Assembly (NCBI RefSeq): GCF_002797895.1 | Contig: NZ_PGES01000001.1 | Location: 3,968,001 to 4,032,000, forward strand | From: Janthinobacterium sp. 67 | GTDB taxonomy: Bacteria > Pseudomonadota > Gammaproteobacteria > Burkholderiales > Burkholderiaceae_D | Direction of reading: 5' to 3' | DNA length: 64,000 nt | Notes under the pieces: generated by a model | Told to the model about the DNA's origin: nothing | What the model saw: only the letters and a program-made list of their open reading frames with translations | Databases searched by the model: none | Shown here: piece after piece, positions 1-64,000 of the stretch | Position numbering within the stretch: the stretch's first letter is position 1 | How the letters are laid out: the number at the start of each line of letters is the position of its first letter | Made by a program: the position numbers and the translations under genes

Positions 1-30
1 AATACAGTTATCCACGCACGCTCCAATAGG

Positions 31-402
31 TCAGTGTTTGTCTGTTTCGCCGACGTCGCGCAGTTCATCCTTGCGGGCCGCCTTTTCCTCGAGGCCGGAC
101 AAGCCTTCGCGGCGCGCCAGCTCGTCAAGCACCTGCTGCGGCGTCAGGTCGAACTGCGCCAGCATCACCAGACTGTGAAACCACAGGTCGGCGCACTCGT
201 ACAGGACCTTCGACGGGTCGTTGTCGCGGCGCGCATCCTTGGCCGCCATCACGGTTTCCGTCGCTTCCTCGCCGATTTTTTTCAAAATCGCATCATCGCC
301 CTTGGCAAACAGGCGCGCGACATACGAGGTGGCGGGGTCGCCGCCGTTGGCCAGCTTGCGCGATTCGATCACGGCGGCCAGGCGTTTTAAAGTTTCGCTC
401 AT
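31..402 (-). CDS. hisE: Phosphoribosyl-ATP pyrophosphatase HisE
   Basis: HisE hydrolyses phosphoribosyl-ATP to phosphoribosyl-AMP and pyrophosphate, the second step of histidine biosynthesis, in the cytoplasm. The 123-residue product begins [16 protein letters not shown] and carries the MazG-like helical core with [12 protein letters not shown] and the [13 protein letters not shown] helix, which hold the acidic metal-binding residues expected for the family. The reading frame is open further upstream, but the ATG at 402 gives the normal HisE length and its ATGA overlaps the hisI stop, the usual sign of translational coupling. It is the last his gene visible; bases 1-30 beyond its stop show no feature. 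HisI and HisE are separate here, whereas enterobacteria carry a fused HisIE. Assignment is secure from sequence and context. Confidence 0.95.
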
Positions 403-836
403 TTGCTCTTGCTTTCCGCGTAAATCGTCTCCGGGTCTTTCAGGACGGGGTCGGTGATTTGCCATTCGCCCGTTTTTTCATCGCCTTCGAACTTCTGGAA
501 GAAGCAGGAATGGCGGCCCGTATGGCAGGCGATGCCGCCGGCTTGCTCGATTTTCAGCAAGACCACGTCTTCGTCGCAATCGAGGCGGATTTCCAGCACC
601 TTTTGCGTGTGGCCCGACTCCTCGCCCTTGTGCCACAGTTTCTTGCGCGAACGACTCCAGTACACGGCTTCGCCCAGCTCCACCGTGCGCGCCAGCGCGT
701 CGCGGTTCATCCAGGCGAACATCAGCACGTCATTGCTGCCCGCTTCCTGCGCGATCACGGGCACGAGGCCGTGCTCGTCCCATTTGACCTTTTTCAGCCA
801 CTTGGCATTGCTTGCTACGATGGTTCCGTTTTGCAT
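399..836 (-). CDS. hisI: Phosphoribosyl-AMP cyclohydrolase HisI
   Basis: HisI opens the adenine ring of phosphoribosyl-AMP, the third step of histidine synthesis. The 145-residue protein shows the family signature: [12 protein letters not shown] near residues 38-49, [18 protein letters not shown] around 59-76, then the metal site with LDCDED near 85-90 and [10 protein letters not shown] near 103-112, whose cysteines and aspartates bind zinc and magnesium. It stands alone as the cyclohydrolase domain, the pyrophosphatase being the overlapping hisE downstream. It follows hisF after a 20-base gap, so it belongs to the same transcript. Confidence 0.95.
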
Positions 837-856
837 GTTCTTCTATCCTGCTGATT

Positions 857-1618
857 TTACGCGAGGCGCATGGGGATGCCCTGCTGCGCCATGAAACGCT
901 TGGCTTCCTGCACCGTGTGCTGGCCATAGTGGAAGATGCTGGCGGCCAGCACGGCATCCGCGCGGCCCACCTTGATGCCATCGACCAGGTCCTGCAAGCC
1001 GCCCACACCGCCCGAGGCGATCACGGGAATGCTGACGGCGTCAGACACGCCGCGCGTCAGGCCCAGGTCGAAGCCGACTTTGGTGCCATCGCGGTCCATG
1101 CTGGTGAGCAAGATCTCTCCGGCGCCCAGGCTTTCCATTTTACGCGCCCATTCGAACGCGTCCAGGCCAGTGGCGGTGCGCCCGCCATGGGTAAACACTT
1201 CCCACTTGCCGGGCGACACTTGCTTGGCGTCGATGGCGACGACGATGCATTGCGAGCCGTGCTTTTGCGATGCCTCGTACACCAGCTGGGGATTCGTCAC
1301 GGCCGAGGTGTTGATGCTGACCTTGTCGGCACCCGCGTTGAGCAGCCGGCGCACGTCTTCCACCACGCGCACGCCGCCGCCCACGGTCAGCGGAATGAAC
1401 ACTTGCGACGCGACGGCTTCGATGATGTCGAAGATCAGGCCGCGGTTGTCGCTGGAAGCGGTAATGTCGAGGAAAGTGATTTCATCGGCGCCCTGCTCGT
1501 CATAGCGGCGGGCGATTTCCACCGGGTCGCCGGCGTCGCGCAATTCCGTGAAATTGACGCCTTTGACGACGCGGCCATTGGTCACGTCGAGGCAGGGGAT
1601 GATACGTTTTGCAAGCAT
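857..1618 (-). CDS. hisF: Imidazole glycerol phosphate synthase cyclase subunit HisF
   Basis: HisF is the (beta/alpha)8-barrel cyclase half of imidazole glycerol phosphate synthase; it uses ammonia delivered by HisH to form imidazole glycerol phosphate and AICAR. I start it at the ATG at 1618, giving 253 residues beginning [12 protein letters not shown], the conserved HisF N-terminus; the frame is open 14 codons further upstream but that extension is unlike the family. The first catalytic aspartate is Asp11 in IIPCLDV; the barrel phosphate loops VGGGVR and SGGVGG are both present. It lies 60 bases downstream of hisA, the paralogous barrel enzyme that supplies its substrate. Confidence 0.95.
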
Positions 1619-1678
1619 GATGGTATCCAGATTGTCGCCAGGCCGGGCGTGCGCAGGCACGCTCCCGGCCGGGCAGGC

Positions 1679-2452
1679 TTAAACGGCGGCGTCGGTCAGT
1701 TCGTCGGCGCGTTCCTGCGCCTGCGCCAGGTCGATCGTGCCTTCATAGATGGAACGACCGCAGATCACGCCTTCGATGCCTTCGGCCTGGACCGCGCACA
1801 ACGCTTCCACGTCGCCGATGTTGTGCAGGCCGCCCGAGGCGATGACGGGGATCTTGACGGCTTGCGCCAGCTTGACGGTGGCGTCGATATTGATGCCGCC
1901 CATCATGCCGTCGCGGCCGATGTCCGTGTAGATGATCGATTCGACGCCGTAGGCTTCGAATTTTTTCGCCAGGTCGATCACTTCGTGGCCCGACATCTTG
2001 CTCCAGCCATCCGTTGCCACCTTGCCATCCTTGGCATCGAGGCCGACGATGATGTGGCCCGGGAAGGCGCTGCAGGCATCGTGCAGGAAGCCGGGGCTTT
2101 TCACGGCCGCCGTGCCGATGATGATGTAGGTGATGCCGGCGTCGAGGTAGCGCTCGATGGTGTCGAGGTCGCGGATGCCGCCGCCCAGCTGCACGGGGAT
2201 TTCCTCGATGTCGTTTTCCACGGCAAAGTCCTGCACGGCCTTCAGGATGGCTTTCACGGCGCCTTCGTTCTTCGGCTTGCCGGCAAAAGCGCCGTTCAGG
2301 TCGACCAGGTGCAGCCGGCGCGCGCCTTGCATCAGCCAATGGCGGGCCATGTCGGCCGGGTCTTCGGAAAATACGGTGGCAAGTTCCATATCGCCTTGTT
2401 TCAGGCGTACGCAGTGACCGTCTTTCAGGTCGATGGCGGGAATGAGCAGCAT
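1679..2452 (-). CDS. hisA: ProFAR isomerase HisA
   Basis: HisA is 1-(5-phosphoribosyl)-5-[(5-phosphoribosylamino)methylideneamino]imidazole-4-carboxamide isomerase, an Amadori-type isomerase of the histidine pathway. The 257-residue sequence opens [17 protein letters not shown] with the catalytic Asp8, and has the second catalytic aspartate in [10 protein letters not shown] plus the phosphate loops QLGGGIRD and ASGGLHN, as in other HisA barrels. It sits between hisH and hisF, so all enzymes around the HisH-HisF step are adjacent. Confidence 0.95.
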
Positions 2453-2506
2453 GGTCAGTGTGGTTTAAAAGTGAGTGAGAAGCGAAAAAAAGCCGGAGAG
2501 CTAACG

Positions 2507-3145
2507 TTAAGGTTGCCAGTGAACGAAGTTCTTGTACAGCTGCAGGCCAGCGGCAGCACTTTTTTCAGGGTGGAACTGTGTCGCGAAAATATTATCACGG
2601 GCGACGGCGCAAGCGAACGGCGCGCCATAGACAGTCTCGCCCACCGTGTGCAACGCCTCTTGAGGTTGAGCAAAATAGCTGTGCACAAAGTAAAAATAGG
2701 CGTTGTCGGCAATGCCATCCCACATGACATGGGACGCCGTTTGTCGCACTTGGTTCCAGCCCATTTGCGGCACCTTGAAGCGCGAGCCGTCTTCCTGCAC
2801 CTGGCCGTCGAGCTGGAAGCGCACGACTTTGCCTGGCAACAAGCCCAGACCGGCCGCGTCGCCCTCTTCGCTGCCGTCGAACAGCATTTGCTCGCCGATG
2901 CACACGCCCAGCACGGGTTTGCTGTCGGCGGCGCGCAGCAGCGCTTCGAGCACGCCCGATTCGCGCAGGCTGCGCATGCAGTCGGGCATGGCGCCCTGGC
3001 CCGGCAAGACGATGCGGTCGGCGCTGTCGATGTCGGCGGCTACGCCGGAAATGCGCACGTCGGCTTCGGGCGCCACGGCACGCAAGGCCTGCGCCACCGA
3101 GCGCAAATTGCCCATGCCGTAATCCACCACCACAATTTTATTCAT
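2507..3145 (-). CDS. hisH: Imidazole glycerol phosphate synthase glutaminase subunit HisH
   Basis: HisH is the class I glutamine amidotransferase that hydrolyses glutamine and channels ammonia to HisF. The 212-residue protein opens [17 protein letters not shown], has the oxyanion loop LPGQGAM near residues 48-53, the nucleophile Cys82 in [10 protein letters not shown], and the His/Glu of the catalytic triad in QFHPEKS near the C-terminus. The nucleophile elbow reads GVCIGEQ instead of the commoner GICLGMQ, a mild variation. It lies 35 bases after hisB and 54 bases before hisA. Confidence 0.95.
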
Positions 3146-3180
3146 GTTTAATCTCGGAATCTACAGTGATCCGCAGGCGC

Positions 3181-3771
3181 TTACAGGCTGCCCTTGGTCG
3201 ATGGAATGATGCCGGCCGCGCGCTCGTCGAGCTCGGCAGCCATGCGCAGCGCGCGGCCAAAGGCCTTGAACACGGTTTCGCATTGATGGTGGGCATTCGT
3301 GCCGCGCAGATTGTCGATATGCAAGGTCACGCCCGCATGGTTGACGAAGCCGCGGAAAAATTCCAGGGTCAGATCGACGTCGAAGCCGGCGATCATGGCG
3401 CGCGTAAACGGGATGTGGTATTCGATGCCCGGGCGGCCCGAGAAATCGAGCACCACGCGCGACAGCGCCTCGTCCAGCGGCACGTACGCATGGCCGTAGC
3501 GGCGGATGCCCTTCTTGTCGCCGATGGCCTTGGCCACCGCCATGCCCAGCGTGATGCCCACGTCTTCCACCGTATGGTGGTTGTCGATATGCACGTCGCC
3601 CGTCGCTTCGATATCGAGATCGATCAAGCCGTGGCGGGCGATCTGGTCCAGCATATGGTCGAGGAAGGGCACGCCAGTGTTCAGCTTTTGCTGGCCGGTG
3701 CCATCGAGGTTGAGGGCGACGCGAACTTGCGTCTCATTGGTGTTGCGCGTGATTTCTGCGGTGCGGTTCAT
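3181..3771 (-). CDS. hisB: Imidazoleglycerol-phosphate dehydratase HisB
   Basis: This monofunctional HisB dehydrates imidazole glycerol phosphate to imidazole acetol phosphate with a di-manganese site. I start at the ATG at 3771 (196 residues, [20 protein letters not shown]), which matches the length and N-terminus of stand-alone HisB; 37 extra in-frame codons upstream would overlap hisC and look unlike the family. Metal-ligand motifs are seen: [25 protein letters not shown] and [17 protein letters not shown]. No histidinol-phosphatase domain is fused, so that activity must come from a separate gene outside the window. Confidence 0.93.
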
Positions 3772-3790
3772 GGGAGGCTCTGGCGATAGG

Positions 3791-4885
3791 CTAAACGAGG
3801 GATGCCTTGAAGGCATCGTAAAAAAGGGAATTTTCTTCCGGGGTGCTGACGCTGATGCGCAGGCAATTGGCCAGCGCAGCATGCATTTTACTCATATTTT
3901 TAATTAAAACCCGGCGGGCAAGCAGTTTTGCGCAAACATCGTCGGAATCAGCCACACGAATCAAAAGAAAATTTGCCTTCGAGGGAAACACGGTTACGCC
4001 CGGCAGTTCCGCCAGGCGCCGCGCCAGGTCGTCGCGCGCGCTGTTGAGCAGGTCCGCCTGCGCATTGAGCACATCGAGGTGCTCGAGCGCGAATTCGGCC
4101 GCCGCCTGCGTCAGCACGTTCACGTTATACGGCGGGCGCACTTTCTCGAATTGCGCCAGCAGGGCCGGCGCAGCCGACATGTAGCCGAGGCGGATGCCGG
4201 CCAGGCCCAGTTTCGACACGGTGCGCATCACCACCAGGTTCTCGAACTCGGGCAGGCGGCCCATGAAACTGTGCTGCGCGAACGGCTCGTACGCTTCGTC
4301 GACGACGGCGATGCCCGTGTCGCCCAGCGCCGCGAGGATGCGCTCGATGTCGGCGCTGGCAAACAGGTTGCCCGTCGGGTTGTTCGGGTACGCGAGGTAG
4401 ACCAGCGCCGGGCGGTGCTCTTCGATGGCCGCCAGCATGGCCGGCATGTTCAGGCTGAAGTCGGCCTGCAGGGGCACGCCGACGAAATCCATGCCGGCAA
4501 ACTGCGCCGAGCGCGCATACATGACGAAGGCGGGCACGGGCGCCAGCAGCACGGCGCGCTTGCCCGGCGCCTGCGTGGCGCAGGCCATGGCCAGGATGGA
4601 AATCAGTTCATCGGAGCCGTTGCCCAGCATGACGTCGTAACCGGCCGGCACGCCGAGCTTGGCGCAGATCGCCGCCTGCAGGCTGGCGTAGGACGGCGGG
4701 TAGCGGTTCAGCGCCACGCCGGCCAGGCGCGCGCCCAGTTCCTCGCGCAGATGCGGCGGCAGCGGATACGGGTTTTCCATCGCATCGAGTTTGATGTAAC
4801 CGCTGGCATCGGCTACCTGGTAGCTTTTGACGGCCCGCACATCGGACCGCACGGTGTTGCTGATTAACTGATCGAGGAAAGACAT
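3791..4885 (-). CDS. hisC: Histidinol-phosphate aminotransferase HisC
   Basis: HisC is the PLP-dependent class I/II aminotransferase that converts imidazole acetol phosphate and glutamate to histidinol phosphate. The 364-residue protein has the expected landmarks: MENPYPLP near 36-43, GNGSDELI near 88-95, YPNNPTGN near 166-173, the PLP-contacting DEAYEPF near 196-202, and the Schiff-base Lys225 in [14 protein letters not shown]. It starts 22 bases after the stop of the DNA methyltransferase gene, so it is probably co-transcribed with it. Confidence 0.95.
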
Positions 4886-4907
4886 GCTGCAAACACTCCT
4901 GATGGAA

Positions 4908-5849
4908 TTAAATGGATACGTCTTCCGGCACGGCGGCGCTGCGCGCCTTGCGGGCCGGCGCTTTTTTCGCGGCGGGCGGTTTCTTCACGGCGGCCGGCTT
5001 TTTCGCTGCCGCCGGTTTTTTCGCCGCCGCCCTGGCGGGCTTGGTCGCGGCCAATGTGGCCGGTTCGGCCAGCTCCTGCGTCAATGCCGCCAGGCGCTGT
5101 TCGATGATGGCGCAATAGTCGGGGTTCAATTCGAAGCCGACGAAATCGCGCCCGCAGCGCTTGGCGGCCAGCGCCGTGGTGCCGCTGCCCATGAACAGGT
5201 CGAGCACCACGCCACCGGGCGGGCACGACGCCTTGACCATGCGCTCGATGATTTCGAGCGGCTTTTGCGTCGGGTGGTCGGCCCGTTCCGGGTGTTCCTT
5301 GTGCAGGCGCGATACGCTCCACAAGTCTTTCGGGTTGTAACCCACTTCCAGCCATTTGGCGCCGATGAAGATCGAGCGCGAACGGGCTTTCTTGGTGGCC
5401 GCGTCGTAGGCGATGCGCACCGCGTCAAGGTCGAAGTAGTAATCCTTGCGCTTGACGAAGAAGCCGATGGTGTCATGCACCGATGAAAAGCTGCGCACGC
5501 TGCCGCCCATGGACGGCACGCGGCGGTCCCAGATGATTTCGTTCATCATCGCCATGCGCTGCTTCAGCATGACGAAGATCTCCGGCGAATAACGCCAGGT
5601 GAGAAAGATATACAGGCTGCCGTTGGCTTTGAGCTTGGGCAGCGCCGCATCGATCCACTGTTCCGTCCAGCGCAGGTAGTCTGCCACCGACTGCTGGTCC
5701 GAGGCATTGCCGTAATCCTTGCCCAGGTTGTACGGCGGATCCGTCAGGATCAGGTCCACCGAGCCATCGGGAATGCGCGCCAGCCCCGCCAGCGCATCTT
5801 CGCAATAGACCCGGTTGACCCAGTCAGGGCGATCCGCCAACTTCGTCAT
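4908..5849 (-). CDS. DNA adenine methyltransferase (beta class) with histone-H1-like tail
   Basis: The 313-residue protein is a site-specific DNA methyltransferase. The catalytic motif DPPY (37-40, in [11 protein letters not shown]) precedes the AdoMet-binding motif [10 protein letters not shown] (216-225), with HPTQKP at 192-197 between them. This IV-before-I order is that of beta-class enzymes such as CcrM, and DPPY favours N6-adenine over N4-cytosine. From about residue 264 to 306 the protein ends in repeats of KKPAA and AAKKP like a histone H1 tail, probably a non-specific DNA-binding extension. No restriction endonuclease lies nearby, so it is likely an orphan, epigenetic enzyme. Its ATG overlaps the hisD stop (ATGA) and its stop is 22 bases before hisC, so it is fully embedded in the histidine operon. 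Recognition sequence cannot be read from the sequence. Confidence 0.9.
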
Positions 5850-7171
5850 GGCTGCGGCTTCAGGCGCAGTTCGGCGCTGCGCGCGTGCGCCTGCAAGCCT
5901 TCGCCATACGCCAGCGTGGCGGCGACACGGCCCAGGGTTTGCGCGCCCGCTTCACTGACGTGAATGATGGACGAGCGCTTCTGGAAGTCGTACACGCCCA
6001 GCGGCGACGAAAAGCGCGCCGTGCGCGACGTCGGCAGCACGTGATTGGGGCCGCAGCAATAGTCGCCCAGCGATTCGGACGAGAAGCGGCCCAGGAACAT
6101 GGCGCCCGCGTGGCGGATCTGCTCGGCCCACTGCTGCGGGTTTTCCGCCGAGATTTCCAGGTGTTCGGCCGCGATGGCATTGGCGATCTCGCACGCCTCT
6201 TCCATGCTGCGCACCTTGATCAGGGCGCCGCGGTCGGCCAGCGAGGTGCTGATGGTGGCCTGGCGCGGCATCGTCGGCAGCAGCTTGGCGATGCTCTCTT
6301 CGACTTTCGCGATGTAATCGGCGTCAGGACACAGCAGAATCGCCTGCGCCAGTTCGTCGTGCTCGGCCTGCGAAAACAGGTCCATGGCGACCCAGTCCGG
6401 GTCCGTCGTGCCGTCGCACAGCACGAGGATTTCGGAAGGCCCCGCGATCATGTCGATCCCGACGATGCCGAATACGCGGCGCTTGGCGGCGGCCACGTAG
6501 GCGTTGCCGGGGCCGACGATTTTATCCACGGCGGCAATCGTCTGCGTGCCATACGCCAGTGCGCCGACGGCTTGCGCGCCGCCGATGGTGATCACGCGCG
6601 TCACGCCCGCGATCGCGGCGGCGGCCAGCACCATCTGGTTTTTCACGCCATCGGGCGTCGGCACCACCATGATGATCTCGCTCACGCCCGCCACGTGCGC
6701 GGGAATGGCGTTCATCAGCACGGACGACGGATACGCGGCCTTGCCGCCCGGGACGTAGATGCCGACCCGGTCCAGCGGCGTGATCTTCTGGCCCAGCACC
6801 GTGCCATCGGGTTCGGTGTAGGTGAAGCCGCGCAGTTCCTCGCGCTGGCGTTCGTGGAAGGCGCGGATGCGCTGGGCGGCGATCTGCAGCGCTTCGCGCT
6901 GGGCCGACGGCAAGCCGTTCAGGGCAGCCTGCAATTCGGCCTGCGAAATATCGAAGGCCGCCATTTCCGCCGCGCCACCATGCGGGATGCGGTCGAAACG
7001 GTTGGTGTATTCCAGCACGGCGGCGTCGCCGCGCGTTTTCACATCGGCCAGGATTTTTGCGACCGACGTTTCAATCGCCGCATCGGTCCCCTCCTCGAAC
7101 GCCAGCAGCGTATCGAGCGATTGTTGGAAACCATCCTGGCTTGAATCGAGCTTGCGTATCTGTATCGGCAT
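5846..7171 (-). CDS. hisD: Histidinol dehydrogenase HisD
   Basis: HisD is the zinc- and NAD-dependent enzyme that oxidises L-histidinol twice to L-histidine, the last two steps of the pathway. The 441-residue protein has normal length and shows [14 protein letters not shown] around 145-158, the nucleotide-binding [13 protein letters not shown] region, AGPSEILV, the zinc/catalytic segment [12 protein letters not shown], the catalytic AEHLEI, and the C-terminal [23 protein letters not shown] broken only by ordinary variation. Its stop codon overlaps the start of the methyltransferase gene by 4 bases and it follows hisG after 26 bases. Confidence 0.95.
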
Positions 7172-7197
7172 AATCGGCTTTCTGCTACTGAATAAGT

Positions 7198-7878
7198 CTA
7201 GGCTTGCGAGGCGGTTTGCGAGGCGCGTTCAAACGCCTCGATGATCGGCTGCAAGCGCTCGCGCTTGAGTTTTAACGCCGCCTGGTTCACCACCAGGCGC
7301 GACGAAATTTCCATGATGTGCTCGACCTCGACGAGGTTGTTCGCACGCAGGGTGCTGCCCGTGCTGACCAGGTCGACGATGGCGTCGGACAAACCGACCA
7401 AAGGCGCCAGCTCCATCGATCCATACAGCTTGATCAGGTCGACGTGCACGCCCTTGGCGGCGAAGTGCTCGCGCGCCGTGTGCACGAACTTGGTGGCCAC
7501 GCGCAATCGCGCACCCTGGTGCACGGCTTTTTCGTAGTCAAAACCGGCCTGCACCGCCACCGACATGCGGCAAGCGGCGATATTCAGGTCGATCGGCTGG
7601 TACAGGCCTTCGCCGCCGTGTTCGAGCAGGACATCCTTGCCCGCCACGCCGAAATCGGCCGCGCCGTACTGCACGTAGGTCGGCACGTCGCTGGCGCGCA
7701 CGATGATGACGCGCACGTTCGGATCGTTGGTGGCCAAAATCAGCTTGCGCGAGGTCTCCGGGTTTTCCAGCACACGGATGCCGGCCGCTTCCAGCAGCGG
7801 CATGGTGTCCTCAAAAATGCGGCCTTTCGACAGCGCCAGAATCAGCTGGGAGCTGTCACCGTTGTTCGATCCGTTCAT
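7198..7878 (-). CDS. hisG: ATP phosphoribosyltransferase, short form HisG
   Basis: HisG joins ATP and PRPP to form phosphoribosyl-ATP, the committed step of histidine synthesis. At 226 residues it is the short form: it has [21 protein letters not shown] at the N-terminus, [13 protein letters not shown] in the middle and the PRPP loop [14 protein letters not shown], but lacks the C-terminal ACT-like regulatory domain of long HisG. Short HisG enzymes work as hetero-octamers with HisZ, a histidyl-tRNA synthetase paralogue; hisZ is not in this window. The gene starts 12 bases after murA ends, so the his genes probably read through from the cell-envelope genes upstream. Confidence 0.95.
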
Positions 7879-7890
7879 GCTCGTTCCTTG

Positions 7891-9382
<1,492 letters not shown>

Positions 9383-9428
9383 GATAAGTCCTTGATATTG
9401 AATAATGTAGTGATGTGAGGTGCCGCAG

Positions 9429-10190
9429 TTAGTGGCGCAATCTGTAACCGCTTTTCAGCAGGCGGATCGACGCCAGCGCCAGGATCACGAGGAAGCCGGC
9501 GACGATGGAAAGACTGAGCCACGGGCTGACGTCGGACACGCCGAAGAAGCCGTAGCGGAAGCCGTCGATCATGTAGAAGAAGGGGTTCAGATGCGATACC
9601 GTCTGCCAGAAGGCGGGGAGCGAATGGATCGAGTAGAACACGCCCGACAGGAAGGTGGCAGGCATGATCAGGAAGTTCTGGAAGGCGGCCAGCTGGTCGA
9701 ATTTCTCGGCCCAGATGCCGGCGATCAGGCCCATGGTGCCCAGCATGGCGGCGCCGAGAAACGCGAAGATCACGATCCACAGCGGCGCGACGAACGACAA
9801 ATTAGCGAACCAGCACGTGATGGCGAACACGCCAAAGCCCACGGCCAGACCGCGCGCGACGGAAGCGAGCACGTACGCCGAGAAGATTTCCCAGTGCGAC
9901 AGGGGCGTCAGCAGCACGAACACCAGGTTGCCCGTGATCTTGGACTGGATCAGCGAGGACGAGGAATTGGCGAACGCGTTTTGCAGCACGCTCATCATCA
10001 CCAGGCCGGGAATCAGAAAGGCCGTGTAGCTGACGCCGGGACTCGGCTCGACGCGGCCATCGAGTACATGGCCGAACACCAGCAGGTACAGCATCGACGT
10101 GAGCACGGGCGCGGCCACGGTTTGCGTCGCCACTTTCCAGAAGCGCAGCGTCTCTTTGTAGACGAGGGTGCGAAATCCTGTCGAAATCAT
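9429..10190 (-). CDS. ABC-2 type transporter permease
   Basis: This 253-residue integral membrane protein is the permease of an ABC-2 family exporter (YadH-like). It begins MISTGFRTLVYKETLRFWK, then shows about six hydrophobic segments, including APVLTSMLYLLVFG, TAFLIPGLVMMSVL, IFAFLGAAMLGTMGLIAG and SIVAGFLVILALASIRLL, with the C-terminal KSGYRLRH typical of the family. Its start overlaps the stop of the ATPase gene (ATGA), so the two form one exporter. The substrate is unknown; the position between the mla genes and ibaG-murA suggests an envelope component, which is inference. Confidence 0.88.
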   Translation of the reverse strand: MISTGFRTLVYKETLRFWKVATQTVAAPVLTSMLYLLVFGHVLDGRVEPSPGVSYTAFLIPGLVMMSVLQNAFANSSSSLIQSKITGNLVFVLLTPLSHWEIFSAYVLASVARGLAVGFGVFAITCWFANLSFVAPLWIVIFAFLGAAMLGTMGLIAGIWAEKFDQLAAFQNFLIMPATFLSGVFYSIHSLPAFWQTVSHLNPFFYMIDGFRYGFFGVSDVSPWLSLSIVAGFLVILALASIRLLKSGYRLRH

Positions 10191-11104
10191 ACGGTACCTT
10201 TATCCATGATCTGCAAGAAGATATCTTCCAGGTCGGCTTGTTGCAATTGCATTTCATCGATCTCGACGCCCGCTACGCGCAGGCGCGCGAGGATTTTCTC
10301 GACTTCGCTGTATTCGTTGACGCGCAGGCTGAACTTGTTCGGCGCCTGCTGTTCTTCCGCATGCAGCACCAGGTGCCGCAGGTCGTCCGGCAGGCTGCCG
10401 TTTTTGAGGTGCAGCTGCAGCTGCGAGCCGGCGATGCGGCGGATCAGGGCCGACATGGTGTCGAGCGCCACCACCTTGCCGGTTTTCAGCATGGCCACGC
10501 GCTGGCACATGGCTTGCGCCTCTTCCAGGTAGTGGGTGGTCAGCACGACCGTGTGGCCGCCTTCGCGGTTCAGGCGCGAGATGAACTTCCACAAGGTCTG
10601 GCGCAGTTCCACGTCGACGCCGGCCGTCGGCTCATCGAGCACGATGACGGGTGGCTTGTGCACCAGCGCCTGTGCCACGAGCACGCGGCGCTTCATGCCG
10701 CCGGACAGCGCGCGCATATTCGTGTCGGCCTTGCCGGTCAGGTCGAGGTTTTCCATGACCTCGTCGATCCACTTGTCGTTGTTCGGCAGGCCAAAGTAGC
10801 CTGACTGCAGGCGCAGGGTTTCGCGCACGGTGAAGAACGGGTCGAACACCAGTTCCTGCGGCACCACGCCCAGGTTGCGGCGCGCGTTGCGGAAGTCCTT
10901 GACCACGTCGTGGCCGTGGATCTTGACGGTGCCCGCGTCAGGGCGGATCAGGCCGGCGATGATGGAAATGAGGGTGGTCTTGCCGGCGCCATTCGGGCCG
11001 AGCAGGCCGAAAAACTCGCCTTCCTCGATGGCCAGCGACACGCCGCCCAGCGCCTTGAGCGATTTATAGCTCTTTTCTACATTCGTAATTTGAATTGCGG
11101 TCAT
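10187..11104 (-). CDS. ABC transporter ATP-binding protein
   Basis: This 305-residue protein is the ATPase of the YadGH-like exporter. It has the Walker A GLLGPNGAGKTT near residues 33-44, Q-loop GVVPQELVF, signature LSGGMKRRVLVAQAL, Walker B VIVLDEPTAGVD and the switch histidine in LTTHYLEEAQAM. A C-terminal extension of about 80 residues after the nucleotide-binding domain is usual in this subfamily. It couples to the permease through a 4-base gene overlap. A perfect TATAAT hexamer (complement of 11215-11220) in the 210-base gap upstream suggests its own promoter. Confidence 0.9.
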   Translation of the reverse strand: MTAIQITNVEKSYKSLKALGGVSLAIEEGEFFGLLGPNGAGKTTLISIIAGLIRPDAGTVKIHGHDVVKDFRNARRNLGVVPQELVFDPFFTVRETLRLQSGYFGLPNNDKWIDEVMENLDLTGKADTNMRALSGGMKRRVLVAQALVHKPPVIVLDEPTAGVDVELRQTLWKFISRLNREGGHTVVLTTHYLEEAQAMCQRVAMLKTGKVVALDTMSALIRRIAGSQLQLHLKNGSLPDDLRHLVLHAEEQQAPNKFSLRVNEYSEVEKILARLRVAGVEIDEMQLQQADLEDIFLQIMDKGTV

Positions 11105-11214
11105 GTGCTTGTTTCAAGTGTAATGCGTCTGGTGTGATGCGCCAGTTGCCGCAGACATGGAGGCCGGCAGGCTGGTGCAGGGCGCCCCTTCCGCAGAGGG
11201 TGGCGCAACAGTCA

Positions 11215-11220
11215 ATTATA
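11215..11220 (-). promoter_or_regulatory. Candidate -10 hexamer upstream of the exporter-ibaG-murA-his genes
   Basis: On the minus strand this reads a perfect TATAAT. It lies 111 bases upstream of the ATPase start in the only sizeable gap (11105-11314) between mlaB and hisG. No good -35 hexamer is found at 16-18 bases, so strength is uncertain. A 9-base inverted repeat (GCCGGCAGG at 11163-11171 and its complement at 11270-11278) brackets it and could fold the leader. Confidence 0.35.
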
Positions 11221-11314
11221 GTTGGAAACTTCGTGGAACACTTGGAGATCAATCCGGCGGCGCTGCTGGCCTGCCGGCTTGAAAGCTACTGCTGATGCGG
11301 GGAGTGGGACAGGA

Positions 11315-11662
11315 TCAATGATGATGCAGGTCGGACGGGCTGCGTTCGGCGAGGCCGCCGGCGCTGGCGCAGTCGTCGTCCGTCAAGGTGCTCGACACGA
11401 GCGAGCAGACGCCATACAGCTTGGTCAGGTTTTTCAGGTTGTTCGGCAGATTTTTCAGCTCCAGCACGGCGCCGGCATCCTGCGCGGCGCGCTGCCACGT
11501 CAGCATGACGGAAACGGCGGCCGAATCGACGGCCTTGACGTTGCGCAAGTCAAACTTCGTCTGACCCGAGCGGATGGCGTCCAGACCCTGCTCCAATGCC
11601 GAAGTGGCATTGTGCACGGTCAGGGAAGTCAGGGACTGCAAGGTGTCGAGAGAGTCGGGCAT
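11315..11662 (-). CDS. mlaB: STAS-domain protein MlaB
   Basis: MlaB is the small cytoplasmic STAS-domain subunit that binds and stabilises the MlaF ATPase in the MlaFEDB inner-membrane complex. The 115-residue protein shows the STAS pattern: VHNATSALEQGLDAI, the strand-loop FDLRNVKAVDSAAVSVMLTWQRAAQ with the conserved Asp-Ser-Ala, and LELKNLPNNLKNLTKLYGV. The last 15 or so residues (SPSDLHHH) are an unremarkable polar tail. It closes the mla block, 52 bases after mlaC. Confidence 0.85.
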   Translation of the reverse strand: MPDSLDTLQSLTSLTVHNATSALEQGLDAIRSGQTKFDLRNVKAVDSAAVSVMLTWQRAAQDAGAVLELKNLPNNLKNLTKLYGVCSLVSSTLTDDDCASAGGLAERSPSDLHHH

Positions 11663-11714
11663 GGCGTCGGGCTGCGCTGGTCTGGAGCTGGGTCAGGAGC
11701 TATATGATAGCCGA

Positions 11715-12350
11715 TTATTTGGCTTTGGCAGCGGGACGGCTGGCCAGGGCCTTGTTTTTTGCCTGCAAGGTCTTGATCAGGCCATCGATGCCGCCCTTGC
11801 TGATCTCGCTAGCAAAGCTGCTTTTGTACGTTTCCACCAGCCACGCGCCCAGCACGTTGATGTCATAGATCTTCCAGCCAGCTGGGGTTTTCGCCACGCG
11901 GTAGTTCAGGGGCACGGGTTCGCCGCGCGCCACGTTCACCTGCGAGCGCACTTCCACTTCCGTGTCGGCCGGGTCGGCGCGCAGCGGCTTGAATTCCACG
12001 GTTTCATTCTTGATCTGTGACAGGGCGCCCGAATACGTGTAGATCAGCAAGGTGCGAAATTCCGCAGCCAGCTGCTTTTGCTGGTCCGGCGTGGCGTCAC
12101 GCCAGTAGCGGCCGGCGGCCAGGGCCGTCATGCGCTGGAAATCCACGTACGGCAAGATTTTGCTTTCCACCAATTCAGTGACGCGCTTGATATCGCCAGC
12201 CTGGATGGCCTTGTCGTTCTTGGCCGTGTCGATCACGTCCTGGCTGATGCGTTTGACCAGGACGTCCGGCGCTTCCACGGCGGGAGCGGCCTGGGCGGCG
12301 GTGGCAAAAGCGATGGTGGCCATCGCCAGCAGTTGTTTCATCAATTTCAT
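11715..12350 (-). CDS. mlaC: Periplasmic phospholipid-binding protein MlaC
   Basis: MlaC shuttles phospholipid between the outer-membrane MlaA complex and the inner-membrane MlaFEDB transporter. I start at the ATG at 12350 (211 residues, MKLMKQLLAMATIAFATAAQA), which is preceded by an AAAGGT ribosome site and gives a clean signal peptide cut after AQA; an in-frame ATG 10 codons upstream is less likely. The mature protein has the MlaC/Ttg2D pattern: YVDFQRMTALAAGRYWRDATPDQQKQLAAEFRTLL, then YSGALSQIKNETVEF and the NYRVAKTPAGWKIYDINVLGAWLVETYKSSFASEI core, followed by a lysine-rich end. Confidence 0.93.
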   Translation of the reverse strand: MKLMKQLLAMATIAFATAAQAAPAVEAPDVLVKRISQDVIDTAKNDKAIQAGDIKRVTELVESKILPYVDFQRMTALAAGRYWRDATPDQQKQLAAEFRTLLIYTYSGALSQIKNETVEFKPLRADPADTEVEVRSQVNVARGEPVPLNYRVAKTPAGWKIYDINVLGAWLVETYKSSFASEISKGGIDGLIKTLQAKNKALASRPAAKAK

Positions 12351-12421
12351 GGTTCTACCTTTCATGGTGTTGCTGTGCACCGGCTGGCGTTGATCGCAGC
12401 CGTGGTGTTCTTGCGTCCAGT

Positions 12422-13303
12422 TTACTCCTGAGGCCTGGCCTCGGAAGCAACGGTATTGCTACCAGATGTTACGAGGTCCGCCGGCGCCACCACGGCGGCG
12501 GCCGTTGCCGCAGGCGCGTCATTGGCCGGCTGCGGTTTTGCCTCGTACTCCGGCTCGTAATCGCTGGTGTCGTTTTTTGGCACTTTGCGGTCGCGGCGGT
12601 CCGTATCGCCATCGAATACCTTGCTTTCGCGCGCCTGCAGGAAGCCATCGCGGATGAATTCATAGCGGTCCAGCGCGGCCGCTTCCATCAGGTTGGTCGC
12701 GTCGAGCAGCGCGGCGCGTTTGTCGACCACGCGCGTCACCGTGCCGATATTGCGCACATTGACGGGATCCTTGTAGCGCCATGGATCGCCCGTGATGTCG
12801 AGCGGCAGGGCCACCGTGTCGCGCACGGTCGATGGGCCCAGCAGCGGCAGCATCACGTACGGACCGGGCTGGACGCCATACCAGCCCAGGGTCTGGCCAA
12901 AGTCTTCGTTATGCTTGGGAATGCCGGCCTGCGAAGCGATGTCGATCAGGCCAAGAAGTCCGAAGGTCGAGTTCATGCTGACGCGCACGACGTCTTGCAA
13001 GCCCGCTTCGCCCTTGCCTTGCAGCAAGTTGTTCACGGCGCTCCACACATCGGCCAGGTTGCCGAAGAAGTTGCCCACGCCCGTTTGCACGAACGATGGC
13101 GTCACCGTCTTGTAGGCCGTGGCGACCGGCTTCAAGGCCACCTGGTCGACGGTATCGTTGAACTTGAACATGGCGCGGTTATACCCTTCCAGCGGGTCGC
13201 GCGGATTGGTGCCGGTGGCGCAAGCGCTCACGCTGGCGGCGATGGCCAGGGCCAGGCCGATACGCGCCAGGCTGCCTTGGGATTGTTTGGTCGACTCGCT
13301 CAT
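12422..13303 (-). CDS. mlaA: Outer-membrane lipoprotein MlaA (VacJ)
   Basis: MlaA is the outer-membrane lipoprotein that removes mislocalised phospholipid from the outer leaflet. The 293-residue precursor has a lipoprotein signal peptide with lipobox SVSAC near residues 25-29, then the VacJ core DPLEGYNRAMFKFND, GVGNFFGNLADVWSAVNNLLQGK, MNSTFGLLGLIDIASQAGIPKHNEDFGQTLGWYGV and PYVMLPLLGPSTVRDTVALPLD. The last 60 residues are a low-complexity alanine/proline tail. Its ATGA overlaps the mlaD stop. In E. coli mlaA is unlinked; here it sits inside the mla operon between mlaD and mlaC. Confidence 0.94.
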   Translation of the reverse strand: MSESTKQSQGSLARIGLALAIAASVSACATGTNPRDPLEGYNRAMFKFNDTVDQVALKPVATAYKTVTPSFVQTGVGNFFGNLADVWSAVNNLLQGKGEAGLQDVVRVSMNSTFGLLGLIDIASQAGIPKHNEDFGQTLGWYGVQPGPYVMLPLLGPSTVRDTVALPLDITGDPWRYKDPVNVRNIGTVTRVVDKRAALLDATNLMEAAALDRYEFIRDGFLQARESKVFDGDTDRRDRKVPKNDTSDYEPEYEAKPQPANDAPAATAAAVVAPADLVTSGSNTVASEARPQE

Positions 13304-13770
13304 TTGCTGTCCTTTCCTTCCGCTGCCTTGCTGTAGATGAACTGATTGATCAGGTCTTCCAGCACTGTGGCCGATTGAGTACGGGCGATCTTGTCGCCCT
13401 CTGCCAGGTTCGCCAGATCGCCGCCTGCTTCCAGACCGATATATTGCTCACCCAGCAAACCGGCCGTCAAAATCTTGGCCGAGCTGTCTTTCGGAAATTT
13501 GTAGCCATCTTCGATGTCCAGTTTCACCAGCGCCTGGTAGGTCTTGTCGTCAAATCGGATCTCCGCCACGCGCCCCACCACCACGCCCGCGCCCTTGACG
13601 GGCGCCTGCGGCTTGAGGCCGCCAATATTGTCGAACTTGGCACTAATGGTATACGTCTTGCTGAAAGACAGCGAGCTCATATTGCCGGCCTTGAGCGCCA
13701 GAAACATCAATGCCGCCACACCCAGCAAGACGAACAAGCCGACCCAGACATCCAAAGATTTACGTTGCAT
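13300..13770 (-). CDS. mlaD: MCE-domain protein MlaD
   Basis: MlaD is the membrane-anchored periplasmic MCE protein whose hexameric ring forms the lipid tunnel on top of MlaE. I use the ATG at 13770, preceded by AGGA at good spacing; a TTG two codons upstream is in frame but weaker. The 156-residue protein starts MQRKSLDVWVGLFVLLGVAALMFLALK, a single N-terminal membrane anchor, then the MCE domain with FDNIGGLKPQAPVKGAGVVVGRV, and the central-pore loop GLLGEQYIGLEAGG. It ends with a helix that forms the ring collar. Confidence 0.93.
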   Translation of the reverse strand: MQRKSLDVWVGLFVLLGVAALMFLALKAGNMSSLSFSKTYTISAKFDNIGGLKPQAPVKGAGVVVGRVAEIRFDDKTYQALVKLDIEDGYKFPKDSSAKILTAGLLGEQYIGLEAGGDLANLAEGDKIARTQSATVLEDLINQFIYSKAAEGKDSK

Positions 13771-13849
13771 AAACAATCCTAAATAATTTTTACTTGCTGC
13801 CGCCTGCGCAACATCTTGCCCAGGCCCGCTGTTTGTAGCTGATCGGCAA

Positions 13850-14632
13850 TTACTTGCTAAACATCAAAGCCGTCATCATGAAATCGAGCCACCACACCAT
13901 CAACGACGAAATCACCACCGTGCGCGTGGTAGCGCCGGACACATCTTCCGGCGTCGGCTGTGCCTGGTAACCCTGGAACAGCGCGATGAAGGTCACCGCG
14001 ATACCGAACACCAGGCTCTTGATGGTGCCATTGCCCACTTCTTTCCAGACATCGACGCCGCCTTGCATCTGCGACCAGAACGAGCCTTCATCGACGCCGA
14101 TCAGCACCACGCCGACCAGGTAGCTGCCGATAATGCCGACCGCCGTGAAGATCGCGCCCAGAATCGGCATGGCGATCACGCCGGCCCAGAAACGGGGCGC
14201 CAGCACGCGCTGGATCGGGTTGACGGCCATCATTTCCATGGCCGACAGTTGCTCGCCCGCCTTCATCAGGCCGATTTCCGCCGTCAGCGACGTGCCGGCA
14301 CGGCCGGCGAACAGCAGCGCCGTCACGACGGGGCCCAGTTCACGCGTCAACGACAGCGCCACCAGCAAGCCCAGCGACTGCTCGGCGCCATACGTGGTCA
14401 AGGTGTAATAGCCTTGCAAACCCAGCACCATGCCGACGAACAGGCCGGAAACGGCCGTAATCACCAGCGAGCGGTTACCGATAAAAAACAGTTGCTCAAT
14501 CACCAGGCGCGGACGGCGCCACAGGCCGCCCGACGAGGCGATGATGATGAAAAACGAACGCACGGCAAAGCCGAGGTCTTGTACCGAACGACGCAACCAC
14601 GCTCCGATCGACGCCAGGAAACGCGCGATCAT
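13850..14632 (-). CDS. mlaE: Phospholipid ABC transporter permease MlaE
   Basis: MlaE is the polytopic permease of the retrograde phospholipid transporter. The 260-residue protein has the MlaE family pattern: a long amphipathic N-terminal helix, QLFFIGNRSLVITAVSGLFVGMVLGLQGYYTL-type first membrane pair, LGPVVTALLFAGRAGTSLTAEIGLMKAGEQLSAMEMMAVNP, the conserved cytoplasmic coupling segment for MlaF, and further membrane spans up to VWWLDFMMTALMFSK. It overlaps mlaF by ATGA and leaves a 79-base gap before mlaD. Confidence 0.95.
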   Translation of the reverse strand: MIARFLASIGAWLRRSVQDLGFAVRSFFIIIASSGGLWRRPRLVIEQLFFIGNRSLVITAVSGLFVGMVLGLQGYYTLTTYGAEQSLGLLVALSLTRELGPVVTALLFAGRAGTSLTAEIGLMKAGEQLSAMEMMAVNPIQRVLAPRFWAGVIAMPILGAIFTAVGIIGSYLVGVVLIGVDEGSFWSQMQGGVDVWKEVGNGTIKSLVFGIAVTFIALFQGYQAQPTPEDVSGATTRTVVISSLMVWWLDFMMTALMFSK

Positions 14633-15450
14633 CGGCCGCCCCCCGCCTGCAGACCCAGGTCGTCGGCCAGAGACTTGCCCGGATAATGGAAGGGCACGGG
14701 CCCATCGGCCTCGGCATTGACGAACTGCTTGACGTAGGGATGCGTCGACACGGCCATCTCGGCCGGCGTGCCGTGCGCCACGATCTTGCCCGATGACAGA
14801 AAATAGACGTAATCAGCGATGGCGAAACACTCCTTCACATCGTGCGATACCAGGATAGACGTGGAGCCCAGCGCATCGTTCAAATTGCGGATCAAATTGG
14901 CCGTCACGCCCATGGAAATCGGGTCCAGGCCGGCGAACGGCTCGTCGTACATGATCAGTTCGGGATCGAGCGCGATGGCGCGCGCCAGCGCGACGCGGCG
15001 GCCCATGCCGCCCGAGATCTCGGCCGGCTTCAATTGCGCCGCATTGCGCAGTCCCACGGCGTGCAGCTTCATCAGCACCAGGGTACGGATCAGCTCTTCA
15101 TTCAAGTCCGTGTGTTCGCGCAGGGGGAAGGCCACGTTTTCGAAGGCCGTCAAATCCGTAAACAGCGCGCCGTGCTGGAACAGCATGCCCATCTTGCGGC
15201 GCAGCTGGTATAACTCGTCGGTCTCGAGCGTATGGACGATCTGGCCGTCCACGTTCACGGAGCCGGAACTGGGACGCAGCTGCCCGCCGATCAGGCGCAG
15301 TACGGTCGTCTTGCCACTGCCGGAGCCACCCATGACGGCCACAACTTTTCCACGTGGGAAATCCATTTGAAGGCCCGATAAAATCGAACGTTCTCCATAG
15401 GCAAAGTGTAAATCACGGATCTCAACAAGATTTGGCACGACGAAGCTCAC
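14629..15450 (-). CDS. mlaF: Phospholipid ABC transporter ATP-binding protein MlaF
   Basis: MlaF drives the MlaFEDB complex. The 273-residue ATPase has Walker A VMGGSGSGKTTVLRLIGG near 40-57, the Q-loop MGMLFQHGALFTDLTAFENVAFPLREHT characteristic of the MlaF/Ttg2A subfamily, signature ISGGMGRRVALARAI (Ile in place of the usual Leu), Walker B LIMYDEPFAGLDP and the switch histidine in SHDVKECFAIAD. It is the first gene of the mla block. The upstream gap (15451-15627) is the presumed promoter region; two CACTACAAT sequences on the minus strand there could supply -10 elements but no clear -35 was found. Confidence 0.95.
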   Translation of the reverse strand: MSFVVPNLVEIRDLHFAYGERSILSGLQMDFPRGKVVAVMGGSGSGKTTVLRLIGGQLRPSSGSVNVDGQIVHTLETDELYQLRRKMGMLFQHGALFTDLTAFENVAFPLREHTDLNEELIRTLVLMKLHAVGLRNAAQLKPAEISGGMGRRVALARAIALDPELIMYDEPFAGLDPISMGVTANLIRNLNDALGSTSILVSHDVKECFAIADYVYFLSSGKIVAHGTPAEMAVSTHPYVKQFVNAEADGPVPFHYPGKSLADDLGLQAGGGR

Positions 15451-15627
15451 TATTTTAATGGCGTATTGTAGTGCAGAAACGCCAACCTCTGCTGAGACAC
15501 CCCTGCTTACAGCCCGGGACAGGGGAAGAATACAACACTAATGAATCGAAAGTCAGATATTGTAGTGGAAATTCGGCCGCCGCATCGCGTCCCAGCCCGA
15601 TGACATTCGCGGCTGTTGACTTGACCA

Positions 15628-15666
15628 GTAAAATAACAAAAGCCACGTCGCGATCCGCGCCGTGGC
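15628..15666 (-). terminator. Rho-independent terminator after gltBD
   Basis: On the minus strand a hairpin with stem GCCACG (complement of 15661-15666) and CGTGGC (complement of 15642-15647), with further GCG/CGC pairing inside, is followed by TTTTGTTATTTT. A second, AT-rich inverted repeat (AAAAAACGA at 15673-15681 with its complement at 15690-15698) overlaps the gltD stop codon just before it. Confidence 0.75.
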
Positions 15667-15696
15667 TCTGTCAAAAAACGAACAATTGCTCGTTTT

Positions 15697-17160
15697 TTAA
15701 CGTGGCAGCAGGGAGGCACCCATCAGGAACTCATCGACGGCGCGCGCGCACTGGCGCCCTTCGCGGATGGCCCACACGACCAGCGACTGGCCGCGGCGCA
15801 TGTCGCCTGCCGCAAACACCTTGGCCACCGACGTCTGGTAGCAGCCGGCACCATCCGTTGTTGCCTTGACATTGCCGCGCGCATCCGTATCGACGCCGAA
15901 CGCTTCCAGCACTTGTTGCACAGGTGAAACAAAACCCATGGCCAGGAAGACCAGATCGGCCTTCATCTCGAATTCCGAGTTCGGCACTTCGCTCATCTTG
16001 CCGTCTTTCCATTCGACACGGCAGGCGATCAGCTTTTCCACCTTGCCGCCCTTGCCTTCGAAACGCTTGGTGGCCACGGCCCAGTCGCGCTCGCAGCCTT
16101 CCTCGTGCGAGGACGAGGTGCGCAGCTTGGTCGGCCAGTACGGCCAGACAAGCGGCTTGTTTTCCTGTTCCGGCGGCTGCGGCATCAGTTCGAACTGGGC
16201 CACCGAGGCGGCGCCATGGCGGTTCGAGGTGCCCACGCAGTCGGAACCCGTGTCGCCGCCGCCGATCACCACCACGTGCTTGCCCGTGGCCTTGATCTGG
16301 TCCTTGAGCTTGTCGCCCGCGTTGACCTTGTTTTGCAGCGGCAGGAAATCCATGGCGAAGTGCACGCCTTTCAGCTCGCGGCCCGGCACGGGCAAGTCGC
16401 GCGGCTGCTCGGCGCCGCCGGCCATGATGACGGCGTCAAATTCTTTTTCCAGGTCTTCCGGGAAAATGGTTTCCTTGGCCCAGTTATTCACATGGGCAGG
16501 GAAATCCTTGCCGACCAGCACGCTGGTGCGGAACACGACGCCTTCGGCTTCCATCTGTTTGACGCGCAGGTCGATGTGCGACTTTTCCATCTTGAAGTCG
16601 GGGATGCCGTAACGCAACAAGCCACCGACCCGGTCGCTCTTTTCAAACACGGTGACGGCATGGCCGGCGCGCGCCAGCTGCTGCGCCGCCGCCAGGCCGG
16701 CGGGGCCGGAACCGACGATGGCTACTTTCTTGCCCGTACTGAAACCCGCCGGCTGCGGCGTGACCCAGCCGTGCTCCCAGCCCATGTCGATGATTTTATG
16801 CTCGATCGACTTGATGCCGACCGGGTCTTCATGGATGCCCAGGGTGCAGGCCGACTCGCACGGCGCCGGGCAGATGCGGCCCGTAAATTCCGGGAAGTTA
16901 TTTGTCGAATGCAAGACGTCGAGCGCTTCGCGGTAGTTACCGCGGTACACGAGGTCATTCCAGTCAGGAATGATGTTGTTCACGGGGCAGCCCGTGGTGC
17001 AGAAGGGAATGCCGCAATCCATGCAGCGCGCGCCCTGCACGGTCGCTTGCGCATCCGACAGGTGCAGCACGAATTCCTTGTAGTTCTTCAGGCGCGCGGC
17101 AGGCTCCAGATAGTGTTCGTCCTGGCGCTTGAATTCCATGAAGCCGGTAATTTTACCCAC
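15697..17160 (-). CDS. gltD: Glutamate synthase small subunit GltD
   Basis: GltD feeds electrons from NADPH to the GltB subunit of glutamate synthase in the GS-GOGAT ammonium assimilation route. I use the GTG at 17160, which has AAAGGAA at good spacing and gives the standard start [15 protein letters not shown] (487 residues); 18 upstream codons are unlike the family. It has the N-terminal iron-sulfur cysteines in [31 protein letters not shown] spacing near residues 45-65, the FAD fold [16 protein letters not shown], the NADPH fold [14 protein letters not shown], and the C-terminal [16 protein letters not shown]. It lies 68 bases after gltB. Confidence 0.96.
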
Positions 17161-17228
17161 GATAGTTCCTTTGTATTTGGCTGGCGGGGAGCGGCCTGGC
17201 CGCTCCCGTATCATTTAGCTTGGCTGGC

Positions 17229-20200
17229 TCAGGCGGCGACGGCTTGGACTTCCATGGCGGCGTCGGCTGCCATTTCAATCAGCGCGCGCTTGTATTCGTT
17301 CGGGAAGACCTTCACGAACTTGCCGCGCGCCACGGCCCAGTCGTCGAGCAAGACGCGGGCGCGGGTGCTGCCCGTATGCTTGAAGTGACGCTCGATCAGG
17401 CGCTTGAGGATGACCTCGTCCGCTTCCGGCACGCCATCGCGGTGCTGCGTATGCCAGGCATCGCGGTCAACGTGCTGTTCCGCTGCCGACACGACCTTGT
17501 CCAGGCTGACCATGGCCGTGTTGCACTTGCTGGCAAAGTCGCCGGCCGGGTCATACACATAGGCGATGCCGCCCGACATGCCGGCCGCGAAGTTGCGTCC
17601 CGTGTTGCCCAGCACCACCACCGTGCCGCCCGTCATGTATTCGCAGCCATGGTCGCCCAGGCCCTCGACCACCGTGGTGGCGCCCGAGTTGCGCACGGCA
17701 AAGCGTTCGCCAGCCACGCCATTGAAGAAGGCTTCACCGGCGATGGCGCCGTACAACACCGTGTTGCCGATGATGATGTTGTCCACGGCCCAGCCGCGGA
17801 ACTCGGTATTGGGCCGCACGATGATGCGTCCGCCCGACAAGCCCTTGCCCACGTAATCGTTGCCCTCGCCCACCAGGTCGATCGTGATGCCGTGCGCCAG
17901 GAAGGCGCAGGCCGACTGCCCCGCCGTGCCTTGCAGCTGGATGTGGATGGTGTCGTCCGGCAAGCCGGCATGGCCATATTTCTTCGCCACTTCGCCTGAC
18001 AGCATGGTACCCACCGTGCGGTTCAGGTTGCGTACGGGCGAGATGAAGGAGACGCGCTCGCCCTTTTCCAGCGCCGCGCGCGCTTGCGCGATCAGCTTGT
18101 GGTCGAGCGCTTTCTCCAGCGCATGGTCCTGGAACTCCACATGGCGGCAGGCTTGGCCATCCGGTGTTTCCGGCTTGTGGAAGATGGCCGAGAAGTCCAG
18201 GCCCTGCGCCTTCCAGTGCGAAATCGCCTTCGATTTATCGAGCAGGTCGACACGGCCGATCAGCTCGTCATACGTGCGGATGCCCAGCTGCGCCATCAAT
18301 TGACGGGCTTCTTCGGCCACGAAGAAGAAGTAATTGACGACATACTCGGGTTTGCCCGAGAACTTGGCGCGCAGCACCGGATCTTGCGTGGCCACGCCCA
18401 CCGGGCACGTATTCAGATGGCATTTGCGCATCATGATGCAGCCTTCGACCACCAGCGGCGCCGTGGCGAAACCGATCTCGTCGGCGCCCAGCAGGGCGGC
18501 GATGACTACGTCGCGGCCCGTCTTCATCTGGCCGTCGGCCTGCACGCGGATGCGGCTGCGCAAGCCGTTCAAGACCAGGGTTTGTTGCGTTTCAGCCAGG
18601 CCCAGCTCCCACGGCGTGCCCGCATGTTTCACGGACGACAGTGGCGACGCGCCCGTGCCGCCGTCGTGGCCGGCAACGACCACGTGGTCGGCTTTCGCCT
18701 TGGTGACGCCGGCGGCGACCGTGCCGATACCCACTTCCGACACCAGTTTCACGGAAATCGAGGCGCGCGGATTGGCATTTTTCAAGTCATGGATCAGCTG
18801 CGCCAGGTCTTCGATGGAATAAATGTCATGGTGCGGCGGCGGCGAAATCAGGCCCACGCCCGGCACGGAAAAGCGCAGGCTGGCGATGTATTCCGACACC
18901 TTATGGCCTGGCAACTGGCCGCCTTCGCCCGGTTTCGCGCCTTGCGCCATCTTGATCTGGATCTGGTCGGCCGAGTTCAGGTAGGCGGCCGTGACGCCGA
19001 AACGTCCCGATGCCACCTGCTTGATGCGCGAACGCATGGAATCGCCTTCCTGCAGCGGAATGTCGACGACGATCTGCTCGGCGCCCACGACGGAGGCCAT
19101 GGTGTCGCCCTGGCGGATCGGGATGCCCTTCAATTCCTGCGTGTAGCGGTTCGGATCTTCGCCGCCCTCGCCCGTGTTCGACTTGCCGCCGATGCGGTTC
19201 ATGGCGACCGCAAGCGTCGCGTGCGCTTCCGTGCTGATGGAACCGAGCGACATGGCGCCCGTGGCGAAACGCTTGACGATTTCCTTGGCCGGTTCCACTT
19301 CATCGAGCGGGATCGCCTTGGTCGGATCGAGCTTGAACTCGAACAGGCCGCGCAGGGTCAGGTGGCGACGGCTCTGGTCATTGATGATTTGCGCGTACTC
19401 TTTATAGCTGGAGAAATTGTTGCTGCGCGTGGAATGCTGCAGTTTCGCAATCGCATCCGGTGTCCACATATGGTCTTCACCACGCACGCGGAATGCGTAT
19501 TCGCCGCCCGCATCGAGCTTGTCCACCAGCACAGGATCGTTGCCGAAAGCCAGTGCATGCAGGCGCAGCGCTTCTTCCGCCACTTCAAACACGCCGATGC
19601 CTTCCACGTTCGAAGCCGTGCCCTTGAAGTATTTGTCGACCAGCGATTTGTTCAGGCCGATGGCTTCGAAGATTTGCGCGCCGCAGTAGGACATGTAGGT
19701 CGAAATACCCATCTTCGACATGACCTTCATCAAGCCCTTGCCGACAGCCTTGGTGTAGTTATAGATGGCTTTGTCGCCCGACAGGTCGCCCGGCAAGCCG
19801 TGCGCCATCTCGGCCAGGGTTTCCATGGCCAGGTACGGGTGGACGGCTTCCGCACCATAGCCAGCGAGCAAGGCGAAGTGATGCGTTTCGCGGGCCGAGC
19901 CCGTTTCCACGACGAGACCGGTGGAGGCGCGCAAGCCCTTGCTCACCAGGTGCTGGTGCACGGTGGACGTGGCCAAGAGCGCAGGGATCGCCACCTGGTC
20001 GGCGCAAATGGCACGGTCCGAGACGATCAGGATGTTGTGGCCGGATTTCACAGCGTCGACGGCTTCCGCGCACAGCGAGGCCAGGCAGGCTTCCACACCT
20101 TCCTTGCCCCAGGCCAGCGGGTAGCAGATATCCAGTTCATACGACTTGAACTTGCCACCCGTGTGGGCGCTGATGTTGCGCAGACGGGCCATGTCGTCAA

Positions 20201-21929
20201 AGCCCAGCACGGGCTGCGCCACTTCCAGGCGCATCGGCGGGTTGACGTTGTTGGTATCCAGCAAGTTCGGTTTCGGGCCGATGAAGGACACGAGCGACAT
20301 CACCATCGCTTCGCGGATCGGGTCGATCGGCGGGTTCGTCACTTGCGCGAACAGCTGCTTGAAGTAGTTATACAGCGGCTTCAATTTGTTCGACATGACG
20401 GCCAGCGGCGAGTCATTGCCCATCGAGCCCGTCGCCTCTTCGCCGGCCACGGCCATCGGCGCCATGAGGAATTTCAAGTCTTCCTGCGTGTAGCCGAATG
20501 CCTGCTGGCGGTCCAGCAGCGACGGCTGGGCTTTTTCGCCCTGCGCGCGGTCCAGCTTTGCTTGGCCTTCGGCCAGCTTGATCTCGTCGAGCTTGATGCG
20601 CACGGAATTGATCCACGCTTTATACGGCTTGGCGTTGGCGTAGGTGTTTTTCAATTCCTGGTCGTCGATGATGCGGCCCGCTTCCAGGTCGATCAGGAAC
20701 ATTTTGCCAGGCTGCAAGCGCCATTTCTGGATGATTTTCGATTCCGGAATCGGCAGCACGCCCGATTCCGACGCCATCACCACCAGGTCGTCGTCCGTGA
20801 CGATATAACGCGCCGGACGCAAGCCATTGCGGTCCAGGGTGCCGCCGATATGGCGGCCATCCGTAAACGCCATGGCGGCGGGGCCGTCCCACGGTTCCAT
20901 CATGGCCGCGTGGTATTCATAGAAGGCGCGGCGGTTGTCATCCATGGTCGTGTGGTTTTCCCACGCTTCCGGAATCATCATCATCATCGCCTGGGCGATC
21001 GGATAGCCTGCCATCAACAGCAGTTCCAGCGCATTGTCGAAGCAGGCCGTGTCGGACTGGCCTTCATAGATCAGCGGAAAGAGTTTCTGCAGGTCGTCGC
21101 CCAGCACGGCCGACTTCATGACGCCTTCGCGCGCGCGCATCCAGTTGAAGTTGCCTTTGACCGTGTTGATCTCGCCGTTGTGCGCGATCAAACGGTAGGG
21201 GTGGGCCAGCGGCCATTCAGGGAAGGTATTCGTCGAGAAACGCTGGTGGACGAGGGCCAGGGCCGAGATGCAGCGCGCATCCTGCAAGTCCTTGTAGTAC
21301 ACGCCGACTTGGTCGGCCAGCAGCAAGCCCTTGTACACAATAGTACGGGCCGACATCGACGGCACGAAGAATTCCTTGCCGTGCAGCAGCTTCAAGGCCT
21401 GGATGGCGTGGCCCGACGATTTGCGGATCACATACAGTTTGCGCTCGAGCGCGTCGGTGACCATGATGTCCGGGCCGCGGCCGATGAAAATCTGGCGGAT
21501 GACGGGTTCCTTGGCGCGCACGGTGGGCGACATCGGCATGTCCGTATCGATGGGCACGTTGCGCCAGCCCAGCACGACTTGTCCCTCGATGCGCACAGCG
21601 CGTTCGATTTCCTGTTCGCAGGCGATGCGCGATGCGTGTTCCTTCGGCAGGAAGACCATGCCCACGCCGTATTCGCCAGGCGGCGGCAGTTCCACGCCCT
21701 GCTTGGCCATTTCTTCGCGGTAGTACTGGTCGGGAATCTGAATCAGGATGCCGGCGCCATCGCCCATCAGCGCATCGGCGCCCACGGCGCCCCGATGATC
21801 GAGGTTTTTCAGTATCAGCAAACCCTGTTCGACGATCGAATGGGTCTTGTTGCCCTTGATATGGGCGACGAAACCGACGCCGCAGGCATCGTGTTCATTG
21901 GCTGGGTCGTACAGGCCTTGCGCTTTCAT
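17229..21929 (-). CDS. gltB: Glutamate synthase large subunit GltB
   Basis: GltB makes two glutamates from glutamine and 2-oxoglutarate. The 1566-residue precursor has a 15-residue propeptide before the N-terminal nucleophile Cys16 in [14 protein letters not shown], so it must be cleaved to expose the glutaminase. The order is glutaminase domain (to about 430), central domain, FMN-binding synthase domain with [25 protein letters not shown] barrel motifs and the 3Fe-4S cysteines in [17 protein letters not shown], and the C-terminal GXGXG beta-helix. The ATG is preceded by GGAGAAG. It is the first gene of gltBD; the region 21930-22003 upstream must hold its promoter, but no convincing hexamer pair was found. 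Confidence 0.96.
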
Positions 21930-22003
21930 GGGCTTCTCCGCTGCATATGACTATCGAAAAACTAGAGTAGTGCAACGCAACAAAAAACTCAACTACAACA
22001 ATT

Positions 22004-22061
22004 AGGGTCGGAGTCGAATTAAATTCGATTCTGTCGCGCTAAAAATTTAATAGGGACATAG
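22004..22061. repeat. Left flanking repeats of the RAYT gene
   Basis: Two short motifs, AGGGTCGGAGTCG (22004-22016) and AATAGGGACATAG (22049-22061), recur as imperfect inverted copies on the other side of the RAYT gene (22892-22904 and 22937-22949; 12 of 13 and 11 of 13 matches). Between them the perfect stem TCGAATT-A-AATTCGA (22014-22028) forms a REP-like hairpin. Such palindromic repeats are the normal partners of RAYT proteins. Confidence 0.6.
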
Positions 22062-22123
22062 TCGAGGCCATTTCAATAAAACGTCAGAAAGGACTCATTT
22101 TTTGTTTTAAATACGAATGCTTT

Positions 22124-22831
22124 TTAATTAGCGTCCGCGGCGGCCGCGATTTTGCGGGGACGGCCCCGCTTGGCAGGCAGCACTTGCCGCTGCATTTTCT
22201 GCTCCAGCGCCTGCTTGAACGGCTCGGAACCCAGCGGCCAGCCCTTCAATACAGCCTCTTCCACCACTTTCACCTGGCTGCTGCCCAGGCCTTGCTCGAA
22301 CAGGCGCAGATAGGCCGCCTCGCGGTCGAACGGCGTGTTGCCCAGCGCCCAGTACAGCGCGTGGTCGGTGATGACGGGGTCGGGTCGCACACCGGCATGG
22401 TGGGCATAGCTGGACCACGCATGGTCGAGCGCCTGGACTGCCACGCCCGTTTGCACAGGCACACATTCGAGGTAGCGGCAGCATGTGAGGAAGAAATTGT
22501 CGGGGTCGATGACGGAAGTTTTGTAGCGTCCCTGCCACAATGCCCCTTCGCGGCCGTATTTTTGGTTGAAATACGGCACGTAATAGCGTCCCAGCCACTG
22601 CATCAGCTGCCCCAGGCCGGTCGCATCGCTGGGCGTGGCCAACAAATGTAGCTGATCAGGCAATAAAACGTAGGCGTGGATGGCCACCTTGAACATTTTC
22701 GCCCCCGTTTTCAGCCACGAGAGAAATTGCGTATAGTCGGCCGCATCCTGGAACACGGGCTGGCGGTTGCTGCCGCGCTGTATCACGTAATGGGGCAGTG
22801 CTGGAATGATGAGACGGGGCAAACGGGCCAT
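22124..22831 (-). CDS. REP-associated tyrosine transposase (RAYT), HUH motif degenerate
   Basis: This 235-residue protein belongs to the Y1 IS200/RAYT transposase family: MARLPRLIIPALPHYVIQRGSNRQPVF at the start, HAYVLLPDQLHLLATP near 58-73, LGRYYVPYFNQKYGREGALWQGRYK and the RYLECVPV segment that carries the family tyrosine. RAYTs process REP hairpins rather than full insertion sequences. Normally the central motif is PNHVHLL, whose two histidines form the metal-binding HUH; here it is PDQLHLL, so the first histidine is Gln and activity is doubtful. I use the ATG at 22831; a TTG five codons upstream is also in frame. The C-terminus ends in KRGRPRK, an AT-hook-like basic tail. Flanking inverted repeats support a RAYT-REP unit. 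Confidence 0.82.
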   Translation of the reverse strand: MARLPRLIIPALPHYVIQRGSNRQPVFQDAADYTQFLSWLKTGAKMFKVAIHAYVLLPDQLHLLATPSDATGLGQLMQWLGRYYVPYFNQKYGREGALWQGRYKTSVIDPDNFFLTCCRYLECVPVQTGVAVQALDHAWSSYAHHAGVRPDPVITDHALYWALGNTPFDREAAYLRLFEQGLGSSQVKVVEEAVLKGWPLGSEPFKQALEQKMQRQVLPAKRGRPRKIAAAADAN

Positions 22832-22891
22832 GGCAAGAGTCGGCAAATAAAGGCTAAGGCCTTGATTTTACACACTTGTGCGCGCAAGACG

Positions 22892-22949
22892 CGACTCTGA
22901 CCCTGTTTTATTTGACATACTGAAAAAAACGGCTGGCTCTGTCCCTTTT
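22892..22949. repeat. Right flanking repeats of the RAYT gene
   Basis: CGACTCTGACCCT (22892-22904) and CTCTGTCCCTTTT (22937-22949) are inverted, imperfect counterparts of the left flanking motifs at 22004-22016 and 22049-22061. Together they bound a segment of about 0.95 kb that holds only the RAYT gene. Confidence 0.55.
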
Positions 22950-22987
22950 ATTGCACCGGCCCCTTGCGAGCGGCGCGATACGGCAAA

Positions 22988-23668
22988 TCAGGACAGATTA
23001 AAACTGGCCGACAGGCTGTAGCCCTCGCCATAGGCGCTGCGCAGCGGCAAGTCCTGGCCCAAGCCCGTCTTGGCTTTCTTGCGCAGGCGGTAGACGAGCA
23101 TGTCGACCCGGCGGCCCGCATCGGGATCTTCGCCGCCCATGCCGGCCACGATGACGTCGCGCGGCACGGGGCGGGTGTTGATGGTGAGCAGGTGGAGGAA
23201 GTTGAATTCCTTTTCCGTCAGGGCGATGACGGCGCCCATCAGCTCAAGTTGGCGAGCGCTTACCTTCAAGGTCCACTTGCCCGGCTCGGGCACCGGATCT
23301 TGCGGACCGACGCGGCGGTCGAGCGCCTCGATATGGGCGGCCAGTTCGGGGAATTTGATCGGCTTGGTCAGATAGTGGTCGGCACCGAGGCGCAAGCCCA
23401 GAATGCGGCTGTCGAAGGCGACGCGCCCCGTCAGCACCAGTACGCCGATTTGCGGATACAGCTGGCGCATGCGGGGGATGACGTTGAAGCCATCCTCGTC
23501 GGGCAAGCCCAGGTCCAGCACGACCACGCCAACATTGCCATGGCTCAACGCCGTCCACATCCCGCCAGCGGAGCTGGTGATATGAACTTCGTGTTCGAGC
23601 TCAACGAGAAACTCCGCCATGTCTTCGGCGTAGTCCAGATTGTCTTCGACGATCAGTATTTTCGTCAT
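22988..23668 (-). CDS. OmpR-family response regulator
   Basis: This 226-residue protein is a two-component response regulator. The receiver domain (1-120) has ILIVEDN with the acidic pocket at residues 8-9, the phospho-acceptor Asp52 in VVVLDLGLPDEDGF, Thr in LVLTGR and Lys in YLTKPIKFPELAAHI. The C-terminal half is a winged-helix DNA-binding domain with ALTEKEFNFLHLLTIN and GRRVDMLVYRLRKK leading to the GYSLS wing. It lies 137 bases downstream of the sensor kinase gene on the same strand, its likely partner. Target genes are not evident from the sequence. Confidence 0.93.
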   Translation of the reverse strand: MTKILIVEDNLDYAEDMAEFLVELEHEVHITSSAGGMWTALSHGNVGVVVLDLGLPDEDGFNVIPRMRQLYPQIGVLVLTGRVAFDSRILGLRLGADHYLTKPIKFPELAAHIEALDRRVGPQDPVPEPGKWTLKVSARQLELMGAVIALTEKEFNFLHLLTINTRPVPRDVIVAGMGGEDPDAGRRVDMLVYRLRKKAKTGLGQDLPLRSAYGEGYSLSASFNLS

Positions 23669-23805
23669 TGCAACGCCATTCTTCCGTTAGTGAGCTACCG
23701 TGGGCAAACCATGCCATTCACTTCTGCACCATGATGGACGGCACAATAGGTTTACGTCAAGGAATTATCACGGTTGCCTTCAGCGGAAGCAAGACTTTTC
23801 CTGAT

Positions 23806-24933
23806 CTAGACAGGAAGCGGCAGCCAAATCCGGAAAACGGCCCCACCTTCGGGCAGATTATGCCCCTGCAAACTCCCGCCATGGACGTCGACCACGGCGC
23901 GCGCCATGTACAGGCCCAGGCCTGCGCCCGGATGCCTCGCATGGCTTCCACGGCTGCCCTTTTCGAACATATGCGCCAGTTCTTCTTCCCGCAAGCCGTG
24001 GCCCGCATCGCGCACGCACAGCGCCACGCCGCCTTCGGGTACCAGCCTGGCCGACAAGCCAATGGGGCTGCCGGGCGGGCTGAACTTGACTGCGTTATCT
24101 AACAAGATTTTCAGGCACAGAGCCATGCCGGGCACGTCGCAACGCAGCTTGGCTGGCAAGTCCTCGTCGAGTTCCAGCTGCACCGGGTGGCTGGCGGGCA
24201 CGGTGGCGGCCGCCTGCTGCAGCAAGGCCAGCGGCGCGATGCCGTCAGCGGCCCGCTCGCGGCCGATGGCCGCCATGCGTTCGGGCGACAGATAATCGTC
24301 GATCATGGACAACAAGCGGTCGACGGCCGTCTGGATTTTCACGTAGCGCTTGCGCGTGGCCTCGTCGGCATCTTTCGATGTCGAGACGAGGCGCTGGATG
24401 GCGCCATCGATGGTGGCCAGCGGCGTGCGGAATTCATGCGACAGCATCGAGGCGAAGCGCTTCTGCTCCTTTTCCCGTTCCGCTTCCTGCGCCTGGGCCG
24501 CGCTGACGTCGCGCACCGTGCCCGCCAAGGTCACGCCCCGCCCGGCCGCCGCGGGCACGATGGTCGAGCTGATTTCCAGCGCCAGCAGATGGCCGTCCGC
24601 GTGCGGCAGTTCCACTTCGCGCAGCAGGCTCAAGCGGCTGGTGTCGCCATCGCGCCAGCGTTGCAAGCGGGCCGGCACGTCGGCCGCCAGGCGCGCCGCA
24701 TGCGCGCGCAAGGCAGCCGCGTCATGGCCCGTCAGGCGCTGCGCGGCGGGGCTGATGTAGAGCAATTCGAGGGTGGTGGCGTCGAGCAGGAAAGCCGCGT
24801 CGCGGCCGTGCTCGGCCAGCAGGCGGAACTGCGCTTCGCCCGCCCGCGCGCGCAGCAGGGCACGGCGCAACTGGACGAAACGCAGCGCCATGAGGATGGC
24901 GCCGGCAAGCAGCAGAAGGAAAATAGGCAGCAT
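23806..24933 (-). CDS. PAS-domain sensor histidine kinase
   Basis: This 375-residue protein is a membrane-anchored histidine kinase. One N-terminal membrane helix (residues 2-20, IFLLLLAGAILMALRFV) is followed by a PAS domain (about 32-145, with LLAEHGRDAAFLLD and YISPAAQRLTGHD), a HisKA domain with the phospho-accepting His166 in MLSHEFRTPLATIDGAI, and a HATPase domain with LLDNAVKFSPPG (N box), GHGLREEELAHMFEKG and GAGLGLYMARAVVDVHGG (G boxes). No periplasmic sensor loop is present, so the signal is probably sensed inside the cell through the PAS domain. The response regulator follows on the same strand. Confidence 0.93.
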   Translation of the reverse strand: MLPIFLLLLAGAILMALRFVQLRRALLRARAGEAQFRLLAEHGRDAAFLLDATTLELLYISPAAQRLTGHDAAALRAHAARLAADVPARLQRWRDGDTSRLSLLREVELPHADGHLLALEISSTIVPAAAGRGVTLAGTVRDVSAAQAQEAEREKEQKRFASMLSHEFRTPLATIDGAIQRLVSTSKDADEATRKRYVKIQTAVDRLLSMIDDYLSPERMAAIGRERAADGIAPLALLQQAAATVPASHPVQLELDEDLPAKLRCDVPGMALCLKILLDNAVKFSPPGSPIGLSARLVPEGGVALCVRDAGHGLREEELAHMFEKGSRGSHARHPGAGLGLYMARAVVDVHGGSLQGHNLPEGGAVFRIWLPLPV

Positions 24934-24982
24934 GCGTTATACCTGGCGAGAAAGAATCGCCAAGTATAAGCGTGCGGCAGCG

Positions 24983-27900
24983 TTAATCTTCCAGCGGGGC
25001 GAAAATCTGCTGCAAGTCTTCCTGCGTCAGGGCCATCTTCTGCGATTCGCCTTCGGCCAGGATCGATTGCGCCAATTCCGATTTCTTTTGCTGCAGCAGC
25101 TGGATTTTTTCTTCCAGCGTGCCCTTCGCGATCAGCTTGTAGACGAACACGGGCTTGTCCTGGCCGATGCGCCAGGCGCGGTCCGTGGCCTGGTTTTCCG
25201 CCGCCGGATTCCACCACGGATCGTAGTGGATGACCGTGTCGGCCGCCGTCAGGTTCAGACCCACGCCGCCCGCTTTCAGGCTGATCAGGAAGATCGGCAC
25301 GGCGCCCTGCTGGAAGGCGGCCACTTGCGCGCCCCGGTCCTTCGTTTCGCCCGTCAGCAGCGCGTACGGGATGTCGCGCGATTCGAGTTCTTCCTCGATC
25401 AATTCCAGCATGCTGGTAAATTGCGAGAACACGAGGATCTTGCGCCCTTCGTCGAGCAAGTCTTCCACCATCTGCATCAGGTCGAGCAGCTTGGCCGAGC
25501 CGGCCGATTGCTTTTTCGCCGGCAAGGATTTGACGAGACGCGGGTCGCAGCAGACTTGCCGCAATTTCAGCAGCGCTTCGAGGATGACGATCTGGCTGCG
25601 CGCCACGCCCTTCTTGTCGATTTCCTCGCGTACCTTTTGATCCATCGCCAGACGCACGGTTTCATACAGGTCGCGCTGCGGGCCCGTCAATTCCACCTTG
25701 CGCACCATTTCCGTCTTCGGCGGCAGTTCCTTGGCCACATTGTCCTTCGTGCGGCGCAGCAGGAAAGGCTTGATGCGGCGGTTCAGCAGCATGCGACGCA
25801 GCGGGTCGTCCTGGCGTTCGATCGGATGGCGGAACTGGGTGTTGAAGGTCTTCTCGTCGCCCAGCAAGCCCGGCAGCAGGAAGTGGAATTGCGACCACAA
25901 TTCGCCCAAATGATTTTCCAGCGGCGTGCCGGACAAACACAGGCGGTGGCGCGCGCGCAGCAGGCCCGCGCTTTGCGCCGCCTTGCTGCGCGTATTCTTG
26001 ATGTAGTGCGATTCGTCGAGGATGACCAGGTGGAAATCATGCTCGCGCAAGGTTTCCTCGTCGCGCGGCAACAGGGCGTAGGTCGTCAGCACCAGGTCGC
26101 ACTGATCGATCTGGTCGAATTGCTGGGCGCGGTCCTTGCCTTGCAGCAGCAGCACTTTCAGGGAAGGCGCGAACTTGGCCGCCTCGTCCTGCCAGTTGCC
26201 CATCAGACTCGTCGGTGCAATCACCAGCGCCGGATGCGTGAGACGGCCCGCTTCCTTTTCCACCAGGATATGCGCCAGAGTTTGCACGGTTTTACCCAGG
26301 CCCATGTCATCGGCCAGGATGCCCGCCAGGTCATGGTCGCGCAGGAATTGCATCCACGCCAGGCCATCGGCCTGATAGTCGCGCAGTGTCGCCTGCAAGC
26401 CGGCTGGCGCCGCCACTTTTTGCACGGAACCGAACTGGCTCAGCTTGCGGCCCATGGCGCGCAGCTGCTCGCCGCCCGTCCATTCCATCTCCAGGCCCCG
26501 TGCCAGCTCTTCCAGGCGCGCCGCATCCAGGGTCGACATGCGCACGGCATGTTTGATCTTGTCGCTGAAATACAGTTCGCCCAGGGTGTTCAGGATGGGG
26601 CGCACACGTCCCCACGGCAGCGCCACGCGCGTGCCGTCCGGCAAGGTTGCCAGCATCTGGTCATCGTCCGCATGCGCTTCGATGACTTTCGGATTGAAAT
26701 CGTTGGGGGCGTTGCGGATCAGCTGCACCAGCACGGGCAAGAGCGGCACGCGCTCGTGGTTGACGACGATGCCCAGTTCCAGTTCGAACCAGGCGTTGCC
26801 GCTGTCCGGGTCCTGGTCGTCGATTTCCGCGTACCAGTCGCCCACGTCGCTCACGTCGTAGCGGTACTTGGCCGTCTTTTCCACGATCCAGCCCTGCTCC
26901 AGCAAGGCGTCGATGCCGGACTCGGCAAAACGCAGCCATTCCGCCTGGGACGGCAGTTGCAAGGCGCCCTTCAAGCCGCTCAAGGGGGCAGAGCCCGGTT
27001 TCTTGAATTGCAGCTCGGCCAGGGTGGCCAGGGCGCGCGCTTCGTCGACCGTGTTTCTCTGGATGATTTCCGTCACGTCGCCCACTTGCCGCACCACGCG
27101 CTGCGACGGATCGAACGAGACGCGCTCGCCATCGTAGTCGTAGGACAGCACGGCGAAATCGCTCCAGCGCTGGATGCTGCCATCGGCCAGCATGGCGCTA
27201 TCGAGCAGCAAGACCGGTTGCGCCGGCACGTCCTTGCGCAAACGCTGCGGCAACGGCTGCGGCAGCGGCATCAAGTGCTGCAAGCCTTGCGCCAGCAACA
27301 GTTGCGACACGCGCACCTTGTCGTTCGCGTTCAGGGGCGGCGCCTGCGCCACCAGCGCCTGCAAGTCGGCCAGGGAAATGTCGGAGCCGCCCTGGTTCAG
27401 TTCCAGCACGCCGCACGACAGATTGTCGATGTACCACGGCGGGTCGGTGGGCAGCATGTAGTCGATCTGGTCGGCGCCATGGTGCTTCGCGCCTTCCGGC
27501 GGGTCCACTTGCCAGCCCAGGCGCATGGTCTTGCCCTCGTCGCGCCAGAACAGGCGCGCGGGACGCACGGGACCTTCCTTCAACGGATACACGAGGCCAT
27601 TGCCGACGTCGGCCCAGGAATTGGCCCACAACAATTTATCCTGCTCGGCCAGCATTTTCAGCAGGGCCGCGCCCACCTTGCCCTTGGGCTCCGTGGCGCT
27701 GCCCGTCTGCGAATTCTGCCCGCTGCGCATGGCCACGAAGAAACGCACGAGGTCTTCATCGGCCGGCGTCAAAAACGTGGGCGGCGCCGACAGCAGCGAG
27801 AAGATTTCGCTGATGGGCGACGCCGCGGCCACGTCGCCGTTCGGCCGCAGCCGCGCCTTGTACAGGCACAGGGCCACGTGGCGGCCGCCGCTGGTGGGCG

Positions 27901-28087
27901 CCAGCACGTAGATCAATCGATGCGCGTTGAGTTTCGGATCGGGCTCGGCAATCGTCAGCACGGCCTTCGGATGGGCGGCTGCCTCCACCCGCTGCAGCCA
28001 GGTGGCGACGGCATACGGCAAAGGCGCTCCCGGCGCGCTGGCCGGGGCAACTGGGGTTTCACTGGTTTCGTCGCGGGTAAAATCCAT
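24983..28087 (-). CDS. SNF2-family DNA helicase/ATPase
   Basis: This protein of about 1034 residues is a bacterial SWI2/SNF2 ATPase of the HepA/RapA-like superfamily 2. The C-terminal half has the motor: Walker A ILADDMGLGKTVQTLAHIL, the DExH box VILDESHYIKN, motif III LSGTPLENHLGELWS, then the second RecA domain with ILVFSQFTSMLELIEEEL, SLKAGGVGLNLTAADTVIHYDPWWNP and the arginine-finger region QATDRAWRIGQ. The N-terminal half lacks clear motifs and may bind nucleic acid or a partner. The start is uncertain: ATGs at 28087 and 28096 are both plausible, while a further upstream start would add an atypical cysteine-rich stretch. Role in transcription recycling or repair is possible but not shown. 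Confidence 0.9.
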   Translation of the reverse strand: MDFTRDETSETPVAPASAPGAPLPYAVATWLQRVEAAAHPKAVLTIAEPDPKLNAHRLIYVLAPTSGGRHVALCLYKARLRPNGDVAAASPISEIFSLLSAPPTFLTPADEDLVRFFVAMRSGQNSQTGSATEPKGKVGAALLKMLAEQDKLLWANSWADVGNGLVYPLKEGPVRPARLFWRDEGKTMRLGWQVDPPEGAKHHGADQIDYMLPTDPPWYIDNLSCGVLELNQGGSDISLADLQALVAQAPPLNANDKVRVSQLLLAQGLQHLMPLPQPLPQRLRKDVPAQPVLLLDSAMLADGSIQRWSDFAVLSYDYDGERVSFDPSQRVVRQVGDVTEIIQRNTVDEARALATLAELQFKKPGSAPLSGLKGALQLPSQAEWLRFAESGIDALLEQGWIVEKTAKYRYDVSDVGDWYAEIDDQDPDSGNAWFELELGIVVNHERVPLLPVLVQLIRNAPNDFNPKVIEAHADDDQMLATLPDGTRVALPWGRVRPILNTLGELYFSDKIKHAVRMSTLDAARLEELARGLEMEWTGGEQLRAMGRKLSQFGSVQKVAAPAGLQATLRDYQADGLAWMQFLRDHDLAGILADDMGLGKTVQTLAHILVEKEAGRLTHPALVIAPTSLMGNWQDEAAKFAPSLKVLLLQGKDRAQQFDQIDQCDLVLTTYALLPRDEETLREHDFHLVILDESHYIKNTRSKAAQSAGLLRARHRLCLSGTPLENHLGELWSQFHFLLPGLLGDEKTFNTQFRHPIERQDDPLRRMLLNRRIKPFLLRRTKDNVAKELPPKTEMVRKVELTGPQRDLYETVRLAMDQKVREEIDKKGVARSQIVILEALLKLRQVCCDPRLVKSLPAKKQSAGSAKLLDLMQMVEDLLDEGRKILVFSQFTSMLELIEEELESRDIPYALLTGETKDRGAQVAAFQQGAVPIFLISLKAGGVGLNLTAADTVIHYDPWWNPAAENQATDRAWRIGQDKPVFVYKLIAKGTLEEKIQLLQQKKSELAQSILAEGESQKMALTQEDLQQIFAPLED

Positions 28088-28249
28088 GGGGCGCATTTTT
28101 GTGTAAAGGTCGTATCCAAATCGGCAACAGGCAATATTATCCGCCATACAGGCGTTGCTGGCTTGATTCACACACGCTCTTTGAGCAGTTTTAATGCGCG
28201 ATGCCTAAAAAATAAGTATTTAATACGACACTTGGGACCCGCTGGCGGC

Positions 28250-28276
28250 AAAAAAGGCCCGTCCAGGGCCTTTTTT
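28250..28276 (-). terminator. Strong bidirectional terminator closing the TPS cluster
   Basis: Perfect 11-base inverted repeat AAAAAAGGCCC / GGGCCTTTTTT (28250-28260 and 28266-28276) with a 5-base loop. On the minus strand it lies 20 bases after the ybjN-like stop and gives a GC stem followed by six T residues. It also works in the plus direction by symmetry. Confidence 0.85.
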
Positions 28277-28295
28277 AGCGCCGCTGGACGATTTA

Positions 28296-28787
28296 TCAGG
28301 CCGGCACGGTGTCTTCTTCTGCCACGCTGGCGGCCTCGACTACCGGTGCTGTGCTCGTATCGGCTGGCGTAAAGTTGCGCAAAAACAAGAAGAACTGGCC
28401 CATCATCTGCGTCCACAGTTGCAGATTGATATTCAGGTACTCCGTGCTGACGCCACCGGCGACCAGCACATCCATTTCCAGCACGACGAAATCGCCATGC
28501 TGGGCCACGCGGGCGAAACGCTTGCTGCGGTGCCATTCGGCCAGCAAGCCGGCCGGCAAGTCGCCGCCCTGCACGCGCAGCGGGCAGCTCAGGGTCAGAT
28601 CCGCGTACTGGCCAGGCGCCGCTTCATTACCCCACAGCACCTGGAATCCGATGCCATGGCTGGCACTGTGCAGGCGCACGACGCCATCGTGTTCGATGCT
28701 GGTCACGGCGCAGCCAGCCGCCTTGATGGCGTCGGCCGTTTGTTCCGCGTTCAGGGTGGTCAGCAAGTTGGTATTCGTGTTTTCCAT
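28296..28787 (-). CDS. YbjN-domain protein
   Basis: This protein of about 163 residues has the YbjN pattern: AGCAVTSIEHDGVVRLHSA, LLAEWHRSKRFARVAQHGDFVVLEMDVLVAGGVST and INLQLWTQMMGQFFLFLRNF. YbjN-fold proteins resemble type III secretion chaperones, and their molecular role is poorly known. Three in-frame ATGs compete (28802, 28793, 28787); the last has TGGAA at the best spacing. There is no signal peptide, so it should be cytoplasmic. It is the last gene of the cluster before the terminator at 28250-28276 and starts within 30 bases of the coiled-coil gene, so it is part of the same transcript. A role as a chaperone or regulator for the secretion cluster is inference. Confidence 0.8.
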   Translation of the reverse strand: MENTNTNLLTTLNAEQTADAIKAAGCAVTSIEHDGVVRLHSASHGIGFQVLWGNEAAPGQYADLTLSCPLRVQGGDLPAGLLAEWHRSKRFARVAQHGDFVVLEMDVLVAGGVSTEYLNINLQLWTQMMGQFFLFLRNFTPADTSTAPVVEAASVAEEDTVPA

Positions 28788-28813
28788 CGTCATTCCATTC
28801 ATTTCAAGAAAAA

Positions 28814-29488
28814 TTATTGGGGGGCCGGCGTTTCTGTTTGACGCGCATCAAAGCGGCCCTGATACAGCTGGTCGCCATACTGCTGCGCGATTTGCTCGAG
28901 TTTCACCCGGCTTTGCGCGGCAAACGGCTGGCGCGCCTTCATGACGTCCAGCACATCGAGGCCCTCATACGCTTGCAGGATGTCCTGTCCGACCGCATAC
29001 AGCTGGGCATTCTTGCTTTCGCAGCGCGCCAGGGCGCCCCGCTGGGCCGTCACTTCGCCGTCCAGGCGTGCACGCTCCGCTTCCAGCCGCTTGCCCGTGG
29101 CAGTCAATTGCTCGCTGGCCTGGCGGTACTGCGCCAGGCTGGCGGCCGCCTCTTGCGCGGCGGCGGCGCTGCGCTGTTGCTGCTCGCCCAGTTTTTCCCG
29201 CTGCGCGCGCTCTTGCGCCAGTTGCGACTGGCTGCGCGCCAGCTCCTTTTTCAAGCCGTCGCTGGCGGGCGCGGCGGCAGCGGGCGCCGCCTTGGCCACA
29301 GGCACGCCCTTGGCTTTGAGCACTTCCAGCTCGCCGCGCGTCTGCTGCAATTGCGCCGTCACGTTACGCAACTCGGCCCGCAAGCGCTCTTCCATGCTTT
29401 GCCCCTTCTGTCCCTGCGCCTGGGCCGTGCCGGCGGCCAGCAAGCTCAGCAACAGCAAAGGCAGGCGCATTTTGTTGGATATCAACAT
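28814..29488 (-). CDS. Periplasmic coiled-coil protein
   Basis: I do not recognise a named family. The 224-residue precursor has a signal peptide (MLISNKMRLPLLLLSLLAAGTAQAQ, cut after about residue 24) and a long alanine/glutamine/arginine-rich region (about 30-160) with heptad character, including LRAELRNVTAQLQQTRGELEVLK and LAQERAQREKLGEQQQRS. It ends with a compact segment CESKNAQLYAVGQDILQAYEGLDVLDVMKARQPF, with one mature cysteine. The start is well supported by AAGGAG five bases before the ATG. It lies 9 bases after the porin gene, so co-expression is likely. A periplasmic spacer or adaptor between inner- and outer-membrane parts is possible but unproven. Confidence 0.75.
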   Translation of the reverse strand: MLISNKMRLPLLLLSLLAAGTAQAQGQKGQSMEERLRAELRNVTAQLQQTRGELEVLKAKGVPVAKAAPAAAAPASDGLKKELARSQSQLAQERAQREKLGEQQQRSAAAAQEAAASLAQYRQASEQLTATGKRLEAERARLDGEVTAQRGALARCESKNAQLYAVGQDILQAYEGLDVLDVMKARQPFAAQSRVKLEQIAQQYGDQLYQGRFDARQTETPAPQ

Positions 29489-29497
29489 CGTGGCTCC

Positions 29498-31237
29498 TTA
29501 GAAACGCGCGTTCAATTCGATTTGCAGGGTGTCGATCGACAGCGCCGAACCGAACACTTCGCGGCTCGACGTCCAGCGGCCGTTCAGCCACGTATTCTTG
29601 TCGAGTGCATACGCGCCGCCCAGGTAGTAGCCGCGCGCATTCGTGCCGCCCAGGTGGAAAGTGGAATCGTTGTAGGCGTCAGGCAAGGCGTCCGGTTCGA
29701 TACGCTTATAGCCAAGCAAGACGTTCCAGTCGCCGCGCGCGGCCGGGCTGGCCTTGCCCAGGGTCGCCTGCAACATGTAGGCATTGCCGCCGCTCTTGAA
29801 ATCGGCTTGCGAGACGCCACCCGTGCCGCCGAAATTGTTCATGATGCCGCCCTTGGCGCGCGCCCACATTGCGTTCTTGTCGTAAGCCATGTTGCGCACA
29901 TAGTCGCCTTCGATGCGCAAGTCCGTGCCACCCGCGACCCTGCTATCCCAGCGCGCATTCAGGTTGGCCAGGCGGAATTTCGAGGCCAGGCCCACGAATT
30001 GCGGCTGCGGCGTATTGGCCGGGTCCAGCGGGTTCAAGGCGATATTGCGCAGCAACATCAGGCTATTACCCTTTTGCATGCTCGATGGACGCGACCAGTC
30101 CGTGCTGCAGCCATCGGCGCCCGCGTACAGCGCGCACGGCTGCGAGTATTCTCCGCTGATGTTGCGGAAGTTGTAGTAGGCCAAGGCGCCGCGCAATTGA
30201 TGGTCGCTATTGATCTTCCACGAGGCGCCCATTTGCGCGCCCAGCAGCCATTTGTTTTCGCTCGACATTTTTGCCTGGCTGCGGCTAGGCGCATTGTCGG
30301 ACGAATACTCGAGCGGAATCAGGCCCAGGGTACCGAAGACGGTGACGTCCTTGCTCTCGCCCACCGGTTGCTGCACCTTGGCGGCGATGCCGTCGAAATT
30401 GAGTTCGCTGGAAAACAGTTCGTCGCCAGACACGAATGGATTGTCGAAGCGGCCCGCCGTCAGTTTCAGCCAGGAAGCGGGCTGGTACGACAGCCAGGCC
30501 TGGTCCAGCCAGATGTTTTTCTTGCCCAGGCCGCCACCGAGGGTTTGCGTGGTGGACACCGGGCTGTCGTCGTTGCCGCTGGCCAGGCGGATGCCTGCTT
30601 GCGTGGTCTCGGAAATGTCGGCCAGGATACCCAGGCGGGCACGCGCGCGCAGCAAGTGCTTGCGGTCTTCGCGCGTGTTCAGCAACGCCGGCAGGGCCAG
30701 GTTGGTGTTCGAATTGACGTCGTAGCCGCTGCCGCTGTTGAGCGAGCGCCAGTCGATCTCGATATTGCTGTTGGCCATGTCGTAATAGCGCGATTCGTAG
30801 CGCGCGCGCACATCGCCTTCCAGGCGGATGCGCTTGGTCCAGGCCGGCGTTTCATTCGGCGCCGCCCAGCCGCCCGCTTTTGCCTCGGCCATGACCTGGC
30901 CCTTGATCTCGTCGCGGATCTGTTCGCGCACGGTTTGCGAAATATACGGCACACGCACGTCGCCCGGCTGCACCTGCGCCAGGGCGGCCGGCGCCGCAGC
31001 CGGACGGGCTTGCACCGCGGCCAGCGCTTCGCTCTGCGCCTGCGCCAGCAGCGCTTCGCCGGCATCCTTGTTCAGTGCGCCGCTCTGGATCAGGCCGCGG
31101 ATCAGTTTGACCATGGTGCTGTCGGCCGGTGCGGCAGCCTGGGCTTGCACCGTGCCTGCCGCCACGCTCAGGGCCAGGGCGGCCAGCGCCAGCGGGAGGC
31201 GGCGCGCACGCTGTGGGGAAGAAAATAAGGAATTCAT
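29498..31237 (-). CDS. Putative outer-membrane porin
   Basis: The 579-residue precursor has a signal peptide (cleaved after VQAQA near residue 34), an N-terminal helical/disordered stretch of about 90 residues (MVKLIRGLIQSGALNKDAGEALLAQ, rich in alanine) and then a beta-barrel region with alternating aromatic strands such as TKRIRLEGDVRARYESRYYD, LKLTAGRFDNPFVSGDELFSS and WNVLLGYKRIEPDALPD, ending in the terminal Phe typical of BAM substrates (IELNARF). This layout fits the putative porin family seen beside TonB/ExbBD genes. Substrate unknown. It lies 36 bases after tonB in the cluster, so it may be the energised or companion outer-membrane channel of the system; that link is inference. Confidence 0.82.
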   Translation of the reverse strand: MNSLFSSPQRARRLPLALAALALSVAAGTVQAQAAAPADSTMVKLIRGLIQSGALNKDAGEALLAQAQSEALAAVQARPAAAPAALAQVQPGDVRVPYISQTVREQIRDEIKGQVMAEAKAGGWAAPNETPAWTKRIRLEGDVRARYESRYYDMANSNIEIDWRSLNSGSGYDVNSNTNLALPALLNTREDRKHLLRARARLGILADISETTQAGIRLASGNDDSPVSTTQTLGGGLGKKNIWLDQAWLSYQPASWLKLTAGRFDNPFVSGDELFSSELNFDGIAAKVQQPVGESKDVTVFGTLGLIPLEYSSDNAPSRSQAKMSSENKWLLGAQMGASWKINSDHQLRGALAYYNFRNISGEYSQPCALYAGADGCSTDWSRPSSMQKGNSLMLLRNIALNPLDPANTPQPQFVGLASKFRLANLNARWDSRVAGGTDLRIEGDYVRNMAYDKNAMWARAKGGIMNNFGGTGGVSQADFKSGGNAYMLQATLGKASPAARGDWNVLLGYKRIEPDALPDAYNDSTFHLGGTNARGYYLGGAYALDKNTWLNGRWTSSREVFGSALSIDTLQIELNARF

Positions 31238-31273
31238 CGCTTCTTTCGGTAAATGAGGAATTAGTTCATGCGC

Positions 31274-31990
31274 TTACGGGCGCCGACCTTTAATGGAAAC
31301 GCGGGCCGGGAAACGCAGGGACGCCGGCGGCCGTTCATCGGCGCGGAAATCGCGCACCATGGCCAGCACTTGCTCATCCGTCTGCGCATTGCCCGTGCCT
31401 TGCACCAGCTGCACTTTCGTCGTCTTGCCTTCCGCATCGAGCCACAGGTCGACGCGGATGTCGGCAAAGGCCAGCTGGCGCGTGCGCGGGTCGCGGGCGA
31501 ACGCCAGTTGCAGCGCATTGGCCACATAGCGGCCATACGATGCCGCGCCGAGGCCGCCGCCACCGCCGCCGCCCGTCATGCCGCCGCCACGCCCGGCCTG
31601 GATGCCGAAGGCGTCGCTGCCAGCCTGCGCCGCGCCATCGATCGTGACGGGGTCGCCCTTGTCCGGCGACGGGCTTTCCGGCGCGTCATCCATGGGCTTG
31701 TCGGCCGGCGTCGGTTCCGGCTCCGACACTTCCGGCACCACCTTGTCCGGTGTCGGTTCCGGCAGTTTTTCCGGTTCCGGCGGTGGTGGTGGCGGCGGTG
31801 GCAGCATCAGCATCGGCGGCGCCGCCACTTCGCGCTTGGTGGCGGCCGTGTCCGACAGCAAATACCAGACCAGCGCGGCCAGCGCAGCGGCCAGCAGCAC
31901 GCCGCCGGCCACGCCGCCCCAGCGGCGCCACCACTGCGCCGCGCCCGACGATTCCGGGCCGGCCATCTTCATCATGTCGTCACGCTTCAC
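31274..31990 (-). CDS. TonB-family energy transducer
   Basis: The 238-residue protein has TonB architecture: cytoplasmic start, one membrane helix (about 25-45, GVAGGVLLAAALAALVWYLL), a periplasmic proline-rich spacer with a run of eight prolines followed by Glu-Pro and Lys-Pro repeats (63-110), a glycine-rich linker (132-148) and a C-terminal TonB-type domain (150-235) with VDLWLDAEGKTTKVQLVQGTGN. The start is a GTG with AGGAG six bases upstream. It follows exbD after 10 bases. The C-terminal domain resembles that of the STN regulator at 51375-52100, suggesting they recognise the same partner. It probably links ExbB/ExbD to an outer-membrane client of this cluster. Confidence 0.88.
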   Translation of the reverse strand: MKRDDMMKMAGPESSGAAQWWRRWGGVAGGVLLAAALAALVWYLLSDTAATKREVAAPPMLMLPPPPPPPPEPEKLPEPTPDKVVPEVSEPEPTPADKPMDDAPESPSPDKGDPVTIDGAAQAGSDAFGIQAGRGGGMTGGGGGGGLGAASYGRYVANALQLAFARDPRTRQLAFADIRVDLWLDAEGKTTKVQLVQGTGNAQTDEQVLAMVRDFRADERPPASLRFPARVSIKGRRP

Positions 31991-32000
31991 CTTGTGCTCC

Positions 32001-32411
32001 TCATGCCGGCTTGCCGGTCACCAGGCCCACCTGGTTCAGGTCGATGCGGCGCAGCAAATCGAGCACTTCGACCACTTTCGCGTACTGCACGGCGGCATCG
32101 CCGCGCACGATCACGGGGAAGTCGGGCGTGAGCGCTTTTTCCGTGCGCAAGCGCTCTTCCAGCTCGGGCAGGGTGACGGGATAGGCATCGAGGAAGACCT
32201 GGCCCGCGTTGTCGATGGTGATGGCCTTGGTCTTCGGTTTTTCCAGCGCCATGGCCGAGCTGGCCTTGGGCAGGTTGACCTTGATGCCGGGAATGCTGGC
32301 GTTGCTGGTCAAAATGAAGATCACCAGCACCACCAGCAGCACGTCGACGAAGGGCGTGATGTTGATGCCGCCGCTACGCTTGCGGGGGGTAAACTTGGCG
32401 GAGGTGGCCAT
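32001..32411 (-). CDS. exbD: ExbD-family biopolymer transport protein
   Basis: This 136-residue protein is the ExbD/TolR partner of the proton channel. It has a basic cytoplasmic start (MATSAKFTPRKRSGGINITPFVD), one membrane helix with the essential proton-carrying Asp near residue 22 in ITPFVDVLLVVLVIFIL, and a periplasmic domain ending in YAKVVEVLDLLRRIDLNQVGLVT. I start at the ATG at 32411, the normal ExbD start; the frame is open 37 codons further into exbB but that part is unlike the family. It lies 13 bases after the ExbB-fusion gene and 10 bases before tonB. Confidence 0.93.
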   Translation of the reverse strand: MATSAKFTPRKRSGGINITPFVDVLLVVLVIFILTSNASIPGIKVNLPKASSAMALEKPKTKAITIDNAGQVFLDAYPVTLPELEERLRTEKALTPDFPVIVRGDAAVQYAKVVEVLDLLRRIDLNQVGLVTGKPA

Positions 32412-32424
32412 GGTTATGCGCCCC

Positions 32425-34206
32425 TCACGCCTGCTGCAGCACGGGACGCATCTGGCGTCCGTCGCCCTGCTCTTCCGCCAGTCGCGTGGCGAATTCGTCG
32501 ACGAAGACGGCCATGTCGGCAACGATGGCGTCCGAACGCGAGGACAGCCAGTTGTAGCCGAACAGGGCGGGAATGGCCACGCCCAGGCCGGCGGCCGTAC
32601 ACAGCAGCGCTGCCGCCATGCCCGGCGCCACCGAATTGATGTCCACGGCGCCGGCCATGGCCGCCACGACGAACACCAGCATGATGCCGATCACGGTGCC
32701 GAACAGGCCGACGTAGGGCGCGCCTTCGATGGTGGTCGACAGCCAGATCATGCGTTTGGACATGCGTTCGCTTTCGCGCACCATCACGCCATCCATGGCG
32801 GCGCGGATGGCGCCGATGGTCGCGTTCGAGACGGCGTTCAAGTCGTAGCCGCGGTCGTGGCGGCGGCGCATCTCGTCGATGGCCACGTCATACAGACGCC
32901 ACAGCGAGGAATCCATCTTCACGGTTGTGTTCAGCTTGCCGCTGCGTGCCAGCTGGTCCAGCGGCGCGCCCGCGCCTTCGTGGAATGCTTGCATGAATTG
33001 CGCATTGGCGCGCGCAATGGCGCCATAGCTGCGGCCCTTGCCGATCATGATGATCCACGACAGGACCATCATCAGGCCCAGCACGCCGACGACGATCCAC
33101 GCGTCGAGCGGCATGGCGGCGATGATGAAGCCGAAATGGCTTTTGCCCGCCTGCTGTTCATCGGCGCCAAACACGGCCAGCCGCGATTCGGAGCCTTGCG
33201 AGACGGCGTCGGCCAGCAGCAGCGCGTCGGGACGGGCCGTGCGCGACAGGCGCAGCTCGTCGATGGCGCCCGTGAAGTTGGCCAGGGTGGCGGCGCCGGC
33301 AGCGACCGGCGGCGCATCGGCACCCACCGAGGCGGCCGTCGTAAAGGCTGGCAAGGCGGTGGCCAGCGACACGGCCGGACGGCCGCCCACGTACAGGGCG
33401 ACGTTGTTCTTGTCGGCCTTGACGGCCAGGTGCGACCATTGCCCGGCCTGGATAGGCTGGCCCGGCTTGCTGCGCTGGCCATTGACCTGCACGAAGGGCA
33501 CGCCCTGGTCCACGCCGATCAGCAATTCATTGGCGCCGTCGCGGCGCGCATACAGCACTTGCTGGGCGCCCAGGCTGTCCGGGCGCACCCAGGCGGAAAA
33601 CGTGAACGGCGCGCCGGCGGCCAGCGCCAGCGATGGCGAGGCGGGCAGCATCAGCGGCGTGCTGCCCAGGCGGGCGCCGGCGCCGATGACGGAACCGTCG
33701 AGCGATGGCACGGCCGTCTGGGCATGGTTGCCGTAGGCGGTGCTGTCGCGCGAAGGCACGCCAGGCTCGGTGAAGTGATACACAAGGCTGTAGTCGGGAT
33801 CGAAAGTACGCTGGCCATTGCCGGAAGCGGGCGCTTTCGGATTGCCGTAGTACATCCACAGCTGCTGCGGCGTACCGGCCGTCAGTGCCGGCACGTCGAC
33901 CCAGATCAGGGCGATGCCCAGCAGCGGATTGAATTGCTCGATCTGGTGGTTCAGCACCGTTTTATCGTCGCCCGCCACGAAACGCAGGTCGGCGCCATTG
34001 TCGCTGACGCCTTCGAAATTGAAATTACCTGAATGCAAGCGCAGCAGCACGGGAATGCGGCCGGGATCGCCGCCCACGGCGCCCGCCTTCGGGCCGGCGT
34101 CGACGGTGACGGGTTTGCGGTAAGCCCAGTCGGGCTGCCACCAGGCATGCGCCAGGCCGGGAACGAGCGTGCCCAGGATCGTGAGCAGGAAAAAAAGACG
34201 TTGCAT
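32425..34206 (-). CDS. DUF2341-LamG-ExbB fusion (MotA/TolQ/ExbB proton channel)
   Basis: The 593-residue protein joins an extracytoplasmic carbohydrate-binding-like front to a proton channel. A signal peptide (1-21, cut after LAHA) is followed by a DUF2341 domain (about 45-125; GADLRFVAGDD, IWVDVPAL, LWMYYGNPKA), a LamG/concanavalin-like domain (about 135-335; YHFTEPG, FTFSAWVRPD, GQWSHLAVKAD, GAIDELRLSRTAR), a first membrane helix (366-388) and the MotA/TolQ/ExbB domain with helices near 496-519 and 530-553 (GAPYVGLFGTVIGIML, APGMAAALLCTAAGLGVAIPA). ExbB normally has an outside N-terminus, so the lectin-like part would sit in the periplasm. It follows tpsB after 56 bases. The proton channel should be functional with the adjacent ExbD; what the lectin-like module binds is unknown. 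Confidence 0.92.
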   Translation of the reverse strand: MQRLFFLLTILGTLVPGLAHAWWQPDWAYRKPVTVDAGPKAGAVGGDPGRIPVLLRLHSGNFNFEGVSDNGADLRFVAGDDKTVLNHQIEQFNPLLGIALIWVDVPALTAGTPQQLWMYYGNPKAPASGNGQRTFDPDYSLVYHFTEPGVPSRDSTAYGNHAQTAVPSLDGSVIGAGARLGSTPLMLPASPSLALAAGAPFTFSAWVRPDSLGAQQVLYARRDGANELLIGVDQGVPFVQVNGQRSKPGQPIQAGQWSHLAVKADKNNVALYVGGRPAVSLATALPAFTTAASVGADAPPVAAGAATLANFTGAIDELRLSRTARPDALLLADAVSQGSESRLAVFGADEQQAGKSHFGFIIAAMPLDAWIVVGVLGLMMVLSWIIMIGKGRSYGAIARANAQFMQAFHEGAGAPLDQLARSGKLNTTVKMDSSLWRLYDVAIDEMRRRHDRGYDLNAVSNATIGAIRAAMDGVMVRESERMSKRMIWLSTTIEGAPYVGLFGTVIGIMLVFVVAAMAGAVDINSVAPGMAAALLCTAAGLGVAIPALFGYNWLSSRSDAIVADMAVFVDEFATRLAEEQGDGRQMRPVLQQA

Positions 34207-34262
34207 GACAGTGATTCTCCGAAGAAAAGTCTAAAAAAGTGCGGTGCTGGTGAGCTGGCCCG

Positions 34263-35900
34263 TCAGTAGCTGGCCGACAGGTTGAAATTGATGTGGCGCA
34301 CGTGCTTGTGCGTGCGCGGGCCATCGCGCAGCGGGTAGGCGAAATCGATGCGGCCATTCAGGTAGCGCAGGAACTGGAAGCTGCTGCCCACGCCCACCGA
34401 AGCCAGGCCGAACAGGTCTTTCTGTTCCGGCAGCGGGTCGCGCAGGCGCAGGCGCGCGCCATCGGCAAAGGCGAACAGACGCCAGTTTTCCAGACGGCTG
34501 AAATACGTCAGCTGGGGCGTGCGCCACTCGACGGTGCCCGAGACGCCGTAGTCGCCCGTCGCTTCGGCCGACAGGTAGCCGCGCACGGAATTGGCGCCGC
34601 CGGCGGCCATCTGTTCGCCCGACACGAGCGCCGCGTCGGCCAGCTGGCCCGACATGCGACCATGCAGCTGCGCGCCGCTGCCCAGGGTGTAAGTGGCGTT
34701 GGCGTCGCCCTTCAGGACGAGGAAGCTGGGCGAGGCCTTGTAGCGCTTGTCGTCGTAGGCCGCGCTATTGCTGCCGTAGCCGAACGAGGCGCGCGTGCCG
34801 GCCACCAGCGACAGGCCCAGGCCATACGTCGTCGCCTCCGTCTGCGCAAAGCCGTTGTAGGCCACGCTCAGGGGCACGTATTTCAAGGGCACGCGGGTGC
34901 CGCTGCCGTTCAACTGCAGCGCTTCCTGGTTATCCTTGAAATCGATGCCGGCGCTAAAGCTGTGCCACCAGATGCCGCTGTTGGGCACCGTGTAATTGAG
35001 CTTCATGCCCAGCGCGTGCCCCTTGCCCAGCACGCTGGTGCCGCCCGTGCTGGCCACGTTGCTGTTCGACTGGTAGCCGGTCGCTTCCACGCTCCAGCCC
35101 TGCGTGCCGATCGGCGCCACGTACGAGGCGGACCACACCTTGGTCTGGTTCAGGTCGCCCGGCGTGCCGAAAAAGCTGATGGTGGCGCTATGCCCCATCT
35201 GCCACAGGTTGTCGTGGCCGACCGACACGCTCGTGCGCAATTTTTTCGTATCGGCGCTGTAATCGTTGTTCAAGCCCACGCTGGCGCGCCACGGGCTGCT
35301 GTCTTCCACTTTCAAATCCACGTCCATGGTGCCGGGCAGGCTGCCCTGCTTGACCAAGGGCATCACCTGGCGCTTGAGCCCCCGGTTCAAGGCCGTCAAT
35401 TCCACCTGCGCCTGCGTAAAGTCCGGTACCTTGCCTTCCGTCAGGGCCGGCACTTGCTGGCGCACGTCGAGCGGCGAGTTGTATTGCGCACCGACCACGC
35501 GCAAGCGTCCCACCTTCGTTTCGCTCACCTGCAGCACCACCACGCCCTGCTCCACCTGCTGCTCGGGCAAGTCCACGTAGACGGACTGGTAGCCGCGCGC
35601 CTGATAGGCAGCGACGAGGGCGTCGCGCGCCCCTTCCACGTCCTTCAGGGTACGGCCCGGTCCCAGGAAGGGCGTGACCGCCTCTTCGATGGCGCGCGCA
35701 TCGAGCACGGTATTGCCGCGCACCAGGTATTCCTCGATCGTCAGCTGCCGTTCCGGCGCGGCGACGGGAGCGGCGGCCGGCACCGCGTCCTGCGCGCGCG
35801 CCATGCCGGGCAGCGCCAGCATGGCCAGGCACAGCATCGTCAAGGCCCTTGCAGGCGCCGCTGGCGGCACGCCCCTGCCCTTGGTTGTCATTTCACGCAT
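34263..35900 (-). CDS. TpsB/ShlB-family outer-membrane secretion protein
   Basis: This 545-residue precursor is the transporter of a two-partner secretion system. It has a signal peptide (cut after MARAQ near residue 37), a POTRA domain region (about 50-200; LTIEEYLVRGNTVLDARAIEEAV, YQARGYQSVYVDLPEQQVEQGVVVLQVSE) and a 16-strand barrel region. The conserved loop-6 motif is VRGYL near residue 435, and strand 13 has GRIDFAYPL. Start choice is open between ATGs at 35900 and 35891. It lies 147 bases downstream of the tpsA gene and should secrete that protein. TpsB proteins normally need no energy input, which makes the following ExbB-ExbD-TonB genes notable. Confidence 0.94.
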   Translation of the reverse strand: MREMTTKGRGVPPAAPARALTMLCLAMLALPGMARAQDAVPAAAPVAAPERQLTIEEYLVRGNTVLDARAIEEAVTPFLGPGRTLKDVEGARDALVAAYQARGYQSVYVDLPEQQVEQGVVVLQVSETKVGRLRVVGAQYNSPLDVRQQVPALTEGKVPDFTQAQVELTALNRGLKRQVMPLVKQGSLPGTMDVDLKVEDSSPWRASVGLNNDYSADTKKLRTSVSVGHDNLWQMGHSATISFFGTPGDLNQTKVWSASYVAPIGTQGWSVEATGYQSNSNVASTGGTSVLGKGHALGMKLNYTVPNSGIWWHSFSAGIDFKDNQEALQLNGSGTRVPLKYVPLSVAYNGFAQTEATTYGLGLSLVAGTRASFGYGSNSAAYDDKRYKASPSFLVLKGDANATYTLGSGAQLHGRMSGQLADAALVSGEQMAAGGANSVRGYLSAEATGDYGVSGTVEWRTPQLTYFSRLENWRLFAFADGARLRLRDPLPEQKDLFGLASVGVGSSFQFLRYLNGRIDFAYPLRDGPRTHKHVRHINFNLSASY

Positions 35901-36047
35901 CTTCCATTCACCTTAAAATCAAACGGTTGCCCTGTGTTGCGGCGCTGGGCCGGCGTTTTTTTTGTTGCTAATGCTGATCTACTGATGCCTAGACAGCCGC
36001 CGCGCGCGACGACTGCCGAATGTCATCAAATGTTCATAAAACTCCGC

Positions 36048-39000
36048 TCAAGGCTGCAAACCGCGCCGCTCGTTCGGCGTGAGCGCCTGCAGCTGCGGCG
36101 CCGTCAACGGTCCCGCACCCAGCACCTGCACCACGCCGGCCGGCTGGTAGCTGGACGCCTGCGGCTCGCCGCCCTGGTGCTTGCCGGCACCGGCTTCGTC
36201 CGACTGCTCGTTGCCAAAGCCCAGCACCTTCACCGTGAACAGCGAAGGCAGCGCCTGGCGCGTGGCGGCCCGTTCCCGCTGCAGCACGTCTTGCGCCGCC
36301 GTGACGGCTTGCGTGGCGGCCGCGCTGGCATTGCTGAGCGCACCCACGTTCACGCTGGCGACCACGGGCAGGCCCGCCGACTTGCCCTGCACCTGGACGT
36401 TTTCCGCATTGATCACCTGCAAGGCCGCCAGGTTGACGTTGCCCGAGACGCGGATGCCCGCCTCGCCCGCGTCGATGCTGCCCAGCGGGGCGATCAGGTC
36501 GATGTCGCCGGGCGGCACCTCCGGGATCGGGTTCAGGGTGGCGATGCCGGCGCCCGTGGCCGGCGTGCTCGGCGACAGGCTGACGAGGCCGATGCTGTCG
36601 TAGGTACGGCGCTGCGGCGTGTAGACGACGGTGGACTTGGTGCCGCGGCCCGCATTGATGTCGCCCGTGGCCGACCAGGCCAGGATGTTGCCGCCGAAGG
36701 TGGTGAAGATGCGGCTCTGGCCCAGCAGGATGCTGTCCTTCGCGTACATCTGGATCTCGCCCGCGCCCTGCGTCAGCACGCCCGAACCTTCGCCCGGCGC
36801 ATAGCCGCCATCGACGCCGATCAGCGCCCGTCCGCCCGGCACCGTGATGCCGATATCGCCGCCGACATCCGTGTGGATGCCCGCGTCGTTGACGATCACG
36901 TGCGGCACGTTGACCGTCGGACGGCCCGCCTCGGCCCACTCCTGCGGGCTCAGGTAGCGCACGCCCGCGACCGGCCGCTTGGTGTACACGCCCTCGTAGT
37001 CGTTGAGCGTGTACAGCGCGCTGCTGAACATCGTCAGGTCGCCCTTGTACTCGATCTTCTGGCCCGCCTTGTCCTGCGCCGGGAACAGGGTGGCGATGGC
37101 TTCGCGGCCGCGCAGGTAGCTGCCGCGGCGCATGCCGTCCGGATCGTTGTACTCGCGCCCGGCCGCCTTCAGTTCGGCAAAGTAGACATTGCTCAGGTAG
37201 ACCTGCTGCTGTTCCTTCGGCAGGGCGGCAAAGAAGCTGCGCGCATCGGTGGTCGGGTCGTAGCGGATGCCCAGGCCGCTGTCGCCGCCAAAGCGCGTCG
37301 TCAGCCAGTTCACCAGGTGCAGGTGGCTGACCTGCGCATACTCGCGCGCCAGGTCGCGCCGCACGGCGCCCGATGCCTGGCCGGCCTTTTCCAGTTCCGC
37401 CTGCTTCGTGCCGAGGAAGGCGGACGCGCCCGCCTCGTCGCCGCTGTAGGCGAACTGGCCGCGCAGCCAGTCGGCCAAGGTCAGCTTGCCGCCGTAGACG
37501 TACACGGCGCTGCCGGCCTGGTCGGCCAGCGGCTTGGCCGGATCGGCCAGCTTGGCCGGGTCCATGTAGCGCGCCGCGAAAGCCGCATAGTCGGGACCAT
37601 TGCGGCCCACGCCGGCCGCCACGCTGATGCCGGCGCCATTGCCGCGCTCGCCGGGGCCCGTGTTGACGATGGAGCCGATGCTGCGCAGTTCCGCCTTGTC
37701 GGCCATGTACAGGTCGCGCCCGGCGCTCACGTTCAGCTGGCCCGGTCCCGCCACATAGAAGGTGCTGTAGCGGATGTCGCGCCCGGCGCTGACGACGGAA
37801 ACGTCGTCAGCATTGCGGTGCACGAACAGATTGCCGCGCGCGGACGAGACGCCGGAGACGACCGGCTTGTCCGGAAAATCGGGCCGGCCGACAAAGCCCT
37901 GGCTGGTCCATCCGGCCGCGCCTTCCGGCACGCCTTCGACGCTGCCGAGCGGCGTGCCGGAATTGACGATGTCGCGTCCAGCCCGCACGGCCACGGCGCC
38001 GCCGCCTTCGTACCACACGCCCAGCGGGCCCGTTTCGCCCTTCAGTGTTCCCCGGTACACGATGCCACCCGTGCGCAAGCCGACGATGTCGCCGCTGTTG
38101 GCATAGAAATGCGCGGGCTGCTGACCCACCGGCACGTAATCCGACACCGTCGGCGCCGTCATGCTGAACAGCGGATACAGTTGCTGCGAGGCATCGCTTG
38201 CGCCATTCGACGACGAACCGAACCATTTCAGCGCGCCGGGCGCCAGCCCGTTGGCGCTGACGTTATGCAAGGGCAGCAGGCCGAACCAGACCGGGTCCAG
38301 GGCGCCGACGAAGCCCGGGTTGAATGGACTTGGCAACAGGCGCGGATCGGCGCCCGATGCGGTGATCGGATAGCCGGCCGCATGGATGGAGTCGGCCGCC
38401 AGCATTTCCAGCTGGCCCGTGCGCGTCTTGACAAATTGCGGCGCCACCGGCGACGGCGCCAGGATCACGCCGTTTTGCGGCATGTCGACCTTGCCGCCCT
38501 CGCCCAGCCTGCCCAGGCTGGCATTGCCGTAATACAGGCTGCCGCTGGCGGCCACGGCGCGCAACACGGATGGCATGACGAAACGTGCATCCGTTGGCGC
38601 GTGGTTATCGCCCATGTCCGATTGTATCCAGGCGGACGTCGGCGTCAGATTGCCGCCCGCGCTGAACAGGTCGATGGCGGTGGCCGGCGTCCACAGCGAG
38701 AACCAGCTCCAGCCCTCGCCCTGGCGCTCGACGCCCTGGTAGTTGAACGGCGAACCATTGCCCAACTGCTTGACGCGGCCCGCATCGGCCGTACCGCCCA
38801 GCACCAGGTCGCCGCGCGCATCGATGCGCACGCCGCTGTCGCCCGGCACGAGGATGGGCCCGCCGCTGGCAATGGCCGTGCCCGCCGCATAGGTTTCATA
38901 CGGCCGCGATTCCTTCGGATCGGCGCGGTCGAAGCGCAGTTCGACGCCGCCCACGGCGCCCGCCTCCATGCGCAGCGCGCCGCGCAGATTGGTGAAGGTG

Positions 39001-42000
39001 CTGTTGAGTGTCGGATACTGGCGCTCGAAGCGCGTGTCGGCATTCGGGGCATCGCTGTTCGCATCGAAGCTGCGCACCTCGGCGACAGGGTTGAGCCCGC
39101 CGCCGATGCGGATATCGAGGTCGCCACCGCCCGTCAGCAGCAGCTTGCCGTCCGGCGTCACCCTGCCCGTGCTGCCCACGGCCACGTTCAGGCCCTGGCT
39201 GCGCGGCGCGAACACGCCGCCCGGATCGGCGCGCGAGGTCAGCATGCCGGCGTTGCCGCCCGCCTGCAGCAGCACATTGCCGCCGCCGAGGGTGCCGATG
39301 CCCGTAAAGCCCGACACGACCGGCAGACCCGCAAACAGGTCGCCGCCTTCGGGACGCGCGACATAGGTGCCGAAATTGATCCACCATGCCGTCGGCACGC
39401 CCGCCCCCGTGCTGCCGCTGCCCTGGCGCCACAACCAGGCGCCGATGTCGCTGGTATCCTGCTGCGCGCTCAGGGTGCCGATGGCATCCTCGCGGCGCTG
39501 CAGGGCGGTGCCTACGGTGTCGCCCTTGACGTCGCCCTGGGCGCGCAGCAGCAGGTTGCCGCCGTGCTCGGGATACCAGGCGCGGTACAGGCTCTCGCTG
39601 CCGCCATCGACGAAACGCGTCAACTTGTCGTCGCCCAGCGCGCCGAGCAGCTTGCCCTTGGCGTTCAGGCCGCGCGGCAGGTTGAACAGATCCTTGCCAT
39701 CGACCAGCGGCGAGGCCGACTGCGTGCCCGCCGTGTAGACGCCATACAGCGAACGCATGTCGAAATCGCCGGCGGCGAGCAAATCGAGGTCGCCCATGCC
39801 CGTGCGCAGCACGCTGAACAGAAGCTGGCGCGCCGGCTCATCCTTGGTCACCTCCTCAGGCGGCGTGCCATCGGCAATCTTGATCACCCAGTTGGAATAG
39901 TTTTCCAGCAGGGCTGCCTCGCCGCCCCAGTCAGCAAGATTGACCTCGCCTTCCGGCAGGCCCGCCGCGATGCCTTCTTCGCTGTAGATATATTTGCCCG
40001 GTAACCCCGTGCCCGGCTTGACCGACGTCCGTTCTTCCATGCCGTAATGCGTATCGGCCAGCATCAGATGGGCGTCCTTCGCATGCGGCCGCAGCGCGCG
40101 TGTATCGGCGGCGGCCGTATCGGCGCCGCCCACCAGGCGCAGCGACCACGCTTGCGAACCCTGGGCCAGCATGGGCGCCAGCGCCAGGTTGCGGCCCTGC
40201 TTGCCCGCGCCGTCCTCGGCGCGCAGCGCCACCACCGTCGCGTCGCCAGGCAGCTTGACCAGCGTGCCGGCCGGCAGCACGCTGCCCTTGTCCAGCGCCA
40301 GCGCCGCCGCCAGCACCACGCCGTTGACGGGATTGACGCTATCGCCCGTGTCCCGCGGCTTGCCTTCCGGGAAAGGCAAAGCCACATTCGCCGGCCACAG
40401 CATGGCCGCCACGCTGGCCGCGCCGGGCAGACGCAGGCCGGGATCGAGCTGCATGCCGCTCGACAAGGCCAGCGCCTTCGGCAAGACCGTGCCGGCCGCG
40501 TACAGCACCTTGCCGTCGGCATCGCGCACGGCGCCGCCCAGCACACTACCGGCAGGCAAGTTCAACTCCGCCGTCAAGGTGGCGCGCGCCGCCAGCAAGG
40601 TGCCGCCGCGCAGCTGCATGGCTTTCATCGGCACGGCGAAATTGACGCTCGTTCCCGATTGGAAATACGTGTCTTCGGCCAGGGTCACGAGGCCCGCTTG
40701 CGGTACGACGACGTCGCCGCCCCACGGCAAGCGGCCCTTCACCAGTTGCCAGCCCTTGTCGTCCGGCGTGACGGGCAAGGTGCGGGTATCGAAGCCATCC
40801 GTGATACTGCCAAAGACGCTGAGCTTGCCACCGGCGCGCACGACCAGCGCGCCCGCCTCGCCCGAGCCGTACACGCCGCTCAGGCGCGCCAGCGGATTGA
40901 CGCCATCGTAGCGGTGGCCGGACAGGTCGATGTCGCCATCGATGTGCAAGTCGCCGCCCGGCGTGGCGCTGACGATCTCGACGCCAGGGCGCAGGTGGAA
41001 AGCGTTGGCGTCGCCGCGCAAGCCGCGCAATTTGTTGTTCATCAAGTTGCCGTTGGCCAGCGCGTGGGCCATGAAGAGCTGGCTGTCCCCGTGTTTCTCG
41101 TCCAGATAGGCCTGGTTGATGCCCTGGTAGCTGCGGCCGTCCGCATCCTTGCCGGTACCGGCCGGGGCATCCTTGTATTGCCAGAAAGCGTTGACGTTGA
41201 TGGTGCGCGCGCCGGCGACGTTCAGCGCGCCAGCCGCATCGATATCGACATCGTCGCCCGTGGCGCCACCGAGGCGCCGCGCGTTCAGGTCGATGCTGCC
41301 GTAGTTGCCGCCCTTGTCTCCGCTGCGCAAGTCGAACCGCGCGCCATTTTCCAGGCTCAGGCGTCCACTAGGCGCGGCCAGTTCGATGACGGCGCGGTTC
41401 GGCGCCTCGATCGCTTGCCCGTAGCTGTCCGTGCGCAGCACCGTGCCATGCGCGTCGAGCACGGCGCCCGATTGGATGGTGACGCCATCGCGCCCGGCCA
41501 GACGGATGCTGCCCACCTGCTCGCCGCTGGCGTCGATGCGGCCACTCACGCTCAAGCTGCCGCCATCGACGGAGACGCTCACTTCGCGCGCCTTGACCTC
41601 GTCGCCGATGGTCAGATCGCCCTGCTTGAGCTGGAAGCTGCGGCTGCCGAACACCTTGCCCGTATTCAGGCGCTGGTTCAGGCCGGCGAAGTCGCCGATC
41701 TGCTGGGCGCGCACCTCCACGCCGCCGGCCGCGTACGGCACCAGGGTGCCGCCTGCGTCATAATGGCCGCTGGCGCCGCCCAGCAAGCTGCCGCGCAAGT
41801 CGGCCGTGCCCGCCGCGTCGCCCGTGGCGATCACGCTCAGCTTGCCGGCGCGGTTATTCACGGCCGACAGGTCGATCACGGAAGCGCCCGCCTGGCGCAC
41901 GTCGCCTGCGCGGCTGTCGAGGATCACGTCGCCGCCCCAGCTGTACTTGCTGGTGTCGTAGAAATCGATCTTGCGGCCCGCCAGGTCCAGCTTGGCCTTG

Positions 42001-45000
42001 TCGCCCAACAATACATCGCGCTCGGCCGACAGGGTCAGCTTTCCGCTTGGTAGAACCATGGATGTATCCACGCTGACACTATTGCCGTTCAGCGCCACTT
42101 CGGCGCCCAAGGCGCCGGCCAGCGCCGCGTTCGTCGGTGTGGCGGGGGTAGCGCCGGCCGGCGCGCTCACCTTGAGGTCGCCGCCCGCCGTGATGCGGTT
42201 GACGGAACCGGCCGCGCCCGTCAGCAGCGGCGTGTTGATCAGCAGATCGCCGCCGCTGTAGCGGTAGCCATTGGTGGCCGTGTCCCACGCGCTTTGCGAC
42301 TGGTAGACGGACAGGCTGCCCTTGTTGTTGGCGGTCAGCTGCTCGCTGGCATTGAGCGCCACCTGGCCGAAGCCCAGTATCAAACGGTCGAGGTTGTGGA
42401 TGGTGTCGGGACGGCTGTCCGGCGTGAAGCCGAACTCGATGCGCTTGGCGTCGATCTGCAAGCGGCCGCTGCCCGTGCCGGGGCCGTTGGCAACGACGGC
42501 GCCGGGCGCATTCGTCGCGCCCTGCCACACGAGGGTGTCCGTGTGGATGCGCGCCAGCGCGTCCGTGCCGCCATAGCCGTAGATGGCGGGCGTGTTGAGC
42601 ACCAGGCGCGACAGCGACGACTTGCCCGTCGCCGCATCGATGGTCGACAGCTGCGACGAGTCATAGAAATTGAAGGAATTACGCGCCGTCAAGCCCAGGC
42701 TTTCCAGTGCCGGTGCGCCCGTGCTGGTATCGCCGCGCAGCAGGCGGTCGAGCACGTCCTGGTTCAGCGCCAGGCCGTCCGGCAAGGCGCCGCGGGCGCT
42801 GGCATCGGCCAGCGAGGCTGCGCTGCCGATATTGATCGAACCCATCCCCAGCACCAGATTGCGCGTGCCGTAGCGCACGTTGTCGCGCAGGGTGAATGCG
42901 CGCTCCGTCACGGCGGCGATGGTGCCCTCCGAATACAGCGAGGTGGTGCCCGCGCAGGCGCCGCCCGCCTTGGCGCACGTGCCGATGTCGATGATGCCGG
43001 GGCCACCCGAATCGGACGGCGTGCGCACGGCTGGCAGCATGTCCAGCCAGCCGTTCGAGACGGCCAGCACGCTGCCCATCGGCTGGTACACAAAGCCGTC
43101 GCGCGAATCCCAGGCCGCCTTGCCGCGGCCCAGCGTATTGATGCCGGAACCTTGCTCGAGGAAGATGCCGTCGTCGGTTTTCGTGGTCACCAGGAACACT
43201 TCGGCCGCCTTCAGCACGGCGCCCTCGCGCAGCACGATGCCGCCCGCCGATTCGTTGATGGCGGCGATATTGGCGCGCTGATTGGTACCCGTGGCGAAAT
43301 CGCTGTAGGTGACGCGCGGCAAGCCGCCGATGCCCAGGCGCTGGGCGCCGAAGGCGTTGATCTGCGAAGCGTGCACGGAGACGCCATCGAAGTCCGCCTG
43401 CGCTGCCGTACCGTCGGCCAGTACTTGATAGCGGGTCGCCGCATGGTTGCCCGAGCCCAGCAGCAGGGAGCCGCCGAAGCCGCCCTCGGCCGGCGCGTAC
43501 AGGGCGCTGCCATCCATCATCAATGGCGTGTGGTTATTCTCGATGCTGTGCAGCGACGGGGCGATCAGCTGCACCCGCACGCCCTTGGCGTCGCGTTCCA
43601 GCGTGGCGCGCGGCACGCCGTCGCGCGTGGCTTGCGCCACGGCAAAGGCGGCATAGCCCGTTTCATTGTATTGCGAGTAGGTACGCAGCACGTCGGCCGG
43701 CGTCAGGATGGCCTGGCTCGGCACGGCGTCGCGGATGGCCGTGCCGGCGATGCCCGTCTGCGCCGCCGTCGCATACGAACCATTGCGCATGGCCACCGTG
43801 CCGCCCGCCTCGACGGCGCCGGCCAGACCATTCAGTTCCACGCGGAAGGCGCCCGGCAGCAAGGCGAAATTCGATGGCAGCAGGGTATAGGTGCCGGCCG
43901 CCAGGCCGGGCACGCCCGCGGCTATGGTGATCTGGCGTCCCACGGCCGGCTTGCCCGCGCCCTGCTCGGCCGCCAACGGCGCCACGTCCGGCTGCACGCC
44001 GGGAATGATGGCGTACACGGGGTTGGTATTCAGGCCGGGCAAGGTAAAACCGCCATTCGGCTTCATCTGCACCAGCGGATTGAGGCGCGCGTCCGTGGAG
44101 CCGCCCCGTCCGGCCAGGAAGGCCGCGCCCGTCAGGGTACCGCCGCCCGACAGGTCGAGCACGGCGCCGGCTTGCACGTCGACGGCGGCGCCGACCAAGG
44201 CGATCTCGGGACCGTTGCCCACGCCCTTGAACACGACGTCGTTGCCGTCATACAGATAGCTGAGGCCATCGAGCGTGCCGCCGTACGGCATCGTCAAGCC
44301 TTTCGCGCTGACGGACGTCAGGCTGCCCGGCAGCAAATTGACATGGCCCGTATTGGCTTCAAAGCCTTCCGCGCCCAGGGTGATCTGGCCCAGCGGCGCG
44401 CGCAGCACGCCGTGCTGGTTGATGGTGGGAGCAATCAGGCTCAAGCTGCCGAACACGGAAAACGGCTGGTTCGGCGTGGCGCTGCCGGCGCTGCGCCCGA
44501 TATTGAGCGTGCGCAAGGGATCGAGCGTGACGCGGATATTGCCGTATTCATCGACCCGGCTGCTCTGGCCCACCGTGACCATGCCGCTGTCGCCCGTGGC
44601 CGGGTAGATTTGCGCGGCGACCAGGGTGGCATTGCCCGGCTGGTACAGGGCGGCGTTGTTCGACATGCGCAAGTCGCCGCGGCTGTTCAGGGTCAGCTGT
44701 TCGAAGGCATCGCGTTCGACGGCCAGCGGCGTGCCGCCATTCTGCACGATCTCGCCGCGTGTGCCCATGTTGACCTCGCCCGCGAGGTCGAGCATGCCCG
44801 CATCGATCTGCAGCAGGGAACCATCGGCCACCAGCGGCACGCCCAGCATGCCGCGCCCCTTGCCCGAGTTTTTCGAGCCTTTCACGGCATTGGGCACGAT
44901 GTAATTGTCTTTCTGCGCGCGCGCAGCCGTTCCCAGGCGCACATATGGCGCCGCCAGGTGTACCTGGCTGGCAAGGCTTGGCAATTTATCCTGGCCTTCC

Positions 45001-48000
45001 CCATCCAGCTGTGGCAGCGGCTGTTGCTGCTGCGCCAGACCCAGCGAACTGGCGCTCAGGCGCAGGCTCTGGCCCAGCGCCAGGTTGACGTCACCATCGA
45101 CGCTGAGCATGCCGTTCACATGCATGGCCAGGTTATCGAAGCCGCCGGCCTTCACGCGGTCGGCGCCCAGGCGCGCACTGCCGTAGCGCAAAGCCTCATC
45201 CTGCTGGCCGGCGCGCAAACCGGCCGGCAGGACGCTGTCGCCCTGCACTTGCGCCAGCACGAATTCGCGCGGCACCCGCACCGCATTGTCGACGCCATCG
45301 TCTTCCAGCGTCAGGCGGTTCACCTGGCCGTAATTGGGCGTGTCGAGCGCCATCGCCAGGGTGCCGCCGGCCACCGCGCGCAGCGTGCCATCGGCAAAAA
45401 TGCCGTTGTACGAACTGAGCGAAATCAAACCGCCGCTGCCGGCCACGTTGACGGCGCCCTGGTTCGGCAAGTCCAGCGTGGCTTGCGCGCCGCTGGCATC
45501 GAGCAGCGCGCCCGGGCGCACGACGACAAAAGCGTCGGCCGCGTCGACGCTGGCCGCATCGGCCTTGTAGCGGGCGCCGATCTCGATGCTGCCGCCCTTG
45601 TCGGCGCGGCCATAACGGCCACCGCGCATGTCGGTGGCGACGGTGGCGCGGCCGGCCACGTCAAGCACCGCGTGTTCGCCGATCCAGATCGACGTGGCTT
45701 GTCCCTTGCCGTTCGGCACATCGGCATCGCTGCCCGTGCCCAAGGTGCCGGGCAGCACGGCGATCTTGCCGCCCCAGGCATCGAGGCGGCCATCGATGCT
45801 GACCTGGCCATTGCTCGTCATGCTGATCTGGCGGCCCGGATCGACCGTGACGACGGCGCCTTGCGCCACCGCCAGTGCGCCCTTCACGTACGGGCTGCCG
45901 GCCGTCAGCGTCAGGTCGGCGCCGGCGCGCTGCGTCAAGCGGCCCTTGCGCGCATCTTCCTGGTACAGCTCCGGCGTCCACACTTCCAGCGCGGCAGCCG
46001 GATCGGTACCACTCGCCACCGCGTGGCCGGTGGCGGGATTGAAGCGCAGCACGGGCATCTTCACATCGATATGCGCATCCTTGACCACCACGACGCCGTC
46101 GCGGCCCGTGACGGCGTAGTCGGCAAAGCCGCTCTGGAACAGGCTGGCGTCCAGCGACAGCATGGGCTGCACGGCAACGTCGCGCCCCAGCATGGTGCCG
46201 GTCGGCAGCAGCACGCCGCGCGGCGCGCGCACGTCATCGGCGGCGATGCTGCCGGCCGCATACTGCGTCGTTACCGGCACGATGGGCAAGCCATTCGGAA
46301 AAGCCGCCGCCGAAACCTCAAAGCCCGTAGCGAGGCCATTGATGGCCGTCACCACGCTGCCGGCCGGCGCGATGGAGCCGCTCCAGACATACGTCGTGCC
46401 GTTGATGAAGAAGCTCGCGCCCGGCGGCACCAGCAAATCACTCCCCAGCACCAACGGTTTCTGCGTTGACACGTCCACCGTCACGGGCATGCTCAAGGTC
46501 TGGCCCGGCTTGATCACGCTGGTGCTGAGCGCGAAATCGAAGGGAATCTTCTCGCCCTTGGCAATCAAAAACTCATCGGCCAGGCGCAGGCCGACGGGGG
46601 CGCTGCTTCCTCCTGGCAGCACGTCGCCGTCCTGCAGCTTGCCGCCGATGCTGACGGCCGTGCCGCTGTCGATCATCAGGCGTCCGCCGCCCTTCACGCC
46701 GTGGCCGCGCAACTCGCCGTCAAGCTTGAGCACGGCGCCCGTCGGCGTTTTTTCGCGCGGCAAGTCGACGGCCAGGGCGATGTCGCCGCCGCGCCCACCC
46801 TGCAGGCTGCCATTGCTCATCAAAGCAGCGCCCGACGAAACGTCGATCACGCTGCCGCCGGCCAGCTCGATGCCGCCCGAACTCTTCAACGTGACCTTGC
46901 CGCCATTCACGTACGGCAGGCCGGCGACCGCGCCCGGGTCCAGTTCCAGGTTGCTCCACAGACCGCGCGCATCGAGACGCACGCCGGGCGCCACGCGCAC
47001 GCCTGCCGGGCTCGTGGCGCGCCCTTCCGGCGACACGGGCCCATCGATCCACACGGCGCCCATGTTCGCCTGGTAGCGCGAGACCATATTGCCGACGGCG
47101 ATGCTGCCGCTGCGCGCGCTCACGTTCGCCTTGATAGCCACGTCGGTGGCGTGCAGGGCGATGTCGCCGCCATCGGCCACGCGCACGTCGGCGTTGACGT
47201 CGAGCTTGTCGTAGGCATAGATATTCAGGGCGCCCAGCTCCAGGCCGTTGAGCCAGTCCGCATCGAGCTGCAGGGTCTTGGCGCGCGCGGCCGGCAAAGC
47301 TGCACTGAGCAGCTGGCCATCGGCGACGGACGCCACCTTGCCGATCTCGACGTTTTCCAGCACGGCTTGCGGGCTGTCGCGCAACTGGCCCGCCTTCGGG
47401 TCGAAGACGGGCGTCATTTTGCCGACGATCAATTGACCGGCGCGCGCGGCCGAGGTCTGCGCCTGCTTGTAGCCATCGACGCCGTCGTCGCGCTTGCGCT
47501 GCTGGCGCTCGCCCTGGAACACGGACGTGTCGACATCGCCTTCCAGCACGGCGGCGCCCGTGGAGACGACCAGGCGGCCCGCATCGCGGCCCACCGTGTA
47601 GCCGTTTTCCAGGCGCTCGCGCGGACCGATCAAGGCATTCGCATGGGTTTCCGTCGTGTTCGCGCCCCAGCGCGCATGCGTGCTTTCATAACCGCGGTAC
47701 AAGCCCGTGTACAGATTGTCGCCGGGGGCAGTGCTCAGCTTGTACATCGCGCCATCGGCGCCTTTCAGCCACGTCTGCTTGACCATGCCCGTCTGCACGT
47801 CCAGCGAACCGCCGGCGATGTTGATGCGCGAACCGGCCTGCGTCACCACTTCGCCGCCGCCAAAGCCGACGGTGCCGCCCTGGGCCGCCCATTCGCCGAT
47901 GCCGTGGCCGCTGGTGTTCAGGTAGCCGCTCACTTCCAGCAGGCCGCCGGCCGTGTACCAGCGGTCCGTGGCGTAGCCGTTGGTGCCGGCCGGCACCAGC

Positions 48001-49688
48001 ACCAAGTCGCGGCGGTCGACCCACACGTCGCTGTTGTTCAGGTATTTGGCGTCGCGGCTGCCCGGCGCGTCGCGCTGTTCGTTGCCCTGCACGTTGATCA
48101 GCACATTGTTGCTGCTCATGTCGACCTTCACGCCGACGGCGCCAGACACATCGATGGCGGCGTCGCGCGCCACGTGGCTGCGGCGGGCCGCATCGGCCAG
48201 CACCTGGCCGCCCGTGGCCAAGGTCAGCGAATCGCCTTCGAACTCGATGTTGCCGGCGGAGACGATGCGCACCAGCGACTGGTCGCGCCGGTCCTGCGGC
48301 GTGTCCGTGCCCTTGCCCGTGTCTTTCAGCAAGGTGTCGCGCTGCACGTCGAGCGCCGTGGCGCCGTTGTCGTCGATGACAATGGCGCTGACGCTGCCGC
48401 GCGCCAGGGTGACGGCGGCGTTCTCGCCCGCCGCCGCCAGGTGGATCGTGCCGCGGCCATCGACGGTCGTGCTCGACAACAGCACGCCATCTTGGCGCAC
48501 GCTGTTGCCGCTGAGCGTGATGTCGCCCGTGGCCGCCTGGATCAGGCCGTTATTCACGACGCTGCCGGCTCCGCTGTCGGCCACGCGAAGCATCTCGACT
48601 TCATTGCCGCGCGTGCTCGAATACGGGTTCTTGTCCGTGCCCATGCCCTGGCGCACGGCGATGGCGTCGCCGGCCGCCAAGGTGGTCTGGCCATTCGGCG
48701 TGGTGATGGCGCCCGCATTCTCGACGGCGCGGCCGGCCAGCAGCACATAGCCGCCGCCTTCCGTCACCGTCTGCGGCTTGCGCGTGTCGATGCGCGCGCC
48801 GGCGGCGACGACGACGTCCGCCTCGGCCGCCGCATGCGTAAAGGTATTCTGGCCCAGCAGCAAATCGTTCGCGAAGGTCGGCACGGCGCCCGTGCCCTGC
48901 GTCTTGCCGTACAAGCCGCTCTTGAACTGGCTGTCGCTCATGCCCATGGCGGCGGCGGCCAGGTTGCGCGTATCGACCTGGCTGCTGCCCGCAAACACGA
49001 TGCCGTTGCGGTTGACGATCATCACCGTGCCGTCGGCCTTGATCTGGCCCTGGATCTGGCTGGGGCGCGCCAGCGGATCGTTGACGCGGTTCAACACGGA
49101 CCAGTGCGATTTCTGGTCGAACTGCAAGGTGGTGTTCTTGCCGACATTAAAACTTTCCCAGTTCAAAATCGCCTTGTCGTCCGTCTGCGCGACCTTCACG
49201 ACGGTCTTGCCGTCGGCCTGGGTTTGCACGGGAGCCTGGGCGTTGAGCCAGCCCGCCGTCAGGCTGTTGCTGTCGACCTGCAAGCCGCCCTTGACGAGGC
49301 CGTCGGGCGCGCCGCCGGCCGCCAGCGCCGCCTGGCGCGCGGCCGCCTGCACCGCCTGTTCGGCGGCGATGCCGCGCGCGGTCAGCAACAAGTTGTTCAG
49401 CGATTGCTGCAGCTTGCCTTCGGCCTTTTGCTGCTGCAGCAAAGGGTTGTTCAGCGAGGTGGCCGGCTGGCCATTCGGCAAGCGTCCCGTAGCGGTGGCC
49501 GTGCCCTGCTGCGCTCCCTTGCCCGCAAACCAGGCGCCGCTGAACGGCTGCTGCGCCTGCGCGCCGCCTGCCTGCAGCAGCATGGCGATGGCCAGCGCCA
49601 GCGGTTTCAAGCGCACCGGGCGCCCGTTGTGGCTGCCCGCCATGGAGGAGGAGGATGCGTGTTTCGTGACCGACTTGCTTCGCTGCAT
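36048..49688 (-). CDS. Giant filamentous haemagglutinin-type TpsA exoprotein
   Basis: A single intact frame of 4546 residues (about 450 kDa). It has an extended signal peptide (1-45, cut after GGAQA), the TPS secretion domain (about 100-330) with ILNWESFNVGKNTTLQF near 174-190, the NRNGI motif at 226-230 and VDTRNLAAAAMGMSD, followed by thousands of residues of imperfect beta-helix repeats rich in Gly, Ala, Asp and Leu. The C-terminal 500 residues include a helical insertion (YMDPAKLADPAKPLADQ onward) and a DUF3739-type end with GGNILAWSATGDINAGRG and PPGDIDLIAPLGSIDAGEAG. No toxin, protease or CDI-like VENN module was recognised, so an adhesin or surface fibre is more likely than a contact toxin. 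One rare cysteine pair is in TCAKAGGACAG. The ATG has AAGGGA eight bases upstream. Confidence 0.95.
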   Translation of the reverse strand: MQRSKSVTKHASSSSMAGSHNGRPVRLKPLALAIAMLLQAGGAQAQQPFSGAWFAGKGAQQGTATATGRLPNGQPATSLNNPLLQQQKAEGKLQQSLNNLLLTARGIAAEQAVQAAARQAALAAGGAPDGLVKGGLQVDSNSLTAGWLNAQAPVQTQADGKTVVKVAQTDDKAILNWESFNVGKNTTLQFDQKSHWSVLNRVNDPLARPSQIQGQIKADGTVMIVNRNGIVFAGSSQVDTRNLAAAAMGMSDSQFKSGLYGKTQGTGAVPTFANDLLLGQNTFTHAAAEADVVVAAGARIDTRKPQTVTEGGGYVLLAGRAVENAGAITTPNGQTTLAAGDAIAVRQGMGTDKNPYSSTRGNEVEMLRVADSGAGSVVNNGLIQAATGDITLSGNSVRQDGVLLSSTTVDGRGTIHLAAAGENAAVTLARGSVSAIVIDDNGATALDVQRDTLLKDTGKGTDTPQDRRDQSLVRIVSAGNIEFEGDSLTLATGGQVLADAARRSHVARDAAIDVSGAVGVKVDMSSNNVLINVQGNEQRDAPGSRDAKYLNNSDVWVDRRDLVLVPAGTNGYATDRWYTAGGLLEVSGYLNTSGHGIGEWAAQGGTVGFGGGEVVTQAGSRINIAGGSLDVQTGMVKQTWLKGADGAMYKLSTAPGDNLYTGLYRGYESTHARWGANTTETHANALIGPRERLENGYTVGRDAGRLVVSTGAAVLEGDVDTSVFQGERQQRKRDDGVDGYKQAQTSAARAGQLIVGKMTPVFDPKAGQLRDSPQAVLENVEIGKVASVADGQLLSAALPAARAKTLQLDADWLNGLELGALNIYAYDKLDVNADVRVADGGDIALHATDVAIKANVSARSGSIAVGNMVSRYQANMGAVWIDGPVSPEGRATSPAGVRVAPGVRLDARGLWSNLELDPGAVAGLPYVNGGKVTLKSSGGIELAGGSVIDVSSGAALMSNGSLQGGRGGDIALAVDLPREKTPTGAVLKLDGELRGHGVKGGGRLMIDSGTAVSIGGKLQDGDVLPGGSSAPVGLRLADEFLIAKGEKIPFDFALSTSVIKPGQTLSMPVTVDVSTQKPLVLGSDLLVPPGASFFINGTTYVWSGSIAPAGSVVTAINGLATGFEVSAAAFPNGLPIVPVTTQYAAGSIAADDVRAPRGVLLPTGTMLGRDVAVQPMLSLDASLFQSGFADYAVTGRDGVVVVKDAHIDVKMPVLRFNPATGHAVASGTDPAAALEVWTPELYQEDARKGRLTQRAGADLTLTAGSPYVKGALAVAQGAVVTVDPGRQISMTSNGQVSIDGRLDAWGGKIAVLPGTLGTGSDADVPNGKGQATSIWIGEHAVLDVAGRATVATDMRGGRYGRADKGGSIEIGARYKADAASVDAADAFVVVRPGALLDASGAQATLDLPNQGAVNVAGSGGLISLSSYNGIFADGTLRAVAGGTLAMALDTPNYGQVNRLTLEDDGVDNAVRVPREFVLAQVQGDSVLPAGLRAGQQDEALRYGSARLGADRVKAGGFDNLAMHVNGMLSVDGDVNLALGQSLRLSASSLGLAQQQQPLPQLDGEGQDKLPSLASQVHLAAPYVRLGTAARAQKDNYIVPNAVKGSKNSGKGRGMLGVPLVADGSLLQIDAGMLDLAGEVNMGTRGEIVQNGGTPLAVERDAFEQLTLNSRGDLRMSNNAALYQPGNATLVAAQIYPATGDSGMVTVGQSSRVDEYGNIRVTLDPLRTLNIGRSAGSATPNQPFSVFGSLSLIAPTINQHGVLRAPLGQITLGAEGFEANTGHVNLLPGSLTSVSAKGLTMPYGGTLDGLSYLYDGNDVVFKGVGNGPEIALVGAAVDVQAGAVLDLSGGGTLTGAAFLAGRGGSTDARLNPLVQMKPNGGFTLPGLNTNPVYAIIPGVQPDVAPLAAEQGAGKPAVGRQITIAAGVPGLAAGTYTLLPSNFALLPGAFRVELNGLAGAVEAGGTVAMRNGSYATAAQTGIAGTAIRDAVPSQAILTPADVLRTYSQYNETGYAAFAVAQATRDGVPRATLERDAKGVRVQLIAPSLHSIENNHTPLMMDGSALYAPAEGGFGGSLLLGSGNHAATRYQVLADGTAAQADFDGVSVHASQINAFGAQRLGIGGLPRVTYSDFATGTNQRANIAAINESAGGIVLREGAVLKAAEVFLVTTKTDDGIFLEQGSGINTLGRGKAAWDSRDGFVYQPMGSVLAVSNGWLDMLPAVRTPSDSGGPGIIDIGTCAKAGGACAGTTSLYSEGTIAAVTERAFTLRDNVRYGTRNLVLGMGSINIGSAASLADASARGALPDGLALNQDVLDRLLRGDTSTGAPALESLGLTARNSFNFYDSSQLSTIDAATGKSSLSRLVLNTPAIYGYGGTDALARIHTDTLVWQGATNAPGAVVANGPGTGSGRLQIDAKRIEFGFTPDSRPDTIHNLDRLILGFGQVALNASEQLTANNKGSLSVYQSQSAWDTATNGYRYSGGDLLINTPLLTGAAGSVNRITAGGDLKVSAPAGATPATPTNAALAGALGAEVALNGNSVSVDTSMVLPSGKLTLSAERDVLLGDKAKLDLAGRKIDFYDTSKYSWGGDVILDSRAGDVRQAGASVIDLSAVNNRAGKLSVIATGDAAGTADLRGSLLGGASGHYDAGGTLVPYAAGGVEVRAQQIGDFAGLNQRLNTGKVFGSRSFQLKQGDLTIGDEVKAREVSVSVDGGSLSVSGRIDASGEQVGSIRLAGRDGVTIQSGAVLDAHGTVLRTDSYGQAIEAPNRAVIELAAPSGRLSLENGARFDLRSGDKGGNYGSIDLNARRLGGATGDDVDIDAAGALNVAGARTINVNAFWQYKDAPAGTGKDADGRSYQGINQAYLDEKHGDSQLFMAHALANGNLMNNKLRGLRGDANAFHLRPGVEIVSATPGGDLHIDGDIDLSGHRYDGVNPLARLSGVYGSGEAGALVVRAGGKLSVFGSITDGFDTRTLPVTPDDKGWQLVKGRLPWGGDVVVPQAGLVTLAEDTYFQSGTSVNFAVPMKAMQLRGGTLLAARATLTAELNLPAGSVLGGAVRDADGKVLYAAGTVLPKALALSSGMQLDPGLRLPGAASVAAMLWPANVALPFPEGKPRDTGDSVNPVNGVVLAAALALDKGSVLPAGTLVKLPGDATVVALRAEDGAGKQGRNLALAPMLAQGSQAWSLRLVGGADTAAADTRALRPHAKDAHLMLADTHYGMEERTSVKPGTGLPGKYIYSEEGIAAGLPEGEVNLADWGGEAALLENYSNWVIKIADGTPPEEVTKDEPARQLLFSVLRTGMGDLDLLAAGDFDMRSLYGVYTAGTQSASPLVDGKDLFNLPRGLNAKGKLLGALGDDKLTRFVDGGSESLYRAWYPEHGGNLLLRAQGDVKGDTVGTALQRREDAIGTLSAQQDTSDIGAWLWRQGSGSTGAGVPTAWWINFGTYVARPEGGDLFAGLPVVSGFTGIGTLGGGNVLLQAGGNAGMLTSRADPGGVFAPRSQGLNVAVGSTGRVTPDGKLLLTGGGDLDIRIGGGLNPVAEVRSFDANSDAPNADTRFERQYPTLNSTFTNLRGALRMEAGAVGGVELRFDRADPKESRPYETYAAGTAIASGGPILVPGDSGVRIDARGDLVLGGTADAGRVKQLGNGSPFNYQGVERQGEGWSWFSLWTPATAIDLFSAGGNLTPTSAWIQSDMGDNHAPTDARFVMPSVLRAVAASGSLYYGNASLGRLGEGGKVDMPQNGVILAPSPVAPQFVKTRTGQLEMLAADSIHAAGYPITASGADPRLLPSPFNPGFVGALDPVWFGLLPLHNVSANGLAPGALKWFGSSSNGASDASQQLYPLFSMTAPTVSDYVPVGQQPAHFYANSGDIVGLRTGGIVYRGTLKGETGPLGVWYEGGGAVAVRAGRDIVNSGTPLGSVEGVPEGAAGWTSQGFVGRPDFPDKPVVSGVSSARGNLFVHRNADDVSVVSAGRDIRYSTFYVAGPGQLNVSAGRDLYMADKAELRSIGSIVNTGPGERGNGAGISVAAGVGRNGPDYAAFAARYMDPAKLADPAKPLADQAGSAVYVYGGKLTLADWLRGQFAYSGDEAGASAFLGTKQAELEKAGQASGAVRRDLAREYAQVSHLHLVNWLTTRFGGDSGLGIRYDPTTDARSFFAALPKEQQQVYLSNVYFAELKAAGREYNDPDGMRRGSYLRGREAIATLFPAQDKAGQKIEYKGDLTMFSSALYTLNDYEGVYTKRPVAGVRYLSPQEWAEAGRPTVNVPHVIVNDAGIHTDVGGDIGITVPGGRALIGVDGGYAPGEGSGVLTQGAGEIQMYAKDSILLGQSRIFTTFGGNILAWSATGDINAGRGTKSTVVYTPQRRTYDSIGLVSLSPSTPATGAGIATLNPIPEVPPGDIDLIAPLGSIDAGEAGIRVSGNVNLAALQVINAENVQVQGKSAGLPVVASVNVGALSNASAAATQAVTAAQDVLQRERAATRQALPSLFTVKVLGFGNEQSDEAGAGKHQGGEPQASSYQPAGVVQVLGAGPLTAPQLQALTPNERRGLQP

Positions 49689-49821
49689 GGCGACATTCCC
49701 TTTTCATGTTCCGTTGCTGACCGATATCGCGAAGGGCAAGCGGCACGCACGGGGGCGGGCGGCAAGCACTGATTCGCGGCTTCCAGCAGCATTGACAGGG
49801 AACAAGGTCCGGGACTGCAAA

Positions 49822-49839
49822 AGGTCATGAAAATGTCAT
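49822..49839 (+). promoter_or_regulatory. Pho-box-like direct repeat upstream of tpsA (reverse orientation)
   Basis: AGGTCAT-GAAA-ATGTCAT matches the direct-repeat layout of a PhoB box (CTGTCAT, 4-base spacer, CTGTCAT) at 5 of 7 and 6 of 7 positions. It points away from tpsA, whose start is 134 bases away, so its function is doubtful. It is listed because the upstream operon has a better, correctly oriented box. Confidence 0.3.
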
Positions 49840-49843
49840 AATT

Positions 49844-49880
49844 GGCTGAGCACCCCGGCGCGCCAAGGCGGGGCTCAGCC
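49844..49880 (-). terminator. Hairpin at the end of the anti-sigma gene
   Basis: Perfect 8-base stem GGCTGAGC (49844-49851) / GCTCAGCC (49873-49880), extended by CCC/GGG pairs, overlaps the stop codon of the FecR-type gene. No good U run follows on the minus strand, so it may be an attenuator or mRNA-stability hairpin between the regulatory genes and tpsA. Confidence 0.5.
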
Positions 49881-50822
49881 GAACAGCACGATGCCGCCCG
49901 GCAAACGCGTCACGCGCGCGCCATACGCGTCCTGGATCAGGGCGATCACGTCATCGAGGCGGTCGAGCGAAAAGCTCGCTTGCACGCGCGCGTGTTTCAA
50001 GGCGTCGCCATTGAGGATCAGCTTGCCGGGGCGGTAGCGGTTCACTTCATCCACCACCTCGGCCAAAGTGCTTTGCTTGAAGACCAGCAGGCGCTGGCGC
50101 CACGCGCTGACGTCGCTTTTCGCCACCGCGCGGGCGATGCCGAAATGCTCGGGCCGGTAGCGCAGCTGCTGGCCGGCCGCCAGTTCCGCATCGTTGCCGG
50201 CCTGCGCCACGCGCAAGCGGCCCGCCAGGCACGTCACGCACACTTCCTGGCCAAACAGGCGGATATTGAAACGCGCGTTGCCGGCCGACACCGTGCCGTC
50301 GCCCGCCTGCACGCGCACGCTTGCCGCGCCGCGCAAGCCAGCCTGGAATTCCGCTTCGCCGGCCAGCAGCACCAGCGACGCGGCGCCGTCCTGCACGGGC
50401 GCCGCGTCGAGCCGCGTCTGCGTATTCATCTGCACCAGCACGCCGCCATCGAGCGCCACTTCGCGCTGCTCGCCCGTGCCCGTGGCGTAGTCGGCGGCAA
50501 GCCCGGCCACAGCCGGCCACAGGTCCGTCGGCGGGCGCAGCACCAGCAAGCCCAGCGAGGCGGCGACGGCGACACCAAGCCAGGCGCGCCGCGCCACGTT
50601 GACAGGCGCCTGCGCCCGCTTGACGGCGCGCGCGGCCGGCGCCATGGCGTCCCACACGGCGCGCGCTTCGGCAAAGGCCGTCGCATGCCTGCGGCTGCGC
50701 GCGCACCAGTGGCGAAACACTTGCGCGTCGCGCTCGCTGACCTGGCCCGAGGCCAGACGCACGACCCACGCCTGCGCTTCCTTCTGGATGACACCCATAT
50801 CGTCTTCCGCTTGTTCAGTCAT
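49875..50822 (-). CDS. FecR-family anti-sigma/sigma-regulator protein
   Basis: The 315-residue protein is a FecR-type inner-membrane regulator of the adjacent sigma factor. Residues 1-90 form the cytoplasmic domain (AWVVRLASGQVSERDAQVFRHWCARSRRHATAFAEARAVWDAM), one membrane helix follows near 95-115 (WLGVAVAASLGLLVL), then the periplasmic FecR domain (REVALDGGVLVQMNTQTRLDA, LLAGEAEFQAG) and a C-terminal STN-like domain (RYRPGKLILNGDALKHARVQASFSL). I start at the ATG at 50822; it overlaps the sigma gene stop by 8 bases. In known systems the periplasmic part receives the signal from the receptor STN domain, encoded here by 51375-52100. Confidence 0.92.
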   Translation of the reverse strand: MTEQAEDDMGVIQKEAQAWVVRLASGQVSERDAQVFRHWCARSRRHATAFAEARAVWDAMAPAARAVKRAQAPVNVARRAWLGVAVAASLGLLVLRPPTDLWPAVAGLAADYATGTGEQREVALDGGVLVQMNTQTRLDAAPVQDGAASLVLLAGEAEFQAGLRGAASVRVQAGDGTVSAGNARFNIRLFGQEVCVTCLAGRLRVAQAGNDAELAAGQQLRYRPEHFGIARAVAKSDVSAWRQRLLVFKQSTLAEVVDEVNRYRPGKLILNGDALKHARVQASFSLDRLDDVIALIQDAYGARVTRLPGGIVLFG

Positions 50823-51372
50823 GATGTTTAGACGTTTTTCCCGCGCCGGGACCGAAGCGCTGGATGAAATCGCGTCCCATGCGTTCGCAGCAATGTTCGA
50901 GTCCCGCGCGCAATTCCTTCTCCACGGTGCGGGCGGAAATGCCGAAGCGCTCGGCGATGTCGCGGTGCGGCAACTGGTCGACGCGGGCGGCGATGACGAT
51001 GGCGCGCCGGCGTTTCGGCAACTCCTGCAAAGCCCGTTCCAGTTCCTCGAGTTCGGCGCGCGCGCTGAAGGTGCGGGCCGGGTCGGCCAGCTCATCGGCC
51101 ATCTCGTACAGGTCGTCGATATCGGGCAGGCTGAGCAGACGCGCATTGTCGCGGCGTTGATCTTCCGCAATGTTGATGGCGATGCGCATCAGGTAGGCGG
51201 ACGGGTAGCTGATCGCCTCGGGCGCCGTCATCTTTTCCACTCTTAAATAGGTTTCATGCAGCGCGTCATTGGCCAGGTCTTCCGAGCCCAGGCGGCGCTG
51301 CAGGTGGCGGCGAAACTGTCCGTAGCGTTCCAGGAACAGCTTGCGCAGGGTGGTTTTGAGCAATTCCGACAT
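50815..51372 (-). CDS. FecI-type ECF sigma factor
   Basis: The 185-residue protein is an extracytoplasmic-function sigma factor of the iron-starvation/FecI type. It shows region 2 (FLERYGQFRRHLQRRLGSEDLANDALHETYLRVEK and YPSAYLMRIAINIAEDQRR, the -10 recognition helix) and region 4 (ELERALQELPKRRRAIVIAARVDQLPHRDIAERFGISARTVEKELRAGLEHC, the -35 helix-turn-helix). The ATG at 51372 is 2 bases after the stop of the STN gene, and its stop overlaps the FecR-type gene, so all three are one operon. It probably activates the tps genes downstream; the target promoter cannot be read with confidence. Confidence 0.93.
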   Translation of the reverse strand: MSELLKTTLRKLFLERYGQFRRHLQRRLGSEDLANDALHETYLRVEKMTAPEAISYPSAYLMRIAINIAEDQRRDNARLLSLPDIDDLYEMADELADPARTFSARAELEELERALQELPKRRRAIVIAARVDQLPHRDIAERFGISARTVEKELRAGLEHCCERMGRDFIQRFGPGAGKTSKHHD

Positions 51373-51374
51373 GG

Positions 51375-52100
51375 TCAGGGCGCCCCGGCCACGAGGTAGG
51401 GCGCGCAATCGGCGCCTGGGTCGGGCCGCGGCGTCAGTAAAATCGTCAGCGGCTGCGGCAAGCCGGCCGGCGGCGCGCCATCCATCAGCAGGCTGCGCAG
51501 GCGCTGCAGCACGGCGCGGTCGCGCTGTTCCACGCCGCTCGGCACGAGCACGTGCACGTCGCGCACCTTGCCCCGTTCGTCAAGCCACAACTGGAAGGCC
51601 AGGCGGTAGCGGCCGAAAGCGTCCGGATGCAAGCGGCACAGGGCGCGCGTGAGCGAGCGCTGCAGGACCGCCGCATAGCCTTGCAATGGTGCGCTGGCGG
51701 GAGCGGCTTCGGCCGGCACGGGCGGCGCCACAGGTGCATCGGCCAGCGCCAGCAAGGTAAACGCATTGCTGCCGCTGAAACGGGCGCCCAGCTGGGTTCC
51801 GACCAGCAAACGCTGCAACGCTTCGGCCGGCGTGTAGTCGCCGCGCACGGGCGCAGCCACTCTGCCGGCCGCCAGCTGGCTGCTGACGAGCACGGAATAC
51901 CCGGTCACTTCGCCAAACGCCACCAGGGCCGCATCGAGCGGCTGGGCGGGCAAGTCGAAATGCATGCCCGCGTGCGCGCTGGCGTCAGCGCCGTCCGCAC
52001 TGGCGGCCGGCCGCACGAATGTCATCAAGGTCATGAATGTCATCAGCAAGCAGGCGGACAGGGCATTGCCCGTTGCGGCGTGGCGGTGGCTTAGTGTCAT
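51375..52100 (-). CDS. Barrel-less cell-surface-signalling receptor (STN plus TonB-C-like domain)
   Basis: The 241-residue protein has a signal peptide (cut after PAASA near residue 35), an STN secretin/TonB N-terminal domain (47-117; MHFDLPAQPLDAALVAFGEVTGYSVLV, PAEALQRLLVGTQL), a proline/alanine linker (120-138) and a C-terminal domain (140-225) with FQLWLDERGKVRDVHVLVPSG that resembles the TonB C-terminal domain at 31274-31990. No beta-barrel is present, so it cannot be an ordinary FecA-type transporter. The VreA component of Pseudomonas aeruginosa PUMA3 is a known barrel-less receptor of this kind. It probably signals in the periplasm to the FecR-type protein. It is the first gene of the cluster, behind a Pho box. 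Confidence 0.85.
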   Translation of the reverse strand: MTLSHRHAATGNALSACLLMTFMTLMTFVRPAASADGADASAHAGMHFDLPAQPLDAALVAFGEVTGYSVLVSSQLAAGRVAAPVRGDYTPAEALQRLLVGTQLGARFSGSNAFTLLALADAPVAPPVPAEAAPASAPLQGYAAVLQRSLTRALCRLHPDAFGRYRLAFQLWLDERGKVRDVHVLVPSGVEQRDRAVLQRLRSLLMDGAPPAGLPQPLTILLTPRPDPGADCAPYLVAGAP

Positions 52101-52186
52101 TTTCCAGGGGAATCAACGAGAACCTGCGCATGAAGTGTCTTGTCTGCAATGTTGTCTGCAGAATGGCAAGATGGTAGCTTCATAAA

Positions 52187-52204
52187 ATGACAACTGCATG
52201 ACAT
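52187..52204 (-). promoter_or_regulatory. Pho box upstream of the receptor/sigma operon
   Basis: On the minus strand this reads ATGTCATGCAGTTGTCAT: two 7-base repeats (ATGTCAT, TTGTCAT), each 6 of 7 to the PhoB consensus CTGTCAT, with the canonical 4-base spacer. Exactly 10 bases further comes TACCAT (complement of 52171-52176), a -10 hexamer at the spacing of PhoB-activated promoters. The gene start is 87 bases downstream. A TGTCTGCA direct repeat (52141-52148 and 52153-52160) lies between. Confidence 0.7.
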
Positions 52205-52292
52205 GGCGCCAGCCCGCATTCCGGCCCGTGTCATCGCCGCGACACATGCCCCTGCTATGCTGGACGCTGATTCCACCGCTCCGGGAGCCGCC

Positions 52293-52658
52293 ATGGCACG
52301 CCTGTTCTTGACTGTTTTACTTGCCTGCGCCGCCCTGCCCGCGCAGGCGGACGAGCACACCGTCGTCGTGCAAGCTCCCGCGCCGGAGAAGGGCTGCGTG
52401 GAGGTGGAAGTGCATGGCCAGCGCGCGCAATCGATATCTTGCTTGAGCGAAAAATTATTGCCAAATGGCAACACCATGAACCGGCAGCCGCCCGCCCTGT
52501 CCGGCGCGGAGGCGGTCATGCAACGCCCGTCGAACCAGCTGGGACTGTACAACCGCGCCGCCCTCGAACACCGCATGGGCAATGCCTTTGGCAAATCCGT
52601 CACGCCGCAGCGCCCGAGCACGCCGCCGCCCGCCAGCCCGCTGCTGCCGCCGCGCTGA
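52293..52658 (+). CDS. Small secreted protein of unknown function
   Basis: I do not recognise a family. The 121-residue precursor starts at the ATG at 52293, preceded by GGGAG, with a signal peptide [19 protein letters not shown] followed by [10 protein letters not shown]. The mature part has two cysteines ([18 protein letters not shown], 16 residues apart, likely a disulfide) and a proline/serine-rich, positively charged C-terminus ([13 protein letters not shown]). It is divergent from the STN receptor gene, with the Pho box lying in the shared 192-base interval, and 94 bases upstream of tex. It may be exported to the periplasm; no role can be assigned. Confidence 0.7.
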
Positions 52659-52752
52659 CCTTGTTGTCAACGCACAGTCCATTTGCGCTGTCAAGATTGC
52701 GCAATCGCGCCGATTGCGTATCATTCCAGGCTTGATCGCTCTGGAAACAACC

Positions 52753-55101
52753 ATGCTGCCCACTATCGAACAACGCCTTGCCCTTGAACTTGCCGCCAAA
52801 CCGGTGCAGGTTGCCGCCGCCATCGAACTGCTCGACGAAGGCGCCACCGTGCCCTTCATCGCCCGTTACCGCAAGGAAGCGACCGGCGGCCTCGACGATA
52901 TCCAGCTGCGCCTGCTCGAAGAGCGCCTGCGCTATCTGCGCGAGCTGGAAGAGCGGCGCGCCGCCATCGTGGCGTCGATCACGGAACAGAACAAGATGAC
53001 GCCCGAGCTGCTCGACGCCGTCATGCACGCGGAAGACAAGACGCGCCTGGAAGACTTGTATCTGCCGTACAAGCAAAAGCGCCGCACGAAGGCGCAGATC
53101 GCCATTGAAGCGGGCCTGATGCCGCTGGCCGACGGCTTGCTGGACAATCCGGAATTGACGCCGGAAACGGAAGCGGGCAAGTTTCTGCGCGACGCGTTTA
53201 CTAGCGCCGACGGCAACAACCCGGGCGTGGCGGACACCAAGGCGGCCCTCGACGGCGCGCGCCAGATCCTGATGGAACGTTTCGCCGAAGACGCGACCCT
53301 GCTGCAAACCTTGCGCGAATACGTGCAGGAACACGGCATCGTCGAATCGAAAGTGGTGGAAGGCAAGCAGGACGAAGGCGAAAAATTCGCCGATTATTTC
53401 GATTACTCGGAAACCATTTCGACCGTCCCCTCGCACCGCGCGCTGGCCCTGCTGCGCGGCCGTCGCGAAGGCATCCTCGACGTCACCCTGCGCCTGGATA
53501 CGGAAGCGGAAAAACCGAAATGGGATGCGCCGCACAACCCGTGCGAAGGCCGCATCGCCGCCCGCTTCGGCATCAAGCAACAAGGCCGCCCGGCCGACAA
53601 ATGGCTGGCGGACACGGCACGCTGGACCTGGCGCGTGAAAAGCTTCATGCACCTGGAAACGGAACTGATGGGCGCGCTGCGCGAACGCTCCGAACTCGAC
53701 GCGATCAACGTCTTCGCCACCAATCTGAAGGCGCTGCTGCTGGCCGCGCCGGCCGGCCAGCGCGCCACCATGGGCCTCGATCCCGGCTTGCGCACGGGCG
53801 TCAAGGTCGCCGTCGTCGATGCCACCGGTAAAGTCGTCGACACGGCCGTGATCTACCCGCACCAGCCGAAGAACGACTGGGACGGCTCGCTGCATACCTT
53901 GGGCCGCCTGGCCGCCAAGCACAATGTGTCGCTCATTTCCATTGGCAACGGCACGGCCTCGCGCGAGACGGACAAGTTGGCGCAGGACTTGATCAAGCAG
54001 CATCCGGAAGCGAAGATGACGAAGATCGTCGTCTCGGAAGCGGGCGCGTCGGTGTATTCGGCGTCCGAATTCGCGTCGAAAGAATTGCCGGACATGGATG
54101 TGTCGCTGCGCGGCGCCGTGTCGATCGCGCGCCGCCTGCAAGACCCGCTGGCCGAACTGGTGAAAATTGACCCGAAATCGATCGGCGTGGGCCAGTACCA
54201 GCACGACGTGAGCCAAAGCCAGCTGGCCCGCTCGCTCGATGCCGTCGTGGAAGATTGCGTGAATGCCGTCGGCGTGGACGTCAATACGGCGTCGGCTCCC
54301 CTGCTGGCGCGCGTGTCCGGCCTGTCGGCCAGCGTGGCGCAAAGCATCGTCACCTACCGCGACATGAAAGGCGCGTTCACTTCGCGCGCGGCCTTGAAAG
54401 CCGTGCCGCGCCTGGGCGATAAAACGTATGAGCAGGCAGCCGGCTTTTTGCGCGTGATGGGCGGCGAGAATCCGCTGGACGCCTCGGCCGTTCACCCGGA
54501 ATCGTACCCGCTGGTGGAAAAGATCCTGGCGGACATCAAGAAGGACATCAAGGCCGTCATCGGTGAAACCGCCTTGCTGAAAACCTTGAGCCCGGCAAAG
54601 TATGCGGATGAAACGTTTGGCGTGCCGACCATTTCCGACATCCTGAAGGAACTGGAAAAGCCGGGCCGCGACCCGCGTCCGGAATTTACGACGGCCACCT
54701 TCAAGGAAGGCGTGGAAGAAATCCGCGACTTGCGCCCGGACATGATTTTAGAAGGCGTGGTCACCAACGTGGCCGCCTTTGGCGCCTTTGTCGACATCGG
54801 CGTGCACCAGGATGGCCTCGTGCACATTTCCGCCCTGTCGAACACGTTCGTGAAAGATCCGCACACGGTGGTGAAGGCTGGCCAGGTCGTGCGCGTGAAA
54901 GTGCTGGAAGTCGACGAGAAGCGCAAGCGCATCGCGCTGACCATGCGTTTGACGGACAGCGCGCCGCAGGCGGGCAGCAAGCCCGAGCAGCGTGGCGACC
55001 GCAACGACCGCCGCAGCATGGCGCAGCACCAGTCGCAGTCGCGCAACGCGCCGGAACCAGCGGGCAGCATGGCCGCCGCGTTCGCCAAGCTGCGGGGCTA
55101 A
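52753..55101 (+). CDS. tex: Tex RNA-binding transcription accessory protein
   Basis: Tex is a conserved nucleic-acid-binding protein related to eukaryotic Spt6 that supports transcription and RNA stability. The 782-residue product starts at the ATG at 52753 (GGAA upstream), giving standard Tex length. It has the helical N-terminus ([44 protein letters not shown]), the YqgF RNase-H-like fold ([25 protein letters not shown]), the helix-hairpin-helix region ([27 protein letters not shown]) and a C-terminal S1 domain ([28 protein letters not shown]), then a disordered Arg/Gln tail. It is probably transcribed alone or with the downstream acetyltransferase. Confidence 0.96.
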
Positions 55102-55105
55102 GTCC

Positions 55106-55576
55106 GTGGCCGCCAGGCATGATTTCGTCATCCTGGCGGTGGACGCCGCCAGCGCGGAGGCGCAGCTGCTGCTCGATGCATTGTCGGACGCGCTGCTGCG
55201 CATCAATGGCGACAGTGGCCGCTCTTCCTTCGATGTCGAAGCGGCAACGCCGCGCGGCGGCTTTTACCTGGCCCGCGATACGGCTGGAGAACTGCTGGGC
55301 TGCGCCGCCCTGCGCCCGCTAGGAGAAGCGGACAGCGCCGTAGGCGAACTCAAGCGCATGTATGCGCGCCCGGGTTCGGCTGGCGTGGGCGCGGCCCTGC
55401 TGGCCCATGTGGAGTCGCAGGCGCGCCGGCATGGCTACCAGGCCCTGCACCTGTCCACCCGCGTGATAAATACCCGCGCCGTGGCGTTTTATGCCAAACA
55501 CGGCTATGCCCCCGTCATTGCCTGGGGCAAATACGTGGGCGCGGCACAATCGACCTGCCTGGGCAAGACCTTATAA
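55106..55576 (+). CDS. GNAT-family N-acetyltransferase
   Basis: This 156-residue protein is a GCN5-related acetyltransferase. I start at the GTG at 55106, five bases after the tex stop, giving VAARHDFVILAVDAASAEAQ; a longer frame would overlap tex heavily. The fold is seen in GELLGCAALRPL (strand 4), ELKRMYARPGSAGVGAALLAHVESQARRHGY (acetyl-CoA pyrophosphate loop, a variant of RGxGxG/A) and LHLSTRVINTRAVAFYAKHGYAPV (strand 6 and following helix). Substrate unknown. It follows tex closely, so it is probably co-transcribed. Confidence 0.85.
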   Translation: MAARHDFVILAVDAASAEAQLLLDALSDALLRINGDSGRSSFDVEAATPRGGFYLARDTAGELLGCAALRPLGEADSAVGELKRMYARPGSAGVGAALLAHVESQARRHGYQALHLSTRVINTRAVAFYAKHGYAPVIAWGKYVGAAQSTCLGKTL

Positions 55577-55682
55577 GCGTCAACGTGGCTGACTTGCCCG
55601 ATTTATGACTTGAGCGCATACCCGTGCCGGCGTTTTCTTATAAAATGACGGCATCTATTTATTTACCCCATCAGAGGCAGCT

Positions 55683-55994
55683 ATGAGCGACGTACAAACC
55701 TGGATCAAAGAAACCGTGACGAACACGCCAGTCGTGCTGTTCATGAAGGGCACGGCCCAGTTCCCGCAGTGCGGCTTTTCCGGCCGCGCCATCCAGATCC
55801 TGAAAGCGTGCGGCGTGGAAAACATCGCAACCGTCAACGTGCTGGATGACCCGGAAGTTCGCCAGGGCATCAAGGATTACTCGAACTGGCCGACCATTCC
55901 ACAGCTGTATGTCAAAGGCGAGTTCATCGGTGGTTCCGATATCATGAATGAAATGTTTGAATCGGGCGAACTGAAGTCCCTGCTGGATGCCTGA
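55683..55994 (+). CDS. grxD: Monothiol CGFS glutaredoxin GrxD
   Basis: This 103-residue protein is a Grx4-type monothiol glutaredoxin that binds and transfers 2Fe-2S clusters, usually with BolA-family partners. It has [24 protein letters not shown] with the CGFS active site, the cis-proline segment [19 protein letters not shown] and the C-terminal [11 protein letters not shown]. It overlaps ubiX by 8 bases. A TATAAAAT at 55639-55646 upstream may be its -10, although no -35 is found at good spacing. Confidence 0.96.
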
Positions 55995-56601
55995 TAGCCA
56001 AACGCAGCGGCCGCGCCGTATCGTCGTGGCCATCACGGGCGCCACGGGCGCCGTGTATGGCTTGCGGCTGCTGCAATTGCTGGGCGCCATCCCCGGCGTC
56101 GAGACGCATCTGGTCTTGTCGGATGCGGCCGTACTGACCCTGCACCAGGAAACGGGCGTGGGGCGCAAGGACATCGAAGCGCAGGCGCACGTGGTGCACA
56201 AGCTGCGCGACATCGGCGCCTCTATCGCCAGCGGCTCGTTTCAATCGGATGGCATGGTCGTCGCACCGTGCTCGATGAAGACCCTGGCGGCCGTGGCCCA
56301 TGGCTTGTCCGATAATTTGATCACGCGGGCCGCCGACGTGGTGCTCAAGGAACGCCGCCGCCTGATTTTGATGGTGCGCGAAACGCCGTTCAACCTGGCG
56401 CACCTGCGCAATATGACGGCCGTGACGGAAATGGGCGGCATCATCTTCCCGCCCTTGCCGAGCTTTTATCACCACCCGCAAAGCATTGCGGAGATGGTCG
56501 ACCATACGGTGGCGCGCGTCATCGACCTGCTCGGCATCGAGCACGGCCTGGCACCGCGGTGGAATGGTCTCAAGTCTGCAAGCGACACCCCTATCCTCTA
56601 A
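55987..56601 (+). CDS. ubiX: Flavin prenyltransferase UbiX
   Basis: UbiX makes the prenylated FMN cofactor that UbiD decarboxylase needs in ubiquinone synthesis. The 204-residue protein has the flavin-binding start [24 protein letters not shown], the middle segment [57 protein letters not shown] and the end [18 protein letters not shown], typical of the family. Its ATG lies inside the end of grxD, so the two are translationally coupled. Downstream lies the repeat-bearing intergenic region from 56602. Confidence 0.95.
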
Positions 56602-56602
56602 T

Positions 56603-56634
56603 TGGCGTCACGATGTAACTCTGGCGTCACGATG
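56603..56634 (+). repeat. 13-base tandem-like direct repeat
   Basis: TGGCGTCACGATG occurs at 56603-56615 and 56622-56634, 19 bases apart, immediately after the ubiX stop and partly overlapping the left arm of the larger inverted repeat at 56631-56750. Confidence 0.7.
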
Positions 56635-56750
56635 CCTGACAAAAGCGTAGCGAGCGGAAGGAAGAGGTGGTCGAGAAGCGCAACCGTGCTCTAGCACGGT
56701 GAGCATCGCAGACCGCCTATGCCGACGCGCAGTAGCTTTGGTCAGGCATC
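56631..56750. repeat. 120-base element bounded by inverted repeats
   Basis: The left arm GATGCCTGACAAAAGC (56631-56646) and the complement of the right arm (GATGCCTGACCAAAGC, 56735-56750) match at 15 of 16 positions. Between them lies another perfect 8-base stem, ACCGTGCT (56683-56690) / AGCACGGT (56693-56700). The whole could fold into a long multi-stem structure. It could be an intergenic repeat, a small mobile palindrome or a structured RNA. Confidence 0.6.
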
Positions 56751-56752
56751 CC

Positions 56753-56923
56753 TCACCTCTTGTCGAATTGATGGGCACTTGCCTGCTTCAAATCCCTGGC
56801 TTCTTCAACCATCCTGCGGTGGGCGATCCGTTTGCGCATCACTTCCGCATGTTGCGCGGCAGTCATGGGGGGCACGGTCATCAAGTCCTTCAGCTGCGCG
56901 GTATTGCTGTAGTTACTTTTCAT
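56753..56923 (-). CDS. Small hypothetical protein
   Basis: A 56-residue frame starting MKSNYSNTAQLKDLMTVPPMTAAQHAEVMRKR and ending in ARDLKQASAHQFDKR. It looks more like real coding sequence than most short frames here: mixed composition and a helical, charged C-terminal half. No convincing ribosome site precedes the ATG, and the frame stays open 52 codons further upstream. I do not recognise a family. The stretch between it and the XRE gene (56924-57168) shows no other feature. It lies next to the inverted-repeat element and could be an islet remnant. Confidence 0.35.
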   Translation of the reverse strand: MKSNYSNTAQLKDLMTVPPMTAAQHAEVMRKRIAHRRMVEEARDLKQASAHQFDKR

Positions 56924-57168
56924 AAGACGGCTCAAATGCTCGGCTCCGTAGTGGATGAACTGGCTGCTTCTGATGTGATTATGCGCTGGTATTGGCCGCT
57001 GCGCCGCTGCGTACGGGATTATTGTCAAATAATTCCGCTGCAGCGCAACATGCGAGGTCTTATTGTGCGGCAAAATCATGTCTCCAGTATGACCTTGCGC
57101 AAATAAAAGGACAGGGAAAGCAGCGCCAGCAAAAAGCGGACGGTGCCGGCCGGGGATGGCCTGAATGC

Positions 57169-57576
57169 TTACTTTTGGTAGTTGACGCGCACCAGCATGC
57201 GAATAAATTCTCGCGCGATTTGACGATGATGTTCATCTAATCTTTGCAAATCGGCAATTAATTTCACATCGGCGGACTCAAAACGCGACAAAGCGCTGCC
57301 CGCTTCACCATTCGGCGTGGCGCTTTCCGGGCCGCCAAAACGCAACCATTCCGCCGGAACGCCCAACCATTGGGCAATCATGCGCAATTTCTCTTGCGTC
57401 GGAATTGCTTCACCTACTAACCATTTCCTAGCTGCATGCACGGTAATCGGGCGCCCGTCGAAACGGATATTGAATTCCCGGGCCAGTCTGGTCGGGCTGT
57501 CTGGAGAGTAATGGGCGTTTTTGAGAGCCAACTGAAGTCGCTGGCTGAAGCTTTCGCGTTCGTTAGAAGAATTCAT
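57169..57576 (-). CDS. XRE-family transcriptional regulator
   Basis: This 135-residue protein has an N-terminal helix-turn-helix of Cro/CI or XRE type (FSQRLQLALKNAHYSPDSPTRLAREFNIRFDGRPITVHAARKWLVGEAIPTQEKLRMIAQWLGVPAEWLRFG), a linker, and a C-terminal helical tail (DVKLIADLQRLDEHHRQIAREFIRMLV) that may dimerise. Similar regulators are common in prophage remnants and islets. No peptidase domain is present. Two palindromes at 57590-57603 and 57632-57642, just upstream of the start, are candidate autoregulatory operators. Confidence 0.85.
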   Translation of the reverse strand: MNSSNERESFSQRLQLALKNAHYSPDSPTRLAREFNIRFDGRPITVHAARKWLVGEAIPTQEKLRMIAQWLGVPAEWLRFGGPESATPNGEAGSALSRFESADVKLIADLQRLDEHHRQIAREFIRMLVRVNYQK

Positions 57577-57589
57577 AGGTGTACTATTT

Positions 57590-57603
57590 CATGTTGTAAC
57601 ATG
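57590..57603. promoter_or_regulatory. Palindromic operator candidate for the XRE regulator
   Basis: CATGTT-GT-AACATG: 6-base arms with a 2-base centre, 13 bases upstream of the XRE start codon. It shares a TGTNACA-like core with the second palindrome at 57632-57642. Confidence 0.45.
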
Positions 57604-57631
57604 AAAGTCAGTTTCTTGAATGACCATACAG

Positions 57632-57642
57632 AATGTTACATT
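57632..57642. promoter_or_regulatory. Second palindromic operator candidate
   Basis: AATGT-T-ACATT, a perfect 11-base palindrome 29 bases beyond the first one. Spacing centre to centre is about 40 bases, near four helical turns, as in paired repressor sites. Confidence 0.35.
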
Positions 57643-57920
57643 TGAAAAGAGCATCAATTAACAATTAACACTCCAGCCGGGCTTTTCAGGTCAAAAAGTG
57701 GGCCGAATTTTCTCTTGCGATTCTGCGTGGCTTCGGGTCAAATTCGCGGCTAGCCTTGATTTTCGCACTGCAGCACGATTCAAAGCCTCGGTTTGGCATT
57801 ACAACGTACGGTATCGGATAATGCCCTCCTCTACCGATATACGCAATGCTCATGCCATACAATTTCTTGTAGACAAAGTTTTCAGAAGGGCCATTTTGTT
57901 TTCAATATAGAAACGGCATG

Positions 57921-57952
57921 AACAACGTGTTCAGAGTAAAACGTTGTTTTTC
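57921..57952 (+). terminator. Terminator-like hairpin in the intergenic region
   Basis: AACAACGT (57921-57928) and ACGTTGTT (57941-57948) form a perfect 8-base stem followed by further T residues. The stem is AT-rich, so termination would be weak. There is no confident gene upstream on the plus strand. Confidence 0.35.
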
Positions 57953-58186
57953 GACCGTAGCTGCTGAAAAGAATCTGCGCAAAAAAATTTTACTGCCATC
58001 GCAGCGAAAAGAATGTCGCCGTTATGCCAGGAAAGCTCTTTTTGGTGTCATCTTGGCCACCAACTCTCGATCTTAAGCGGGTTTGCGCAAGAAGAATCAA
58101 TTTATTTTCAGTAATTGTTGCCTGATTCGCCAAATTCTGCCGGTCATGCCTTCTTTTTTCTTTGTTGCAGCACGGGCGGGGCAGGC

Positions 58187-58215
58187 TACAATAGTATTGA
58201 CGTTGACGTAAACGG
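58187..58215 (+). promoter_or_regulatory. liuR promoter and LiuR-type operator
   Basis: TACAAT (58187-58192) is a good -10, with TTGTTG (58162-58167) 19 bases upstream, the long spacing typical of MerR-family promoters. Immediately downstream is ACGTTGACGTAAACGG (58200-58215), matching 14 of 16 bases of the perfect palindrome before liuA. This suggests autoregulation. Confidence 0.55.
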
Positions 58216-58264
58216 CACTTTGCCCCCCACAGCCTCGCAGCACCCATCCAGCGACCGACCACCC

Positions 58265-58693
58265 ATGCAACCGACACCGCCCGCACCCACGACGACCTAT
58301 ACCATCACCGAACTGGCGCGGGAGTTCGACATCACGGCGCGCGCCATCCGTTTCTATGAAGACCAGGGTTTGCTCAGCCCGAAACGCGAAGGCGCTGGCG
58401 GACGCAGCCGTGTCTACACGCCGCGCGACCGCACCCGTTTGAAACTGACCCTGCGCGGCAAGCGCCTGGGCCTGGCGTTATCGGAGATCAAGAGCCTGGT
58501 GGACATGTACGAGTCGCCAAAGGATACGCGTGCGCAGATGGACCGCTTCCTGGGCGTGCTGGCGCAGCACCGGCAGACGCTGGAGCAGCAGCGCATCGAT
58601 ATCGAAATGGCGCTGGCGGAAATCAGTTCGCACGAAGAAGCGTGCGCGCGCATGCTGGCGGACTTGAACCTTGATGAGGCGCAAACAAACTAA
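58265..58693 (+). CDS. liuR: MerR-family regulator LiuR
   Basis: This 142-residue regulator starts at the ATG at 58265; the frame is open further upstream but that part is unlike the family. It has the MerR winged helix (YTITELAREFDITARAIRFYEDQGLLSPKREGAGGRSRVYTPRDRTRLKLTLRGKRLGLALSEIKSLVDMYE), a long coiled-coil dimer helix (RFLGVLAQHRQTLEQQRIDIEMALAEISSHEEACARML) and no large effector domain. It precedes liuA directly, and near-identical palindromes stand before both genes. LiuR proteins repress branched-chain amino acid breakdown genes; the gene order supports that assignment. Confidence 0.85.
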   Translation: MQPTPPAPTTTYTITELAREFDITARAIRFYEDQGLLSPKREGAGGRSRVYTPRDRTRLKLTLRGKRLGLALSEIKSLVDMYESPKDTRAQMDRFLGVLAQHRQTLEQQRIDIEMALAEISSHEEACARMLADLNLDEAQTN

Positions 58694-58731
58694 AGGCGCA
58701 GGCAGCGGACAGCTGCCGCGCACAGCGCTTT

Positions 58732-58763
58732 ACGTTTACGTAAACGTCACAACTGAGTATCAT
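58732..58763 (+). promoter_or_regulatory. liuA promoter with overlapping LiuR-type palindrome
   Basis: ACGTTTACGTAAACGT (58732-58747) is a perfect 16-base palindrome. A -35-like TTTACG (58735-58740) lies inside it and TATCAT (58758-58763) follows after a 17-base spacer, so a bound dimer would cover the -35. The start codon of liuA is 57 bases downstream of the -10. Confidence 0.65.
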
Positions 58764-58819
58764 AGCTTCACTGACCCGGCATCCATGACCGCCACACTTA
58801 TAACGACGACGAGGACGAC

Positions 58820-60004
58820 ATGCTCCATCTCCCAGGCTTGACCTTTGACCACGGCGACGACATCGCCTCTTTGCGCGAAGCGATCCAACAATTTGCCGCC
58901 GCCGAAATCGCGCCGCGCGCGGCTGAAATCGACCGCACGGACCAGTTCCCCATGGACCTGTGGCGCAAGATGGGCGACATGGGCTTGCTCGGCATCACCG
59001 TCAGCGAAGAATACGGCGGCGCCGGCATGGGTTACCTGGCGCACATCATCGCCATGGAAGAGATCTCGCGCGCCTCGGCCTCCGTCGGCCTCTCCTACGG
59101 CGCCCACTCGAACCTGTGCGTGAACCAGATCAAGCGCAACGGCACGGCCGAGCAAAAAGCCAAATACCTGCCGAAACTGATCACGGGCGAGCACATCGGC
59201 GCTCTGGCCATGTCGGAACCAAATGCAGGCTCGGACGTCGTCAGCATGAAGCTGCGCGCCGACTTCAAGGGCGACCGCTGGGTCTTGAACGGCACCAAGA
59301 TGTGGATCACCAACGGCCCCGATGCGGACGTGCTGGTGGTGTATGCGAAAAACGACCTGGAAGCGGGTCCGCGCGGCATGACGGCTTTCCTGATCGAAAA
59401 GAATTTCAAGGGCTTTTCCATCGCGCAAAAGCTCGACAAGCTGGGCATGCGCGGCTCGCACACGGGCGAACTGGTGTTCCAGGATTGCGAAGTGCCGGCC
59501 GAAAACGTGCTGGGCGGCCTGGGCAAGGGCGTCAACGTGCTGATGTCGGGCCTCGATTTCGAACGCACCGTGCTGTCCGGCGGACCGCTGGGCATCATGC
59601 AGGCCTGCATGGACCTCGTCGTGCCCTACGTACATGACCGCAAGCAATTCGGCCAGCCCATCGGCGAATTCCAGTTGATGCAAGGCAAACTGGCCGATAT
59701 GTATTCGACCATGATGGCATGCAAGGCCTATGTCTATGCCGTGGGCCAGGCCTGCGACCGCGCCACCACGCCGGAAGCCGTGCGTCAGTTGCGCAAGGAT
59801 GCGGCCGGCGCCATTCTGTATAGTGCGGAGAAGGCGACCTGGATGGCGGGCGAAGCGATCCAGGCCCTGGGCGGCAATGGCTACATCAACGAGTATCCGG
59901 CCGGCCGCCTGTGGCGCGATGCCAAGCTGTACGAGATCGGCGCCGGGACCAGCGAAATCCGCCGCATGCTGATAGGCCGCGAACTGTTTGCGGAAACCAA
60001 GTAA
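58820..60004 (+). CDS. liuA: Isovaleryl-CoA dehydrogenase LiuA
   Basis: LiuA is an FAD-dependent acyl-CoA dehydrogenase that oxidises isovaleryl-CoA to 3-methylcrotonyl-CoA in leucine breakdown. The 394-residue protein has the family landmarks [59 protein letters not shown], and [22 protein letters not shown] segment ([11 protein letters not shown]), in which the Glu of FERTVL is the catalytic base placed as in isovaleryl- rather than medium-chain enzymes. The FAD-binding end has [38 protein letters not shown]. It follows liuR and its operator. Confidence 0.92.
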
Positions 60005-60057
60005 GCACGGGCGCGCGATTATCGACTGGGTGATGAGCTTTCAATGCGAGCACAGAT

Positions 60058-61857
60058 ATGACGCACATTGCCTTCCCCAAATTGCTCTCTTCCCAGATTG
60101 CATTCGATATCGCGCGCACCATCCGCGACGGCTTTGACAAGCATTACCGTTTGTTCCGCGCCACCAGCCAGCAAGCCAAGCAGTATTTCGAGCAAGGCGC
60201 CTGGGCCGCGGCGCAAACGGCGGCCCGCGAACGCATCGACTTTTATGACAAGCGCGTGCAGGAATGCGTGCAAATGCTCGAAGATGAGTATGAAGAGTCG
60301 GAGTTGAGCGACGAAGTGTGGCGCGAACTGAAGCTGCACTACATCGGTATGCTGACGGAACACAAGCAGCCGGAACTGGCGGAAACCTTCTTCAATTCCG
60401 TCTGCTGCAACATCCTGCACCGCACGTATTTCAATAACGACTATATTTTCGTGCGTCCCGTCGTGTCCACGGAATACATCGAAACGCAAGACCCCATCCC
60501 CACCTACCGCGTGTATTACCCCGGCAAGGATGGCTTGCGCCATACCCTGCAAGGCATGGTGACGGACTTCCAGCTCGGTTGCGCCTTTGCCAACCTCGAG
60601 CGCGACGTGGCCCAGGTGGAAGCGCGCCTGCGGCAGCTGTTCGGCAGCGAGCGGATCGAACCTAACCACCAGATCCAGGTCTTGACCAGCTTGTTTTACC
60701 GCAACAAGGGCGCCTACCTGGTCGGCAAGGGCATCAACGGCAACCGCGAATATCCATTCGTCGTGCCCATCCTGCACAACCGCCACGGCAAGCTGGTGCT
60801 CGACACGGTGCTGTTCGAGCACCAGCAGATCGCCGTGCTGTTTTCGTTTACGCGCGCGTATTTCCTGGTCGATATGGAAGTGCCGTCGGCCTATGTGCAA
60901 TTTCTCCGAAGTTTGCTGCCGCGCAAACCGCGCAGCGAAATCTATACGATATTGGGCCTGCAAAAACAGGGCAAGACCTTGTTTTACCGCGATTACCTGC
61001 AGCATCTGAAACACTCGTCGGACCACTTTGAAAGCGCGCCCGGCATCCGCGGCCTGGTCATGCTGGTGTTTGCCCTGCCCTCGTTTCCCTATGTTTTCAA
61101 GGTGATCAAGGATTTTTTCCCGCTGCCCAAGGAAACCACGCGCGCACAAGTCCAGCAAAAGTATTTGCTGGTGAAACACCACGACCGGGTGGGCCGCATG
61201 GCCGACACGCTCGAGTATTCCAACGTGGCCTTTCCCCGCGCCCGTTTTGCCGAGGAATTGCTGGCCGAACTGAAGCAGTTCGCCCCCTCGCTGATCGAAG
61301 AAGACGGGGAGCAGATCATCATCCGCCACCTGTACATCGAACGGCGCATGGTGCCGCTGAACATGTGGCTGAGCAATGCCGAGAAGGAAGGCCGCGACGA
61401 CCTGGTCGAACACGCCATCGTCGAGTACGGCAACGCCATCAAGGAATTGGTGGCGGCGAATATTTTCCCGGGCGACATGCTGTATAAAAACTTTGGCGTG
61501 ACCCGTCATCAGCGCGTCGTTTTTTACGATTACGATGAAATCGAGTACATCACCGATTGCCAGTTCCGCGTCATTCCCGAGGCGCGCACGGAGGAGGAAG
61601 AAATGTCGGCCGAACCTTGGTATCCCATCGGCAAGCACGATGTGTTTCCCGAACAATTCGGCACCTTCCTGCTAGGCAATCCCCGCATCCGCCGCCATTT
61701 CATGCAGCACCATGCCGACCTGCTGACGGCGCAATACTGGCAGGCGCGCAAGCAGCGCATCGAAGACGGCCATATCGAGGACGTCTTCCCCTATCCGCAG
61801 CACCTGCGTTTTTGTATGCAGTCACCCTCCCCACCCTTAACCGGAGATCCAACATGA
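60058..61857 (+). CDS. aceK: Isocitrate dehydrogenase kinase/phosphatase AceK
   Basis: AceK phosphorylates and dephosphorylates isocitrate dehydrogenase to set the branch between the TCA cycle and the glyoxylate shunt. The 599-residue protein has full family length, with the regulatory N-terminal half ([28 protein letters not shown]), the nucleotide loop [51 protein letters not shown] and the catalytic segment [22 protein letters not shown]. The gene lies inside the leucine/acyl-CoA cluster, 53 bases after liuA, and its TGA overlaps the ATG of the thiolase gene. Glyoxylate-shunt genes aceA/aceB are not seen here. Confidence 0.96.
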
Positions 61858-63050
61858 ATGATCCAGTCGTAATCGTCGGTGCCGCGCGCACCCCCATGGG
61901 CGCCTTCCAGGGCGACTTTGCCAACGTCACCGCCAGCGACCTGGGCGCCGTGGCCATCCGCGCCGCCGTCGAACGGGCCGGCGTGGCGCCGGACGCCGTT
62001 GAACATGTGTATTTCGGCAATTGCCTGATGGCTGGCCAGGGCCAGGCGCCCGCGCGCCAAGCCTTGCGCAAGGCGGGCTTGCCCGATTCCACGGGCGCCG
62101 TGACCCTGTCGAAAATGTGCGGCTCGGCCATGCAAACGACCATGTTCGCGCATGACACCTTGCTCGCAGGCAGCGCCGAGGTGGTGGTGGCGGGCGGCAT
62201 GGAATCGATGACCAACGCCCCCTATCTGGTGCCGAAGGCGCGCGGCGGCTACCGCATCGGCCACGGCATGATCTATGACCACATGATGATGGATGGCCTG
62301 GAAGACGCCTACAGCCGCGATGAAAAGGGCAATGCCCGCTCGATGGGCACGTTTGCCGAAGAGTGCGCCAGCCAGTACCACTTCACGCGAGAAGCGCAGG
62401 ACGCGTTTGCCATCGAATCCGTGAAGCGCGCGCAAGCGGCCACCAAGGATGGCAGTTTTGAGTGGGAAATCGCGCCCGTCACCGTTTCCGGCCGCGGCGG
62501 CGACACCGTCGTCAGCATCGATGAAGGCCCGCAAAAAGCCCGCCTGGAAAAAATCCCGACCTTGAAGGCGGCGTTCAAGAAGGATGGCACGATCACGGCC
62601 GCTTCGTCCTCGTCCATCAACGACGGCGCGGCGGCGCTCGTGCTGATGCGCGAATCGACGGCGAAAAAGCTCGGCTGCACCGTCATCGCGAAAATCCACG
62701 GCCACGCCACGCACGCGCAGGCGCCCAACGAATTCACGACCGCCCCCATCGGCGCCGTCAAAAAGCTGTACGCCAAGACGGGCTGGAGCAGCGGGAATGT
62801 GGACTTGTTCGAGATCAATGAAGCGTTCGCGGCCGTGCCGATGGCCGCCATGCACGACCTCGATATTCCACACAGCAAGATCAACATCCACGGCGGCGCG
62901 TGCGCGCTGGGCCACCCGATCGGCGCCTCGGGTGCGCGCATCATCGTCACCCTGCTGGGCGCCTTGAAAAAGACGGGCGGCAAGCGCGGCGTGGCAGCCC
63001 TGTGCATCGGCGGCGGCGAAGCGACGGCAATGGCGATCGAACTGGTATAA
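61854..63050 (+). CDS. Acetyl-CoA C-acyltransferase (thiolase)
   Basis: This 398-residue protein is a type II thiolase. Start ATG at 61854, with CCGGAG upstream and a 4-base overlap with aceK. It has the nucleophile Cys89 in [20 protein letters not shown] with the catalytic region, [18 protein letters not shown] with the conserved His, and [14 protein letters not shown] with the second cysteine. Thiolases here could cleave acetoacetyl-CoA, the end product of leucine breakdown, or act in beta-oxidation or polyhydroxybutyrate supply. Context favours a catabolic role. Confidence 0.93.
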
Positions 63051-63122
63051 GCTCTTCCTGAGCACGGGCGCGCACCGCAGTTCACGGTGCGCGCTTTCAT
63101 TTTATTTTCAGGGAGAAAAGAT

Positions 63123-63791
63123 ATGCCTACCGCATTGATCATCGGCGCCTCGCGCGGCATCGGCCACGAAATCGTCCGTCAATACCGCCACGATGGCTGG
63201 CGCGTCATCGCCACGGCCCGTACCGCCGACGCTTGCGACGCCCTCCGGCAACTGGGCGCCGAAGCGCACCAGCTCGACGTGACGGACGTGGAAGGCTGTG
63301 CCGGCCTGGGCTGGAAGCTCGACGATGAAAAGCTCGACGTGGCCATCCTCAACGCGGGTGTGTATGGCCCGCGCCACGACGGTTTCCCCGCGCAAGCCGA
63401 TTTCGACCTCGTCATGCACACGAACGTGCTGGCGGCCATGCGCTTGCTGCCGATCCTGGCGCCGCTGGCGGCGAATGCAAAAGGCAAGCTGGCCGTGCTG
63501 TCCTCGCACATGGGTTCCCTCAGCGAACGCGGCAACCCCAGCGGTTCGCTGTACCGCGCCAGCAAGGCCGCCCTGAATTCCGTGCTGATCGACACGTCCC
63601 TCGTGTACGGCCCGCAAGGCGTCAGCTGCGTCGCCTTCCACCCGGGCTGGGTACGCACGGACATGGGCGGCGCCGGCGCCGATATTTCGCCCGAGGAAAG
63701 CGCTGCCGGCATCCGCGCCACCCTGGCCAGCCTGCCGGCCACGGACAAGGCCGTGTTCCGCAACTACGACGGCAAGCCCATAGGCTGGTAA
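63123..63791 (+). CDS. Short-chain dehydrogenase/reductase
   Basis: This 222-residue protein is an SDR enzyme with a Rossmann fold: NAD(P)-binding ALIIGASRGIGHEIV at the start, LNAGVYGPR near 90-98, the catalytic Ser in LSSHMGSLSE and the YRASK (YxxxK) pair in GSLYRASKAALNSVL. The arginine in ATARTAD after strand 2 suggests NADP(H). Start ATG at 63123 has GGGAGA upstream. It is a stand-alone SDR between the thiolase and a second acyl-CoA dehydrogenase; the substrate is unknown. Confidence 0.9.
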   Translation: MPTALIIGASRGIGHEIVRQYRHDGWRVIATARTADACDALRQLGAEAHQLDVTDVEGCAGLGWKLDDEKLDVAILNAGVYGPRHDGFPAQADFDLVMHTNVLAAMRLLPILAPLAANAKGKLAVLSSHMGSLSERGNPSGSLYRASKAALNSVLIDTSLVYGPQGVSCVAFHPGWVRTDMGGAGADISPEESAAGIRATLASLPATDKAVFRNYDGKPIGW

Positions 63792-63829
63792 TGCCAGCTC
63801 ACCTATAAAAACAAACGAGACGACGTCCC

Positions 63830-64000
63830 ATGATACTCAATGAAGAACAATCGATGATCCAGGAAGCGCTGCGCAGTTTTTCGCGCGAGCGCCTGGCGCC
63901 CAACGCTGCCCGCTGGGACAAGGAACATCATTTCCCGAAAGAAGAATTGCAGGAATTGGCCGCGCTGGGCGCCTTTGGCGTGGCCGTGCCGGAAGCGCTC
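63830..64000 (+). CDS. Acyl-CoA dehydrogenase, N-terminal part (cut by window end)
   Basis: The first 57 residues (MILNEEQSMIQEALRSFSRE, then RLAPNAARWDKEHHFPKEELQELAALGAFGVAVPE) match the N-terminal helical domain of acyl-CoA dehydrogenases. Start ATG at 63830. The gene runs off the window, so its catalytic parts cannot be seen. It probably continues the same fatty/branched-acyl catabolic operon. Confidence 0.85.
   Translation, partial: MILNEEQSMIQEALRSFSRERLAPNAARWDKEHHFPKEELQELAALGAFGVAVPEAL

Follow-up and report, generated by a model that had tools for sequence, protein, structure and literature searches.

DUF3739-type TpsA exoproteins, ExbB proteins carrying N-terminal lectin-like domains and full-length Porin_5 porins appear, from the genomes compared here, to be near-obligate partners, and the link that these sequences draw between a Ton-type motor and a TPS system is strong. 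We found this partnership nowhere in print. In the window, by which we mean the whole 64-kb stretch of Janthinobacterium sp. 67 DNA that was analysed, the partners belong to a set of eleven genes, on the minus strand throughout, spanning from an exact Pho box to a strong terminator. Our preferred reading, held tentatively, is of a PUMA3-type, probably phosphate-starvation-controlled DUF3739 TPS locus in which a dedicated Ton-type motor would be integral to the secretion machine and would act on the C-terminus of TpsA.

Organisation and promoters of the locus

The eleven same-strand genes of the original prediction, from Pho box to terminator, were all recovered at their places with domain calls. 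The first three encode a VreA-like protein (241 aa; 51375-52100) with an STN signalling domain and a TolA/TonB-like C-terminal domain and without a barrel, as in PUMA3-type VreA, a VreI-like ECF sigma factor (185 aa; 50815-51372; Sigma70_r2 and r4_2 above cut-off) and a FecR/VreR-like anti-sigma factor (315 aa; 49875-50822; FecR and DUF4880 above cut-off). Next come TpsA, at 4546 aa (36048-49688), with a TPS domain at residues 149-400 and a DUF3739 domain located by domain search at residues 4332-4442 (36363-36695), and TpsB (545 aa; 34263-35900; POTRA_2 and ShlB barrel). The motor genes follow, encoding a 593-aa proton channel of the ExbB/TolQ family whose N-terminal part carries DUF2341 and LamG lectin-like domains (32425-34206), ExbD (136 aa; 32001-32411; Pfam domain call) and TonB (238 aa; 31274-31990; TIGR01352 at 30 bits, cut-off 27.1). 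Downstream lie the genes for a Porin_5 outer-membrane porin (579 aa; 29498-31237; PF16930 at 633 bits), a coiled-coil-like protein (224 aa; 28814-29488) with a signal-peptide-like start, PA0697-like by position and matching zero Pfam families above cut-off, and a YbjN-family protein (168 aa; 28296-28802; PF10722 at 32.1 bits, cut-off 22). The intrinsic terminator was recognised as a hairpin at about 28250-28277 (minus strand), the 56-base piece folding at -31 kcal/mol (z -3.4) with 1 of 200 shuffles equally good. From vreA to ybjN the successive gaps are 2, -8 (an overlap), 186, 147, 56, 13, 10, 36, 9 and 11 bases; the predicted range of 2-56 bases holds for most of them and fails for the 186 bases before tpsA and the 147 before tpsB.

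A scan for TGTCAT-N5-TGTCAT, which we take to be the Pho box pattern, gave three matches at up to two mismatches in the 64 kb, each inside the cluster region: an exact one (0 mismatches) before vreA (52187-52203, minus strand), one with 1 mismatch in the 186-base gap upstream of tpsA (49823-49839, plus strand) and one with 2 mismatches in the 147-base gap upstream of tpsB (36021-36037, plus strand; then GCAGTC, minus strand). Three matches are no excess over the 2.19 expected, and their positions alone are striking. Among relatives, similar sites occurred around the VreA start in 14/41 loci (0.4 expected from mononucleotide shuffles) and around the TpsB start in 38/93 (1.4 expected), and at the TpsA start in only 3/37 (0.5 expected). 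A simple promoter scan of positions 27000-34000 found no sigma-70 site. Since Pho-box-like sites stand ahead of vreA, tpsA and tpsB, three units are suggested, not one. The earlier picture of one cluster driven from one Pho box was therefore inexact; we discarded a single promoter for the entire cluster on the strength of the three sites, and the cluster probably has three. Phosphate-starvation control of the locus is likewise probable.

Relationship to PUMA3 and other secretion systems

The cluster is not new: it matches the P. aeruginosa PUMA3/pdtAB/exbB2D2-tonB4 locus, and a paper of 2009 reports PUMA3 homologues in a Janthinobacterium sp. as four repeated clusters, where the present genome has a single DUF3739 TpsA. 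Related parts had been predicted for P. aeruginosa, and published descriptions of the PUMA3 locus bear this out. The added remark that the compact cluster looked little described does not survive the same literature, in which PA0695/tonB4, the putative porin PA0696, PA0697 and the YbjN protein PA0698 share one unit. By family and order, vreA-vreI-vreR is linked here to homologues of tpsA, tpsB, exbBD and PA0696. With P. aeruginosa taken by published description only, the two loci share the three-gene CSS module with its barrel-less STN/TolA-like VreA, Pho boxes (in P. aeruginosa at the promoters of vreA, pdtA and the pdtB-exbB2-exbD2-tonB4 unit) and an identical order TpsB-ExbB-ExbD-TonB-porin-(PA0697)-YbjN. 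They differ in that the hxc/lapA block, phdA and a PpiC gene are absent between the genes of the window cluster, whose gaps leave no room for them, and in that its tpsA directly follows vreR, the whole set fitting one 24-kb stretch.

Ordinary type Vb systems (FhaB/FhaC, HMW1, CdiA/CdiB) have the TPS domain and the POTRA_2-ShlB transporter in common with this locus. However, 20 ordinary TpsB loci (one of them merely 5.9 kb) gave 0 matches to ExbB, lectin-bearing ExbB included, TonB or porin. The mature TpsB N-terminus ahead of POTRA1 is also shorter in the DUF3739 class (median 27, n=79) than in ordinary TpsB (54.5, n=20); we rejected this as a unique trait, since 3/20 controls are also short and two of these come from the order to which the window belongs.

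Co-occurrence of the exoprotein, motor and porin

Our survey covered 369 genomes of the window's class and a phylum sample of 398. In the class sample DUF3739 was above cut-off in 23 genomes, lectin-ExbB in 22 and both in 21 (Fisher p 6e-31, for species that are non-independent), and full-length Porin_5 was found in exactly 24, the union of the DUF3739 and lectin-ExbB genomes, with the next best match at 118 bits. As a control, the TpsB domain POTRA_2 was above cut-off in 180/369. The phylum sample held 14 DUF3739 genomes, 3 of which also belong to the class sample; lectin-ExbB was present in 11/11 of the others (one cut by a contig end), 3 of these lying outside the window's class. The set that travels together, in the class and in three sampled genomes beyond it, comprises DUF3739 TpsA, TpsB, lectin-ExbB, ExbD, TonB, Porin_5 and usually the coiled coil, whose gene adjoins the porin gene in most relative loci. 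The giant proteins of relatives are open frames of about 3300-5100 aa, save a few short or contig-cut ones. This bears out, almost perfectly, the expectation of co-occurrence as far as TpsA, lectin-ExbB and the porin go, and gene order around ExbB is well kept, but the expectation did not hold for the CSS regulators: VreA, VreI and VreR were all found in only 38/113 loci, a flank-limited count, and within the 20 kb taken in 0/19 distant class loci.

Among the exceptions, lectin-ExbB and the porin are matched in G104 (about 340 contigs, 85% complete) but DUF3739 is not. The DUF3739 of G101 sits at a contig end, and a further contig (L216) of that genome starts within ExbB and continues with ExbD, TonB, porin and coiled coil; in G200 (L217; 64% complete) the contig ends some 300 bases past the tpsA with DUF3739. 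ExbB is in two pieces in G070 (one frame) and G551 (match split) and is cut by a contig end in G633; the class search scored 3 ExbB candidates per genome, and further copies were possibly missed. One of five core genes was missing from 6/80 named loci (L044, L051, L067, L101, L103 and L112), all six of which, judged by locus length, end near ExbB. In the gene-order survey the sole missing ExbD (L117) came from the mislabelling of a long frame, and the porin was absent from L128 (G010) and L208 (G618), whose porins are elsewhere in the genome, and from L139, an orphan copy.

The motor

MotA_ExbB (PF01618) and ExbD (PF02472) domains are above cut-off in the cluster motor. The proton-path residues of this family are a membrane Asp in ExbD and Thr residues in TM2 and TM3 of ExbB; the Asp is kept in 111/111 aligned sequences, the window's included, and the Thr residues in 113/113 and 111/111 non-gap sequences. 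To this extent the window's proteins resemble ExbBD, TolQR and MotAB motors. They differ in that the ExbB bears the N-terminal DUF2341-LamG part and falls under the NCBIfam equivalog cut-offs (ExbB TIGR02797, 72 vs 206 bits; TolQ, 138 vs 221), and in that Ala replaces, in 110/111 non-gap cluster ExbB sequences, the TM3 Glu that two of this genome's TolQ/ExbB paralogues have, so that the motor may work unlike a classical ExbB. DUF2341 appendages are described in PMC12505986 as of unknown function.

A conserved tail on TpsA

The window's TpsA carries the motif VKVLGFG (residues 4486-4492; 36213-36233, minus strand) in a tail that is predicted to be disordered (pLDDT <50 around the motif), and the strict pattern, of V-x-V-L-G-F-G type, matches once in its 4546 aa. 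A second, similar element, GVVQVLGAG (residues 4518-4526; 36111-36137, minus strand), lies in the same tail, and in many of the longer TpsA tails similar elements were noted by eye.

Across 74 DUF3739 TpsA tails (76 listed minus 2 low-scoring fragments), the strict pattern was present in 61 and missing from 13, with about 0.1 in shuffles; a loose pattern was present in 72 and missing from 2, vs 5.1 in shuffles, which alone is weak evidence. A diverse subset gave 46/58 strict and 56/58 loose, and in a set of 59 sequences V390, G394 and G396 of the motif each reached 90% conservation or more. For the control, 6/11 frames tested proved to be ordinary TpsA, complete at the end and with the TPS domain recognised by Pfam, and the motif, strict or loose, was found in 0/6; an earlier control, the largest frames of 20 loci, was replaced, those frames not being established as TpsA. 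A search of PDB with a model of the DUF3739 tail gave zero matches with E <0.001, a result uninformative on novelty.

We also scored tails with a TonB-box matrix built from 23 boxes of the same genome, hand-picked among 30 receptors, seven of which were dropped as having an unclear box in the stretch (L258, L264, L266, L271, L272, L275 and L276). In the 98/120 listed TpsA with the strict motif, the tail site had a median rank in the top 1.7% of positions, and the window's own tail site scored <0. A classical TonB box by score was rejected as too weak, since the matrix does not single the tail out.

The conservation of the tail favours the fibre over the porin as a possible target of TonB, and we infer that the tail itself may be that target. 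It is kept also in loci where VreAIR was not found within 20 kb (0/19), and whatever mainly reads it should therefore belong to the core set. The VreA C-terminal domain has the cluster TonB as its best match among the genome's other TonB-C-terminal proteins (37.7 vs 25.8 bits); we did not accept this as proof that it is a copy of the cluster TonB's domain, a FastTree tree having given no firm placement.

Proposed mechanism and alternatives

With the motor acting on TpsA, the exoprotein would leave N-terminus first through TpsB, its C-terminus being the last part in the periplasm. There TonB or the lectin-ExbB would grip the tail motif, and proton flow through ExbB-ExbD would be used to finish export, tension the fibre or release it, with the porin and coiled coil as an outer-membrane/periplasmic seat of the assembly. 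VreA, where present, could read the same tail through its TonB-like C-terminal domain, and its STN domain could then report secretion status to VreR. More doubtful is a broader version, in which DUF3739 TPS would be a PMF-driven branch of type V secretion, the lectin-bearing ExbB/ExbD/TonB motor gripping a TonB-box-like handle near the TpsA C-terminus to push, hold or release the exoprotein and VreA reading the same handle for sigma-factor control. Against a motor-driven reading stands PMC5422565, according to which reconstitution in liposomes has achieved TPS export with energy not added and translocation proceeds without an electrochemical gradient. Under phosphate starvation the P. aeruginosa regulon is reported to stay the same when vreA is deleted, an argument against VreA being required as a sensor in that species. 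In zebrafish, P. aeruginosa insertions in tpsA, tpsB, the tonB homologue and PA0696 are reported to leave VreI-induced virulence unchanged, the read-out being virulence, not secretion.

The main rival to a motor acting on TpsA is TonB-driven uptake, which we consider rather unlikely. TpsA would capture a phosphorus-bearing polymer at the surface and the Ton motor would energise Porin_5, TpsB exporting passively, in the manner of HxuA/HxuB/HxuC; a V-R-V-P-Y motif at the porin N-terminus would serve as TonB box. A strand-like, G-D/E-V-R-V-P-Y-like N-terminal segment is conserved, by eye, in the cluster porins, the Pho-box-like sites at three promoter regions would suit such a role, and Porin_5 is just as obligate a partner as the motor, which keeps the porin alive as TonB's target. 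The window porin had no useful match among PDB sequences; in Pfam it matched only Porin_5 and, weakly and under cut-off, Porin_O_P, a hint in favour of uptake, whereas the absence of the plug domain PF07715 counts against it. The Haemophilus haem system HxuCBA, as a review describes it, likewise couples TpsA/TpsB with a TonB-linked outer-membrane protein, but HxuC is a TonB-dependent transporter, whereas the window's barrel is a plugless Porin_5 and the motor is encoded in the cluster. Two rearranged genomes (G010 and G618) keep the porin and coiled coil with TpsA/TpsB and have the motor elsewhere, a point for the motor acting on TpsA and against uptake, and uptake also leaves the conserved TpsA tail unexplained.

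We regard it as improbable that the genes are joined by co-regulation only, as neighbours in a phosphate-starvation regulon whose Ton system works for a different receptor or for signalling through VreA. The P. aeruginosa regulon is described as also including the Hxc type II system, and three genomes have second, orphan ExbB-ExbD-TonB copies with neither porin nor TpsB nearby, one of which adjoins a weak TpsA-like frame. Against this stands the one-to-one co-occurrence in distant genomes, with VreAIR nearby or not and in differing gene orders. Least probable of all is a passive export of TpsA after which the motor would move, retract or tension the completed fibre at the surface, in the way that PMF motors act on gliding adhesins (Agl-Glt, GldLM-SprB). 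In its favour, a MotA/TolQ/ExbB-family motor adjoins giant proteins whose C-terminal handle is conserved and sits on a flexible tail; the sole hint of a gliding link is a GltJ-like match of the proline-rich part of TonB, far under cut-off.

Implications for type V secretion

Reviews of type V secretion state as an open question how, with neither ATP nor an ion gradient, a protein thousands of residues long is driven across the outer membrane. If these TpsA proteins, as a class, come with a proton motor of their own and a conserved handle for it, that question becomes directly testable by removing either. A motor acting on TpsA would, if true, give a first role to exbB2-exbD2-tonB4 of P. aeruginosa, termed still uncharacterised in 2020, as well as to lectin-ExbB proteins with DUF2341 and, perhaps, to VreA. 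The recurrence of giant protein and motor together in distant genomes suggests an engine-bearing branch of a supposedly energy-free secretion.

Organisation and regulation of the cluster

The eleven minus-strand genes at 28250..52204 named in the original prediction were all found with the described domains, running from an exact Pho box at the cluster start to a strong hairpin terminator at its end. Most intergenic gaps are short, as had been stated; the exceptions are those preceding tpsA (186 bases) and tpsB (147 bases). Each of these two gaps holds one further Pho-box-like site, and the window has no others; finding three across 64 kb is no excess over the 2.19 expected, and their placement alone is striking. 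Given a site in each long gap besides the Pho box at the cluster start, the sequence suggests that the cluster is likely to split into three units: vreAIR, tpsA, and tpsB to ybjN. Among relatives, many of them close, 38 of 93 loci have a Pho-box-like site around the TpsB start and 14 of 41 have one around that of VreA (1.4 and 0.4 expected from mononucleotide shuffles); for TpsA it is only 3 of 37 (0.5 expected). Divergent from vreA is a 151-amino-acid frame (52203-52658, plus strand) with a signal-peptide-like stretch, no match in a Pfam search and a start codon at the Pho box edge, while an SNF2-type helicase gene (24983-28096, minus strand) lies downstream of the terminator.

The ExbB carrying N-terminal DUF2341 and LamG domains (lectin-ExbB) shares 94-98% identity with many Janthinobacterium records and 84% with J. 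fluminis, by which measure the genome is Janthinobacterium-like. The cluster had been thought little described; two reports already place counterparts in print. The P. aeruginosa set comprises vreAIR, pdtA, phdA, pdtB, exbB2, exbD2, tonB4 and PA0696-PA0701, with PhoB binding three promoters, those of vreA, pdtA and phdA, the last covering pdtB, exbB2D2, tonB4 and PA0696-PA0701 (PMC4971064). Homologues of this vreAIR regulon (PUMA3) were reported from Janthinobacterium sp. in 2009 as four repeated clusters, the link being either to tpsA or to tpsB accompanied by homologues of exbBD and PA0696 (PMC2729926). The window cluster therefore belongs to a known kind. In the literature searched, which lacked most subscription journals, the word DUF3739 occurred in no paper, TpsA together with TonB box matched only the 2009 paper, and titles and abstract openings yielded no test of an energised TPS system.

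Co-occurrence of TpsA, lectin-ExbB and porin

DUF3739 is a domain near the end of the window TpsA. In an even sample of 369 genomes of the window's class it exceeded the cut-off in 23, full-length lectin-ExbB was present in 22 (in one as two pieces), and 21 held both (Fisher p 6e-31, species not being independent). The three exceptions are all broken or incomplete assemblies; in one (G101) a contig starts inside the ExbB gene and carries on into ExbD, TonB, the porin and the coiled coil. Exactly the 24 genomes with DUF3739 or lectin-ExbB have full-length Porin_5 (at least 466 bits), the next best match being partial at 118 bits. A phylum sample of 398 genomes contained 14 with DUF3739, three of them common to the class sample; all 11 others carry lectin-ExbB (nine whole, one in two pieces, one cut by a contig end), three of these lying beyond the class. 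The suggested co-occurrence thus holds nearly without exception for TpsA, lectin-ExbB and porin. POTRA_2, a domain typical of TpsB, was over the cut-off in 180 of the 369 class genomes, so ordinary TPS works without the lectin-ExbB/ExbD/TonB set (the motor). No ExbB, TonB or porin match was seen in 20 ordinary TpsB loci, of which 19 belong to genomes lacking DUF3739 and one is the second TPS of the window's genome.

Gene order was read around ExbB in 113 loci, each gene being counted only in loci with enough flanking DNA. ExbD comes after ExbB in 106 of 107 loci, the single miss being a labelling artefact; TonB (107/107), the porin (103/106), the coiled coil (95/106) and YbjN (72/103) also follow. 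On the upstream side 72 of 76 loci have a TPS gene, and any TPS gene is nearby in 107 of 113, a flank-limited count, as is that of complete VreAIR (38/113). Of two common layouts, one, in named loci mostly from Burkholderiales with Pseudomonas and Xanthomonadaceae, runs TpsB-ExbB-ExbD-TonB-porin-coiled coil-YbjN, preceded or followed by TpsA and regulators; the other, in most of the distant class genomes, runs TpsA-ExbB-ExbD-TonB-porin-coiled coil, in many with a TpsB match about 11 kb upstream of DUF3739. The regulators look like an optional part of the locus, since VreAIR did not show up at any of 19 distant class loci in the 20 kb or less covered. In many Burkholderiales loci the coiled coil and YbjN are separated by about 1 kb (for example L057 15376-16429), a gap absent from the window that might hold a PpiC gene as in P. 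aeruginosa. Second DUF2341-ExbB, ExbD and TonB sets in three genomes (G136 L139, G150 L220, G119 L221) have no porin or TpsB within the 20 kb taken, and a weak TpsA_N-like frame (46 bits) adjoins that of L221.

A conserved motif in the TpsA tail

By eye, a low-complexity linker separates DUF3739 from a more C-terminal motif such as F-T-V-R-V-L-G-F-G, which is trailed by just one residue in 7 of 74 tails. A strict pattern of the V-x-V-L-G-F-G type matched 61 of 74 tails against about 0.1 in shuffled tails, and a looser one 72 against 5.1; of the 58 tails in a diverse subset they matched 46 and 56. The strict pattern occurs once in the 4546-residue window TpsA, at 4486. Positions V390, G394 and G396 (aligned-piece numbering) are at least 90% conserved in a 59-sequence alignment whose members share as little as 24% identity with the window TpsA. 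As a control, 11 large frames were taken from ordinary loci; six of them, the genome's second TpsA included, have a complete end as well as a Pfam TPS domain, and none of the six matched either pattern. One ordinary TpsA (L303:4813-11268) carries a Peptidase_C14 (caspase-like) domain close to the C-terminus. The predicted model of the last 450 TpsA residues has a mean pLDDT of 80.9, with most of the solenoid that includes DUF3739 confident and the motif region below 50. Docking peptides commonly look like this, a conserved motif within a disordered tail, and the motif is a candidate handle. It is similar to TonB boxes found in receptors of this genome (such as Q-R-V-E-V-T-G-S-S and Q-A-V-Q-V-T-G-A-R), a likeness that offers a lead; a score matrix built from those boxes did not rank it specially high.

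Motor residues and VreA

The ExbD Asp is kept in 111 of 111 sequences and the ExbB Thr residues in 113 of 113 and 111 of 111 non-gap sequences, the window's included, which makes proton flow through the motor plausible. At the TM3 position where two TolQ/ExbB paralogues in the genome have Glu (E176 of E. coli ExbB), lectin-ExbB (window 32425-34206 and relatives) has Ala in 110 of 111 non-gap sequences. VreA is modelled as an STN domain with a TolA/TonB C-terminal domain, as proposed in the 2009 report (PMC2729926). By BLAST against other TonB-C-terminal proteins of the genome this domain is closest to the cluster TonB, a result not confirmed by a tree. VreA could sense unfinished export if its domain and that of TonB bind the same handle; the vreA result reported for P. 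aeruginosa, no phenotype under phosphate starvation (PMC4971064), does not help this reading.

Proposed role of the motor

In TPS export TpsA passes N-terminus first through TpsB. The C-terminal handle would then be last in the periplasm, where TonB or lectin-ExbB might take it and use proton flow to complete export of the fibre, keep it in place or let it go; the porin and coiled coil would form the seat of this machinery. A serious rival is that a TonB-driven porin scavenges phosphorus compounds captured by TpsA, a reading equally compatible with Pho control and with the porin being obligate. In two rearranged genomes (G010, G618) porin and coiled coil stay with TpsA or TpsB, apart from the motor, which favours the porin working together with the fibre. 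Action of the motor on the TpsA handle is the most likely reading. Several genomes carry two or three DUF3739 TpsA genes (G728: L168, L175, L178; G551: L170, L176, L179; G506: L172, L177), and in these a single motor may serve several fibres.
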